From the NCBI GenBank assembly GCA_026874595.1, contig CM049311.1, positions 34,513,176 through 34,577,175 on the forward strand: a DNA stretch of 64,000 nt. Direction: 5' to 3'. The DNA is from Sipunculus nudus (taxonomy: Eukaryota; Annelida; Sipuncula; Golfingiida; Sipunculidae). This document shows, in pieces, positions 1 through 64,000 of the stretch. Positions within the stretch are counted from its first letter, which is position 1; each line of letters begins with the position of its first letter. The translations under genes and the position numbers were made by a program. The notes under the pieces are model-generated. The model was not told the origin of the DNA. It made no database searches and was given only the letters and a program-made list of their open reading frames with translations.

Positions 1-744
1 CTTTCTAGTACGGATGCCAGCCTTGAACAAAAAATGCCATCGAAAGTTTTTTGGGTCTTGGACAGTCAACTTTAACTACAGTTTTATATGTACAGTTTAG
101 ATCATGAAAAGTTAACCCTTGTGTAACATTTCATATGAAGATATTCATGAAATGAATGAAATTTCATCCTTGTGAATATGAAGCCAACCAAAGTATTTAA
201 AAGTGATTGTTATAAAACATGCTTCAAATTAATTTATTGTTAATCATCTTAAGAAATTTACACTTTATTAAAAAATTTTAATTGTCATTCTAACCATTTT
301 TAAACCACAATTAGAAATTGGTGTTTGTCACAACACTTTTCAAACTAGAGATCCTCACCTTTCCAGAACAGAGTTGGTGCTGTCATCTGGTGAGTGAAAA
401 GCAAACAAATATTCAAAACCATTTTTACCTTTTTTTTTAATTATACAGCTTCTGCTGCCATCTGACAAGAGAAGAGTGAACTACATTTTCAGTTTAACCC
501 CTAAGATGTCTAAAACTGGGAATCTGGATCATCTTTGTGGAGGCCTAATATGTTACAGAAACCTACCCTCTGTACAATTTTTCCAAGCCTCGAGTGAGGT
601 TTTCAAGTGATCCCTGATTTGTTGGAAGCCTTTAGATATACTCTCACTTTCATATCAACATAAACTTTCTTGGCCAAACCTTGCCAGTTTTTTTTTTACA
701 TAAATAGCTAAAAGACATCACTGACATCACATTTATTGTTTCTT

Positions 745-925
745 GTGTATAATTAAAACCTCTCCCCACAACCACCTTGGTTTAGTGACCACCTTTAGAA
801 TTGCAGACATTTGTTCACAGTCCCACTTCTGTTTTGCTCTTTATATAAGACCTCACTTAGCCAACCATCTTGAATATGTGACCACTTTATCAAGGTCCCT
901 TGGTGGTTGTAATTTTGACATTTTA
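745..925. repeat. Dispersed repeat, copy 1 (GHR intron)
   Basis: Shares with 4536-4695 the strings TTTAGTGACCACCT and CTGTTTTGCTCTTTATATAA, then a related stretch ending in a TGACCAC..TTAT string. It looks like a small non-autonomous element. The rest of 1-937 is AT-rich intron in which I see nothing else. Confidence 0.6.
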
Positions 926-937
926 CTCTAAACTTAC

Positions 938-1031
938 CCTGTCTAAAGCTTTAAAGAGAGGGATGACTGCGTCGTTATACGCCTCCTGGGATGTCGCAAA
1001 TCCTGCCTTATATACTCCATTGTTAATTTCT
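938..1031 (-). CDS. GHR gene exon 5 (last exon in the window)
   Basis: 94 bp, ending Pro178 and encoding residues 179-209 ([28 protein letters not shown]). Acceptor tttcag|AGAAAT, donor ACAGG|gtaagt. Too short to stand out as an open frame; found by following phase and family motif from exon 4. Confidence 0.88.
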
Positions 1032-4000
1032 CTGAAATGAACAGAACAACCCCTTATCTCATATGATAATCAGAAAGTTTTACCACAGAGGAACTGCTGG
1101 GCATAGTGGATCTGGTACTGTTTTCTATTGCTTGCAAAGATTCAGATCATAAGAATCATTTTGAAATAAAATTACTGTTAAATTAATTCTACGGTTAGTT
1201 GTCCAGATTGTACTGATCTTGCACAAGGCTCTGACAGTGAGTTAGCACAATTAAAACATAAAAAAACACACAGCATGGGATTATTATACACAACTTAAGA
1301 ATATATGTAAAGAATATCTCAAACTAGATAACTAATAATTTTGGCTCTTGCATGCAAGTTATTATTATTATTCATTATAATTTTGCATGATGGACTGTAC
1401 AAAGCATGAGGCCTTCATAAATATATGGAACATTGTTTGAACAAAATAAAAAATACATTAACAGAATATCTATAATGATTCTTAACTATATCTGAATCCA
1501 CACAAAAAATTAACGAGAATTTCATTGGCCCATACCATATAATTCTAAAGTTTTTGGGTGGGAGTCTGTTATTCAGAAATTGCATCTAACAAATCAACAA
1601 ACAAATCATGAAAACATAGGTGAAAACATAACCTCCATTATTAAGGTAATATATATATATATATATTACTACTTCAAGTTTAACTGAAATAAATATTATT
1701 CTATGACCACAATAAATAAATATTATATAAGTCCTTGTTTTAATATAATGAATCAGTATATAAGTGATAAATCATACGGGTATATCCATGAGTTGAGTTC
1801 TTCAATTTCAGTCTGGAGGTGCTCTGGGTACAAGTCTAGGTTCCTTTGTTCCTCTGTCTCACAGAAATCTTGGAATTCACAGTTAAACATGCGGATTATC
1901 TCACTGGATTCATTGTTGACAATTGTTTTCTTCTGCTTGTCCCACAACACAGGGACAGTGTAGCTCCCACTGTATGCTGTAACAAAATGATATTGAGTTA
2001 TATCCATAAAGAATATTATGTCCATAAAGTTACTGAAGCTACAGTATATTAGACAAATGTATTACATCTTATATGATTTACATTTTTATTGAAAACACAC
2101 AAAGAAAGGTAAAAAATAAAATATTGCCATCGGCACTGATTTCTGATTTTTTTGCCTAACAAGAAATCTTGCACATTTTGCACCTTTCCTATAAGCTAGG
2201 CTCTCCAAATCACAGAGGAAAGTTTTAAAAATGATCTGCTCCTTCCATAATATTGGTTCCAGGGTCAATAAAACTATTAATTTTCTGGTTGGTCTTAAAT
2301 GTATACACATAGTGTAATGTAAACATCACCTGGGTTAATGGATATAAAACACTGTCATATGCTTGAGCAGGGTACCAGACTATGACTATTAGTACATACA
2401 TGGGTCAGCCAGCTTGTACACATCACCCATCTTCTCACAGTTGTTCACGGTGTCCAACGTGCATTTTGGTTTCTGAAAGAGAATTATAAAAGGGATTGCA
2501 AGCTGACAGAGTGGGTGTATGTGTTATTGTATCCAGTGGTGTCAATTTATCTTCAAATTTCTGGAGTTGGAGGGTAATCAAACTGGTATCTTATATAACT
2601 TTTATTGTCTGTGTAACACATTTCAAATATAATACAATTAAGTATATATTTTTCAAATAAGGTATTTTAAATAGGTTACTTCTATACCAGTTTAGATATA
2701 TTATTTTTCATACAGGACTCATATGGAACATAAGTCTGTAATTCTAATTGTTAATATATTTCATTTCCAATATATAAATATAATTCTCTGAATAACAGGG
2801 GGATGATTACATTGCCAATCCCTTGTATCATGATAATGTAACACCTTTGACCAATTGTCCACCTTAGTCATGATACTGGCTTTTATTTCAAAATGCATAT
2901 GGTGAAAGTACTGTGGTTGGCTCCAAATTTGTGAGATTAGAATTTCCACTTATTTTTTTAAACAATAATTAATTTCCACTTATTCTGTGTTTCATGAGGG
3001 TTCCACTTTTGTGATCTCACCATACATTAATCTACACACAGCATATCTATTATTACATGAAATAAATATATTAAAGAATATATTAAAAAATCAAAATGAT
3101 TGGATAGAAACCCAGGTGAAAACTGAATAAACAGTAATAACTGTTCATAAATTTGAACATGTGCTGATTTGCCTATAATCAAATTCATGCAAGATAATCA
3201 ATTGGTTAGTAATTATAGAGAGTTTTATGAAAATATGTGCCTTCATTGGCTGGCATTTAAAAATTAAGAATTGTGATAACAAACATATTCTATTAGTTAT
3301 TAGTAAAATAATATTTAACATGTTTGTGTTCTGGTAGCCAGTCATAATGTTCACATAAAAATCTAGTGTTTGAAACATTAAAATCTAGAAATCAGCAGAG
3401 AGTTCAAGTAGGATTGTGATGAACATTATTAGGTTTGCAGAAAAAGTCTGTTCCCAACACCCCTTATTGTTCCATAAGTTTTTCATGCAGCTTTGGTCAT
3501 TTAAGAGTTTGAATGGATAGTGTTGAAAGGTTAACTTAAAGTCTGTAAGTAATTCTGACTGCAACCATGGATCCAGGATTTTTTGCAGGGAGGGGTCAAC
3601 GGGTGTCATGCATAAAAAATGTCCAAAAGTAGGTTGCTGATTCAGAGCAAGGGGGGTGAGGGTTTCAACCCCAAACCCCCCCCCCCCTCTTGATCCACAC
3701 CTGGAATGAGTACTAAAATGAGTACTTCTGAGTACTAGATTTCACACACGGAACTCAAGTACTCATACAGGATTACAAGTTGGCATTTTCAGACATTTAA
3801 ATAATTACTCATCAGGGTTCCTGCAATTCTTAGCAAAGCAAATTTAAGACCTCTTAAAGACTTTTAAGGACCAGCTGACAGAAACTTTAAGACCTTTTTA
3901 ACTTCTTAAATGACCAGACTGTGCTTTCAAACTACTGAAGATCTGAAATGGTGATCACTTCAAATCACCATCATTTATCAGTGGAGAAGGCCATAGAATC

Positions 4001-7000
4001 TACTGAGATCTTTCTTTGACAAGTAACCACAGCTACTTCTCCTAAACTGTCTCACTGAAGCTAACGTTCAATCACTGAACTGTTTGTGCACATTCATTAT
4101 ATCAGGATGGGTAAAATCAAATTTAAGACCTTTTTAAGACCTATGTCAGGATTCCTGATATTTTTAAGACCTTTACAATGCTAAAATCAAATATAAAACT
4201 TTTTAAGACTTTTAAAGGCCCCTCAGGAACCCTGACTTATATAGGCATAAACTATGCTTGGGAGTATGTTGTGTTTCTAACTCATGTAAATAAGGTGTGC
4301 TTGCACAATTAAGTGTCACAACATCCCTTTACCAGTTTAAATGCCCGGTACCTTAAAATTAAAATCATTAGGACTTCCCTAATGCTTGTAGAACATAGAG
4401 CATACTAGAAAACACATTAATAAATTCACATTTCCCAATTTTTTGCACAGATTAATAATTAAATTGTAGAGTGTCGGCATGGCAATTAGGACCGAAACAA
4501 GTTTTCAAGCACTCAGGTTTGTAAGACGCAGTAAAACTTCACCTGATGACCACCTCAGTTTAGTGACCACCTCAAAATAACAATCACTTCAGGGTCCAGA
4601 TTCTGTTTTGCTCTTTATATAAGACCTTGCTTAGATGACCTCATTGAAAATATGACCACATTATTGGTTGTCATAATATCAGGGTCTGACTGTACTAACA
4701 GTACATGAGTCCATATTTTAACTTGAGTACTCTTATGTGTGTGCATGTATACATTAAAGTGCTGCTGACTTTTATACAGTTTATATCCATTTATACCCAT
4801 TGAGCTTTTGGCTTATGCTGGTCAAAATAACACAGTTCTGCTATGAAACAAAATTATACATATTTTTGTTTTCCATTTATATTTTTAAAATCTTGCCATG
4901 GCAACAAGTATTCAAATTGAGTTGTTATAGCCATCGTGTATTCAGGTCCCATATTTGGTAGTCATTTGAGCCCTTAGCCTAAAGATTACTAAGATCTGAG
5001 TCCATGAGGTAATACCTAATTACTGGTAGTGCTGTGTTCAAAAAATTTGCTACATATGTTTACATCAAATTAGTGTTAATAAGTAAAGCTGACTTTTACC
5101 TGGTCTGTGAATTTCCATCCTACTCCAGAAACTAGATGCCAGTCGACAACAGTGTAGCTAATGACATTCTCCAGTCCCTTCAGCTTACGAACAATAAGTG
5201 TTCTGTGGGCCCACGGACAGGCCAGGGACACATACAGGTGATAGCGGTCCTTCTCAGGTGTAAAATCAGTGGAGCCATCAGCTGCAATGAATTAATTTAG
5301 AAATATATTCTGGCATGATTATATCTGACTTATGACACAAATGGTTCAGTCCAGGTAAGATTTCATATAAGGGAGTTTTTTTTAATGTTATTTTTTTTTT
5401 TGTGTAGCCTAATATTACAATTACAGTTGTATACTGTTATAATGAAATTCTTGCAATAGGGTGGATAGCCATTGTAGTGCAGTTTTCTGTATGACTGGTT
5501 TCAGAACACAATGTAAGCCCTATTAGTCCCAAATAAACAACAACTGAGCAGTGTTCTTGGCTTAATATTAGTAAGTTTGTGTGCAGACCCAATAAGTAAT
5601 CCATCCACTTTCAATCTTTTATTGATACAAAGGAAATTATTTCAAAATCATTAAATAATTACAAATGATAGATTCAGATAGAAGTATAATTGAAATAATG
5701 GGAGTAACAGCATGGTAGGTTTATACTCAATCTTAAAGACTTCTGATTTTTTTAAATTATCATTATAACTGCTATATATCACCAATATCAGTTATATATT
5801 ATATATATTTCTATAGTTATATATATTTTAAAGCAAAAAAGCATACTGATCACAGTATTTCCCGAGCTTGTACAAGAAATTTTGAGTTCAGTCAGTTGCC
5901 ACTTCAGAGACTATATTGCCCATAAAACCCTTAAAACCCATAAAACCCGGGTTTACCAGGGTTTACCCAATAAAACCCACTTGGCTGGGTTTTATGCTTA
6001 ATACCTGGGTTTTGCCCAACCCTGCTTACTAATAATGAACCTCAGTCTTCGACCTTCATATTGGCTTGTGCAAAAAAGGTGTAAATACACAAAGAAGAGT
6101 AGCTACTTAATCACCCTTGGCCTGATAGTCATATACAGAGAGTACAAAATTATGATCTGTTTACCTGTTTGGGATGAACTAGCATATAAATGCTCAAAGA
6201 GTCCACAATCTGTGCAAAAAATTTGATCATAAATATTTGCCTACTACAATGGTGCTGGTTTTCAAATCGTATGAGAAACCTTAAACTCAGCTATTCAATA
6301 CCTATTCCATAGAATTTATGTGATTTAAAGAGTAATCTTTGTTTATATTAATGAATTTAATTCTTGTTAAGATTAGAATAGTTCTGATAACATCTTTGTG
6401 TTGGGTGTATGGGCTTGTTTATCAACAACTTGTTAGTAAACACGGCAGTGTTGACAAACAGAAAAAACATATAACCTGAGGTTTTTGGTTACATATATAT
6501 GGAAATTGCAAGGTCACTAGTTCCAAAACGCTGTTTGCAAAACTCTTTTCAATCTTACCACCAGTTGTCCTGTTTTACATGGTTGGATTATTTTGCCAGA
6601 CCACCATGTTATTAAACATACACTGGGATATAAACAAATCAAACAACCTGTGTGTGGTAGGATCAGTGGTTTTTTCTTTTGCCTATTTTTATAATATGTT
6701 CAAGGGATTATCTTTAGTTAATATATACAAGATATTTTAGAATAGGCTCCTTTCAGCTATAAAGAATATAAAATAACAAAGAATGAATGAAACAATCTCA
6801 TATAAGACTTAATTTTATCTTACATTCAATATCCATACATTTGTAGTGTCCTCAGTGGTACTGGGACCGAGCAAAGGGTCAGAAAGTGCATGGTTTACTC
6901 TATATGATACATTAGTACTGAAACAAATTTAAAAAAAAATATTATGTATTTCCATTAATCACCACATCGTGAGGTTATCTTGGTTATTTTAGCAGTGTAT

Positions 7001-8143
7001 TGTAAGCACATGCAAGGTTTGCAAACTGACTTGTGTATTGCCATAATGTAAGATGAATCAATTCATCTTGCTAGCTGCCTGGTGATACACAATTCTAGTA
7101 CCTGTCACATTTGTCATTAGTCATGACTGAAATCAGTGGAGTCCACTGGTGCAGTATTTCACAGACCTTTAACAGACTTATATAATGGTTATTTGCTATT
7201 TGTATCATAAATCTTATCTTTTTACATAAAAAAAGACTTTTCAGAGAAATCATCATTGACAGTTTCTTAATTTACAGAATATAGAAAAGTACAGCTAGAG
7301 TCATATGTTATTATTTGTCTTAAGTTATTGTTAGTCTTTGGAAGTAATAAGTGCTGTGTCATGATGACTAAACTGTGAGGTATTAATGAAATCTTTCGTG
7401 TATTATTCACATCCACAGTCCAATCTGGCTGCATATACATGTATGGAAAACAAATACTTAATTTATACATTATAAAATAAATAATTTAAACAATTCAAAT
7501 ATACCTTGGGATTTTGTAAAAGGAATTAAGAAATACATTCATAAGGGATTTCTGACATTGAGTCTATAGCACACATTTTCTCATTGGGAGCTATCTTTGA
7601 AAAATAAATTTAAAAGATTAACATTCTTAAAATGAGGCAATGTGGATGAAAAAACTTGATGGTTGGAAAAAAGGAAACTTGATTATTAAAGGGCGGCAGT
7701 CATATTATGAGCAGGGCCCTAACAAGGACACAACTACAAGGTGTACATAGGTGATGGCAGGTCGCGGGTTCACGGATCTTTATCATATTCAACTAACGGT
7801 CTATCCAGCATATTTGAAAAGACCACGCCCCTTTGTGCATTAATTAAATGGGTTCAAGGGCATAATTATTGACTTATACTGTTGGCAGTGTTGATAATAG
7901 CATCTAAATTGCTAAATTAAGTAAATTTGGGTAAGATATTGGTTTTTTTTGTGTGTGATTTTTAATAATCACTTAAAAATTAATTAAATATTAGCAAAAA
8001 TTCCACTCTCTCCTTGGTGAATTACCCGATTTCTCAAATACAGTGGATCGAAACTTCAATTTACCTTTCACCCAGTTCCTGAAAGCCGATGCTTTCCTGA
8101 CGAATTCTCCTTTCTTGTTTACATACTTCAAAACGGTCGACAT
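938..8143 (-). CDS. Glutathionyl-hydroquinone reductase (Xi-class GST), 5' partial gene, 5 exons
   Basis: Joining five minus-strand exons (8143-8065, 5281-5100, 2472-2400, 1976-1778, 1031-938) gives one uninterrupted frame of 209 residues; every junction has GT..AG borders and the phases agree. Family knowledge: these enzymes use glutathione to reduce glutathionyl-hydroquinones through a catalytic cysteine in a thioredoxin-like N-terminal domain followed by a helical domain. Visible here: CPWAHR at residues 48-53 with the presumed catalytic Cys48; the TVPVLWDK cis-proline strand at 118-125; the [10 protein letters not shown] glutathione-binding segment at 132-141; then the start of the helical domain ([18 protein letters not shown]). 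The expected C-terminal third is not found in 1-937, so the gene runs off the left edge. The start is the first ATG in the opening exon. No signal peptide is apparent, so a cytosolic enzyme is inferred. Introns are large (intron 1 is 2.8 kb, intron 2 is 2.6 kb) and hold dispersed repeats. Confidence 0.9.
1778..1976 (-). CDS. GHR gene exon 4 (glutathione-binding segment)
   Basis: 199 bp. It completes Ser112, encodes residues 113-177 and leaves two bases of Pro178. Acceptor ttacag|CATACA, donor ACCC|gtatga. It contains TVPVLWDK and [10 protein letters not shown]. Translation stays open past both splice sites, which makes this exon look like a longer 90-residue open frame; the true borders are the splice sites. 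Confidence 0.9.
2400..2472 (-). CDS. GHR gene exon 3
   Basis: 73 bp, residues 88-111 plus one base, acceptor tttcag|AAACCA and donor CCAT|gtatgt. It encodes [15 protein letters not shown] and the VYKLADP segment that leads into the cis-proline strand. Confidence 0.85.
3813..4234. mobile_element. hAT-like non-autonomous element (MITE)
   Basis: The ends are inverted copies of CAGGGTTCCTG (3813-3823 and 4224-4234). The interior is filled with TTTAAGACCT/TTTTTAAGAC strings, a composition known from hAT-derived MITEs in animals. The flanking 8 bp (TTACTCAT and ACTTATAT) are not a convincing target duplication, so the superfamily is inferred from the tips and interior only. Confidence 0.55.
4536..4695. 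repeat. Dispersed repeat, copy 2 (GHR intron 2)
   Basis: Second copy of the 745-925 repeat in the same orientation, moderately diverged. No terminal inverted repeat or target duplication could be fixed. Confidence 0.6.
5100..5281 (-). CDS. GHR gene exon 2 (catalytic Cys motif)
   Basis: 182 bp, residues 27-87, acceptor ttgcag|CTGATG and donor GACCAG|gtaaaa. It holds [21 protein letters not shown], the active-site strand and helix, then the conserved VVDWHL and GWKFTD segments. Confidence 0.92.
5925..6025. repeat. Short imperfect inverted repeat rich in AAAACCC/GGGTTT
   Basis: ATAAAACCC recurs several times and is answered downstream by TGGGTTTTATGC and CTGGGTTTTGCCC, so the stretch can fold back. 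It lies in GHR intron 1 and is probably a MITE remnant. Confidence 0.4.
6340..6745. repeat. Dispersed repeat related to the interior of the 22827-23624 transposon
   Basis: Shares with 23040-23440 a collinear series of strings: CTTGTTTATCAACAAC, GTTGACAAAC, CATATAACCTGA against CATGTAACCTGA, AAGGTCACT, and TTGCCTATTTT. The terminal inverted repeats of the other copy are not seen here, so this is a truncated or older copy in GHR intron 1. Confidence 0.6.
8065..8143 (-). CDS. GHR gene exon 1 (start codon)
   Basis: 79 bp encoding 26 residues that begin [17 protein letters not shown] and end NWVK plus one base. The donor is GAAAG|gtaaat. The GEFVR..S.FRNWV segment is the typical N-terminal signature of this family. 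Confidence 0.88.
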
Positions 8144-8207
8144 GGTTCCTTAACTTTCTAAATTCACCTTCCCTGCTCACTGGGTCAGGCGATTAAAAGC
8201 TGACAGC

Positions 8208-8216
8208 TATTTTTAT
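8208..8216 (-). promoter_or_regulatory. Possible TATA-like box of the GHR gene
   Basis: ATAAAAATA on the minus strand lies about 65-73 bp upstream of the start codon. The position is plausible for a core promoter, but such AT-rich strings are common here and no transcription start is known. Confidence 0.2.
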
Positions 8217-8284
8217 GGTCAGTTCCAGTTTGGTACTACATATATTACATGCATGTACACTAGTGCTTGTGGCCAAACTGTGCA

Positions 8285-8850
8285 ATTTGTGGGCCGAACA
8301 AATTATTGGGTCATGAAAAATGGCCCGAACACAGTGAACATAAACAACTCGGCAAGCAGCTATATTAGTCGCTATTGAACATCATGGTATCATGGCTGGC
8401 TATGTCAGGCGGTTACTTCGTATACTTTGTACAGAAAACTTTGTGCAGGAAAGAAGAGGAACCTCTCACGTACTGCCGACGCCATCCAGCCCCTTTTATC
8501 CGCAGGAGCCATACTTATAACTAGCCAAACGACTATTAGTTGTCATGGCAACTGCTGACCTGCCCAAGCAGTGTCTTCTTTCGTTTGCTGTCGTCCGCAG
8601 GGTTCAGGATCGAATCCACCAGAGGACTGTTGATTCTTTATTACTGAATAAATGAACTGAATAAATCTCAATATATGTTATTATTCAATATTTTTTTCGG
8701 TTTTATTCAGTAATACTTATAGCAATATTTCACAGACACAAATAAACTTTGCAATTTTATTGATAACTTTGAAACAAGGCATGCAGTGACGTCCTCTATG
8801 AAGAAACTTTTTAACTATAACACTTAACAGTATTAAAAATGGGGATATAC
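8285..8850. repeat. Dispersed repeat D, copy 1
   Basis: Collinear with 18427-18950 over about 550 bp, sharing for example GGCTGGCTATGTCAGGCGGT, AAGAAGAGGAACCTCTCA and GCAGTGRCGTCCTCTATG. The left end reads GGCCGAACAAATTATTGGG, then a GAACACAGTGAACATAAAC segment also found near 18445 and 19355. The start lies about 140 bp beyond the GHR start codon, so it may overlap that promoter. Confidence 0.75.
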
Positions 8851-9589
8851 TAAAACTATAATATATTATGGTATACAGAGTGGCAGATCCAGAGGGGAAG
8901 GGGACCCTTCCTCCCCCCCCCCTTGTTTTTTAGCCGAAACAACCTTTTTTAGGGTTTCAAACTTAATTTTGCGGCCTGGCCTGGACCCCCTCCTTCCCGG
9001 ATCATAGAACCATTTTATAGTTTTCCTTTAGTCTTCCTGGGTTTGATCATCCCCTTTCAATAATTCTGGATATGCCCCTCATATATGTAATAATAAATAG
9101 TTTAGCCTTTAGTCGAAGTGTGGGTAAAGAGTAAGAGTGACGCCTTTTTGAGGACTAATATTTTTCACACAGGTTTCGAAGCGAATAATCAATCAAAACG
9201 ATTATGTATGCACATGCAAAATAGACATATTATCCAGAAAAAATGTTGTAGTCCTGTCAGGGATGTAAAAGACGGGACACGAAGTGGCGGACAGCATTAA
9301 AACTAAACCTTGTGCAGTGAACAAGTGTCAACAACCCGCTTACCTTTACCATTTTAGCGTGATGTACACGTCAGACTGAATGTAATCTGTCAATATATTA
9401 AGTATAATTCTTTACAGCAAATTTCATAGTAATACAGAAGGTACATGAATAAATCGATTAATAATCTATCATCCTTCGTTTTTCTTCTTTCAATCATCGA
9501 ACATGGTTTTACAACCAATTCCTACAACTAAAATGAGGGAATATGTGGAGCAGAAATCTGTGTCAAATTAAAGGGAATTTCGGCGTCTG

Positions 9590-10840
9590 AAGGTGCCCCT
9601 CGAAGTCTGGTTATGGCATTGAAGAAGATCTACCAGTGGTTACAACAAAATGGTATAATGAATTATCAAGTTGTATATAGGCGGTAGGGTTGTGCTGGTT
9701 CAAATTGTGCTTCGTTTCATTTTAAGAAGATTAAGGAAATCGCAAGGATAAGGAAGAACAACAGGAATTCAGAGTGTTATGAAGAAAAGGAAATATAAAT
9801 TGTAGCATTTCTTTCGATGAGACTGGAAGTATTGTTAAAGGTCTGAAAAATCATAAAGCGGTATAGGCATAGATAATATACCTAATGAGGTATTGAAATC
9901 CCATCACGTTATGTTGATTTTGTACAGATTCTTTTCCCATTCAAAGTTGTTTTAAAAATGGAGTAGTGCCATCTCTCTAGAAAAAGCTGTCATATCGCCG
10001 ATATTTAAGCCCGGAGAAGATGAAATTGAGCCGTTAAAATAAAGCTTACTGTCATCTGTCGGAAAAATCTATAGTGCGCTTTGCTAATTTGAGAAAGAAG
10101 AATCGCCAGTTATAGTGATCTCTTAATTAGGTCGTATAGCAGAAGAGCAAAACGGATAAAGCATATGTATAGATCTTGCAAGAAGAATATTTTTGCTTTA
10201 TCATGTATTATCAGAAATAGATTAGATAAAGGATTAGACACGTTTGTTTTAAAGACATGGAAAAGGCGTTTGATCAAATACATAGGGACTTAATGTTTTA
10301 AGGTTGTTAGAACTGAAAATTGATGGGAAATTGAATATTGCCGTTGAAGCCATGTATTGTCACAATACCGCATATGTACATATCAGGCAAATTTTAATAC
10401 CACTCCCTTTCCTGTTTGAGTTTGATAGGGAAATCCGCTTTCCCCGATTTTGTTAAATGTTAAAATAATGAAGTAACTACAGTAATAAATTCTTTAGATA
10501 TGGCTTTCAAAATCTGTGGGGAGAAGGTAAGCATTTTGATACACGCCGATTATATGGTTCTCATTGCCCCTTAGGCACCGGCACTGCAATGTATGCTATA
10601 TACATAAATTGAAAGTTGGTGTAAATTTTTCAGCTGTCTCCTAATTAATCCTGGATAATGTTATGCATTTAAGAGAATGTGGGGAAACTAGAAACAATGT
10701 GAATTTCTCATTAAATGGCGTTTCTTTGGATATAAAGTGATTAAGTATAAATATTTAAGTTTCTATTTCGATGAATTTATGATACATTATACAGGTACTT
10801 ATATTATAGCCGATTCAAGTTCAAGAGCACTTGGAGAAAC
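9590..10840 (+). pseudogene. Decayed non-LTR retrotransposon (LINE) reverse transcriptase
   Basis: Frameshifted and stop-riddled, but shifting frame recovers a recognisable order of RT segments: IPNEVLKS.H near 9875, a KAVISPIFKPGEDE block near 9985, LLSSVGKIYSAL near 10050, CFKDMEKAFDQIHRDL (RT catalytic block A) near 10240, a CGEKVSILIHADYMVLIAP block near 10515 in which the usual YADD has become HADY, and KYKYLSFYFDEF near 10745. The order matches non-LTR polymerases. It is on the plus strand, inactive and old. Upstream of 9590 I see no clear endonuclease domain. Confidence 0.75.
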
Positions 10841-10842
10841 AA

Positions 10843-13320
10843 GTCATGGGTCATGACGCTCAGCCGAGTGACATGTTGACAGTATGTCCTCGGACAGGAA
10901 ACTAATTAAGATAATATAGGTGGCATCATCATTCATGCATATTAGCTTAAGTTCATCAAGACCCATTAGCTAACCAAATTTGATGACAATCCAACCAGCC
11001 TTTCCTGCGGAACCTAGCAATTTGTGTGTATTTTTCATTACTTCTGGGATGCTCAAACATACCCCAAAACTCTGAGAATATAGGTAACAGTGACCCAATT
11101 TCAGGTTTTGATGGGAGAACTTTTGAGGAATTCTCAGGATGGCCAGTGAGAAGATTCTTGGTCCAATGGTTATCATTTGTGCTCTACTTTGGTATAAAAT
11201 TTTCAAATATTCTAGGGTGTGCTTATGAGCCCTACTGCTCAAAGATTATGGGTAACAGAGACCTAATTTCATGTTTCCGAGGAGACTTCATGGACCTCCC
11301 TGGATTTTAAGTTAGAAGATTCTAGGTCCAAGGGTTATAATTTGTGTCCTGCTTTGGTATCAAATTTTCAATTATGCTAGGGGTGCTTATAAGCCCCATA
11401 GCTCAGAGAATATGGGTAACAGAGACCTAATTTCAGGTTTCCAAGGATAATTTTTATTGACCTCCCTGCCCTAATATCAGACGGCCGCATCTTTGAAGGT
11501 CTCAAAAATAGAGAAAAAAAATCATTAAAAAAAATGAAAAAATACAGGTGGCGCCACCAGTCAGCAGGAATTGATGAAACACTACATGTTGAATATGCAT
11601 GCAAAAATCATGGTCATCAATGCAATGCATGGCAATCAATGAACTATTTGCTGAGATACTAGAGCTTTTGTATCAAATTTTCAGTTGTTCTTGGGTGTAC
11701 TTCAAAGCCCTAAAGCTCAGAGATTATGGGTAACAGAAACCTAATTCCAGGTTTCCAAAGAGACTTTTAATGGGCCTCCCTGCATTTCATGATAGAAGAT
11801 TCTAGGTCCAGTGAATAAGAATTGTGCCCTGTTAACATATGACCGCATCTTTTAAGGTCTCAAAAATAGAGAAAAAAATCGAAAAAAATACAGGTGGCGC
11901 CACCAGTCTGCAGAAAGTGAAGAAACGTTCCATGACCAATGTCCATGCAAAAAATCATGGTAATCAATGCATTAGTTGTTCAGATACTGGAGCTTTTGTA
12001 TCGAATTTTCCATTATTCTGGGGGGTACTTCGGAGCCCCGTACCTCGAAGAATATGGGTAACAGAGACCTAATTCCAGGTTTGCAAATAGACTTTTCATG
12101 GGCCTCCCCGCATATTAAGAGAGAAGATTATAGGTCCAGTTGTTATGATTTGTGCTTTGTTAACAGATGACCACATCTTTCAAGGTCTCAAAATAGAGAA
12201 AAAAAATCGTTAAAAAATCGAAAAAATACAGGTGGCGCCACCAGTCTGCAGAAACTGATGAAACATTCCATGACTAATATCCATGCAAAAAATCATGGTT
12301 ATCAATCGTTAGTTGTTCAGATACTTGAGCTTTTGTATCAAATTTTCCATTATTCGGGGGGAGGGGGTTCTTCAGAGCCCCGTACCTCGAAGAATATGGG
12401 TAACAGAGACCTTATTACAGGTTTTCAAGGAGACTTTTCATGGGCCTCCCTGCATTTCAAGAGAAAAGATTCTAGGTCCAGTCCTTAGGATTTGTGCCCT
12501 GTTAACAGATGACCGCATCTTAAGAGGTCTCAAAAATAGAAAAAAAAAATTCATAAAAATTCACAAAAATTCAGATGGCGCCACCAAGAGGTCTCAAAAA
12601 AAGAAAAAAAAAATTCATAAAATTCACAAACATTCAGATGGCGCCACCAGTCTGCAGAAACTGATGAACATTCCATGACCAATATCCATGCAAAAGATCA
12701 TGGTTATCAATGCATTAATTGTTTAGATACTGGAGCTTTTGTATCAAATTTTCCATTATTCGGGGGGAGGGGGTTCTTCAGAGCCCCATAGCTCGAAGAA
12801 TATGGGTAACAGAGACCTTATTCCTGGTTTCCTCAGAGACTTTTCATTGGCCTCCCTGCATGTCAAGAGAGAAGATTCTAGGTCCAGTCCTTAGGATTTG
12901 TGCCCTGTTAACAGATGACCGCATCTTAAGAGGTCTCAAAAAGAGAGAAAAAAAATTGAAAAAATCGAAACAAAAATACAGGTGGCGCCACCAGTCTGCA
13001 GAAAGTGATGAAACATTCCATGACCGATATCCATGCAAAAACATCATGGTTATCAATGCATTAGTTGTTCAGATACTGGAGCTTTTGTATAAAATTTTCC
13101 ATTATTCTTGGGGGGGGGGGTACTTCAGGGCCCCTTAGCTCGAAGAATATGGGTAACAGAGACCTAATTCTAGGTTTTCAAGGAGAATTTTTTCATGGAC
13201 CTCCCTGGATGTCAAGTTAGAAGATTCCAGGTCCAGCGGTTACGATTTGTGCCCTGTTAACGGACAGACGGCCGGACGGCCAGACGGCCGGACGGACGAC
13301 CGACAAAGGGTGCCGGAGAA
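10843..13320 (+). mobile_element. Tandem-core element A with GGAC/GACG tail
   Basis: Begins near the string ATGGGTCATGACGCTCAGC, carries about seven partly diverged repeats of roughly 340 bp (each with TATGGGTAACAGAGACC, a GGCCTCCCTGCAT string and, in most, a GTGGCGCCACCAG block), and ends GATTTGTGCCCTGTTAAC followed by a GGAC/GACGG tract at 13258-13315. The same start string and the same ending frame two shorter relatives (46714-47905, 60816-62005). Tandem core plus tetranucleotide tail is the plan described for oyster pearl/CvA elements, which are thought to be non-autonomous Helitron relatives; that link is inference. Confidence 0.65.
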
Positions 13321-13459
13321 GTATGGAGAGCTTTAAAGAGCGCCATCTTGTGACATGGTACAGAGCAGGGCCATTCCATATTTCTTGGGGGTGTTCACAG
13401 TTTTTGTCCTCTATCGGGATGGTAGCTGAGAAGGGGAGGGTGGGGGCCATCTTGTACTG

Positions 13460-13620
13460 AGCGTAGATATATTAAAATTATAACATTTTGGAACCGATCA
13501 GAAAGGATTGACTCGCATAGACTAACAAAGAAACAAATTGATTGGGGTTATACAGTAGAAAAATAGCTGATGTGCTAATGTGGCAAAAATACTTGATAAT
13601 ATAAATATCATAAAATACGT
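13460..13620 (+). pseudogene. Probable 3' continuation of the LINE interrupted by element A
   Basis: Reads as FWNRSERIDSHRLTKKQI..GYTVEK, like the LWNRL..MD..RLTK..F.WDY segment near the C-terminus of some LINE polymerases. It follows the break at about 10840 on the same strand. Similarity is by eye and the piece is short. From 13620 to 14160 I see only AT-rich sequence and a decayed ATCT tract (14100-14140). Confidence 0.45.
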
Positions 13621-14159
13621 TTTCGGAAATAAAGAGTTAATAAAGCCATGAAAAAGATAAATTTGCCTTTTAAGGAAAATGGTTTACAGATGATACCAAA
13701 AAGCCAAAATTTAGGAAATTTTAATTAATAAAAAGAAAAAAAATTTGTAACAGTATTATATTTGAAAATGAATTTTTGTAGGCGTAAAATGTCTCTGGTG
13801 GCTCAATTTCTTTTAAGAGTAGAAACTGGTCGTTTTTGCTAATGGCTGACTAGTCTACGAAAGCTTAAGTCTAACGAAAGAATTTGTAAATTATATTAAC
13901 AACTGTAGCGAAGTTGAAGAAATTCAGGAAAAAAATGTATATTTATTATCTAATCATGATAAACAGATTTGTTTATATTTATTCACGGCATGGGATGTTG
14001 GACATTCACAAATACTTAATCATATATAAGTATAATTTAACATATGGTTAAGGAGTGTCTTTGTAAACATTGTACAAGACACTACAATACTTAAAGTATC
14101 TATCTAATCTATCTAAACTGTCTATCTGTCAGTCTAACAATCGTTGTTCTTATATTCGT

Positions 14160-14208
14160 TCTTTGGGGCCAAATTACTTGCGGGCCAAACCGTTTGCCGA
14201 TCAAATTA
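14160..14208. repeat. Left remnant of repeat D
   Basis: Ends GCCGATCAAATTAATA, matching GGCCGAACAAATTAT at the left end of copy 1 (8285). It is cut by the inverted-repeat element that starts immediately after. Confidence 0.45.
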
Positions 14209-15165
14209 ATAGGCCATGGGCTAGTGGGGGTCATAGTGCACCCCCCTTGTGATTTACTTTAATGGGTATTTTCATGTAGCCCTAGGTCTAACAATTCAGA
14301 AAATTGATGTTGCCAGCAAAAAAACTGGGATGGAAGATACCTCCCATGGACTTTTTAATAACGCCTACTTTTACAGCTGGAGGCAGATAATTAGGGGTAT
14401 GGAAAATCCAAACAACCCTAACTTTGCAACTCTTGACCAAAATATTTCAAATGACCACTTGCCTTGTCAAGATATACCAGTTCATGCAAATGATATGCAA
14501 ATTTATTTTGTGAAAAGGTCACTAGAGGTCAAAAGGTCACAAACAAAAAGTTTGAAAAGAAGTAGTGATTACCCCGCGGTTTGTAAGATATTTCTGCACT
14601 TTTAGATACTTTTTGTACGTATTGCTGGATGTGCCGAATAGGAGTAAGGCAAATCTAACAAGTGGTACTTTGAAATCTTTCACTGAATCTTTGCAAATGA
14701 CCAGCAAAGATTATATTTGTGTGTTTCTATAAAATGAAACAAAAATCATGCAAATATTTTCATCGAAGCGTTTGTTGGAGTCAAAAGTAAACAAAGGTTG
14801 ACCTCACCAACACCATAGCTGTTTGTTACACATATTCGTTATGAAGCCTGCCATGAAATTTTAATATTGAAACAAATGGATATTTCTTTCTATCTTTCAA
14901 TTAACACATTTCCAGTTAACATTTATCCTAATTCTTACCGGTTTGTATCATATATCATGACAGTTATATGTTCTTAGATATTTGTCACTGGTTCATTGAT
15001 CTCTGCTAACAGCAAAACCCTTAATTTGACTTGTAACAGCCATAATATTATGGGGGGGGGGGATAAATACGCTTATATCACATATATCCATTTCTATCAC
15101 TAGTATACAATATATGTTATTATATTTCATATTATAATTGATAATTAAATCTCTCATTAATTACA
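14209..15165 (+). repeat. Left inverted arm of the 4.2 kb element
   Basis: Contains an open stretch of 118 codons at 14249-14605 whose first part is mirrored on the minus strand in the right arm. With no family match and stops soon after, it is a by-product of the repeat and not a gene. A G run lies at 15052-15061. Confidence 0.7.
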
Positions 15166-15299
15166 TATGATTAATATTATATCTCACCTGGATTTATTAC
15201 TGAGTTCGTCATAGTATAATAATTGTGATAATTGCAGTTTTATTAATGAAGCGATCTTTTATACTTATACATTAATGGCCTGCCTCCGTACATTTTGGC

Positions 15300-16240
15300 G
15301 GACTTTGGTAGTCTAGTTTATTTTATATATGGACCTCTGTCAGTCATTTGGTTTAACTTATGACTGTCTGTAAGTCTATTTGTTGGCTTGTCATGTCTAT
15401 TGTCTATCATCTTGAACGAAAAAACTCTCTGACGGGCTGGCTCACTATCTAACCGGTACACCTGTTTCTCATTTTGACTCTGATCAAATGACTCTCTCTC
15501 CTGCGGTACATCATACTTTCTGTTTGAGTTAATGTCTATCTCTCTGACTAAATATCTGACTGACAGACAGTTTGTGTTTTTAGTATTCGAACAACTGCAT
15601 AGTCCATAATAATACAGAAACACTGCCATTTGGATGGGCAGTAAGTCAGATTAATACACATAGTCAGTAGATAGTCAGATACGACAGTCAGACCAGTTAT
15701 CGACAGTCAGACCAGCTATATCTCTGGGAGGATATTTGCCTGATAGTCAGATTGATGACTATAGCTCTAGCGGTGTTCAGTCTGTTTGATTAATTAGCTA
15801 ACACTCTGGTAGTCCAGCTGTCTTTATACCAATGTTTCTGGTCGACAGGTGGTCAGTTATTTTCTGACTACAAGACTGGAAATCCACAAGACGGTGTCCC
15901 CTTTGTTCAACGATACATAAATGCAAGAGCCAGAGCTTTAATCATCAATCTGACTATCAGGTATATATCGTTCCAGAGAACTAGCTAACTAATCGTCTAG
16001 GAGACAACACACCAGATAAATAATAAATATATCAAACAGGCTGCCCTTCAGAGAGCAGGTCAGTCAGAAAGACCATGACAGATGAACAGCTAGAGTCATA
16101 ACTAGGTGTTGGAAATGGTTTGCCACCAGAGCTAGTCAAAATCAAATCAGATATCAGTGACTGCCTGAGAAGCTTTGTGTAGGTCTATCTGACTGTCCCT
16201 TCTGCCTATCTACTGACTGTCTATGGTAGTCTGACTGACT
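15300..16240. repeat. Degenerate tetranucleotide-rich tract (GTCT/GACT/CTGA)
   Basis: Almost every line contains TGACTG, CTGTCT, AGTCAG or related strings in both senses, as expected of a decayed GACA/GACT-type microsatellite inside the 4.2 kb element. No coding signal is apparent. Confidence 0.5.
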
Positions 16241-16324
16241 GGCAACCCTACTGGCAGTGTTTCTGTATTTTTCAATGGAATATGCAGTTGCTCGAATACT
16301 GTTACGAAGACAAATTTTTCAGGG

Positions 16325-16430
16325 GAAAATTCTGGGCCGATCCGGGATTCGAACCCATGTCGGTGGCGCACATGCCCGGCGTTCCAATCGCTTCGCTAGA
16401 AAAGCAAGCTTCACTAGCGAGACAGTTCGG
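16325..16430 (-). ncRNA. tRNA-like Pol III promoter region (SINE head or tRNA pseudogene)
   Basis: On the minus strand, an A-box-like TAGCGAAGCGATTGG is followed about 30 bp later by the B box GGGTTCGAATCCCGG. The 3' acceptor-like ATCGGCC has no 7 bp partner at the normal distance upstream, although GCCGACC lies further out. I therefore read it as a tRNA-derived SINE head or a dead tRNA and assign no amino acid. Confidence 0.5.
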
Positions 16431-16699
16431 TCGGCTTTTATGTAAACCCGTAACACACCCCCTCTTAAGAGCGTTCTGCTATCAGAATAAGATTAATTGT
16501 CCAAGGAGTCACACTTTTGTGAGCTTATTCCCTGGGCCATAAATATAAAGATCGCTTCATTTCTAAAATTGCAATTTTAATCAATTATCACAATTATCAT
16601 ACTATCGTCATCGTCTGTGTCATATTTTGTTAGCGTGATAACATTGGAACGATTCATCAATTTTTCATGAAATTTAAAATTTAAATTGTTTCTACCCAA

Positions 16700-17560
16700 A
16701 TCTTGGAGGAGTTCGAAAACCGGTGACCTTATCTTTCATTATCCCCCATAAATTTTTAAGTATTGTATATTTTTTTCCTCATATTTGAAACGCTTATTGT
16801 TCAAATCAAGTTCCTTAAGGAGTTTGAAACCTGGTGACCTTGACCTGGATCTTCAAGGTCAAATCAGTCAGAATAGAAAGTATTTGTGAACATTATTACT
16901 TTTGAACCACCCAATATATTTTCATTGAATTTGACTTGTGAAATGTCTCTGCCAAAATCTCGGACAAGTTCGAAAACTGGTGACCTTGACCTTCAACATC
17001 ATGGTAAATTGGCTAAAACAATTATTTGTGAACCCGATAACTTTAGAAATAGCCCATATTTTCCCCTCAAATTTGAAACACCAATGTTTTAATTAATTCC
17101 CTTGAGGAGCTTGATAACTGGTGACCTTGATCTGGATATTCAAGGTCAAATCAGCAAGAATAGAAATTATTTTGAACGCTATAACTTTTGAATCACTTGA
17201 TATATTTTTATGAAATTCAACTTCTGAAATGTCTCTACCTGTATCTCGGACCAGTTAAAAATCTGGTGACCTTGACCTTCATCATCAAGGTTATATTGGA
17301 TAAAAAAAAAATTGTGAATCCGATACCTTTTGAAGTGTCACATATTTTCCCTCATATTTGAAACACTATTTATTAATAGAGTTTCTTGCGGAGCTCGATA
17401 ACTGGTGACCTTGACCTGAATCTTCAAGGTTAAATCAATCAGAATAAAAAATAAAATCCCAGATCAGATCATAACTTGGTAACCTTGATCATCATCATAC
17501 AAGGTAAAATCTTTAGAAATGCAGGATTTAAGTTAACACCAAACTTTTGAAGGGGTCCAT
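16700..17560. repeat. Tandem repeat, about 145 bp monomer in 287 bp dimers, with TGACCTTGACC
   Basis: GGTGACCTTGACCT recurs near 16829, 16979, 17120, 17265 and 17403. Alternate copies are followed by AAGGTCAAATCA or by ATCATCAAGGT, giving a two-type dimer. Each copy also has a TTTGAA..C..ATATTTT segment. It lies inside the 4.2 kb inverted-repeat element. Confidence 0.75.
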
Positions 17561-17634
17561 TTTTTCCCTCAAATTTGGGAAAGTTAGGCTCGTAGTGAGG
17601 GGAGACATATAATTGATTTGTGTCACAAAAACAG

Positions 17635-18424
17635 ATCCTCTATTTATTGAGAGAATTAATCATCAATTATTAAATGAATTATAATAACTAATATATTCTC
17701 TACTAGTAATAGAAATTGATATATGTGATATAAGAGTACATGTATTTATGCAACAAATAATAGATTGGCTGTTACTAGTCAAATTTAAATTAGGGATTTG
17801 CTGTTAACAGAGATCAATGAACCAGTGACAACTATCTAAGAACATATGTTACTGTCATAAAATAAGATACAAACTGGTAAAAATTAGGATGAATGTTAAC
17901 TGGAAATGTGTTAATTGAAAGAAAGAAAGTAACATACATTTGTTTTAATATTAAAATTTCGTGGCACGCTTCATAACGAATATGTGTAACAAACAGCTAT
18001 GGTGTTGGTGAGGTCAACCTTTGTTTACTTTTGACTGCAACAAACACTTCGATGAAAATATTTGCATAATTTATGTTTCATTTTATAGAAACACACAAAT
18101 ATAATCTTTGGTGGTAATTTGCAAAGATTCAATGAAAGATTTCAAAGTACCATTGTTAGAAAGGCGAACATTTTAAGTGGTCATTTGAAATATTTTGGTC
18201 AAGAGTTGCAAAGTTAGGGTTGTTTGGATTTTCCATACCCCTAATTATCTGCCTCCAGCTGTAAAAGTAGGCGTTATTAAAAAGTCCATGGGAGGTATCT
18301 TCCATCCCAGTTTTTTTGCTGGCAACATCAATTTTCTGAATTGTTAGACCTAGGGCTACATGAAAATTCCTATTAAAGTAAATCACAAGGGGGGTGCACT
18401 ATGACCCCCACTAGCCAATGGCCT
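17635..18424 (-). repeat. Right inverted arm of the 4.2 kb element
   Basis: Inverted copy of the left arm with scattered substitutions; the pairing is continuous from the tip to the AT-rich inner end near 17640. Confidence 0.7.
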
Positions 18425-18426
18425 AT

Positions 18427-18950
18427 AAGAAGTCATGAAAATGGCTCGAACACAGTGAACATAAACCATTCTCCATGAAGCTGTATTAATCACCATTGTA
18501 CGTTGCGGTATTATGGCTGGCTATGTCAGGCGGTTACTTCGTATACTTTATTCAGATATTCTTGTGCCGAAAAGAAGAGGAACCTCTCATGTACTGCCGA
18601 CGCTATCCAGCCCCTTTTGTCCGCAGGAGCGACACTAAAGAAGCCAAACAATTAACAGTTGTCATGACAACTGCCAGCCTGCACTAGTAGTGGCTTCATT
18701 CGTTTGCCAACTTTGAATGTCCGTAGAACTCTGGTTCGAATCCACGAGAGGATTTTTTATCTTCATCACTTGCAACTTAAAAAGGCCCATTATCTGTTAT
18801 TATTCAATATCATTTTAGGCCTAACATTTTGTCCTATCACCGGCACAAACCAAATTTGCAATTATTTTTAACAGGTTTGTAAAATGTTTTGCAGTGGCGT
18901 CCTCTATGGAGAAACTTACTAACTATTCCAGTATTAAAATAGATGACGTA
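18427..18950. repeat. Dispersed repeat D, copy 2 (right part)
   Basis: Collinear with 8305-8850. A B-box-like GGTTCGAATCC is present at 18733-18743, where copy 1 has a degraded GGATCGAATCC, so the family may be a SINE or have captured a Pol III promoter. Confidence 0.75.
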
Positions 18951-19312
18951 TGACGTCAATAATAAATTCGCTAATAAAATCCCACAACAATCTTCATGTG
19001 GATCTTCATGGCCAAATATTGTTATAAATCATTTAGAGGTTTTCGCTCCTGATGTTAAATTTAAGAAAGATGTAGGCCTATAACCGATGCGCAAGGAGCG
19101 TAATAGAAGTCCCTTTTCAGTTTTTGTTGTTGTTGTATTTTTATAATGCCAGTGTGCAAATTATTTTCGGTTATATGACTGCTGTTTTGGGAGTTACGTT
19201 TTTTATGCCTATAACTTACATGGTCAGAGATTTTAATTATAGACCTATCCAATATAAAAGATACATTACATATGAATAGTTCTTTCAATCAGTACTTCAC
19301 AGTGTTCATATG

Positions 19313-19385
19313 CGAACCGTGGACCGAACAAATTATGGAGTCATGAAAATTGACCTGAACATAGTGAACATAAACAACTCTGCAG
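19313..19385. repeat. Dispersed repeat D, short 5' fragment
   Basis: Matches only the first 70 bp of the repeat (GGACCGAACAAATTATGG..GTCATGAAAATTGAC, then TAGTGAACATAAAC). From 19390 to 21270 I see AT-rich sequence with no gene or repeat I can name. Confidence 0.6.
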
Positions 19386-21273
19386 GTGGATGAATAAAAA
19401 TACCTACACGAAAAGTTCATCCCAGGTATATTGCAGTTGGTCTGTATTTGTGCAGTTGTAATAGAAACTGTGTAGTTATAATTCAGGATTTGTGCAGTTC
19501 TAACAAATGTCCCCTTCACAAACTGAAACCTTCTTTTATAATTGAACATCATCGATCACTCGTATTAAATCTATGCACAAAAAAAAGATTGACTTTGGTA
19601 TTGTAGTATGAGATTCTCTCATATATCTGTAATAACTATGTATAATATTTCATATTTTGATTCATATCCATTCATTTTATCAATATTATACAAATGAGTT
19701 ATACAAAAAAAATAGGATCATTCGGTAATGGTTAAATCTTAGAATTAAAAGGCCTTTCTCTCCCTTTCTGATAAACCTATAGTCCCTTTGCCTTCGCCTA
19801 CTTTACAGACGGGCTCTTTATATATAGGCTTCAGTTTATGCTGACGGAGAACACTTGGTTATAAGTTTGTGCAGCTCTAAAATATCCTTAAAATATGCCC
19901 TGGTTGATCCAGATGAAAGACAAGTTTAACTTACAACAATTTATGTGTAATTCATTTTAAATTAATTTTAAATTTTCGCAAATCGGTAACCAGACCATTT
20001 GTTTTTATGCAGAACATCAAAAACATCAATATCGAGTCAAAACTGCTGTGTTTGCCAAAGATGGGCACACTCAGAAGTTCAAAATTCTAAATATTGACAT
20101 TTATATTGGATATATATTTTGGTTAGATGATTTAGATTTGATATGTTATATATATATATAGATATGTTGTATTTGATAACGTATACCTTTGATTCAAAAC
20201 TGACGTCGTCGTTCGACCTTTTAGTCGGGATATATCATGTATATGATTTATTATAAATTCTCGGTTCTTTCTATCCACTAATTTGATGAATGTATGGAAC
20301 TGGGTAGTTAAAATGTACTCCAAACTCTTGTTAATATGGTTTTTATTATGATCTTTGACCATAAAATACTAGTTCTAGACATAACAGTTGACCAATTATC
20401 ATGGTTAATTAATGAGATAATGGGAACATAGACTTTTTGTTATAAATCTGGCCTTTGAATATAACATAAATTAGGTCTTAATGAGAACAACTGATAAGAA
20501 AAATATATATCAGGGGGCTCATATACTGTAACAAATATAAAATAAACCTTGATTCTTAAGGAAATACATTATGCAGAAAAACTTATGTACTACCTATTAT
20601 AGTTTCTAACTTTATCTCCTCCATGTAAAAAATTCCTAATTTATAAATATACCCATATTTTGAATTCACATCCGATATTGACTTTTTCGATCTTGCATGC
20701 TCTGTCAAAAATAGTCGGTCTGGTTTATATAGGTTCCAGAGATTTTACTCTTTGGCAGGTTCACAGGCTAAAAGAGAGTTGAAACAGAGTCATAGACATT
20801 ATAGTATAATTATCGGGTTTGTGAAGTAGGGTGGCTCTAGAAAGTTTGTATTGATATCTCTCTGAAACTCATTCCGTCAGTTTAAATGGTTCCTGGTTTA
20901 GTTTATATATGACCGTTAATTTCTCGTAACCAGTTACATGTTTTTTGCCAGATTTTGTTGGGGAAAAAAGTGACCCCTGCAGAAGACTAATAACTCACTC
21001 CGTGTGTGTGTATGTGTGTCTGTCATAGCCCTAAAATAGGGACTTTATATATTGAATATTTTCGCAGACATTAAAGGGTTCATATGTTTTAGCCTGTGTA
21101 GTCTCGAGTGTAGAAATGAATGGGAGAGCCCCCTACTGTATATAAAGGAAATGTGTCAATATTAGGAGATTCATACTTGTAAATGGACAGGCTATACGGG
21201 AATGGGTTGTTCACGTCTCTTCGGCATCAGGCAAATTAGCTGTAATTGGGCCTGTTCCGATATACGGGGGATG

Positions 21274-21398
<125 letters not shown>

Positions 21399-21454
21399 TT
21401 ATACTGTATATCACTACACACGTCTTTTACAGTTCAGGCAGATATTTCATAAAA

Positions 21455-21960
21455 AGGATCCAAAATATATTCGTGCTGCCACGATAATCAGAAGGCTTTT
21501 GACTGTGGCACGATGGCCTTCTATAAGATTTTTAAATTAGGAATTGAGGATAAATTTTAGGCTTATTGTTCCTTCGTACACTAAAGTTCAGAGCGCGGTT
21601 CAGGTGGATAGTTATAGAAGTAGATGGTTGGATGTTAAACAGTCTGTACGGCAGTGCGAGTTTTTGGTGTATAAAATGATGATTTCTTAAAAGAACTGCG
21701 AGACTCTAAATTTGGAGCCTGCATTGATGATGACGTGGCGCTCCTGTCGCCCACACCCGAGGGTCTTCAAAATATGATCAATATATGCCATGATCACAGT
21801 TCAAAATAGCGTTTTAACTGCAATAAAAAAATCAGGTATTCTTACGTTTTAGGAAAGTGTGTTCTAACGTTTAATAAATAACATTCAAAGCGAGCGTGGT
21901 TTTTAGGAAAAGACTTGATTCAACAGGCGAGGAGTTCTGCGCATCTTAGTGTATATTTCT
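21455..21960 (+). pseudogene. Second decayed LINE reverse transcriptase fragment
   Basis: With frame changes it reads KAFD near 21500, a [12 protein letters not shown] segment near 21520, a VQSAVQVD.YRSRW..VKQSVRQ segment near 21590, and DDVALLSPTPEGLQNMINIC (RT catalytic DD block) near 21735, then KKSGILTF near 21825. It is a CR1/Jockey-like non-LTR polymerase remnant, a different lineage from the 9590 copy judging by motif spelling. Flanks show no clear ends. From 21990 to 22820 nothing else is recognised. Confidence 0.75.
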
Positions 21961-22826
21961 TGCTGAACAATATTTTGAAAATACAGAATACGGATATACA
22001 TATATTACATTGATTTACATTTACAATTTATATATCTCATGATTATTGGTTTGTAATTTATAATGCTTTTGTATTACTTCTGTATTGATATTTTGACTTT
22101 TGATCTTCACTGTGACAGAGGAAATAAAGATTATACATCGCTCACACCGGCGTTATATAAACCTTTCTTAGCAGGAATTAACTACACTGCATTAATATAT
22201 ACTCAGAGCAAGCCAGAACTCACATATAAATGTGAAAATGAAACTTATAAAAGAAAAAAAAATAAGACATGTAAATGGCTGGCTTTAAGTGGATTAACTG
22301 TTTAAGGTGTACATGAAGGTTAAAAAACTGTTTTTACGATCTGCGTCCGTTCCCGCTTTTATGGATAAAGGTAGGCAGACTTACAGGTGACTGACACTTT
22401 TAAGACATGGACCGTACACTGCATCCGTGTTGTCCATGCACGTCTCTGAGGCCGAATCCTTTAATGTACGACGAGGCCTAAACTATAGGAGAGTTGAGAT
22501 TGTTCAACACTTTTCAGGTTATTCAGCTAGTCACAATGCATACAATGTAGATTAATTGTAAGGTAGATTGTATAAGATCTTGAACTGACCATTTATCTTG
22601 ATTTACCCTTGGGGTACTGGGCTGGCAAGGCGACAGTCACACGGGTAGGACTTCAATGTGATGTTATATACACCTGTCACCCCCTAGTAAGAGGGTATAC
22701 GTTTGTATCTGTTAATTAGTATCATCTTCCTCAGATTACTCAAAAGGCCGATATTATTAAACAGGGTTCACAATAATAAAATGTCCAATGCCATTATGGA
22801 AATCGTAACACATTTATGAGGATTAA

Positions 22827-23624
22827 GGCAAAAAAAAAAATAAAAAGGTATGGTTCTCAGGCACTTTTTTTTCAGAAATCCATGCGTGCGGGCGGTATTT
22901 TATTTTTGACTTTTTGTATGTTTTGATTAAAAATGTAATATTAACAGGGAAAAGCATGCATATAACAATGTTTTTCTGTTAAAGGTGCCAATTCACAAAC
23001 CTTTTGAAAAAGAATTTATGGGATTTCTTGCTTGCTCTGTGTATATATTAATGATCTAAGGGTAGTTTTGGTTGTGAAAAGTTATTATAACGCCTTTTTG
23101 AAGGATGTATGAACTTGTTTATCAACAACATGTTTGTAAACAACAGAAATGTTGACAAACGGGAAAACATGTAACCTGATGTGGTAGGTATATATATACA
23201 GAGTTTGAAAGGTCACTTGTTTCAAAGCGCCATTTTCTAAGCTCTGGCTTATATGAATTGCTGCCAGATGCCTTTGTAGAGTATGTTTTTATTTATTTTG
23301 GCGGGCCCTCACGTATTCTAAACACACTGATAAGAACAAAATAAGCAGCCTGCATTCAGTGATTTTCAAATTTTCTTGCCTATTTTCATAAAAGCTCCAA
23401 CGGATTGACTTTTGTTTATAAAGATCAGATAAGTGATTGGGCCCCTTTAACAGGTAAAAGCACTACATAACAAAGGAAATCGTATCAAAATTGTATTACT
23501 TTATCTTCATAAAAGATGAAAATCAATGTAAAAATGTTTGATGCGGGGGGGGGGGGGGTTAAAATTGACGAGGGCGGTGCCTGAGAACCATACCTTTTAT
23601 TTATTTATTTTTTTTTTTTTCGCC
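22827..23624. mobile_element. Harbinger-like non-autonomous transposon, 798 bp
   Basis: Terminal inverted repeats at 22827-22864 and 23577-23624 start GGC(G), run through an A-rich stretch and share AAGGTATGGTTCTCAGGCAC exactly. TAA flanks both sides (22824-22826, 23625-23627), a 3 bp TWA target duplication typical of PIF/Harbinger. There is no transposase frame. The interior is shared with 6340-6745. A pure G run sits at 23545-23558. Confidence 0.75.
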
Positions 23625-23819
23625 TAAGGGTTACAAAACTATTTATTTTATGATTCGTACACATACACAGTTAACCAGCATAAAAAGGATAGACCATAAA
23701 CATGTCAGTAGTAAAGCACCTGATGGCTGTGTGATAAGCTAGACACTGGTTGTCAGTCACAGTCATATGACCTCTTGTGTTACAAGGGACTGTCCATTCT
23801 GAACCGGGTGGTTCCTTAT

Positions 23820-24069
23820 GCAGCGGTTATACACTGAAGTCAATCCAGATCTCCTTGGTTTTACCGTTGCCTTGTGCAATAGATTTTTTTAGGGAGGAAA
23901 AGGGCTTCCAAAGGCCAAGAATTGTTATCAGACCGGCGAGAGCGTTGTATTGCACTGTGCATCAAACCAGTGAGAGCGGGGTGGCAAAACCCGGAGGATC
24001 TTGCTGTGCGAAGCAGCGGTTAAAGCGAAGGAGATATAGAATGACTACAGTACAGTGTATAACCGCTGC
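23820..24069. repeat. 250 bp segment bounded by a 17 bp perfect inverted repeat
   Basis: GCAGCGGTTATACACTG at 23820-23836 is exactly inverted at 24053-24069. Small MITE or chance hairpin; no flanking duplication is clear. The rest of 24070-25500 is AT-rich with no gene seen, apart from a near repeat of CATAATTAAAGCACATATTG at 25073-25095 and 25110-25130. Confidence 0.5.
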
Positions 24070-25502
24070 TTGAGGGTTGTACACAGTGAGCAAATCCGTA
24101 TATATAGTGATTTCAACGTCATTGCACAGGAAGGCAGCATACGTACTGAAATTAGTTGAACCATTTAAGATGCACCTGCATGACACACCTATAAGATCTT
24201 TGATTGTACCCGTCTTTATCTTACAGGAGATTCAACCTCAAATTGGTATAACAGACGGGCCCTTATGCTACATTCGTTACCTTTACGATTTATGGTGATC
24301 ACCAGATGTCAGGTGGTGCAAATGACTTGCAACCTTTCCGTACCCAGTTAAAAGGATAAAAGGCCAAATAACCGGAAATTTAGGTTGTCATAGTAACCAA
24401 GCAGGAATTGATTTATGGTATGTTCCATGTCACGTTTGTTCAATCTTATTTGACACTAACAATTATTATTTTTACTTGTAAAATCTTGGTTTCATTATTG
24501 GTTTCCTGGATGCCGTCATTGCCACATATAAAGGTGAAGGTCTCCAGGTGGGACAAATAAGGTTACTCCAACAAGCCCCAATTCGCAAGGGGTGTAGCCT
24601 ACATACCAGTAAGACCACGAGTCGAACGCCACTTTCCACTTATCGATTTGTGTTTACCATATTAATCCCTGAAGTAATGATTTCAGCATTAAAGCACAGT
24701 AATTGTTCATGCTATAGTAAGCAGATTTGAAGAAAGTGGACATTACAAAATCGGTCCCCTAGATACCAGGAACGCAGGCAGGAACGAATCTTTAATCAAT
24801 TTAATTAATCTAAAAACAGGCCCGGGGTTTATCTGATTGGTTATCACCTCAACCCAATGCCCAGTGTCCGGTGCCCACTTGCCCATGACCGCATCAAGCA
24901 AGAACTAATCACACTATAACATTAAACAGCCCCTTACTGTGCTTCTATTTAATCAAACAAACACTCCACCCCTCACAGGTTATATATCTATATAGTAAAG
25001 AATTCATACTTTATTAAGGTTAAATGATGTAGTTATATGTAGGATTGTATAGATCATGGTAGGTCCCATTTATACATAATTAAAGCACATATTGTGCCAA
25101 ATTATTGTGCATAATTAAAGCACATATTGTTTACAAATATGGTATAGAAAAAAACACATCTATATAAATAGTAAAGTCACGTGGATAATACCAAACTAAT
25201 CATTAAATTCCTATACTCCTGGAATATTGTTGTTTCCACGTTCTATTATGCAGAGAATGCATGTGTTTTTAATGTTAACATATTAAGATTTTTCCCTATA
25301 CTTGACGCCAAGGCATATAATAAATCATTCTCGCATCATCACTAAAAAAAACACGTTCGGAACACTGTTAATTGTGCATTTACTATAGCTGGATATAAAT
25401 AATCAATATTTAAATTAATAAAACAAAGGCATGTTTAATTTCTTGAAGATAAATATAATCACAGTGTTGAACATTTTTTAATTATTCATTTTGTTTTCGA
25501 TT

Positions 25503-25521
25503 TTTATTATGCATGTTTATT
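25503..25521 (-). terminator. Two polyadenylation signals of the TRPV gene
   Basis: On the minus strand AATAAA occurs at 25521-25516, about 15 bp past the stop codon, and again at 25508-25503. Their position suits a very short 3' untranslated region. Confidence 0.6.
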
Positions 25522-25535
25522 ATAAATTTGTAACG

Positions 25536-27617
25536 TCAGTTTTTCTCGTCGACTTCAAGATACCATACTGTAATTTTACTTCCGTCTTCACACGTGGCCG
25601 TTTCTGACGTCAGAGCCCGGTGACTTAGGGCGCAGCATCGTGGGAGCCGACGAGCCAAAAGCTCCACACTGGCCCCGCGAGATTTGAGCCACAGTAATTC
25701 TTTCGCCGCGTAACCGTCGTTATAAGTATTAGACATGGCTCCTATTAGCATATTCATGATCAGTACATAAGCTAATATTGTATACAACACATAAATGGAG
25801 GTGGAGAATTCGGGTACACGGCCTTCACTGTATGTTTCCAATCCCCCAAGGCCAGTCATTGCGAAGTAAAAGTTCACAAAAGCATTACCGAATGGTTTGA
25901 GTTCGTCGGTGAGACCTGCGGGGGCTTCCTGAAACAGGACAATCATAGCCAGAGTAAAACCAACCATGATGAAAAGGCTCATGATTAAGAACCGGAGAAT
26001 ATCCCCAAAGAGGATGCGAATAAACATCTCAATGGTGTAAGCGGCCGTACTGTAAGCCAGCAGGAAGAAGAGACAAGAATACCAGCTGCAAATGAGACTT
26101 ATACTTAATATGATGTCTTCGTTAGAATTACCTGTAAGATGAACAATGAACCAAATTATGTTAAACAAATGTCCTAGTGAAAGTAAAAAGCGTAGGTGGT
26201 TGGATTTCCTTATGACAGCCAGAGGTACCTTGTAGGAATCGGTAGTACGCATCCTATTCATTATTATTTTAATGACCTGAACCATGTCACGGAGTTCTCC
26301 GAGCATAATTAATACCGACCACACCACCGTAAAACAAGCTCCGAACATAAACGCCCTAGAGGTAGGGGTAGTGTAGGCCTGATCCAACGGCACTTTATAA
26401 GATCCTGTCGCGTTTTGGTTGTTGTTTAATGGTCTGTGCATCGCACAATAACTCAGGAATACCACATACACCAAGTGAACCAAGGCCCAGCCGATGAACC
26501 AATAGAAGTATTGCTTCCAACGGAGATTTAGCAAGGTTTTAATAGGGGCTAATTTAAAAGCCGGAAGTACGTCATCATCTTCCAAATAGAGGATGAGCTC
26601 ACTGACATTTGGCCGGTTGTTCGGTGCTACCATCGTGTCGATCTCCGAAAGTTCGTATAGGGAGATACCGGTGTTACCGTAAGTCATCTGAGGAAACCGG
26701 TAAACATCATCCATGCTCAACAAATCCCCCAACGCTTCGGGGCTTCCTATTTTAGCTGCAAGTGTTATGGGTGTGTAACCATCATCGTTCCTCGCCTTCA
26801 GCAGGTGACAGCGCATGCGCGCCCGCGCCTTCCTTCCTACCGGATTTACTTTATCCCCATGGACTCTACACCACCACCTAACTGCCTCGGTGGATGATAA
26901 GAGATACTTGAGCATCTCGCTGGCTTTTTCCGCGTCAGTTTTGTAATATTCCACCAATGAGTGAACAATGTTGTTTCCAGTGGTTTCGTCCTTATCGTCC
27001 AGCTTAGCCCCGTACCCGATAAGATCACAAAACACTTCCTTCTGCCCAGCCCAGAGAGCCAACGTTAATGGTAATCCACTCACTTTCTTTAAGTTGCAAA
27101 ACAGATCCCCAGTTGTTTGAGTAGCAAGCAGCTCCAACCTCTCATCGTCATCGAGGAGGATAAACATCTTCTTTATGATATCCCTGTACCCATTCACAGC
27201 CGCTAAATGCAGTGCTGTCAAGCCGTTGTGGTGCTGCTTTATGATTTTACCCATTATAACGCTTTTTCCAAGTGCGTCAATAACCATTTCGGCGGCTTCG
27301 ACGTTCTTGTACAAGAGTGCTATGTGCAGAGGCGTCTCGCCTGTTGAACCTTTTATAGCCGGCATCACTTTATCCTTGTAATGATCTTTTAACAGATCCG
27401 TTAAGACTTTGAGCCTGTTGTTATAATGGTTTTTACACACATAGAAGAATTCCTCCTTTTTCACCTGATTATCGCTTGCGTTCTCCGTTAAGCTCTTCTT
27501 GTAAGCTGCCACGTCGTTCCCCTCAATGTCACCGTCTGGCCAGATTGTTTCGTAGAAGAGGGATGTGATCACGTTCCCCTCATCGGGACCTACTCTTTTC
27601 GAGCAATCACACGCCAT
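25536..27617 (-). CDS. TRPV-type cation channel, apparently intronless, 693 residues
   Basis: Plasma-membrane non-selective or calcium channel subunit expected to form tetramers (family knowledge). Numbered from the ATG at 27617: ankyrin-like repeats near 92-120 (TGETPLHIALL), 130-152 (GLTALHLAAVNG), 180-200, 212-224 and 278-300 (GYTPITLAAK); S1 370-392, S2 422-440, S3 476-494, S4 502-523, S5 539-564, pore helix and filter 578-595 (TGLGGLE), S6 606-629 (VLIMNMLIGAMSNTYN), then a short tail with a TRP-box-like LLWLKSRG. An NAT glycosylation site lies in the S1-S2 loop (402-404). The frame stays open 21 codons upstream only to a TTG after a TGA, so this ATG (A at -3, G at +4) is the first possible start. 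The filter acidic residue of TRPV1-4 (GMGD) is Gly here by my alignment. A single frame with no intron is complete; a non-coding 5' exon cannot be excluded. Confidence 0.93.
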   Translation of the reverse strand: MACDCSKRVGPDEGNVITSLFYETIWPDGDIEGNDVAAYKKSLTENASDNQVKKEEFFYVCKNHYNNRLKVLTDLLKDHYKDKVMPAIKGSTGETPLHIALLYKNVEAAEMVIDALGKSVIMGKIIKQHHNGLTALHLAAVNGYRDIIKKMFILLDDDERLELLATQTTGDLFCNLKKVSGLPLTLALWAGQKEVFCDLIGYGAKLDDKDETTGNNIVHSLVEYYKTDAEKASEMLKYLLSSTEAVRWWCRVHGDKVNPVGRKARARMRCHLLKARNDDGYTPITLAAKIGSPEALGDLLSMDDVYRFPQMTYGNTGISLYELSEIDTMVAPNNRPNVSELILYLEDDDVLPAFKLAPIKTLLNLRWKQYFYWFIGWALVHLVYVVFLSYCAMHRPLNNNQNATGSYKVPLDQAYTTPTSRAFMFGACFTVVWSVLIMLGELRDMVQVIKIIMNRMRTTDSYKVPLAVIRKSNHLRFLLSLGHLFNIIWFIVHLTGNSNEDIILSISLICSWYSCLFFLLAYSTAAYTIEMFIRILFGDILRFLIMSLFIMVGFTLAMIVLFQEAPAGLTDELKPFGNAFVNFYFAMTGLGGLETYSEGRVPEFSTSIYVLYTILAYVLIMNMLIGAMSNTYNDGYAAKELLWLKSRGASVELLARRLPRCCALSHRALTSETATCEDGSKITVWYLEVDEKN

Positions 27618-27844
27618 TATAATACACTTTTTCCCAATAAACGCTTGTCTGTCATCTGTTTTCTTGTGAAAGAAGGACAACCTAACCGACTCGCTCTGGT
27701 GTTGTCATCACAAAATGAATGTGATCAATTAAAATCTCGTAGCAGATGTTCCTCATCAAGAGGGGTTGCCCATTGATGCCCATACGGACCACATGAAAAG
27801 AAGAAAATGCATATAAATAAATAGGTAATAACATTAAAATTACA

Positions 27845-27848
<4 letters not shown>

Positions 27849-27907
<59 letters not shown>
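27849..27907. repeat. (AT)n microsatellite upstream of the TRPV gene
   Basis: Nearly pure AT dinucleotides over about 58 bp, about 230 bp upstream of the TRPV start codon. Confidence 0.95.
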
Positions 27908-27909
<2 letters not shown>

Positions 27910-28124
27910 GCTGTGTCATTCCTCAGGCACACACACTGAAATGGTCAAATATATGTATGTTCATCTGAATAGGTTGGATTAAGCTGGGGTGAGCACTGCT
28001 GAAAGCTCTACATTCGAAACGTTATTGTCATACAGTATTATGAAGTCTAACTATGTATGGCAATGCTCCCCCTGCATTGTAGGGCTCTTTCACTATGATG
28101 TATTTAATTTTTATATGTATTATA

Positions 28125-28129
<5 letters not shown>

Positions 28130-28167
<38 letters not shown>
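28130..28167. repeat. (AT)n microsatellite
   Basis: About 38 bp of AT dinucleotides. Together with the tract at 27849 it brackets a 220 bp segment with no recognised content. From 28170 to 29940 I see no gene; a donor-like CAG|gtaagc on the minus strand at 28605 could end a non-coding first exon of the TRPV gene, unproven. Confidence 0.9.
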
Positions 28168-28171
<4 letters not shown>

Positions 28172-29944
28172 AGTGTAGTTAATTGGACACGATGATGAAC
28201 AGTTACTTAAAATGTTTATTTAATTAAATGCCTTCCCTTTTTTGCGGATATAGACTGAGACGTTTGAGAGGATAGTCTGCTAACTTAAAAATACAGGCGA
28301 CCGTGAATGTTATAAACTATCCTCGTTTTAGTCCAACGCGCAGTGGAAATATATGATTTCCCAATCCAAACATCTCCAGTCATAGCTTTGACCCTTATAT
28401 GAGACCTCCAATATTTTCATTTATACAAAATATAACATTATCTGTGTGCATAAATACGCTGGTCCTTCAGTGTGTACTTACTTTTCTGAGTATCCATGGT
28501 GAAGATAAATATATATGCGTGTGTGTATATGTCATGTCTCTCCCCTGGTGGATTCACGTTAGATTTCTATAAACCTTTTATGTCTTCCTGTATGCGCGGC
28601 TTACCTGGCTAACGTTCGGGTAGAAAGACACCGTGTTTGCACCGCGTCGATATTGAGGTGATGTTTATTGAGCTCCCGTCATAACCAGGTCTGCAGCCAT
28701 ACTTGTGAGGAACCGCAGAATGTCAACAGTACCAATCGACCATAGCACTCTCGAGAACTCACATCTCCAATTAAAACCAATCAGTGTTATTTAAATCTTT
28801 TCCTTGAATAAATCTGGGGATGCACGAGTTTTTATGGTTCCTCATGAATTAGTTGACAGTCCATGACATGGCAAGCCTCAGTGGTAGAGTTCAGGTATAT
28901 ACATATACATTGACTTATGTGGCTCTTGTTTGGACAGGTCCGGTGGCCAAGAGTCATTACGCACACCGCTCACTACAAACCAGGGCAGTATATTATGTTC
29001 ATATCAAGCTGTCAGTGGATGACCTGTTGCCATGGAGTAACGTTGTAAACAGATCAAACAATAAATTATAAATGTCTTTAAATATATACAGAGTTCAATA
29101 ACCTTCTGTGAGAGAGCTCAGGTTCGCTGTCAAGCCCTTTCCTTAGCTCAATGGAATAAGTGCACGTAATTTTGTTCTTGAGGTCACTACAGTTAGATTG
29201 TGTCCTAAAGCAGATTCAAGCCATTATAGTGTCAGCTGAGGGAGTTAATTAACAGATACAATATTCGAATTGGCGATATGATATTTAACCTTGCAAATCC
29301 TACATGATTCAATTTATGAACGAGCGCAAGAATTTCTTACCCTGTTCAGAAATATGATCTTATAATTCTTAACAATTCAAAACATGCAGCCTATTGACCA
29401 CAATATATGCCAGTTAATCAGTTCTGCGGTTCCAGTCATGACTAAAATTGAATTAAATCTTTATTATTTATTTAATTTGTTCAATTAATATTTTTAATTA
29501 AAATATAATATATAGTAAATTAAAGTAAGTTCTATACTTTTTAATTATAAATAGAATATTGGAATAAGTTATTATACCAATCAGTGTTATAGACCCCCAA
29601 TCAAGAAAAAGCGCGGCTTCGAGGCCCTGACCTGCATGGAGTGATGTATTTGCATGAGGCAATCACGGCATCGAAAAATTCCCGTGTCAATCATGGATTC
29701 AACATTCCGAATTCATGACAAATTGCAAAACGTGTTTACACCGGTACCTATGTAGCAAATATATATACACATGTTTATATGTTAAATGGTATTTAAGAGT
29801 TACTGATCTAACCATTATGCCAGTTACCTGCTATCGAGAGAACGTAGTAAAAAGCATGTTCATGTTACTGGCAATTATGTACTCGAAACGTTAAGGAGAT
29901 ATAATTCTGAGTATGATGGGTTGATACATATGAGATGGAGTTCA

Positions 29945-30480
29945 AATATAAATCCACTCCTGAGATATGTGCAATTTTCATCCATTTATGGATGAACGTT
30001 ATCCAAAGTGTATTGAAGTGGTGCCACCAAACTTATGTACGAGATTAAGGTATCAAAGACCTTTGGACATGCACAATTTCAGGCGGATTCGTCAAAACAC
30101 TCATGAAATACATGCGTGTGTGTATTCTACGAATACGTGATTATAGGTGGCGCCACCTGTCACGTGTACGAGAAGAATGATGTCCAGGATGGCTGGACAT
30201 GCCAAATTTTAGACCGATACATTGAACCATTCCTGAGATGTGAGTGATTTTCAACTAATGCAAACGCACGGACGCCATGCGAAAATGATTGCAGATGGCG
30301 CCTCTTGAGTACGACATGAAGGCATCCAAGATCTATGGACATGCACATTATCAGCCCAATGCATTGAACCACTCCTGAGATATGGGCTTTTATCACTAAA
30401 AAACCGCACAGATGGACAATACGCAAAAAAAAATTATAGGTGGTGCCACCAAACTTTGTAAGGCACTAGTTCACCTGTGA
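29945..30480. repeat. Tandem repeat, about 140 bp, four diverged copies with GGTGGCGCCACC
   Basis: Each copy has a CTCCTGAGATATG-like string, a GGACATGC string and a GGTGGCGCCACC-like palindrome (near 30020, 30146, 30294, 30438). Copies are well diverged, so the array is old. It ends in TTTCAGAAAGATCGGTCTAG. Confidence 0.65.
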
Positions 30481-31244
30481 CCAGATAGTAATGCCGGGTT
30501 TCAGAAAGATCGGTCTAGGGGCCTCAGAGGACATCTCAGGCAACGAAGGCGGCGCCAAACTCCGTTTTGGCAGACACAATTATTCCATTTTACAGACTCA
30601 ATAACCTTGCTGGTTCGTGCCCTTGCTTCGATCCCGTACAGTTTGCATTAATGTTGTTACAAATTTTATTTTTTTTACAACATGTTCCAGTGTAGCCTTT
30701 ATAAGAATATATATCTGTTTTCATAAGGGCCTTGTAATACATAAAGAAATCCTAATGTATCACTGTCCTATCAGTTCATTAACCTAAAATAACATCATAG
30801 AATTGGAGGATATTAAGCGAAAACGCAGTGACGTAAGCACAGCTAAAGTCTAGGTTCAAAGTATAGCAGAGTTACCTAGTGAACAGTATGAAGCAGAGTG
30901 GCTATATGTTTAAAAAAATTGATCAAAAGCATAGATAAAGTACTATAGCGTACAAAATAAGGTAAAATTGATGTGTAACTGAGTACATAAACGACTAGAA
31001 AAAAATGGGACCATGGAAAAATGAGTGATGCTCAGATATTAGTATATTAAAAACATTTCAATGTCTTACCCAGTATTCTTTTATCCCGAAGTCCGTAGAA
31101 CAATATAATATTATCATATAAATTTGGCTTGGCCTGATGTTGAACTGATGTAATAGTAATTGGTAAAATATAATTAAGTGAAATAATGCAGAGATTTACA
31201 ACAACAGTTAATGGTTACACACGTTGGTTAAACTTCTTTTACAC

Positions 31245-31475
31245 CGGGCCTACGTAGAGTTGCGGATTGCAGCGTACCGAATGCGCCCAAAATATGATGC
31301 GTACTCATGAAAAAATGTTGCTTCGCGCTGGATCAGCGTAGTCTCTCAGTAGGTTATGCATATGCTGGCGTACGATGACGTAGTTCGTCAGATTGACGTA
31401 GGGTATAGCGTACTCTTAATTGCTAAAGGCATGGCGTACAGAGCGTACAGTAGCGTACAATACCATAGTGTTGCA
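31245..31475. repeat. GCGTAC-rich short-repeat segment
   Basis: GCGTA/GCGTAC/TACGTAG strings occur about a dozen times in 230 bp, far above their surroundings. Probably a small non-autonomous element; no ends fixed. The stretch 30560-31245 shows nothing recognisable. Confidence 0.4.
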
Positions 31476-31544
31476 TAAAAACAGCAGACTTTCTGCGTCC
31501 AGTGCTCTATACGCCGACAATACGCGAAAAAAAAAAAAACTAGA

Positions 31545-34500
31545 CGACCATAGGTCGAACGCTTGCCGGAAATCGGAAGTGAAACACAGACGGTAGGGCA
31601 GAACATATTGTCGGTTTTCTATTAATAGAATGACTCTCAGGGACATTGCTGAGAATATGTGGCCCGTAGAATGACAAATGAACAGGCAAGCAGACAAAGC
31701 TGACAACAAAAGACGAACAGACAGACATACTGACTTTGTGAGACAAGATTGACACCAGATGACATAACCTGGTGATTGAGAAGATTCAAAGGAAGAAAAT
31801 GAGTTATAATTTATGTAATTTAGATTTATAGTTTTGGAGGTATGGGGAATTAATGATATACTTGGGAGGCTCGACTGTAGCGCCTTCTAGCAGACATATT
31901 CCGAAGACGACAAATGCGTTTCGTATTATTAGTGTATGACATCAGATGTCCCAGTTTCAAAAGGATTCCGTCAAAGCTGTGGCCTGTCGAATGCTATATG
32001 TAAGGCGTAAGAACCAGCAAGCAGGCACTTTGAGGGTAACGGACAAACAGATTGACACACTGACAAAGTGACAGAAGATTGAAACCATATGCCTTAATCA
32101 GGTTATGGAGAAGACTCAAAGGAAGAAAATAAGCTATAGCTTATGTAACTGAGGCTTTTGGTGTAGAGATATGGCCAATACAATGGTATGTGTGGGAGGG
32201 TCGTGTGCAGCGCCCACTAGTGGCCATATCAGGAAAATGAAAAATTAATTTCTAGAAATTAGTGTAAGACATAAGATGTAATAGTTTCAAAAGGATTCCG
32301 TCAAAACTGTGGTCTATAGAATGCTATATGTGAGACGCAAGAGCCAACAAGCAGGCGAATTTGAGGACAACTGACAAACAGACGAAAACACTGACAAAGT
32401 GACTCAAGATTGAGTCCAGATAACTACTCAAGGTTATGGAGAAGACTCAAAGGAAGAAAAAAAGCTACAGTCTATGTAACTAAGGTTTATAGTTTTGGAG
32501 ATATTGCCAAAGCATGATATGTTGGGAGAGGTTCGAGTTCAGCGCCCCCTAGCGGTCATATCCGGAAAATGAAAAATTGGTTTCGAGATATTAGTGTAAG
32601 ACTTAAGATGTAATAGTTTCAAAAGGATTCTTTCAAAACTGTGGCCTGTAGAATGCTATATGTGAGACGCAAGAGCAAGCAGGCGAATTTGAGGACAACT
32701 GACAAACAGACGGACACAATGACAAAGTGACACAACATTGAGACCAGATGACATTATCAGTTTATGGAGAAGACTCAGAGAGAAAAAATAAGCTATAGTT
32801 TATGTAATTGAGGCTTTGGTTTTTATAGATATGGCCAATGTAATGATATCTGTGTGAGGGTCGTGTGCAGCGCCCCCTAGCAGCCATATTCAAAAAATGA
32901 AAGAACAATTTCGAGATAATAGTGTAGGACTTATGATATGTCAGTTTCAAAAAGATTCCTGCAATAATGTGGCCTTTGGCGCAAGATGAATGAAATCTCG
33001 AAATATCTCTATTCACGAGATATTTTACGAGATACTGCAAGACTTGTAATAAAATCTTGTAGTACTAGTTGAATGCTACCTGATGCAAAAAACTAGATCA
33101 CTCTAGCTTTAAAACTGACAAAGTGAGAAAAATAAGATCCCTTATTTTCGAATATCATGACTTTTCCCCAAAAAATTGTAACCATGGTTACGGCAAATTT
33201 GAGTCAGCTACACACCAGATGACAGGCCTTGGAATGACGATTAAAATGAGCTATTGTGGAAGTAGATACGACTAATAGTCACAAAGATATGAAGAAAAAA
33301 ACGTTTTGAGAAGTTTTGACGACCTTGACCTTGACCTTTGACCTATTTTAACCAAAAACAATAGGGCACCTAGAAATTATGTTTTCAAACATCCCTGTAA
33401 GTTTGAAGGTTATTGTGGCAAAATTGTGGCCAGGAGAGTGGTGACAAACAAACTAGACGACCAGAGGTCGAGCGCTTGCCGGAAGTTGAAATGACAGACA
33501 GACGGACAGACAGAACATATTGTGGGTTTTCTATTATTTGAATGACCCTCAGCGTTTGCTGAGAAGTTGTGGCCTGTAAAATGACATATCAGACAAAGCA
33601 ACGAGGAAGCAGACAAAGCTGACAACAAAAGACGAACAGACAGACATACTGACACATCTGTGATAACAGATTACAGACAAAAGCGCCGAATGTGAAGAAG
33701 AGCAAAATTAGCGATAGTTTATGTAGGTAAGGTTTATAATTTTGGAGAGATAGCCAAAACATGATATGTTGGGGAGGTGAAAGTGCAGCGCCCCCTAGTG
33801 GCTATATCCGGAAAATGAAAAATCTGTTTTGAGATATTAGTGTAACACATAAGATGTACCAGTTTTAAAAGGATTCCTGAAAAAAAAAAACTGGCCTGTA
33901 GAATGCTATATATGAGACGCAAGAACCAGCAAGTAGGCGGATTTTAGGACAACTGACAAACAGACACACTGACAAAGTGACACAAGATTGAGACCAGATG
34001 ACATTACTAGGTCATGGAGAAGACTCAGGGAAAGAAAATAAGCCATAGTCTCTGTAATTGTGCCTTTGGGTTTTAGAGATATGGTCAATATAATGATATG
34101 TGTGTGAGGGTCATGTGCAGCGCCACCTAGCGGCCATATCCGGAAAATAGAAAAAATGTTTTGAGATATTTCTGTAAAACATAATATGCATCAGTTTTCA
34201 AATGCTTCTTTAAAAACTGTGGCCTGTAGAATGCTATATGTGAGACGCAAGAACCAGCAAGCAGGCAAATTTGAGGACAAGTGACAAACAGACGGACACA
34301 CTGACAAAGTGACACAAGATTGAGACCAGATGACATTATCAGTTTATGGAGAAGACTCAGAGGAAAAAAATAAGCTATAGTTTATGTAAATGAGGCTTTG
34401 GGTTTTAGAGATATGGCCAATGTAATGATATGTGTGTGAGGGTCGTTTGAAGCGCCCCCTAGGTGCCATATTCAAAAAATGAAAAAACAATTTCGAGATA

Positions 34501-37500
34501 CTAGTGTAGGACTTATGATGTGTCAGTTTCAAAAAGATTCCTGCAATAATGTGGCCTTTGGCGCAAGATGAATGAAATCTCGAAATATCTCTATTCACGA
34601 GATATTTTACGAGATACTGCAAGACTTTAATAAAATCTTGTAGTACTTGTTAAATGCTACCTGATGCAAAAAACTAGATCACTCTAGCTTTAAAACTGAC
34701 AAAGTTAGAAAAATAAGACCCCTTTATTTCGAATATCCTGACTTTTCCCCCAAAATTTGTAACCATGGTTACGGCAAATTTGAGTCAGCTACACACCAGA
34801 TGACAGGCCTTGGAACGACGATTAAAATGAGCTATTGTTGAAGTAGATACGACTGAAAGTCACACAGATATGGAGAAAAAACCGTTTTAAGAAGTTTTGA
34901 CGAACTTGACCTTGACCTTTCACCTATATTAACCAAAAACAATAGGGCACCTAGAAATTATGTTTTCGAACATCCCTGTAAGTTTCAAGGTTATTGTTGC
35001 AAAATTGTGGCCAGGAGAGTGGTGACAAACAAACAAGAACCAGCAAGAAGGCGAATTTGAGGACAACTGACAAACAGACGGACACACTGACAAAGTGACT
35101 CAAGATTGAGTCCAGATGACTACTCCAGATTATGGAGACGACTCAAAGGAAGAAAAAAGCTACAGTCTATGTAACTGAGGTTTATAGTTTTGGAGATATT
35201 GCCAAAGCATGATATGTTGGGAGAGGTTCGAGTTCAGCGCCCCCTAGCGGCCATATTCGGAAAATGAAAAATTGGTTTCGAGATATTATTGTAAGACTTA
35301 AGATGTAATAGTTTCAAAAGGATTCTTTCAAAACTGTGGCCTGTAGAATGCTATATGTGAGACGCAAGAGCAAGCAGGCGAATTTGAGGACAACTGACAA
35401 ACAGACGGACACAATGACAAAGTGACACAACATTGAGACCAGATGACATTATCAGTTTATGGAGAAGACTCAGAGGGAAAAAATAAGCTATAGTTTATGT
35501 AATTGAGGCTTTGGGTTTTAGAGATATGGCCAATGTAATGATATCTGTGTGAGGGTCGTGTGCAGCGCCCCCTAGGAGCCATATTCAAAAAATAAAAAAT
35601 TATTTCGAGATACTAGTGTAAGACTTATAATATGTCAGTTTCAAAAAGATTCCTGCAATAATGTGGCCTTTGGCGCAAGATGAATGAAATCTCGAAATAT
35701 CTCTATTCACGAGATATTTTACGAGATACTGCAAGACTTTAATAAAATCTTGTAGTACTAGTTGAATGCTACCTGATGCAAAAAACTAGATCACTCTAGC
35801 TTTAAAACTGACAAAGTTAGAAAAATAAGATCCCTTATTTTCGAATATCATGACTTTTCCCCAAAAAATTGTAACCATGGTTACGGCAAATTTGAGTCAG
35901 CTACACACCAGATGACAGGCCTTGGAATGACGATTAAAATGAGCTATTGTTGAAGTAGATACGACTAATATTCACAAAGATATGAAGAAAAAAACGTTTT
36001 GAGAAGTTTTGACGACCTTGACCTTGACCTTTGACCTATTTTAACCAAAAACAATAGGGCACCTAGAAATTATGTTTTCGAACATCCCTGTAAGTTTGAA
36101 GGTTATTGTGGCAAAATTGTGGCCAGGAGAGTGGTGACAAACAAACTAGACGACCATAGGTCGAACGCTTGCCGGAATTCGGAAGTGAAACACAGACGGA
36201 CAGACAGAACATATTGTCGGTTTTCTATTAATGGAATGACTCTCAGGGACATTGCTGAGAATATGTGGCCCGTAGAATGACATATGAGACAAAAGAACAG
36301 GCAAGCAGACAAAGCTGACAACAAAAGACGAACAGACAGACATACTGACTTTGTGAGACAAGATTGACACCAGATGACATAAGCTAGTTATTGAGAAGAT
36401 TCAAAGGAAGAAAATGAGTTATAATTTATGTAATTTAGATTTATAGTTTACGAGGTATGGCGAATTAATGATATACTTGGGAGGCTCGACTGTAGCGCCC
36501 TCTAGCAGACATATTCCGAAGACGACAAATGCGTTTCGTATTATTAGTGTATGACATGAGATGTCTCAGTTTCAAAAGGATTCCAAGCTGTGGCCTGTAG
36601 AATGCTATGTGTAAGGCGTAAGAACCAGCGAGCAGGCGACTTTGAGGATAATGGACAAACAGATGGACACACTGACAAAGTGACAGAAGATTGAAACCAG
36701 ATGCCTTAATCAGGTTATGGAGAAGACTCAAAGGAAGAAAATAAGCTATAGCTTATGTAACTGAGGCTTTGGGTGTAGAGATATGGCCAATACAATGGTA
36801 TGTGTGTGAGTCATGTGCAGCGCCCACTAGTGGCCATATCCGGAAAAATGAAAAATTTATTTCTAGATATTAGTGTAAGACATAAGATGTAATAGTTTCA
36901 AAAGGATTCCGTCAAAACTATGGCCTACAGAATGCTATATGTGAGACGCAAGAGCCAACAAGAAGGCGAATTTGAGGACAACTGACAAACAGACGAAAAC
37001 ACTGACAAAGTGACTCAAAATTGAGTCCAGAGGACTTCTCCAGGTTATGGAGAAGACTCAAAGGAAGAAAAAAGCTACAGTTTATGTAACTGAGGTTTAT
37101 AGTTTTGGAGATATTGCCAAAGCATGATATGTTGGGAGAGGTTCGAGTTCAGCGCCCCCTAGCGGCCATATCCGGAAAATGAAAAATTGGTTTCTAGATA
37201 TTAGTGTAAGACTTAAGATGTAATAGTTTCAAAAGGATTCTTTCAAAACTGTGGCCTGTAGAATGCTATATGTGAAACGCAAGAGCAAGCAGGCGAATTT
37301 GAGGACAACTGACAAACAGACAGACACACTGACAAAGTGTCACAAAATTGTGACCAGATGACTACACTAGGTTATGGAGAAGACTCAGAGGAAGAAAATA
37401 AGCTATAGTTTATGTAATTGAGGCTTATAATTTTGGAGATATGGCCAAAATATGATATGTTCGGGAGGTTCGCATCCAGCGCCCCCTAGCGGCCCCATTC

Positions 37501-39955
37501 AAAAAGTGAAAAATCGATTTCGAGATATTAGTGTAGGACTTATAATATGTCAGTTTCAAAAAGATTCCTGCAATAATGTGGCCTTTGGCGCAAGATGAAT
37601 GAAATCTCGAAATATCTCTATTCACGAGATATTTTACGAGATACTGCAAGACTTGTAATAAAATCTTATAGAACTAGTTGTGCTACCTGATGCAAAAAAT
37701 TAGATCACTCTAGCTTTAAAACTGACAAAGTTAGAAAAATAAGACCCCTTATTTTCGAATATTATGACTTTTCCCCCAAAACTTGTAACCATGGTTACGG
37801 CAAATTTGAGTCAGCTACACACCAGATGACAGGCCTTGGAATGACGATTAAAATGAGCTATTGTTGAAGTAGATACGGCTAATAGTCACAAAGATATGAA
37901 GAAAAAATCGTTTTGGGAAGATTTGACGACCTTGACCTTGACCTTTCACCTATTTTAACCAAAAACAATAGAGCACCTAGAAATTATGTTTCTCATCATC
38001 CCTGTAAGTTTCAAGGTTATTGTGGCAAAATTGTGGCCAGGAGAGTGGTGACAAACAAACTAGACGACCATAGGTCGAACGCTTGCCGGAATTCGGAAGT
38101 GAAACACAGACGGACAGAAAGAACATATTGTCGGTTTTCTATTAATGGAATGACTCTCAGGGACATTGCTGAGAATATGTGGCCCGTAGAATGACATATG
38201 AGACAAAAGAACAGGCAAGCAGACAAAGCTGACAACAAAAGACAAACATACAGACATACTGACTTTGTGAGACAAGATTGACACCAGATGACATAAGCTA
38301 GTTATTGAGAAGATTCAAAGGAAGAAAATGAGTTATAATTTATGTAATTTAGATTTATAGTTTACGAGGTATGGCGAATTAATTATATACTTGGGAGGCT
38401 CGACTGTAGCGCCCTCTAGCAGACATATTCCGAAGACGACAAATGCGTTTCGTATTATTAGTGTATAACATCAGATGTCTCAGTTTCAAAAGGATTCCGT
38501 CAAAGTTGTGGCCTGTAGAATGCTATATGTAAGGCGTAAGAACCAGGAAGCAGGCGACTTTGAGGATAACGGACAAACAGATGGACACACTGACAAAGTG
38601 ACAGAAGATTGAAACCAGATGCCTTAATCAGGTTATGGAGAAGACTCAAAGGAAGAAAATAAGCTATAGCTTATGTAACTGAGGCTTTGGGTGTAGAGAT
38701 ATGGCCAATACAATGGTATGTGTGTTAGAGTCATGTACAGCGCCCACTAGTGGCCATATCCGGAAAATGAAAAATTCATTTCTAGATATTAGTGTAAGAC
38801 ATAAGATGTAATAGTTTCAAAAGGATTCCGTCAAAACTGTGGCCTACAGAATGCTATATGTGAGACGCAAGAACCAACAAGCAGGCGAATTTGAGGACAA
38901 CTGACAAACAGACGAAAACACTGACAAAGTGACCCAAAATTGAGTCCAGATGACTTCTCCAGGTTATGGAGAAGACTCAAAGGAAGAAAAAAGCTACAGT
39001 TTATGTAACTGAGGTTTATAGTTTTGGAGATATTGCCAAAGCATGATATGTTGGGAGAGGTTCGAGTTCAGCGCCCCCTAGCGGCCATATCCGGAAAATG
39101 AAAAATTGGTTTCGAGATTTTCGTGTAAGACTTAAGATGTAATAGTTTCAAAAGGATTCTTTCAAAACTGTGGCCTGTAGAATGCTATATGTGAGACGCA
39201 AGAGCAAGCAGGCGAATTTGAGGACAACTGACAAACAGACGGACACAATGACAAAGTGACACAAGATTGAGACCAGATGACATTATCAGTTTATGGAGAA
39301 GAATCATAGGGAAAATAAGCTATAGTTTATGTAATTGAGGCCTATAATTTTGGAGATATTTCCAAAACATGATATGTTGGAGAGGTTTGCACCCAGCGCC
39401 CCCTAGCGGCCGAATCAAAAAAATGAAAAATTGATTTCGAGATAATAGTGTAGGACTTAAAATATGCCAGTTTCAAAAAGATTCCTGCAAAACTGTGGCC
39501 TCCAGGGCAAGATTACTGAAATCTCGAAATATCTCGTTTGACGAGATATTATACGAGATATTGCGAGACTCTTAATAGAATCTTGAAGTACTAGGTGAAT
39601 GCTACCTGAAGCAAAAAACTAGACCTCTGTAGCTTTAAAACTGACAAATTTAGAAAAATATCAGCACTTTTCCCCAAAAATGCGTTACCATGGTTACCGA
39701 GTCAGTTATTGAGTCAGCTACACACCAATAGACAGGCCTTGGAATGACGATTAAAATGAGCTATTGTTGAAGTAGCTACGACTATTAGTCACAAAGATAT
39801 GAAGAAAAAAACGTTTTGAGAAGTTTTGACGACCTTGACCTTTGACCTATTTTAACCAAAAACAATAGGGCATCTAGAAATTATGTTTTCGAACATCCCT
39901 GTAAGTTTCAAGGTTATTGTGGCAAAATTGTGGCCAGGAGAGTGGTGACAAACAA
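31545..39955 (+). repeat. Satellite-like array: about 330 bp monomers in about 1.9 kb higher-order units
   Basis: Monomers share, in order, a CTCF-like CAGCGCCCCCTAGCGGCCAT, GAGATATTAGTGTAAGAC, TTTCAAAAGGATTC, a CTGTGGCCTGTAGAATGC string, CAACTGACAAACAGACGG, and GGAGAAGACTCA. Every few monomers a longer terminal unit adds an ATCTCG/CGAGAT palindrome pair, GTAACCATGGTTAC, TGACCTTGACCTTTGACC, and a GACGACC..GGTCG hairpin. Units at 36145-38058 and 38058-39955 repeat at 1914 bp; 31545-33450 is a third, and 33450-36130 a variant. All are in one orientation. Open frames here are repeat by-products. Confidence 0.85.
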
Positions 39956-40065
39956 ACAGACAGACAAACAGACATACGCAACTGAGTAATATGCTTGCCG
40001 AAATCTTTGATTCCGGCAAGCAACAAACAGACAGACAGACAGACAGACTAGACGACCTGAGGTCG
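39955..40065 (+). repeat. GACA tetranucleotide tract with CTTGCCGGAA hairpin
   Basis: ACAAACAGACAGAC runs flank a near-palindrome, GCTTGCCGAAATC, three bases, GATTCCGGCAAGC. The same module is reiterated at 51100-51250, 52440-52706 and 57064-57255. Confidence 0.8.
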
Positions 40066-40229
40066 AACGCTTGCCGGAAGTTACCGGAAATAAGACAGCG
40101 AAATAGATGGACAGTTACTAGGCAGACAGACAGGAAACATTTGGATCTGATCAGATGAAAAACCTCTATCATGGGGAAAACAGTAGCACATATGAATAAG
40201 GTCTTGCTGATTTTCAAAAGTCAAAGAGG

Positions 40230-40285
40230 AGTAGACAGAGAGACAGACAGAGAGACAGACAGACAGACGGATAGAGAGACATTAA
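40230..40285. repeat. AGAC microsatellite
   Basis: AGACAGAGAGACAGAC-type repeats over about 50 bp. The following 40300-42300 has no gene I can support. Two diverged copies of a GGGACGGGCTCTTT string with related sequence after it lie at 41018 and 41852, and a C run at 42099-42112. Confidence 0.8.
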
Positions 40286-42309
40286 TAGTGTTATTATTAG
40301 TAGCCATCCTATACAGGATAATCCATTTTTGGACAGAAATAAAAATAATGGAAGTCCAACTGAATCCTTGGCAGTTCTATTCTTGAGTGCTGGAAATAAG
40401 AAAAGCACTGAAAAAGAAACTTGAAGAGTTGAACGTCCAGAATGCCGAAATGCAAGCGAAGCCGCGTTCGTGTTAGACAGAGACCCGACCTCTGGGTAAG
40501 GGAGACGTGACCTTTCATTCCTGGACAAGCTAGGTGCCTATCTAGACCATCCTTTAAGGTCGCGGCTTAAATAAGGGCTGTCCTTGAAGAAAAAAGGTTA
40601 GCCGGTCAGCCTGCGTCCGGGAATTATAAAATTCCAAGAAGTCCTGCCCATCACGGATTAACTGTAATGTCCCCTTGGTGTAAGTTATCTGTTATGTGAA
40701 ATTTAATATATGTTAAAAAATTGGAATCTTTGGTTAAAAAAGGAAAGCGGTGATTTTTAAGGAGTCTGAAGTGGTAAGTAATAAGATAAAAAATTGTGAG
40801 GCCCTAGTTCCGTGGTGGGTTTGGACTTTATATATAAAAATATATTCTGGCATGAGAGAGGGGTGCTGTCAAATTTTTTGGCGCCTGCCGCACGTTTGTG
40901 AATAAAACGGTACACTTGACACGGGCGCGATGGAAATTTAAGAGGAAAGGTAGTAATCCCAAGCCGTAGTTGAGTTGTTTTGACCCCAGAGTTTGCAGTC
41001 CTAGCTGAAATAGGCATGGGACGGGCTCTTTTTTAAACCCGGAACGCCAGAAGAGGCTGGAGATTGAATGAAGGATTGGGCCATTTTTTTATCCGAAAAA
41101 CCTGGGAATTGACAATTAAAAAAAATGACAGGGACCTTCTCAGCCCGTTCCAGCTCAGGGAACGGTCATTAGAATATTGTCGGGAATCCATATTATCCTA
41201 CCTGTGGGCTGGGACGGTCCAGAAAACCGCAATTATACGGGTATCCATAAAATTGTATGTCAATTTTTGTCATTAATAAATACATATACATCTATAACGC
41301 GGACAGCTGGAGAATTCGCGGAGAATTCATCATGATGATTTTATTAAATGTGAGCAAAGGTACAATTTATTTTTTGTATCATATTTCCTTAAGAACCTGT
41401 AAATTTGATATCCTGCATGGTTTTGTTACGGTTTGCACAGTAAACTGTTGAAAAAATATATAGTGTTTAGCGTTTTCGTCTGATGTAAGATCGGTAGTCA
41501 ATGTTAGCTGGTGATCCAGATTGGTGTTAGTGGCAGTCCCACATTGTTTGCGCTGGTTATTATTTCGGTAATTTAACAGTGAATAAATGTCTTTAGAGTA
41601 ATATAGTGGTAGATTTTAAATGATTTTAACGTGTAATTAAAAGTATCATTGCATATAAAATCTCTCCGTGAATTGTCCGGGAATTCCCCGCGTTTACATA
41701 TAAACGCATTTACCAGCCGTATGAAAGTTTTTGTCCGCTTTCATAATGTTTGCCGTGCCCCGGACACAAATTTAAGACGAGATGGACTAAACCCCGCCCC
41801 GGTAGGATTGTTTGGACTCTGAAGAAACGAACCCTCGCAGGAAATGCGGTGGGACGGGCTCTTTCTTATTCGATGAACGCTCGAAAAGAGTGGTGAATGA
41901 TTGAAAAAATAGGGTCATTTTCACTGTCATCTTGAATAACGGAATAAATATTTTTTTTTTTTAATTCATAGAGACTTGGTCATCCAATAACAGCAGAAAA
42001 AAATGTTCTTTCAAATGTTGTGTGGTGTCCATTGTAGCCTCGCCCACCGCCGGGATCCAAAGAGAAGCCTGGATTTTACTGCAAAAAAAACACAAACACC
42101 CCCCCCCCCCCCAAAAAAAAACAAAAACAAAAAAACTTTTATTCATTTTATTTTTATTTTTTATTACTGGATGTAATTGAATATCATGGTTTATTTATAA
42201 AAAAATAAGATGCAATTCATTGAATGAAAAGAGATTTTATTAAATATATTGATACATGTTTATAACAGTTTGATATTTGATTTTTTTTTAATTTATAGAC
42301 AGACAATTT

Positions 42310-44150
42310 GTTACCTCAAATCTGTACTCATGGTCCAACATGCATGTATTTGGTGTTCTTAGACCCATTTTAGGGTGTATATCCATGATAACAAGATAAT
42401 ATTACCTCGTTCCCACCAGCAAACATTTCAAGCCCCCAGAAAGCTGATTTCAGCTGAGGACAGTATATGGCTTATTATACACAGGCAAATAGTGTTTTGG
42501 ACCGCCTCATCTCCACCAGACTCATCACACACACCTGGTTTGGCTATCATTGCAATCCATTTACACCCACTGGCTGGAATCTCAAAGCATTTGGTTCAAA
42601 TCCCACAGAAAAAAAATTAGGGCCAGTTTGAATTTCCAAATCTGGACACAGTGGACATAGTGATATACAGAAAAAATCCATTTTTTCCCCTCAAATCTGT
42701 ACTGATGGTCCCACAAACCTGGTTTTGGTGTCATTAGGCCCAGTTTAGTGTGTATATACAGGGAAACAAGATAATATTACCCTGTTCCCACAAACAAAAA
42801 TTTCATGCCCCCAGAAACCTGATTTCAGGCCAGTTTATGCTTATACACAGTGAAACAGGTTCTGGCCCCCCTCATCCCCACAAAACTCAACACACACTCC
42901 TGGTTTGGGTATCATTGCAATCCATTTACACCCACTGGCTGGCATCACCAAGCATTTGGCTCAACTCCCTCAGAAAAAAAATTAGGGCCAGTTTGAATTT
43001 CCAAATCTGGACACAGTGAACATAGTGATATACAGAGAAAATTCATTTTCCCCCCTCAAATCTGTACTGATGGTCCCACAAACCTGGTTTTGGTGTCATT
43101 AGGCCCAGTTTAGGGTGTATATACAGGGAAACAAGATAATATTACCCTGTTCCCACAAACAAAAATTTCATGCCCCCAGAAACCTGATTTCAGGCCAGTT
43201 TATGCTTATACACAGTCAAATAGGTTCTGGCCCCCTTCATATCCACAAAACTCAACACACACTCCTGGTTTGGGTATCATTGCAATCCATTTACACCCAC
43301 TGGCTGGCATCACCAAGCATTTGGCTCAACTCCCTCAGAAAAAAAATTAGGGCCAGTTTGAATTCCCAAATCTGGACACAGTGAACATAGTGATATACAG
43401 GGAAAATCCATTTTTTTTACCTCAAATCTGTAATGATGGTCCCAAAAACATGGTTTAGGTGTCATTAGGCCCAATTCAAGGTGTATATACAGGGAAACAA
43501 GATAATATTACCCTGTTGACACAAACAAGAATTTCAAGCCCCCAGAAACCTGATTTCAGGCCAGTTTATGCTTATACACAGTCAGATAGGTTCTGGCCCC
43601 CCTCATCTCCACAAAACTCAACACACACACCTGGTTTGGGATCATTGCAATCCATTTACACCCACTGGCTGGTATCTCAAAGCATTTGGCTCAACTCCAT
43701 CAGAAAAAAAATTAGGACCAGTTTGAATTTCCAAATCTGGACACAGTGAACATAGTGATATACAGATAAAATCCATTTTTCCCCCTCAAATCTGTACTGA
43801 TGGTCCCACAAACCTGGTTTTGGTGTCATTAGGCCCAGTTTAGGGTGTATATACAGGGAAACAAGAAAATATTACCCTGTTCCCACAAACAAAAATTTCA
43901 TGCCCCCAGAAACCTGATTTTAGGCCAGTTTATGCTTATACACAGTCAAATAGGTTTTGGCCCCCTTCATCTCCACCAGACTCTCCACAAACACCTGGAT
44001 TGGGTTTCATTGCAATCCATTCACACCCACTGGCTGACATCTCCAAGCATATAGCTCAACTTCTTCAGAAAAAAATATAGACCACTTTGAAGTTTATCAA
44101 ATCTGGTCATAGTGGTTTATGCAGAAATCAATTGTTCTGATCTCAAATCT
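42310..44150. repeat. 366 bp tandem repeat, five copies
   Basis: The string CTCAAATCTGTACTGATGGT (with small changes) recurs near 42317, 42691, 43057, 43421 and 43787, with a degraded sixth near 44139. Copies share GTGTATATACAGGGAAACAA, a CAGAAACCTGATTTCAGG string and CATTTACACCCACTGGCTGG. Inner copies are most alike. It is unrelated by eye to the modules on either side. The 60-96 codon open frames repeating along it are by-products. Confidence 0.9.
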
Positions 44151-44459
44151 GAAATAGTGGTCATAGAACATTGGTTGGTTCTTGTATGATTTTATTCAAT
44201 TTACAATCAATATGCAGGAAAACCTGGCATTTTATTTTACTTCAATACACCAACAATAAACAATCTAAGGACAAGTGAACAGGCTACCATACATATCTTA
44301 GGGAAAGGAAAACAGCAAAGGTTGTTTACATTGAGGACACATGGCAACCAGGTGGTTGGCGCTGGTCTGTGAAGCTTACGAAGCAGCAATCAAAGGAAGA
44401 CGATAACAACACAATAGAAGTCTTCTTCATGGGCCATCGCACACCCATAGAACACGGCT

Positions 44460-45900
44460 CCAACTGTCAAGTGTAATGCCCCTGCCGACATTTACTATCA
44501 CATACTGCCGCCACTTATGGTCACGGCAATAGGATGTACTTTTTTATTTGAAGAAAAAACGATCCCAGATTTGACGAAACTTACAATATAAACACATAAT
44601 GTGACCGAGAGTGTTAGACGCTATCGAATGCTGAAAACTAAAGGTCTTCAGCATTAAAATAACAGAATTATAGGCGTATCTTTGAATGGTCCCATGTTCT
44701 CGTTTGACAAGAAATGATGCGAGATATGACGAGATATTCAATTTTGTCACTTCAAACTAGTCAATAGAATCTTGAACAATAGAAAAATAAAATCTCTGGC
44801 ATTCAAATGACAGAGATATAGACATTTGTTCGAATTCTCGAATATTCTCGTTTGGCGGGAGATGGTACGAGATGTGGCGAGATATAAGTTATTATCTTGT
44901 TAAGCTCCCAAAACGCAACAAAATGCTGAAAACTGCTCCTCTTTAGCCGAAAAGGTGACCAAGTTATATGCATTTCTGTGAAATCTCGTAATTTCTCGTT
45001 TGACGGAAAACAGAGCGAGATTCTACGAGACTTGCAATTAACTGCATTAGTGGCAAGGGAATGCTACCTCATGCAGAAAACTAGACACTTGTAGTATAAA
45101 TATTAACAGAGATAGAAGCAAAAAACTTATTATTTTCAGATTGCCAAGTTTTACCCCAAAATTTGGTTACCATGGTAACAGCAGCGCAAAGCTACATGTA
45201 CGCAGGAATAAGCCGACGATCCTAGTTTCAGATAAGACAGTAAACATTGTGCCACGTTTAATATTTTTTTTGGTATTGCAGAAAAATGGTAAGTTGCAGT
45301 GTTTCCAGTACCACGCCCCCTGGTGGCTAATTTCAAAAAATGAAAAAACAAGTTCGAGATAATACAAAACAACAGAAAATATGTCACTTTCAGAACCTTA
45401 GCTGTAAAACTGCGACCTGTAAATCGTATTTAATGAAATCTCGAAAAGTCCCATTTGACGACACATGGCACGAGATTTTGCGAGACTTACATTAATTTCG
45501 CATAGAGCATATTAAATGCTACGCATTGCAAAAAACTAGGCCTCTCTAACTTAAAAAATGAGAAATTTGGAGGGAAATTTTCGAATTTTCTGATTTTCCC
45601 CCCAAAATACGTTACCATGGTAACCATTGACCGGAAAAATTTGCCAGCACTTGGAAAGCTAACATAGTGAGGAATAAAATGAGCTACAGATTATGCGGCT
45701 ACGATTATTATTGACGAAGATATGAAGAAAATAAAGATTTTAGGTTTTTTGGTGACCCTGACCTTGACCTTTGACCGATCATCACCAAAAACAATAGGCT
45801 CCGAGGAGAACAGATCTTACAGTTTATGTATAAGTTTCAGAGCGATTGCTTAAAAACTGTGGCCTGTAGCGCGTGTACATACAGACAAACAGACAGACAA
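44460..45900 (+). repeat. Diverged copy of the 1.19 kb unit Y and terminal module
   Basis: Carries the module marks in the usual order: CTGCCGCCACTT, TGCGAGATATGACGAGA, GTTACCATGGTAAC at 45166, CCACGCCCCCTGGTGGCTA at 45312, a second GTTACCATGGTAAC at 45611, then GACCCTGACCTTGACCTTTG near 45755. It looks older than the copies at 51-57 kb. From 44150 to 44460 nothing is recognised. Confidence 0.7.
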
Positions 45901-45904
45901 ACAA

Positions 45905-47940
45905 ACAAACTAGACGACCATAGGTCGAGAGCTTGCCGGACTTAAATGACAGACAGATGGACAAACAGGACAAACTGACGGTTTTCTATCAATTGAATGA
46001 CTTTTAAAGCGATTGCTGGAACGTTTGGCCTGTTGAACGACATATATCACACAAAAGAACATGAAATCAGACATAGCTCAAAACAGACAAATATACTGAC
46101 ACACCTGAGATAACAGACTACTAGTGAAGGTAGAGTTTATAATGTCGGAGATATGGCCAAAAAATGATATGGTGTGGAGGCTCTACCGCAGCATCCCCTA
46201 GCGGCCATATCCCAAAAATTAAAAATTTCTTTTGAGATATTATTGTAAGAAATGTTCCAAGATGTATATATTATTGTAAGAGATGTTCCAATTCCAAAAG
46301 GATTCCTTCAAAACTGTGGCCTGAAGATTGCTAACTGTAAGACGCAAGATCCAGCAATCAGGCGAAAATGAGGATCACTGACAAACAGACAGACATACTG
46401 AAAAACTGTGGCCTGAAGATTGCTAACTGTAAGACGCAAGATCCAGCAAGCAGGTGAAATAGAGGATCACTGACAAACAGACAGACATACTGAAAAAGTG
46501 ACACAAGAATAAGACCAGATGACTAACTCAGATTATGGAGAAGATTCAAAGGAAGACAATAAGTCATAGTGTTTGTAATTGAAGTTTATAGTTTTGTAGA
46601 TATGGCAAAGAAATATATATAGGGGAGAGGCGAGTGCAACGCCCCCCTTTTGGCAATATCCAGAAAATGAATAATCTGTTACTGTAAGATGTAAGATGTA
46701 ATAGTTTAACAAGTGACCCATGGGTCATGACTCTCAGCTGCCAAGCATGACCTGCCACATCATGGGCTGAGATTCACAACTTCCAGTCACATTTTGAAGA
46801 ACCAATTTGCCAATATGTTGAAATTTTCTACGACAACAGAAATATACATCACCTATGTCTGGTTAAAACACAGTGACTTGATGGTCTAAGGAAAAATGAA
46901 TGATTGTTAAGCTATCAGTAACTATTCCCATAGCTTTCTTGATACCTGTCAGTCTCAAAAGAAACACCATAAAGGGCAAATATAAGATAAAAAAAATAGC
47001 AAAAATCAAGGAAATCCATGCAAGAATTATTGAGAAACGGGTGCTTATAAATATGAAGTTTGAATCTAATTGAGTGATGCATAGATGTGGCATATGTGAA
47101 AGACTGAAGGTTTGGGTTGAACAGTTTCACTTGCAAAATGTTCACAACCATTTAGAATAATTAAGTAATGTGTCCTTGACCTTTGACCTTTTGAACTCGA
47201 CATCGATAGGCTTCTTCCCCTATTGGTAGGTAAGCCATATATGACAAATGGAAGGTATAGATTGAAAAGTTTCCTGAAAATGACTCCACACAAAAAGTGG
47301 GTGCAGTGAACTTGACCTATGACCTCAAAATCAACAGGTCTTTTCCCCTGTTGGCAGAGAAGCGATATCAGTGCTGGGAAGTTTGGAATGAAATGTCTAG
47401 CTTGAAATGTTTTCACAACTTTTTAAAAAAATTGGATCCTGTGACCCTGATCTTTGATCTTGTGACCTAAAAATCTATAGGATTCTTCTCCCTCTTAGTA
47501 GGTGAAATATATGTAAAAGTTCAAAGAATTGGGATGAAAGATTTGGCTTAAAATGCATCCACAGGCATTAAATAAAGGGACTCCTGTGACCTTGACCTTT
47601 GACCTGTTGACTTCAAAATAATTATGATTCTTCCCCTGTTGGTAGATGAGCTGTATGTGAAAGATGGAACGTTTTGGATGAAAATTTTAGCTAAAAGAAT
47701 TATTTATGGGGGGTGCATACACACCCTGTAACTTCGAGAATATAGGTCAGTGACCTAATTTCAGGTTTGCAAGGAGATCATTTTAGAACCTCTAAGACTA
47801 CATAGGGTTCATGACCCTAGCCCGTACAGTTACGATTTGTGCCCTGCTAACAGACGGACGGCCGGTCAGTAGGATGGACAGATGGAAGGACGACGGACAA
47901 AGACCCATCTCTATAGCCCAGCATGACTGAAACTCAAAAT
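45905..47940 (+). repeat. Segmental unit X, copy 1
   Basis: Nearly identical to 60003-62040 across about 2.0 kb with a few indels. Its first 0.8 kb is module sequence, including two near-identical 90 bp stretches (46310-46400, 46400-46490) containing GAAGATTGCTAACTGTAAGA. The rest is the inserted element B. Confidence 0.85.
46714..47905 (+). mobile_element. Tandem-core element B (relative of element A)
   Basis: Opens with GTGACCCATGGGTCATGAC and CTCAGCTGCC. It has four diverged repeats of about 142 bp at 47160-47700 (each TGACCTTGACCTTTGACC-like, then a TTCTTCCCCTnTTGGTAG string), one copy of the CTTCGAGAATATAGG block known from element A, and ends GATTTGTGCCCTGCTAACAG with a GACGGACGGCCGG tail. 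It interrupts a module after GATGTAATAGTTTAA. Confidence 0.65.
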
Positions 47941-50900
47941 TCAAAGGTTTTACCCCAAAAATAGAGAAATCTGGCAATAGCGCACTTTGGCACCTATGCG
48001 CAAAAATAAGCCCATGGACCCTAGTTTAAGGTGCTGTGATGGAAATGGCCCAATGTTTAATAGTTCTGGAGGTATAGCACCAAAACAAATTTTCATGTTT
48101 TTTCATCTGCAACGCCCCCTGGCGGCCATTTCCAAAATCTGAAAAACCCGTTTCGAGATATTCTTCTGTTACATAAAATATCTCAGAGTCAGTAAAATTG
48201 CTGCAAATTTGAAAAATATCACGAAATTCCATGATTTCTCCCCAAAATTGCGTAACCATGGTAACAGCGAAATGAGGCAATTTTGCAGTGTTGGAAGTGG
48301 CCTTGCAGTGGCAAATAAAACGGGCTACAGATTAGGTGCCTACGGCTATTTTTGACGAAGGTATGAAGAAAAAACCGTTTTTGAGCTTTTGGGTGACCCT
48401 GACCTTGACCCTTGACCGATCATGACCAAAAACAATAGGCTCCGAGAAGAACCGATTATACACTCTATCTATAAGTTTCAGGACGATTGGTGCAAAATTG
48501 TGGCCTGTAGAGCGGGGACATACAGACAAACAAACAAACGGAACTGATCAACATACTTGTCGAAATCTCTGATTCCGGCAAGCAATAAATTATAACGCGA
48601 CAGAAATGGCAAACCGGCCCGCAAAGAGTGCCTGTGGTCACTTATCTTATACGGCGAACGCTATAATTTTTGCAGTCACGGGAAAGCGTGTCTGTCTTTC
48701 ATACTAAAACGCGTGCATGCATGCGTGATGGCATATGTATTTGTGCATGCGGGTTTTAATTTTTACAAAGTTGCTAAAATTTGTGGGGACCGTGTATGAT
48801 TAAACAAAAGAGGCCATGGGCAGAAAGGCCATGAAACGCCAATTCATATGGTGTACAGTTTATGTACCTAAAATGTGTAGTTTTGGAGATATGGTTAAAC
48901 AATGATAGTAGGTACGGGGTTGCAGTGCAGCGCCCCCTAGCGGTAATTTTCCAAAAACTGAACAATTGCTTTCGAGATATTAATGTATGACGTAACATGT
49001 ATCAGTTTCAAAAGGATGCCTGCATATCTGTGGCCTATAGGGCATGTCACCGTGAAATCGCGAAATCTCATTCGACGAGAAACGGTGCGAGATTTTGCAA
49101 GATTTTTGGTTGGATCACCGAGAACTCACCAAGGGCTACAAGATGCAAAAATTTTGACCTCTCTAGCATAAAAACTGACAGAGTTAGAAGCTGAAAACTG
49201 CATATTTTCAAAATTCAAAGGTTTTACCCCAAAAATAGAGAAATCTGGCAATAGCGCACTTTGGCACCTATGCGCAAAAACAAGCCCATGGACCCTAGTT
49301 TAAGGTGCTGTGATGGAAATGGCCCAATGTTTAATAGTTCTGGCGGTAGAGCACCAAAACAAATTTTCATGTTTTTTCATCTGCAACGCCCCCTGGCGGC
49401 CATTTCCAAAATCTGAAAAACCCGTTTCGAGATATTCTTCTGTTACATAAAATATCTCAGAGTCAGTAAAATTGCTGCAAATTTGAAAAATATCACGAAA
49501 TTCCATGATTTCTCCCCAAAATTGCGTAACCATGGTAACAGCGAAATGAGGCAATTTTGCAGTGTTGGAAGTGGCCTTGCAGTGGCAAATAAAACGGGCT
49601 ACAGATTAGGTGCCTACGGCTATTTTTGACGAAGGTATGAAGAAAAAACCGTTTTTGAGCTTTTGGGTGACCCTGACCTTGACCCTTGACCGATCATGAC
49701 CAAAAACAATAGGCTCCGAGAAGAACCGATTATACACTCTATCTATAAGTTTCAGGACGATTGGTGCAAAATTGTGGCCTGTAGAGCGGGGACATACAGA
49801 CAAACAAACAAACGGAACTGATCAACATACTTGTCGAAATCTCTGATTCCGGCAAGCAATAAATTATAACGCGACAGAAATGGCAAACCGGCCCGCAAAG
49901 AGTGCCTGTGGTCACTTATCTTATACGGCGAACGCTATAATTTTTGCAGTCACGGGAAAGCGTGTCTGTCTTTCATACTAAAACGCGTGCATGCATGCGT
50001 GATGGCATATGTATTTGTGCATGCGGGTTTTAATTTTTACAAAGTTGCTAAAATTTGTGGGGACCGTGTATGATTAAACAAAAGAGGCCATGGGCAGAAA
50101 GGCCATGAAACGCCAATTCATATGGTGTACAGTTTATGTACCTAAAATGTGTAGTTTTGGAGATATGGTTAAACAATGATAGTAGGTACGGGGTTGCAGT
50201 GCAGCGCCCCCTAGCGGTAATTTTCCAAAAACTGAACAATTGCTTTCGAGATATTAATGTATGACGTAACATGTATCAGTTTCAAAAGGATGCCTGCATA
50301 TCTGTGGCCTATAGGGCATGTCACCGTGAAATCGCGAAATCTCATTCGACGAGAAACGGTGCGAGATTTTGCAAGATTTTTGGTTGGATCACCGAGAACT
50401 CACCAAGGGCTACAAGATGCAAAAATTTTGACCTCTCTAGCATAAAAACTGACAGAGTTAGAAGCTGAAAACTGCATATTTTCAAAATTCAAAGGTTTTA
50501 CCCCAAAAATAGAGAAATCTGGCAATAGCGCACTTTGGCACCTATGCGCAAAAACAAGCCCATGGACCCTAGTTTAAGGTGCTGTGATGGAAATGGCCCA
50601 ATGTTTAATAGTTCTGGCGGTAGAGCACCAAAACAAATTTTCATGTTTTTTCATCTGCAACGCCCCCTGGCGGCCATTTCCAAAATCTGAAAAACCCGTT
50701 TCGAGATATTCTTCTGTTACATAAAATATCTCAGAGTCAGTAAAATTGCTGCAAATTTGAAAAATATCACGAAATTCCATGATTTCTCCCCAAAATTGCG
50801 TAACCATGGTAACAGCGAAATGAGGCAATTTTGCAGTGTTGGAAGTGGCCTTGCAGTGGCAAATAAAACGGGCTACAGATTAGGTGCCTACGGCTATTTT

Positions 50901-51136
50901 TGACGAAGGTATGAAGAAAAAACCGTTTTTGAGCTTTTGGGTGACCCTGACCTTGACCCTTGACCGATCATGACCAAAAACAATAGGCTCCGAGAAGAAC
51001 CGATTATACACTCTATCTATAAGTTTCAGGACGATTGGTGCAAAATTGTGGCCTGTAGAGCGGGGACATACAGACAAACAAACAAACGGAACTGATCAAC
51101 ATACTTGTCGAAATCTCTGATTCCGGCAAGCAACAA
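47934..51136 (+). repeat. Unit Z: 1274 bp tandem repeat, 2.5 copies
   Basis: Copies start at 47934, 49208 and 50482; the third stops after about 650 bp. Copies two and three look identical while the first differs at a few sites (for example GGAGGTATAGC against GGCGGTAGAGC near 48068). Each unit carries two CTCF-like cores, GTAACCATGGTAAC and GACCCTGACCTTGACCC. A fourth copy lies at 62913-64000. Confidence 0.92.
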
Positions 51137-51250
51137 ACATACGCGGGTGATCAACATGCTTGCGAAAATCGAAGATTTCCGGCAAGCAACAAACAGACAT
51201 ACGCAACTGACCAATATGCTTGCGGAAATCGAAGATTTCCGGCAAGCAAT
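51100..51250 (+). repeat. Three tandem hairpins, about 60 bp apart
   Basis: Hairpins near 51106-51133, 51158-51187 and 51218-51247 have arms GCTTGC(C)GGAAATC and GATTTCCGGCAAGC with a GAA loop, linked by CAACAAACAGACATACGC. Confidence 0.8.
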
Positions 51251-52440
51251 AAAGTATGGACTATGCCTCCAACATGTATGATCATAGATGGGGCCCGGAG
51301 AGGCCGTCACGGACCGCTGCACACGCCGGCCGCCCACCGTAAGGACCCTGCCGCCACTTGCGGCGACGGCAAGTGTCTTCGTGGTATGGCGAAAAACGGC
51401 GCGAGATTTGACGAGACTAACAATGTGACCCCTGAATGTGACTGCGGGTGTCAGCCGCTATCCAGCGCTGCAAACCATGTGTCTGTAGCGTGAAAAATGA
51501 CAGAATTATAGGCATTTCTTTGAATGGTCACGTGTTCTCGTTTCACGAGAAACGGTGCGAGATATGACGAGACTTGCGATTGAACGGCTTAGAACTAGAG
51601 GGATGCTGTCTAACGCCAAAAACCAGACCTTTCTATCGCAAATATCAACAGAGATAGAATCTGGAAAACTCCGAATTTTCAGATTGTCAAGTTTTACCCC
51701 AAAATTTGGTAACCATGGTAACGGCAGCACAAAGCAACAGGTGTGAAGAGATAAGCCAATGTTCCTAGTTTCAGATACGACCAAAAAAAATGGTGTCACG
51801 TTTAATATTTTTTGAGATATTGCAGAAAAATGACATGTTACAGTGTTTCATGTACCACGCCCCCTGGTGGCTATTTCCAAAAAATAAAAAACTGATTTCG
51901 AGATATTTATAAATAACACAAAATATATCAATTTCAAAGCCATTGTTAAAAAAATGCAACCTGTAGGTCATATTTAATGAAATCTCGAAGACTCTCGTTT
52001 GACGAGAAATGGTGCGAGATTTGGAGAGACTTTCAGTTTTATCATGTCAAGCTGCCTATAAGGTACATAATGACCAAAACCAGACGTCTGTAGCTTAAAA
52101 ATTGACAAAGTTACAAAAAATGGTCGTGTTATTTCCAATTTCCATGATTTTTGCCCAAAAAATGTAACCATGGTAACGGCAAATTTAAGTAAGCTACATG
52201 TCAAAAGAAAGGCCAGGTGATGACGAAAAAAATGAACTATTGCAGAAGTGGATAAGCCTATTTATGGCGAAGTTATAGTGCAAAATCGTTAACCATACCT
52301 GTCGTGACCTTGACCCTTGACCTTGGAGCAATGTTGACCAAAAACAATAGGGCACCTAGAAATTACGTTTTCGAACATCCCTGTAAGTTTCAAGGTTATT
52401 GTGGCAAAATTGTGGCCAGGAGAGTGGTGACAAACAAACA
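51247..52440 (+). repeat. Unit Y, copy 1 (1.19 kb)
   Basis: Starts CAATAAAGTATGGACTATGC with a GC-rich 200 bp head (GGGCCCGGAGAGGCCGTCAC and CTGCCGCCACTTGCGGCGAC). It contains two GTAACCATGGTAAC palindromes, one CCACGCCCCCTGGTGGCTA, then GACCTTGACCCTTGACCTTG, and ends GTGGTGACAAACAAAC. Nearly identical to copies at 52706 and 55873. Confidence 0.9.
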
Positions 52441-52441
52441 A

Positions 52442-52480
<39 letters not shown>

Positions 52481-52533
52481 TACGCAACTGACCAATATGC
52501 TTGCGGAAATCGAAGATTTCCGGCAAGCAACAA

Positions 52534-52576
<43 letters not shown>

Positions 52577-52628
52577 TACGCAACTGACCAATATGCTTGC
52601 CGAAATCTTTGATTCCGGCAAGCAACAA

Positions 52629-52659
<31 letters not shown>

Positions 52660-52706
52660 TACGCAACTGACCAATATGCTTGCGGAAATCGAAGATTTCC
52701 GGCAAG
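52440..52706 (+). repeat. GACA microsatellite with three hairpin modules
   Basis: Three cycles of about 92 bp, each (GACA)n followed by a GCTTGCSGAAATC hairpin. Its minus-strand reading gives long Cys-Leu-Ser-Val repeats, which are not proteins. Confidence 0.9.
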
Positions 52707-53900
52707 CAATAAAGTTGTGACTGTGCCTCCAACATGTATGATAATAGATGGGGCCCGGAGAGGCCGTCACGGACCGCTGCACACGCCGGCCGCCCACCGT
52801 AAGGACCCTGCCGCCACTTGCGGCGACGGCGAGTGTCTTCGTGGTATGGCGAAAAACGGCGCGAGATTTGACGAGACTAACAATGTGACCCCTGAATGTG
52901 ACTGCGAGTGTCAGCCGCTATCCAGCGCTGCAAACCATGTGTCTGTAGCGTGAAAAATGACAGAATTATAGGCATTTCTTTGAATGGTCACGTGTTCTCG
53001 TTTCACGAGAAACGGTGCGAGATATGACGAGACTTGCGATTGAACGGCTTAGAACTAGAGGGATGCTGTCTAACGCCAAAAACCAGACCTTTCTATCGCA
53101 AATATCAACAGAGATAGAAGCTGGAAAACTCCGAATTTTCAGATTGTCAAGTTTTACCCCAAAATTTGGTAACCATGGTAACAGCAGCACAAAGCAACAT
53201 GTGCGAAGAGATAAGCCAATGTTCCTAGTTTCAGATACGACCAAAAAAAATGGTGTCACGTTTAATATTTTTTGAGATATTGCAGAAAAATGACATGTTA
53301 CAGTGTTTCATGTACCACGCCCCCTGGTGGCTATTTCCAAAAAATGAAAAACTGATTTCGAGATATTTATAAATAACACAAAATATATCAATTTCAAAGC
53401 CATTGTTAAAAAAATGCAACCTGTAGGTCATATTTAATGAAATCTCGAAGACTCTCGTTTGACGAGAAATGGTGCGAGATTTGGCGAGACTTTCAGTTTT
53501 ATCATGTCAAGCTGCCTATAAGGTACATAATGACCAAAACCAGACGTCTGTAGCTTAAAAATTGACAAAGTTACAAAAAATGGTCGTGTTATTTCCAATT
53601 TCCATGATTTTTGCCCAAAAAATGTAACCATGGTAACGGCAATTTTAAGTAAGCTACATGTCAAAAGAAAGGCCAGGTGATGACGAAATAAATGAGCTAT
53701 TGCAGAAGTGGATAAGCCTATTTATGGCGAAGTTATAGTGCAAAAACCGTTAACCATACCTGTCGTGACCTTGACCCTTGACCTTGGAGCAATGTTGACC
53801 AAAAACAATAGGGCACCTAGAAATTACGTTTTCGAACATCCCTGTAAGTTTCAAGGTTATTGTGGCAAAATTGTGGCCATGAGAGTGGTGACAAACAAAC
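52706..53900 (+). repeat. Unit Y, copy 2
   Basis: Nearly identical to copy 1 at a 1460 bp offset. It passes directly into a CTAGACGACCAGAGGTCGA hairpin instead of the tetranucleotide tract. Confidence 0.9.
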
Positions 53901-54480
53901 TAGACGACCAGAGGTCGAACGCTTGCCGGAAATGGCCGGAAATAAGATAGCGAAACAAACAGGACAAACTGTCGGTTTCTATCAATTGAATGACTTTCAG
54001 AGCGATTGCTGGAAAGTTTTGCCTGTTGAATGACATATATCACACAAAAGATCATGAAAGCAGACATAGCTCACAACAGACAGATATACTGACACACCTG
54101 AGATAACAGACTACCAGAAAAAAGTTGGGAACGTAAAGAGAAGCAAAATGAGCTATAGTTTTAGTAGGTAGAGTTTATAGTGTCGGAGGTATGGCCAATA
54201 TATGGTAGAAGCCATATCCCAAACATTAAAAATTTCTTTTGAGACCTTAATGTAAGGAATAAGATGTTGTTCCAGTTCCAAAAGGATTCCCGCAAAACTG
54301 TGTCCTGAAAATTGCTAACTGGAAGAAGCAAGTTCCAGCAAGCAGGCGAAATTTAGGATCACTGACAAACAGACAGACACACTCAAAAAATGACACAAGA
54401 ATAAGACCAGATGACCTACTCAGATTATCGAGTAGATTCAGAGGAAGAAAATAAATCATAGTTTTCAATTGGCTACACTG
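53900..54480 (+). repeat. Partial module resembling the start of unit X
   Basis: Follows the order of 45905-46500 (GACTTTCAGAGCGATTGCTG, CACACCTGAGATAACAGACT, GAAAATTGCTAACTGGAAGA) but more diverged and lacking the CTCF-like core, which is deleted near 54210. Confidence 0.65.
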
Positions 54481-55110
54481 CTTTTTTTAAAGTTTTATTT
54501 ACCCAATCCCTCCTTATAAAACTGGCAGAAACCTACCATAGAATAATTCTTGTAAAGTTTAAAACAATCAGCTAAACAGTTTCATCATAAAACAGAGTAT
54601 AAGCTGGAGAGTCTAAAATTACATTTTCCCTTGTAAAAAACAGATCAATATAAGTGGCGCCATCAATACCTGAATTTCAGATATGACATATGAGACAAAC
54701 ATAGGTATAAAATTTGGTAATGACAGCTCTAGCCGTTTCTGAGATTTTAATTTTAGTTTGCTTTTTTGGACAGATGACTAAGTTCAACCTCCTGTTCAAT
54801 CTCCGAACTGAAACCATTCGAACAAACTTGAGATAGATTGTTCAAGAGTTCATTTCTTAGAAATATTGGACAATTTGGCTGGACTGTTTCGCAGAAGAAC
54901 ATTTTTTAAGCTTTTGTAGCTTTTTCCCTATAAAATCTCAGTAAATGCAGAAAGCCAAAAAATAAACAAAATACGATAGAGCTTTTCAGATGACTGTTTA
55001 TTTACAAAATAAAATTGGTAGTGCTAGTTCCCGCCGTTTTTGAGATAGCTATGGTTAACCTACAGACGACGGACGACGCTGCACCATAGCATAAGCTCAC
55101 AGATTCGCTA
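54480..55110. repeat. Unrelated insert with ACGACGGACGACG tail
   Basis: Breaks module order. It has two short TAGCCGTTTCTGAGAT and CCGCCGTTTTTGAGAT segments about 300 bp apart and ends CAGACGACGGACGACG, then ATAGCATAAGCTCAC. Module sequence resumes at about 55115. Probably a third tandem-core family in this window ending in a GACG-type tail. Confidence 0.45.
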
Positions 55111-55873
55111 ATAATTTGTTTCGAGATATAACTGTAAGACATAAGATTTAATAGTTTAAAAAAGATTCTTTCAAAACTGTGGCCTGTAGAATTCTATTAG
55201 TGAGACGAAAGAACAAAGAAGCAGGCGAATTTGAGGACAACTGACAAACAAACAGACATACTGACAAAGGGACACAAGATGAAGACAAGATGACTTAACC
55301 AGGTTATGGGGAAGACTCAGAGCAAGAAAAAAAAGGTATGGTTTATTAAATTGAGGTTTCTAGTTTTGGAGATATGGCCAAATAATGATATATTGGGGAT
55401 GTTCGACTGCAGCGCCCTCTAGTGGACATATCCTGAAGACGACATGTGCGTTTCGTGATGTTAGTGAATGGCATGAGATGTAATCGTTTCAAAAGGATTC
55501 CTCCGAATATCTGGCTTGTTGATTGCTATATGTGAGATGCAAGAACCAGCAAGTAGGCGAATTTGAAGATAACTGACAAACAGACAGACATACTGAAAAA
55601 AGTAACACAAGATGTACACCAGATGACGTTACCATATTTTGCAGAAGGCCAAGAGAAAGAAAATAAGTTACTGTTTGTGTAACATAGGTTTACTCTTACG
55701 GAAATATGTTTGGATGTTTGATTTGTTTGGATGTGTCTAGTGCAACGCCCCCTAGCAGCCATATCCGGAAAATGAAACATAAGTTTTGAGATATTAGTGT
55801 AAAACATAAGATGAAGGAACAAACATACGCGGGTGAACAACATACTTGCGAAAATCGATGATTTCCGGCAAGC
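55110..55873 (+). repeat. Two 330 bp monomers, variant with GCCCTCTAGTGG
   Basis: Same order as the 31-40 kb array. Closely matched by 62045-62790, which shares the junction to ATGAAGGAACAAACATAC that leads into unit Y. Confidence 0.75.
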
Positions 55874-57064
55874 AATAAAGTATGGACTGTGCCTCCAACA
55901 TGTATGATGATAGACAGGGCCCGGAGAGGCCGTCACGCACCGCTGCACACGCCGGCCGCCCCCGTAAGGACCCTGCCGCCACTTGCGGCGACGGCGAGTG
56001 TCTTCGTGATATGGCGAAAAACGGCGCGAGATTTGACGAGACTAACAATGTGACCCCTGAATGTGACTGCGAGTGTCAGCCGCTATCCAGCGCTGCAAAC
56101 CATGTGTCTGTAGCGTGAAAAATGACAGAATTATAGGCATTTCTTTGAATGGTCACGTGTTCTCGTTTCACGAGAAACGGTGCGAGATATGACGAGACTT
56201 GCGATTGAACGGCTTAGAACTAGAGGGATGCTGTCTAACGCCAAAGACCAGACCTTTCTATCGCAAATATCAACAGAGATAGAAGCTGGAAAACTCCGAA
56301 TTTTCAGATTGTCAAGTTTTACCCCAAAATTTGGTAACCATGGTAACGGCAGCACAAAGCAACATGTGCGAAGAGATAAGCCAATGTTCCTAGTTTCAGA
56401 TACGACCAAAAAAAATGGTGTCACGTTTAATATTTTTGAGATATTGCAGAAAAATGACATGTTACAGTGTTTCATGTACCACGCCCCCTGGTGGCTATTT
56501 CCAAAAAATGAAAAACTGATTTCGAGATATTTATAAATAACACAAAATATATCAATTTCAAAGCCATTGTTAAAAAAAAATGCAACCTGTAGGTCATATT
56601 TAATGAAATCTCGAAGACTCTCGTTTGACGAGAAATGGTGCGAGATTTGGCGAGACTTTCAGTTTTATCATGTCAAGCTGCCTATAAGGTACATAATGAC
56701 CAAAACCAGACGTCTGTAGCTTAAAAATTGTCAAAGTTACAAAAAATGGTCGTGTTATTTCCAATTTCCATGATTTTTGCCCAAAAAATGTAACCATGGT
56801 AACGGCAAATTTAAGTAAGCTACATGTCAAAAGAAAGGCCAGGTGATGACGAAAAAAATGAGCTATTGCAGAAGTGGATAAGCCTATTTATGGCGAAGTT
56901 ATAGTGCAAAAACCGTTAACCATACCTGTCGTGACCTTGACCCTTGACCTTGGAGCAATGTTGACCAAAAACAATAGGGCACCTAGAAATTACGTTTTCG
57001 AACATCCCTGTAAGTTTCAAGGTTATTGTGGCAAAATTGTGGCCAGGAGAGTGGTGACAAACAA
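55873..57064 (+). repeat. Unit Y, copy 3
   Basis: Nearly identical to copies 1 and 2, ending in GTGGTGACAAACAAAC. Confidence 0.9.
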
Positions 57065-57068
57065 ACAA

Positions 57069-57119
<51 letters not shown>

Positions 57120-57172
57120 TACGCAACTGACCAATATGCTTGCGGAAATCGAAGATTTCCGGCAAGCAACAA

Positions 57173-57203
<31 letters not shown>

Positions 57204-57255
57204 TACGCAACTGACCAATATGCTTGCGGAAATCGAAGATTTCCGGCAAGCAACT
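57064..57255 (+). repeat. GACA microsatellite with two hairpin modules
   Basis: (GACA)n of about 45 bp, hairpin near 57138-57167, shorter (GACA)n, second hairpin near 57225-57254, then CTAGACGACC. Confidence 0.9.
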
Positions 57256-60003
57256 AGACGACCAGAGGTCGAGTGCTTGCCGGAAGTTGAAATGACAGAC
57301 AGACGGACAGACAGAACATATTGTGGGTTTTCTATTATTTGAATGACCCTCAGCGTTTGCTGAGATGTTGTGGCCTGTAAAATGACATATCAGACAAAGC
57401 AACGAAGAAGCAGACAGAGCTGACAACAAAAGACGAACAGACAGACATACTGACACATCTGTGATAACAGATTACAGACAAAAGCGCCGAAGGTGAAGAA
57501 GAGCAAAATTAGCGATAGTTTATATAGGTAAGGTTTATAATTTTGGAGAGATAGCCAAAACATGATATGTTGGGGAGGTGAAAGTGCAGCGCCCCCTAGT
57601 GGCTATATCCGGAAAATGAAAAATCTGTTTTGAGATATTAGTGTAACACATAAGATGTACCAGTTTTAAAAGGATTCCTGAAAAAAAACCTGTGGCCTGT
57701 AGAATGCTATATATGAGACGCAAGAACCAGCAAGTAGGCGGATTTGAGGACAACTGACAAACAGACACACTGACAAAGTGACACAAGATTGAGACCAGAT
57801 GACATTACTAGGTCATGGAGAAGACTCAGGGAAAGAAAATAAGCCATAGTTTCTGTAATTGTGCCTTTGGGTTTTAGAGATATGGTCAATATATAATATA
57901 TGTGTGAGGGTCATGTGCAGCGCCACCTAGCGGCCATATCCGGAAAATAGAAAAAATGTTTTGAGATATTTCTGTAAAACATATTATGCATCAGTTTTCA
58001 AATGCTTCTTTAAAAACTGTGGCCTGTAGAATGCTATATGTGAGACACAAGAACCAGCAAGCAGGCAAATTTGAGGACAACTGACAAACAGACGGACACA
58101 CTGACAAAGTGACACAAGATTGAGACCAGATGACATTATCAGTTTATGGAGAAGACTCAGAGGAAAAAAATAAGCTATAGTTTATGTAAATGAGGCTTTG
58201 GGTTTTAGAGATATGGCCAATGTAATGATATGTGTGTGAGGGTCGTTTGCAGCGCCCCCTAGCAGCCATATTCAAAAAATGAAAAAACAATTTCGAGATA
58301 CTAGTGTAGGACTTATGATATGTCAGTTTCAAAAAGATTCCTGCAATAATGTGGCCTTTGGCGCAAGATGAATGAAATCTCGAAATATCTCTATTCACGG
58401 GATATTTTACGAGATACTGCAAGACTTGTAATAAAATCTTGTAGTACTAGTTAAATGCTACCTGATGCGAAAAACTAGATCACTCTAGCTTTAAAACTGA
58501 CAAAGTTAGAAAAATAAGACCCCTTATTTTCGAATATCCTGAATTTTCCCCCAAAATTTGTAACCATGATTACGGCAAATTTGAGTCAGCTACACACCAG
58601 ATGACAGGCCTTGGAACGACGATTAAAATGAGCTATTGTTGAAGTAGATACGACTGAAAGTCACACAGATATGGAGAAAAAACTGTTTTAAGAAGTTTTG
58701 ACGACCTTGACCTTAATAGTCACAAAGATATGAAGAAAAAATCGTTTTGGGAAGATTTGACGACCTTGACCTTGACCTTTCACCTATATTAACCAAAAAC
58801 AATAGGGCACCTAGAAATTTTCTTTTTCATCATCCCTGTAAGTTTCAAGGTTATTGTGGCAAAATTGTGGCCAGGAGTGTGGTGACAAACAAACAAGAAC
58901 CAGCAAGAAGGCGAATTTGAGGACAACTGACAAACAGACGAAAACACTGACAAAGTGACTCAAGATTGAGTCCAGATGACTACTCCAGATTATGGAGACG
59001 ACTCAAAGGAAGAAAAAAGCTACAGTCTATGTAACTGAGGTTTATAGTTTTGGAGATATTGCCAAAGCATGATATGTTGGGAGAGGTTCGAGTTCAGCGC
59101 CCCCAAGCGGCCATATCCGGAAAATGAAAAATTGGTTTCGAGATATTAGTGTAAGACTTAAGATGTAATAGTTTCAAAAGGATTCTTTCAAAACCGTGGC
59201 CTGTAGAATGCTATATGTGAGACGCAAGAGCAAGCAGGCGAATTTGAGGACAACTGACAAACAGACGGACACAATGACAAAGTGACACAACATTGAGACC
59301 AGATGACATTATCAGTTTATGGAGAAGACATAGAGGGAAAAAATAAGCTATAGTTTATGTAATTGAGGCTTTGGGTTTTAGAGATATGGCCAATATAATG
59401 ATATCTGTGTGAGGGTCGTGTGCAGCGCCCCCTAGGAGCCATATTCAAAAAATGAAAAAACAATTTCGAGATACTAGTGTAGGACTTATGATATGTCAGT
59501 TTCAAAAAGATTCCTGCAATAATGTGGCCTTTGGCGCAAGATGAATGAAATCTCGAAATATCTCTATTCACGAGATATTTTACGAGATACTGCAAGACTT
59601 GTTATAAAATCTTGTAGTACTAGTTGAATGCTACCTGATGCAAAAAACTCGATCACTCTAGCTTTAAAACTGACAAAGTTAGAAAAATAAGATCCCTTAT
59701 TTTCGAATATCATGACTTTTCCCCAAAAATTTGTAACCATGGTTACGGCAAATTTGAGTCAGCTACACACCAGATGACAGGCCTTGGAATGACGATTAAA
59801 ATGAGCTATTGTTGAAGTAGATACGACTAATAGTCACAAAGATATGAAGAAAAAAACGTTTTGAGAAGTTTTGACGACCTTGACCTTGACCTTTAACCTA
59901 TTTTAACCAAAAACAATAGGGCACCTAAAAATTATGTTTTCGAACATCCCTGTAAGTTTCAAGGTTATTGTGGCAAAATTGTGGCCAGGAGAGTGGTGAC
60001 AAA
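57255..60003 (+). repeat. Segmental copy of 33445-36135
   Basis: About 2.7 kb collinear and nearly identical to the earlier segment, including its unusual CCTGAAAAAAAA site and the junction GACAAACAAACAAGAACCAG at 58885. An extra 70 bp around 58700-58770 duplicates the TGACGACCTTGACCTT region. Confidence 0.88.
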
Positions 60004-62045
60004 CAAACTAGACGACCATAGGTCGAGAGCTTGCCGGACTTAAATGACAGACAGATGGACAAACAGGACAAACTGACGGTTTTCTATCAATTGAATGACT
60101 TTTAAAGTGATTGCTTGAACGTTTGGCCTGTTGAACGACATATATCACATAAAAGAACATGAAATCAGACATAGCTCAAAACAGACAAATATACTGACAC
60201 ACCTGAGATAACAGACTACAAGTGAAGGTAGAGTTTATAATGTCGGAGATATGGCCAAAAAATGATATGGTGTGGAGGCTCTACCGCAGCATCCCCTAGC
60301 GGCCATAATCCGAAATTAAAAAATTTCTTTTGAGATATTATTGTAAGAAATGTTCCAAAATGTATATATTATTGTAAGAGATGTTTCAATTCCAAAAGGA
60401 TTCCCTCAAAACTGTGGCCTGAAGATTGCTAACTGTAAGACGCAAGATCCAGCAATCAGGCGAAAATGAGGATCACTGACAAACAGACAGACATACTGAA
60501 AAACTGTGGCCTGAAGATTGCTAACTGTAAAACGCAAGATCCAGCAAGCAGGTGAAATAGAGGATCACTGACAAACAGACAGACATACTGAAAAAGTGAC
60601 ACAAGAATAAGACCAGATGACTAACTCAGATTATGGAGAAGATTCAAAGGAAGACAATAAGTCATAGTGTTTGTAATTGAAGTTTATAGTTTTGTAGATA
60701 TGGCAAAGAAATATATATAGGGGAGAGGCGAGTGCAACGCCCCCTATTGGCAATATCCAGAAAATGAATAATCTGTTTCGAGATATTACTGTAAGATGTA
60801 AGATGTAATAGTTTAACAAGTGACCCATGGGTCATGACGCTCAGCTGCCAAGCATGACCTGCCACATCATGGGCTGAGATTCACAACTTCCAGTCACATT
60901 TTGAAGAATCAATTTGCCAATATGTTGAAATTTTCTACGACAACAGAAATATACATCACCTATGTCTGGTTAAAACACAGTGACTTGATGGTCTAAGGAA
61001 AAATGAATGATTGTTAAGCTATCAGTAACTATTCCCATAGCTTGCTTGATACCTGTCAGTCTCAAAAGAAACACCAAAAAGGGCAAATATAAGATCAAAA
61101 TATATAGCAAAAATCAAGGAAATCCATGCAAGAATTATTGAGAAACGGGTGCTTATAAATATGAAGTTTGAATCAAATTGTGTGATGCATAGATATGGCA
61201 TATGTGAAAGACTGAAGGTTTGGGTTGAACAGTTTCACTTGCAAAAAGTTCACAACCATTTAGAATAATTAAGTAGTGTGTCCTTGACCTTTGACCTTTT
61301 GAACTCGACATCGATAGGCTTCTTTCCCTATTGGTAGGTAAGCCATATATGACAAATGGAAGGTATAGATTGAAAAGTTTCCTGAAAATGACTCCACACA
61401 AAAAGTGGGTGCAGTGAACTTCACCTTTGACCTCAAATTCAACAGTTCTTTTCCCCTGTTGGCAGAGAAGCGATATCAGTGCTGGGAAGTTTGGAATGAA
61501 ATGTCTAGCTTGAAATGTTTTCACAACGTTTTAAAAAAATTGGATCCTGTGACCCTGATCTTTGATCTTGTGACCTAAAAATCTATAGGATTCTTCTCCC
61601 TCTTAGTAGGTGAAATATATGTAAAAGTTCAAAGAATTGGGATGAAAGATTTGGCTTAAAATGCATCCACAGGCATTAAATAAAGGGACTCCTGTGACCT
61701 TGACCTTTGACCTGTTGACTTCAAAATAATGATGGTTCTTCCCCTGTTAGTAGATGAGCTGTATGTGAAAGATGGAAGGTTTTGGATGAAAATTTTAGCT
61801 AAAAGAATTATTTCTGGGGGGTGCATACACACCCTGTAACTTCGAGAATATAGGTCAGTGACCTAATTTCAGGTTTGCAAGGAGATCATTTTAGAACCTC
61901 TAAGACTACATAGGGTTCATGACCCTAGCCCGTACAGTTACGATTTGTGCCATGCTAACAGACGGACGGCCGGTCAGCAGGATGGACAGATGGAAGGACG
62001 ACGGACAAAGACCCATCGCTATAGCCCAGCATGACTGAAAGTCAG
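60003..62045 (+). repeat. Segmental unit X, copy 2 (contains element C at 60816-62005)
   Basis: Nearly identical to 45905-47940, including the tandem 142 bp core and the GACGGACGGCCGG tail of the inserted element. Here the interrupted module resumes after the element (CCTTTCAAAACGGTGGCCTG near 62063), which it does not in copy 1. Confidence 0.85.
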
Positions 62046-62790
62046 CTGAGCTAAAAATGATCCTTTCAAAACGGTGGCCTGTAGAATGCTATCAGTGAAA
62101 CTCAAGAACCAAAAAGCCTGCGAATTTGAGGACAACTGACAAACAAACAGACAAACTTACAAAGGGACACAAGATGGAGACAAGATGACTTAATCAGGTT
62201 ATGGAGAAGACTCAGAGGAAGAAAATAAGCTATAGTTTATGTAATTGAGGCTTATAATTTTGGAGATATGGCCAAATAATGATATACTGGATATGTTCGA
62301 CTGCAGCGCCCTCTAGTGGACATATCCTGAAGACGACAAATGCGTTTCGTGATATTAGTGTATGACATAAGATGTAATAGTTTCAAAAGGATTCGTCCAC
62401 ATATCTGACTTGTTGATTGCTATATCTAAAGTGCAAAAACTAGCAAGCAGGCGAATATGAGGATAAATGAAAAACAGACAGACATACTGACAAAGTGACA
62501 CTAGATGGAGACCAGGTGACTTGACCATGTTTTGAAGAAGACCAAGAGAAAGAAAATAAGCTATAGTTTGTGTAATATAGGTTTACTCTTACGGAAATAT
62601 GTTCAAAAACTGATTTTTTTAGAAGGGTCAAGTGCAGCGCCCCCTAGCAGCCATATCCGGAAAATGAAAAATAATTTTTGAGATATTAGTATAATACATA
62701 AGATGAAGGAACAAACATACACGGGTGAGCAACATGCTTTCGAAAATCGAAGATTTCCGTCAAGTAATACAAGTAATAAAGTCTGGACTG
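62045..62790 (+). repeat. 330 bp monomers matching 55110-55873
   Basis: CTCF-like cores at about 62303 and 62633, then ATAAGATGAAGGAACAAACA and a hairpin at about 62736-62765. Confidence 0.75.
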
Positions 62791-62912
62791 TGCCTCCAAC
62801 ATGTATGATAATAGATAGGGCCCGGAAAGGCCGACACGCACCGCTGCACACGCCGGCTGCCCACCGTAAGGACCCTGTCGCCACTTGCGGCAATTGCACG
62901 TGTCTTCGTGAT
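62790..62912 (+). repeat. Truncated head of unit Y
   Basis: Only about 120 bp of the GC-rich head is present. It breaks off after GTGTCTTCGTGATATG into unit Z sequence. Confidence 0.75.
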
Positions 62913-64000
62913 ATGTATCAGTTTCAAAAGGATGCCTGCATATCTGTGGCCTATAGGGCATGTCACCGTGAAATCGCGAAATCTCATTCGACGAGAAACG
63001 GTGCGAGATTTTGCAAGATTTTTGGTTGGATCACCGAGAACTCACCAAGGGCTACAAGATGCGAAAATTTTGACCTCTCTAGCATAAAAACTGACAGAGT
63101 TAGAAGCTGAAAACTGCATATTTTCAAAATTCAAAGGTTTTACCCCAAAAATAGAGAAATCTGGCAATAGCGCACTTTGGCACCTATGCGCAAAAATAAG
63201 CCCATGGACCCTAGTTTAAGGTGCTGTGATGGAAATGGCCCAATGTTTAATAGTTCTGGAGGTATAGCACCAAAACAAATTTTCATGTTTTTTCATCTGC
63301 AACGCCCCCTGGCGGCCATTTCCAAAATCTGAAAAACCCGTTTCGAGATATTCTTATGTTACATAAAATATCTCAGAATCAGTAAAATTGCTGCAAATTT
63401 GAAAAATATCACGAAATTCCATGATTTCTCCCCAAAATTGCGTAACCATGGTAACAGCGAAATGAGGCAATTTGGCAGTGTTGGAAGTGGCCATGCAGTG
63501 GCAAATAAAACGGGCTACAGATTAGGTGCCTACGGCTATTTTTGACGAAGGTATGAAGAAAAAACCGTTTTTGAGCTTTTTGGCGACCCTGACCTTGACC
63601 CTTGACCGATCATGACCAAAAACAATAGGCTCCGAGAAGAACCGATTATACACTCTATCTATAAGTTTCAGGACGATTGGTGCAAAATTGTGGCCTGTAG
63701 AGCGGGGACATACAGACAAACAAACAAACGGAACTGATCAACATACTTGTCGAAATCTCTGATTCCGGCAAGCAATAAACTATAACGCGACAGAAATGGC
63801 AAACCGGCCCGCAAAGAGTGCCTGTGGTCACTTATTTTATACGGCGAACGCTATAATTTTTGCAGTCACGGGAAAGCGTGTCTGTCTTTCATACTAAAAC
63901 GCGTGCATGCATGCGTGATGGCATATGTATTTGTGCATGCGGGTTTTAATTTTTACAAAGTTGCTAAAATTTGTGGGGACCGTGTATGATTAAACAAAAG
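62913..64000 (+). repeat. Unit Z, copy 4, spanning a unit junction
   Basis: Corresponds to 48996-49207 followed without a break by 47934-48808, so it crosses the boundary between consecutive 1274 bp units. It runs off the right edge. Confidence 0.9.

What the first reader, a model, noticed from the sequence alone, without database searches (positions are those of the whole stretch)
31876..63320. About 40 same-strand CTCF-like cores carried by the repeat modules
Each monomer has a core such as GCGCCCCCTAGTGGCTAT or CACGCCCCCTGGTGGCTA. Read on the other strand, the 33785 and 57589 copies (CCACTAGGGGGCGC) fit the CTCF core CCASYAGRKGGCRS fully, and many others differ by one or two bases. All copies I counted point the same way. 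Families that have otherwise diverged (330 bp monomers, units X, Y, Z) keep this string best. CTCF is conserved in bilaterians and rodent SINEs are known to spread CTCF sites; a one-directional cluster in an invertebrate satellite could be an insulator or loop-anchor array.
Basis: partly seen in the sequence, partly recalled or inferred. Interest (0 to 1): 0.8.

Follow-up and report, generated by a model that had tools for sequence, protein, structure and literature searches.

The report
Transposon-borne one-way CTCF site bank
In an unnamed invertebrate genome, about forty copies of the DNA landing site for the genome-folding protein CTCF all face the same way inside a 34-kb block built from jumping-gene repeats, and the same kind of repeat seems to carry thousands of such sites across the genome, so a mobile element may be laying down one-way barriers that shape chromosome folding.

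Summary
In 31.9-63.3 kb, 32 sites reach CTCF-matrix p<=1e-6, all minus strand; shuffles average under 0.1. Core-blind, 39 of 41 monomers keep the core, but it is only among the best-conserved parts (88% vs 76%, rank 9-15 of 325 windows). Two exact core strings occur 3969 and 4090 times genome-wide against about 5 and 0.4 expected. The block is no plain satellite: it has the ends, hairpin, GTCT microsatellite and tandem repeats of non-autonomous Helentrons (HINEs); related repeats lie beside both RepHel genes extended. The genome encodes a CTCF orthologue with fingers 3-5 identical to human at base-reading positions and a conserved YDF motif. Unrelated CTCF-type sites are also enriched, with a TAGT module where vertebrate M2 lies. 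Most likely, rolling-circle transposons disperse one-way CTCF banks that could stall cohesin arriving from the low-coordinate side; occupancy and looping are inferred. Against: 0 of 39 array sites has TAGT, site-breaking copies are common, no selection signature was found, and the autonomous Helentrons' own ends were not identified.

The parts
31540..64000 (-). Array of HINE-type modules (330-bp monomers plus X, Y, Z modules); continues to about L065:1262 beyond the window
   Evidence: Self-similarity, boundaries and flank
31878..31896 (-). CTCF-like site, weak
   Evidence: 9.4 bits, p 3.5e-5
32208..32226 (-). CTCF-like site
   Evidence: 22.6 bits
32540..32558 (-). CTCF-like site
   Evidence: 25.0 bits
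32868..32886 (-). CTCF-like site
   Evidence: 17.4 bits
33786..33804 (-). CTCF-like site, full consensus
   Evidence: 27.1 bits, p 1.7e-10; exact consensus
34118..34136 (-). CTCF-like site
   Evidence: 25.1 bits
34450..34468 (-). CTCF-like site
   Evidence: 13.9 bits
35235..35253 (-). CTCF-like site
   Evidence: 26.4 bits
35563..35581 (-). CTCF-like site
   Evidence: 15.2 bits
36493..36511 (-). CTCF-like site
   Evidence: 13.3 bits
36818..36836 (-). CTCF-like site
   Evidence: 22.6 bits
37150..37168 (-). CTCF-like site
   Evidence: 26.4 bits
37477..37495 (-). CTCF-like site
   Evidence: 24.5 bits
38407..38425 (-). CTCF-like site
   Evidence: 13.3 bits
38738..38756 (-). CTCF-like site
   Evidence: 22.6 bits
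39069..39087 (-). CTCF-like site
   Evidence: 26.4 bits
39394..39412 (-). CTCF-like site
   Evidence: 26.4 bits
45311..45329 (-). CTCF-like site (X module)
   Evidence: 22.1 bits
46189..46207 (-). CTCF-like site
   Evidence: 17.7 bits
48110..48128 (-). CTCF-like site (Y module)
   Evidence: 23.1 bits
48928..48946 (-). CTCF-like site (Z module)
   Evidence: 23.1 bits
49384..49402 (-). CTCF-like site (Y module)
   Evidence: 23.1 bits
50202..50220 (-). CTCF-like site (Z module)
   Evidence: 23.1 bits
50658..50676 (-). CTCF-like site (Y module)
   Evidence: 23.1 bits
51855..51873 (-). CTCF-like site (X module)
   Evidence: 22.1 bits
53315..53333 (-). CTCF-like site (X module)
   Evidence: 22.1 bits
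55410..55428 (-). CTCF-like site, full consensus
   Evidence: 25.2 bits
55743..55761 (-). CTCF-like site
   Evidence: 13.0 bits
56479..56497 (-). CTCF-like site (X module)
   Evidence: 22.1 bits
57587..57605 (-). CTCF-like site, full consensus
   Evidence: 27.1 bits
57918..57936 (-). CTCF-like site
   Evidence: 25.1 bits
58250..58268 (-). CTCF-like site
   Evidence: 17.4 bits
59095..59113 (-). CTCF-like site
   Evidence: 20.9 bits
59423..59441 (-). CTCF-like site
   Evidence: 15.2 bits
60287..60305 (-). CTCF-like site
   Evidence: 17.7 bits
60735..60753 (-). CTCF-like site
   Evidence: 18.5 bits
62304..62322 (-). CTCF-like site, full consensus
   Evidence: 25.2 bits
62635..62653 (-). CTCF-like site
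   Evidence: 17.4 bits
63300..63318 (-). CTCF-like site (Y module)
   Evidence: 23.1 bits
31540..31571 (-). Outer element end: CTAG, CGACC-loop-GGTCG palindrome, subterminal inverted repeat, against a run of 13 A
   Evidence: Sequence printed; the same end in L001 and L020
33453..33470 (-). Internal element end (CTAG + palindrome)
53900..55875 (-). Unit bounded by both kinds of end: CTAG + palindrome at 53900, hairpin end GGCAAGCAA at 55867-55875
60008..60025 (-). Internal element end (CTAG + palindrome, one mismatch)
57221..57271 (-). Exact junction of two elements: hairpin end (GGCAAGCAA) directly followed by the next element's CTAG end at 57254
   Evidence: hairpin fold -13.3 kcal/mol, z -5.65
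51217..51252 (-). Hairpin end (subTIR plus its inverted repeat); GACA/GTCT tracts lie near such hairpins elsewhere in the array

Best explanation
The block is a head-to-tail array of non-autonomous Helentron-type (rolling-circle) transposon modules, HINEs. Their internal repeats of about 330 bp, and related X, Y and Z modules, each carry one CTCF core site, mostly strong. Because the modules join head to tail, all sites face the same way, so the array is a bank of 39 same-direction sites (38 at p<=1e-5). Mobilisation by Helentron enzymes and tandem growth have scattered such banks through the genome. Mechanism: the species' CTCF binds the cores through fingers 3-7 (3-5 are unchanged from human at base-reading positions); with the motif on the minus strand its N-terminus, carrying a conserved YDF cohesin-contact motif, faces lower coordinates; cohesin extruding from that side is repeatedly stalled, so the array acts as a one-way boundary or right-hand loop anchor, as Dxz4 does on the mouse X. 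Shown here: sites, polarity, array and element anatomy, Helentron genes with related repeats nearby, CTCF orthologue, genome-wide motif enrichment. Inferred: mobilisation by those Helentrons, binding in cells, cohesin stalling, any benefit to host or element.
For: Sites and polarity: (32 minus, 0 plus at p<=1e-6; shuffles under 0.1). Core-blind presence: 39 of 41. Genome-wide exact cores: CGCCCCCTRGTGGC 3969 (reversed control 2; Markov expectation 1.3-6.8), CGCCCCCTAGCGGC 4090 (control 0; expectation 0.2-0.4). In C1:0-50 Mb, 162 of 165 neighbouring pairs within 5 kb share a strand and 30 of 32 multi-site clusters are one-strand (three exact strings, the damaged CAG kind included). Element anatomy: shared CTAG end in L001, L020 and at the window array's edge where similarity stops; palindrome; subterminal inverted repeats; hairpin; GTCT microsatellite; an exact head-to-tail junction; one unit with both ends, as HINEs are described (PMC7492417, PMC4067079, passages). 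Helentron: 143 Helitron_like_N matches. Both loci extended (open frames of 2235 and 2229 codons) carry array-type repeats downstream, whereas about 184 kb of other sequence has 187 bp; domains in the C4 frame: Helitron_like_N, PIF1, Exo_endo_phos. CTCF: best PDB match 7w1m CTCF, E 1.6e-113, YDF aligned; fingers 3-5 identical at -1, 2, 3, 6. Unrelated sites: CCAGYAGRKGGCRS 1270 against 75-274 expected, reversed control 32 against 27-60; TAGT module in 12 of 61.
Against: No binding or contact data. 0 of 39 array sites has the TAGT module; the M2-slot median score is reached by 21% of random sequences. TAGCAG in place of TAGCGG, which ruins a near-invariant C of the CTCF core, has 912 exact copies; in C1:0-50 Mb it outnumbers CTAGTGGC 43 to 16 (listings), so nothing shows purging of broken sites. 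The core is only modestly better conserved than the rest. In the repeats beside the two autonomous Helentrons no core of 14 bits or more was seen, only the C4 ones match the monomer profile, and the HINE ends were not found in the 13 kb read around each gene, whose direction is opposite to the conventional HINE one. No dispersed element was read from end to end. The 3' palindrome folds no better than shuffles. Outside fingers 3-5 the CTCF fingers keep only 1-3 of 4 base-reading residues.
Confidence: 0.55

Rival explanations
1. Bindable but idle cargo: the repeats carry CTCF-matching cores inherited from the founding element, but in cells the arrays are methylated, heterochromatic or simply neutral, and they neither bind CTCF nor affect folding.
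For: Broken CAG cores are common (912) and outnumber CTAGTGGC in C1:0-50 Mb, 43 to 16; in the window the two are equal, 7 and 7 of 39. Modest conservation. No TAGT module in 39 sites. CAG cores and Helitron_like_N matches are both dense at C1:63-72 Mb in the listings, possibly a repeat-rich region.
Against: Strong sites are the majority of the exact cores counted (3969 + 4090 against 912). 39 of 41 window monomers keep the core, and all four X modules in the window keep CTGGTGG. Modules that are 62-73% alike to the 330-bp monomer keep the core.
Confidence: 0.33
2. The core is kept for the element's own needs (replication, transcription, or another zinc-finger protein of the host) and its fit to CTCF is secondary.
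For: The genome has very many C2H2 genes (366 matches). Other stretches of the monomer are as conserved as the core. The repeats seen beside autonomous Helentrons lack a strong core, so it is not required by every family member.
Against: The match covers the whole 19-position motif at p down to 1.7e-10, and the array's median score at the core's flanks is better than 97% of random sequences under a matrix from the species' own unrelated sites.
Confidence: 0.09
3. Ordinary structural satellite (centromeric or heterochromatic) in which same-strand motifs follow trivially from tandem duplication.
For: Tandem, same-strand by construction. Tandem duplication does explain the polarity.
Against: Dispersed copies with precise ends, HINE anatomy, and sites spread along the first 50 Mb of C1 in 66 clusters, 34 of them single sites. 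Tandem duplication explains neither the motif nor the dispersal.
Confidence: 0.03

Closest known systems
HINE / Helentron elements with satellite-like central repeats, e.g. Cg_HINE of the Pacific oyster (PMC7492417) and DINE-1 (PMC4067079); passages seen
   Same: Subterminal inverted repeats, an inverted repeat beside one of them, GTC-type microsatellite, tandem central repeats, palindrome at one end, T-rich flank, dispersal, Helentron (RepHel plus endonuclease) genes in the same genome.
   Different: Central repeats here carry a CTCF core. CTCF has 0 occurrences in the main text of PMC7492417, and no held paper has both Helentron and CTCF. Monomers are about 330 bp rather than mostly 140-180 bp, and the composite block is about 34 kb.
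Retrotransposon-spread CTCF sites: rodent B2, dog SINEC-Cf, opossum MIR (PMC3368268; passages seen)
   Same: Mobile repeats disperse many CTCF motifs. As in the dog and opossum elements of that paper, the repeats have M1 but not M2.
   Different: Here the carrier is a rolling-circle DNA transposon in an invertebrate and brings whole one-direction banks rather than single sites. Binding is not shown.
Dxz4/DXZ4 macrosatellite on the mammalian X (PMC5899087, PMC6985041; passages seen)
   Same: Many CTCF motifs in tandem repeats with a shared polarity (mouse).
   Different: Dxz4 is one locus with proven CTCF binding and orientation-dependent contacts. Here there are many dispersed banks on transposons and no binding data.
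CTCF-like motifs at TAD borders and loop anchors in cephalopods (PMC9023564, preprint PMC12407938; reviews PMC10658182, PMC10658181; passages seen)
   Same: CTCF-type motifs enriched in a spiralian genome.
   Different: There motif directionality was not established (PMC10658182); here it is explicit and array-wide, but without contact data. That this genome is spiralian is inference.

Membership tests
CTCF binding site | Match to the vertebrate core matrix well above shuffled sequence | tested here: met
   32 sites at p<=1e-6 against under 0.1 per strand in 200 shuffles (matrix recalled)
CTCF binding site | Fit to this species' own CTCF-type motif beside the core | tested here: met
   flank positions -3..-1 and +14..+16 score median 2.66 in 39 array sites (61 unrelated sites 1.41, random -1.41)
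CTCF binding site | Second module (M2) upstream | tested here: not met
   TAGT in 0 of 39; median 0.20, reached by 21% of random. M2 occurs in a quarter to a third of mammalian events (PMC3368268 passage), so it is not required
CTCF binding site | CTCF gene with conserved DNA-reading fingers | tested here: met
   fingers 3-5 identical at four positions; fingers 6 and 7 keep 1 and 2 of 4, the others 1-3 of 4
CTCF binding site | Occupancy by CTCF in cells | not testable with these tools
   No ChIP data
HINE (non-autonomous Helentron) | Subterminal inverted repeats at both ends, with an inverted repeat beside one | tested here: met
   GCTTGCCGGAA at one end and TTCCGGCAAGC at the other; hairpin z -5.65; both ends on one unit at 53900-55875
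HINE (non-autonomous Helentron) | Palindrome near the 3' end | tested here: inconclusive
   CGACC-TCT-GGTCG just before CTAG; fold -4.5 kcal/mol, 24 of 200 shuffles as good
HINE (non-autonomous Helentron) | Microsatellite and central tandem repeats | tested here: met
   GACA/GTCT tracts and 327-332 bp periods
HINE (non-autonomous Helentron) | Insertion at T-rich / TT sites, shown by empty sites | tested here: inconclusive
   CTAG is followed by TT on the element strand at the three outer ends read (L001, L020, window edge); no empty site was examined
HINE (non-autonomous Helentron) | Autonomous Helentron partner sharing ends | tested here: inconclusive
   RepHel-endonuclease gene present and related repeats beside 2 of 2 extended genes, of 143 matches; shared ends not found in the 13 kb read around each
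Dxz4-like directional CTCF bank | Tandem CTCF motifs of one polarity | tested here: met
Dxz4-like directional CTCF bank | Orientation-dependent long-range contacts | not testable with these tools
   No Hi-C
tRNA-derived SINE | tRNA-like head with A and B boxes | tested here: not met
   ARAGORN found 0 tRNAs in the window; no Rfam match in the array; only a B-box-like string GGTTCGAGTTC beside some cores. No A-box scan was made

The most novel reading that the evidence does not exclude
A rolling-circle transposon family has seeded an invertebrate genome with hundreds of single-polarity CTCF banks: 30 one-strand clusters of two or more exact cores (damaged CAG cores counted) in the first 50 Mb of one chromosome, 9 of them with 6-33 cores at a 20-kb joining distance; about 900 multi-site clusters genome-wide if that stretch is typical. 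These work as one-way cohesin barriers, so that chromosome folding in this lineage is largely laid out by Helentrons, each bank a Dxz4-like ratchet.
Probability: 0.25. Interest if true: 0.92.

Novelty: new variant of a known kind. Interest (0 to 1): 0.72.

Why it matters
Whether directional CTCF-cohesin loop extrusion works in spiralians is open: a 2023 review (PMC10658182, passages) says the lack of motif directionality kept the squid study from inferring the mechanism. If the inferred affiliation is right, this genome offers natural test objects: banks with many same-way sites in either orientation, plus related arrays with broken cores as controls. If bound, they would extend transposon-driven CTCF dispersal from mammalian retrotransposons to a rolling-circle DNA transposon in an invertebrate and show how one-way boundaries can arise by tandem transposition. 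If unbound, they show how a genome tolerates thousands of strong CTCF motifs.

Tried and rejected
tRNA/SINE origin: a B-box-like string precedes some cores, but there are no tRNAs and no Rfam match in the array; rejected. CENP-B box: considered by eye against the recalled consensus, spacing does not fit; not tested further. Chance: rejected. Reversed-pattern control: 1270 against 32 looked like 40-fold enrichment of unrelated sites, but the reversed pattern contains an obligatory CpG; I replaced it by Markov expectations, giving 4.6- to 17-fold. Selection test by CpG decay: no purging of the CTCF-breaking allele. Search of viral contigs for a longer core string: 0 matches. Shared ends on autonomous Helentrons: not found. 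Never answered by the busy server: flank searches for genome-wide core-blind sampling, the count of CCACYAGATGGCRS, the count of the element end, and the count of CGCCCCCTAGTGGC alone.
Full report
What was claimed.

The observation. On the minus strand the region holds 4 exact, 17 one-mismatch and 14 two-mismatch copies of CCASYAGRKGGCRS; the plus strand has six two-mismatch copies of one other string. With the 19-position CTCF matrix (recalled from memory) 32 minus-strand sites reach p<=1e-6 and 38 reach p<=1e-5, none on the plus strand; 200 dinucleotide shuffles average under 0.1 per strand at 1e-6, and the rest of the window has none. The best sites (33786, 57587) have p 1.7e-10. Spacing inside the tandem blocks is 325-333 bp. 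The array stops about 1.3 kb beyond the window; its last cores are at L065:118 and 574, and the next 19.4 kb have one site above 13 bits (19.4 bits, L065:8466), outside array-type repeats.

Is the core specially kept? To avoid choosing copies by their core I built a monomer profile from the 39 window copies with the core masked. It finds 41 window monomers with both flanks, after dropping one spacer unit that has a GACCTTGACC string in place of the core. Of the 41, 39 carry the core, one has it deleted, one has an insertion. Core identity to the majority base is 0.88 against a mean of 0.76 over 325 windows, rank 9; with redundancy filters (18 and 13 copies) rank 12 and 15. Over 131 monomers from all loci then held, partly chosen by their core, the ranks are 14, 19 and 18. 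So the core is among the best-kept stretches, not clearly the best. An earlier alignment of copies chosen by the core ranked it 1st, 1st and 4th of 331; that one is biased.

Genome-wide. Exact CGCCCCCTRGTGGC occurs 3969 times (reversed control 2), CGCCCCCTAGCGGC 4090 times (control 0), and the CTCF-damaging CGCCCCCTAGCAGC 912 times (control 2). Markov models of order 1-4 from 159 kb expect 1.3-6.8, 0.2-0.4 and 0.5-1.6. Of 45 exact CGCCCCCTRGTGGC occurrences in the first 28 loci (some counted twice because L003-L008 overlap), 43 match the window's repeats with the core masked, two of them (L014, L015) only at 64-69% identity; 2, both in L018, do not match. From the listings for C1:0-50 Mb (231 sites: 90 TRGTGG, 98 TAGCGG, 43 TAGCAG), 162 of 165 neighbouring pairs within 5 kb share a strand; there are 66 clusters, 34 single and 32 multi-site, and 30 of the 32 are one-strand; the largest has 32 sites (33 over 43 kb at a 10-kb joining distance), all on one strand. 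The lists show only the first 100 places per pattern, so other chromosomes were not sampled.

What carries the sites. Array and dispersed copies share an exact end, CTAGACGACCAGAGGTCGAACGCTTGCCGGAA (few mismatches), where similarity to other copies stops, in L001 and L020 and at the window array's left edge (31540); on the element strand CTAG is followed by TT in these three. The other end is a hairpin, GCTTGCCGGAAATC-loop-GATTTCCGCAAGC (z -5.65), with GTCT microsatellite tracts on its inner side. The two ends share an inverted repeat, GCTTGCCGGAA/TTCCGGCAAGC. The unit 53900-55875 has both ends, and at 57254 a hairpin end joins the next CTAG end with nothing between. I did not read any dispersed element from end to end. 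This is the anatomy described for HINEs, non-autonomous Helentrons, in oyster (PMC7492417, passages) and in flies and mites (PMC4067079, passages). The genome has 143 Helitron_like_N matches. I extended two loci with long intact frames (2235 and 2229 codons); the C4 frame has Helitron_like_N, PIF1 and Exo_endo_phos domains, which together mark a Helentron. Both loci carry array-type repeats in the same orientation, starting about 4.1 kb (C11) and 3.4 kb (C4) after the frame and running to the end of the piece read, while five other sets (about 184 kb, among them six Helitron_like_N loci read over about 3.5 kb each) have 187 bp in all. Against full proof of partnership: the HINE ends were not found in the 13 kb read around each gene, only the C4 repeats match the monomer profile, the repeats there show no core of 14 bits or more, and the genes run opposite to the conventional HINE orientation.

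Does this species use such sites? One gene (C11:67037653) has 57% identity to the recalled human CTCF fingers, next best 42%. Its best solved relative is human CTCF (7w1m, E 1.6e-113), and the alignment includes MSVYDF, aligned to human VSVYDF, a segment known to contact cohesin (recalled). Fingers 3, 4 and 5 are identical to human at positions -1, 2, 3, 6; fingers 6 and 7 keep 1 and 2 of 4; fingers 1, 2, 8, 9, 10, 11 keep 1, 2, 1, 2, 3, 1. Independent of the repeats, CCAGYAGRKGGCRS, absent from the window, occurs 1270 times against 75-274 expected, while its reversed control occurs 32 times against 27-60 expected. I read 70 of the 100 listed places, all on C1 (two near-neighbours and the last 28 left out); 9 were dropped as related to others, leaving 61. 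They show a second module, TAGT, at -15 to -12: 12 of 61 exact, against a mean of 0.31 and a maximum of 2 at other offsets. Its centre lies about 20 bp from the core's centre, where Schmidt et al. place the second CTCF motif M2 (PMC3368268, passages; which side is recalled). One of the 61, L112, looks by eye like a diverged HINE monomer. None of the 30 longer loci L029-L058 contains array-type repeats. So the genome very probably uses CTCF with the usual core plus a lineage version of M2.

Do the repeat sites fit that species motif? Their core flanks do (median 2.66; only 2.8% of random sequences reach it). The M2 slot does not: TAGT is in 0 of 39, though all 39 have its last T, and the median score 0.20 is reached by 21% of random sequences. 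Dog and opossum CTCF-carrying repeats likewise have M1 only (PMC3368268).

Mechanism. Shown: the sites, their polarity, the transposon-like carrier, the CTCF gene and genome-wide motif enrichment. Inferred: binding, and stalling of cohesin. The motif orientation presents the CTCF N-terminus to cohesin coming from inside the domain (PMC7645679, abstract and passages). With minus-strand motifs the domain interior should be at lower coordinates (orientation rule recalled), so this array would be a right-hand anchor. The same paper notes that invertebrate N-termini are divergent and that in Drosophila CTCF sites show no orientation bias at borders, so the rule may not carry over to every invertebrate. 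The closest working analogue is Dxz4, whose bank of same-way motifs sets the direction of contacts (PMC5899087, PMC6985041, passages).

What speaks against function. In C1:0-50 Mb the CTCF-breaking CTAGCAGC outnumbers CTAGTGGC 43 to 16 (listings), although both can arise from the CpG of CTAGCGGC; in the window they are equal, 7 and 7 of 39. Copies are not independent events, but nothing shows purging. Conservation is modest. There are no occupancy or contact data. I put 0.55 on the full explanation and 0.33 on idle cargo.

Novelty. HINEs with satellite-like repeats, transposon-spread CTCF sites and one-way CTCF banks are each known. Their combination was not found in the held library: no paper has both Helentron and CTCF. 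Five have CTCF, Helitron and mollusc (listing only); one of them, PMC4378273, was also listed, and none was read. The other searches were made, of which only the listed rows were seen. Verdict: new variant of a known kind.

Noticed in passing
31500-64000: GACCTTGACC (nuclear-receptor-like half-site repeat, recalled) occurs 18 times on the plus strand of the array and its complement 0 times (4 on plus, 0 complement in the rest of the window). In spacer modules it sits where the CTCF core would be.
   Followed up: partly
loci L029-L058 and L080-L119: Unrelated CTCF-type sites share a TAGT module 12-15 bases upstream (12 of 61), apparently this lineage's version of the vertebrate M2 motif.
   Followed up: yes
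25536-27704 (-): Long open frame of 722 codons resembling TRPV5/6 channels, with ankyrin repeats, about 4 kb left of the array.
   Followed up: partly
18514-18617 (+): Vault RNA match just above Rfam's gathering score (36.1 against 34 bits).
   Followed up: no
11351-13264 and 42314-44114: Two other tandem arrays: about 330-400 bp units with AGATGGCGCCACC, and 365-bp units of opposite GC skew inside the HINE block.
   Followed up: no
L017:2306-2307: Two HINE arrays meet head to head, giving divergent CTCF-type cores at one point.
   Followed up: no
L018:847 and 5701: A different sequence, in two copies 4,854 bp apart, also carries an exact CGCCCCCTGGTGGC.
   Followed up: no
L069 (C1:45029000-45036999): Monomers here vary the core at several CTCF-tolerant positions (GG, GT, AT), and two sites reach 28.5 bits, more than any in the window.
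   Followed up: partly
C1:63-72 Mb: Helitron_like_N matches (13 of the 15 listed on C1) and CAG-type cores are both dense here in the listings, possibly a repeat-rich or pericentromeric region.
   Followed up: no
C16:38-61 Mb, C7, C9: Very many C2H2 zinc-finger arrays (366 matches to the CTCF finger query; in the listed part many are on C16).
   Followed up: no
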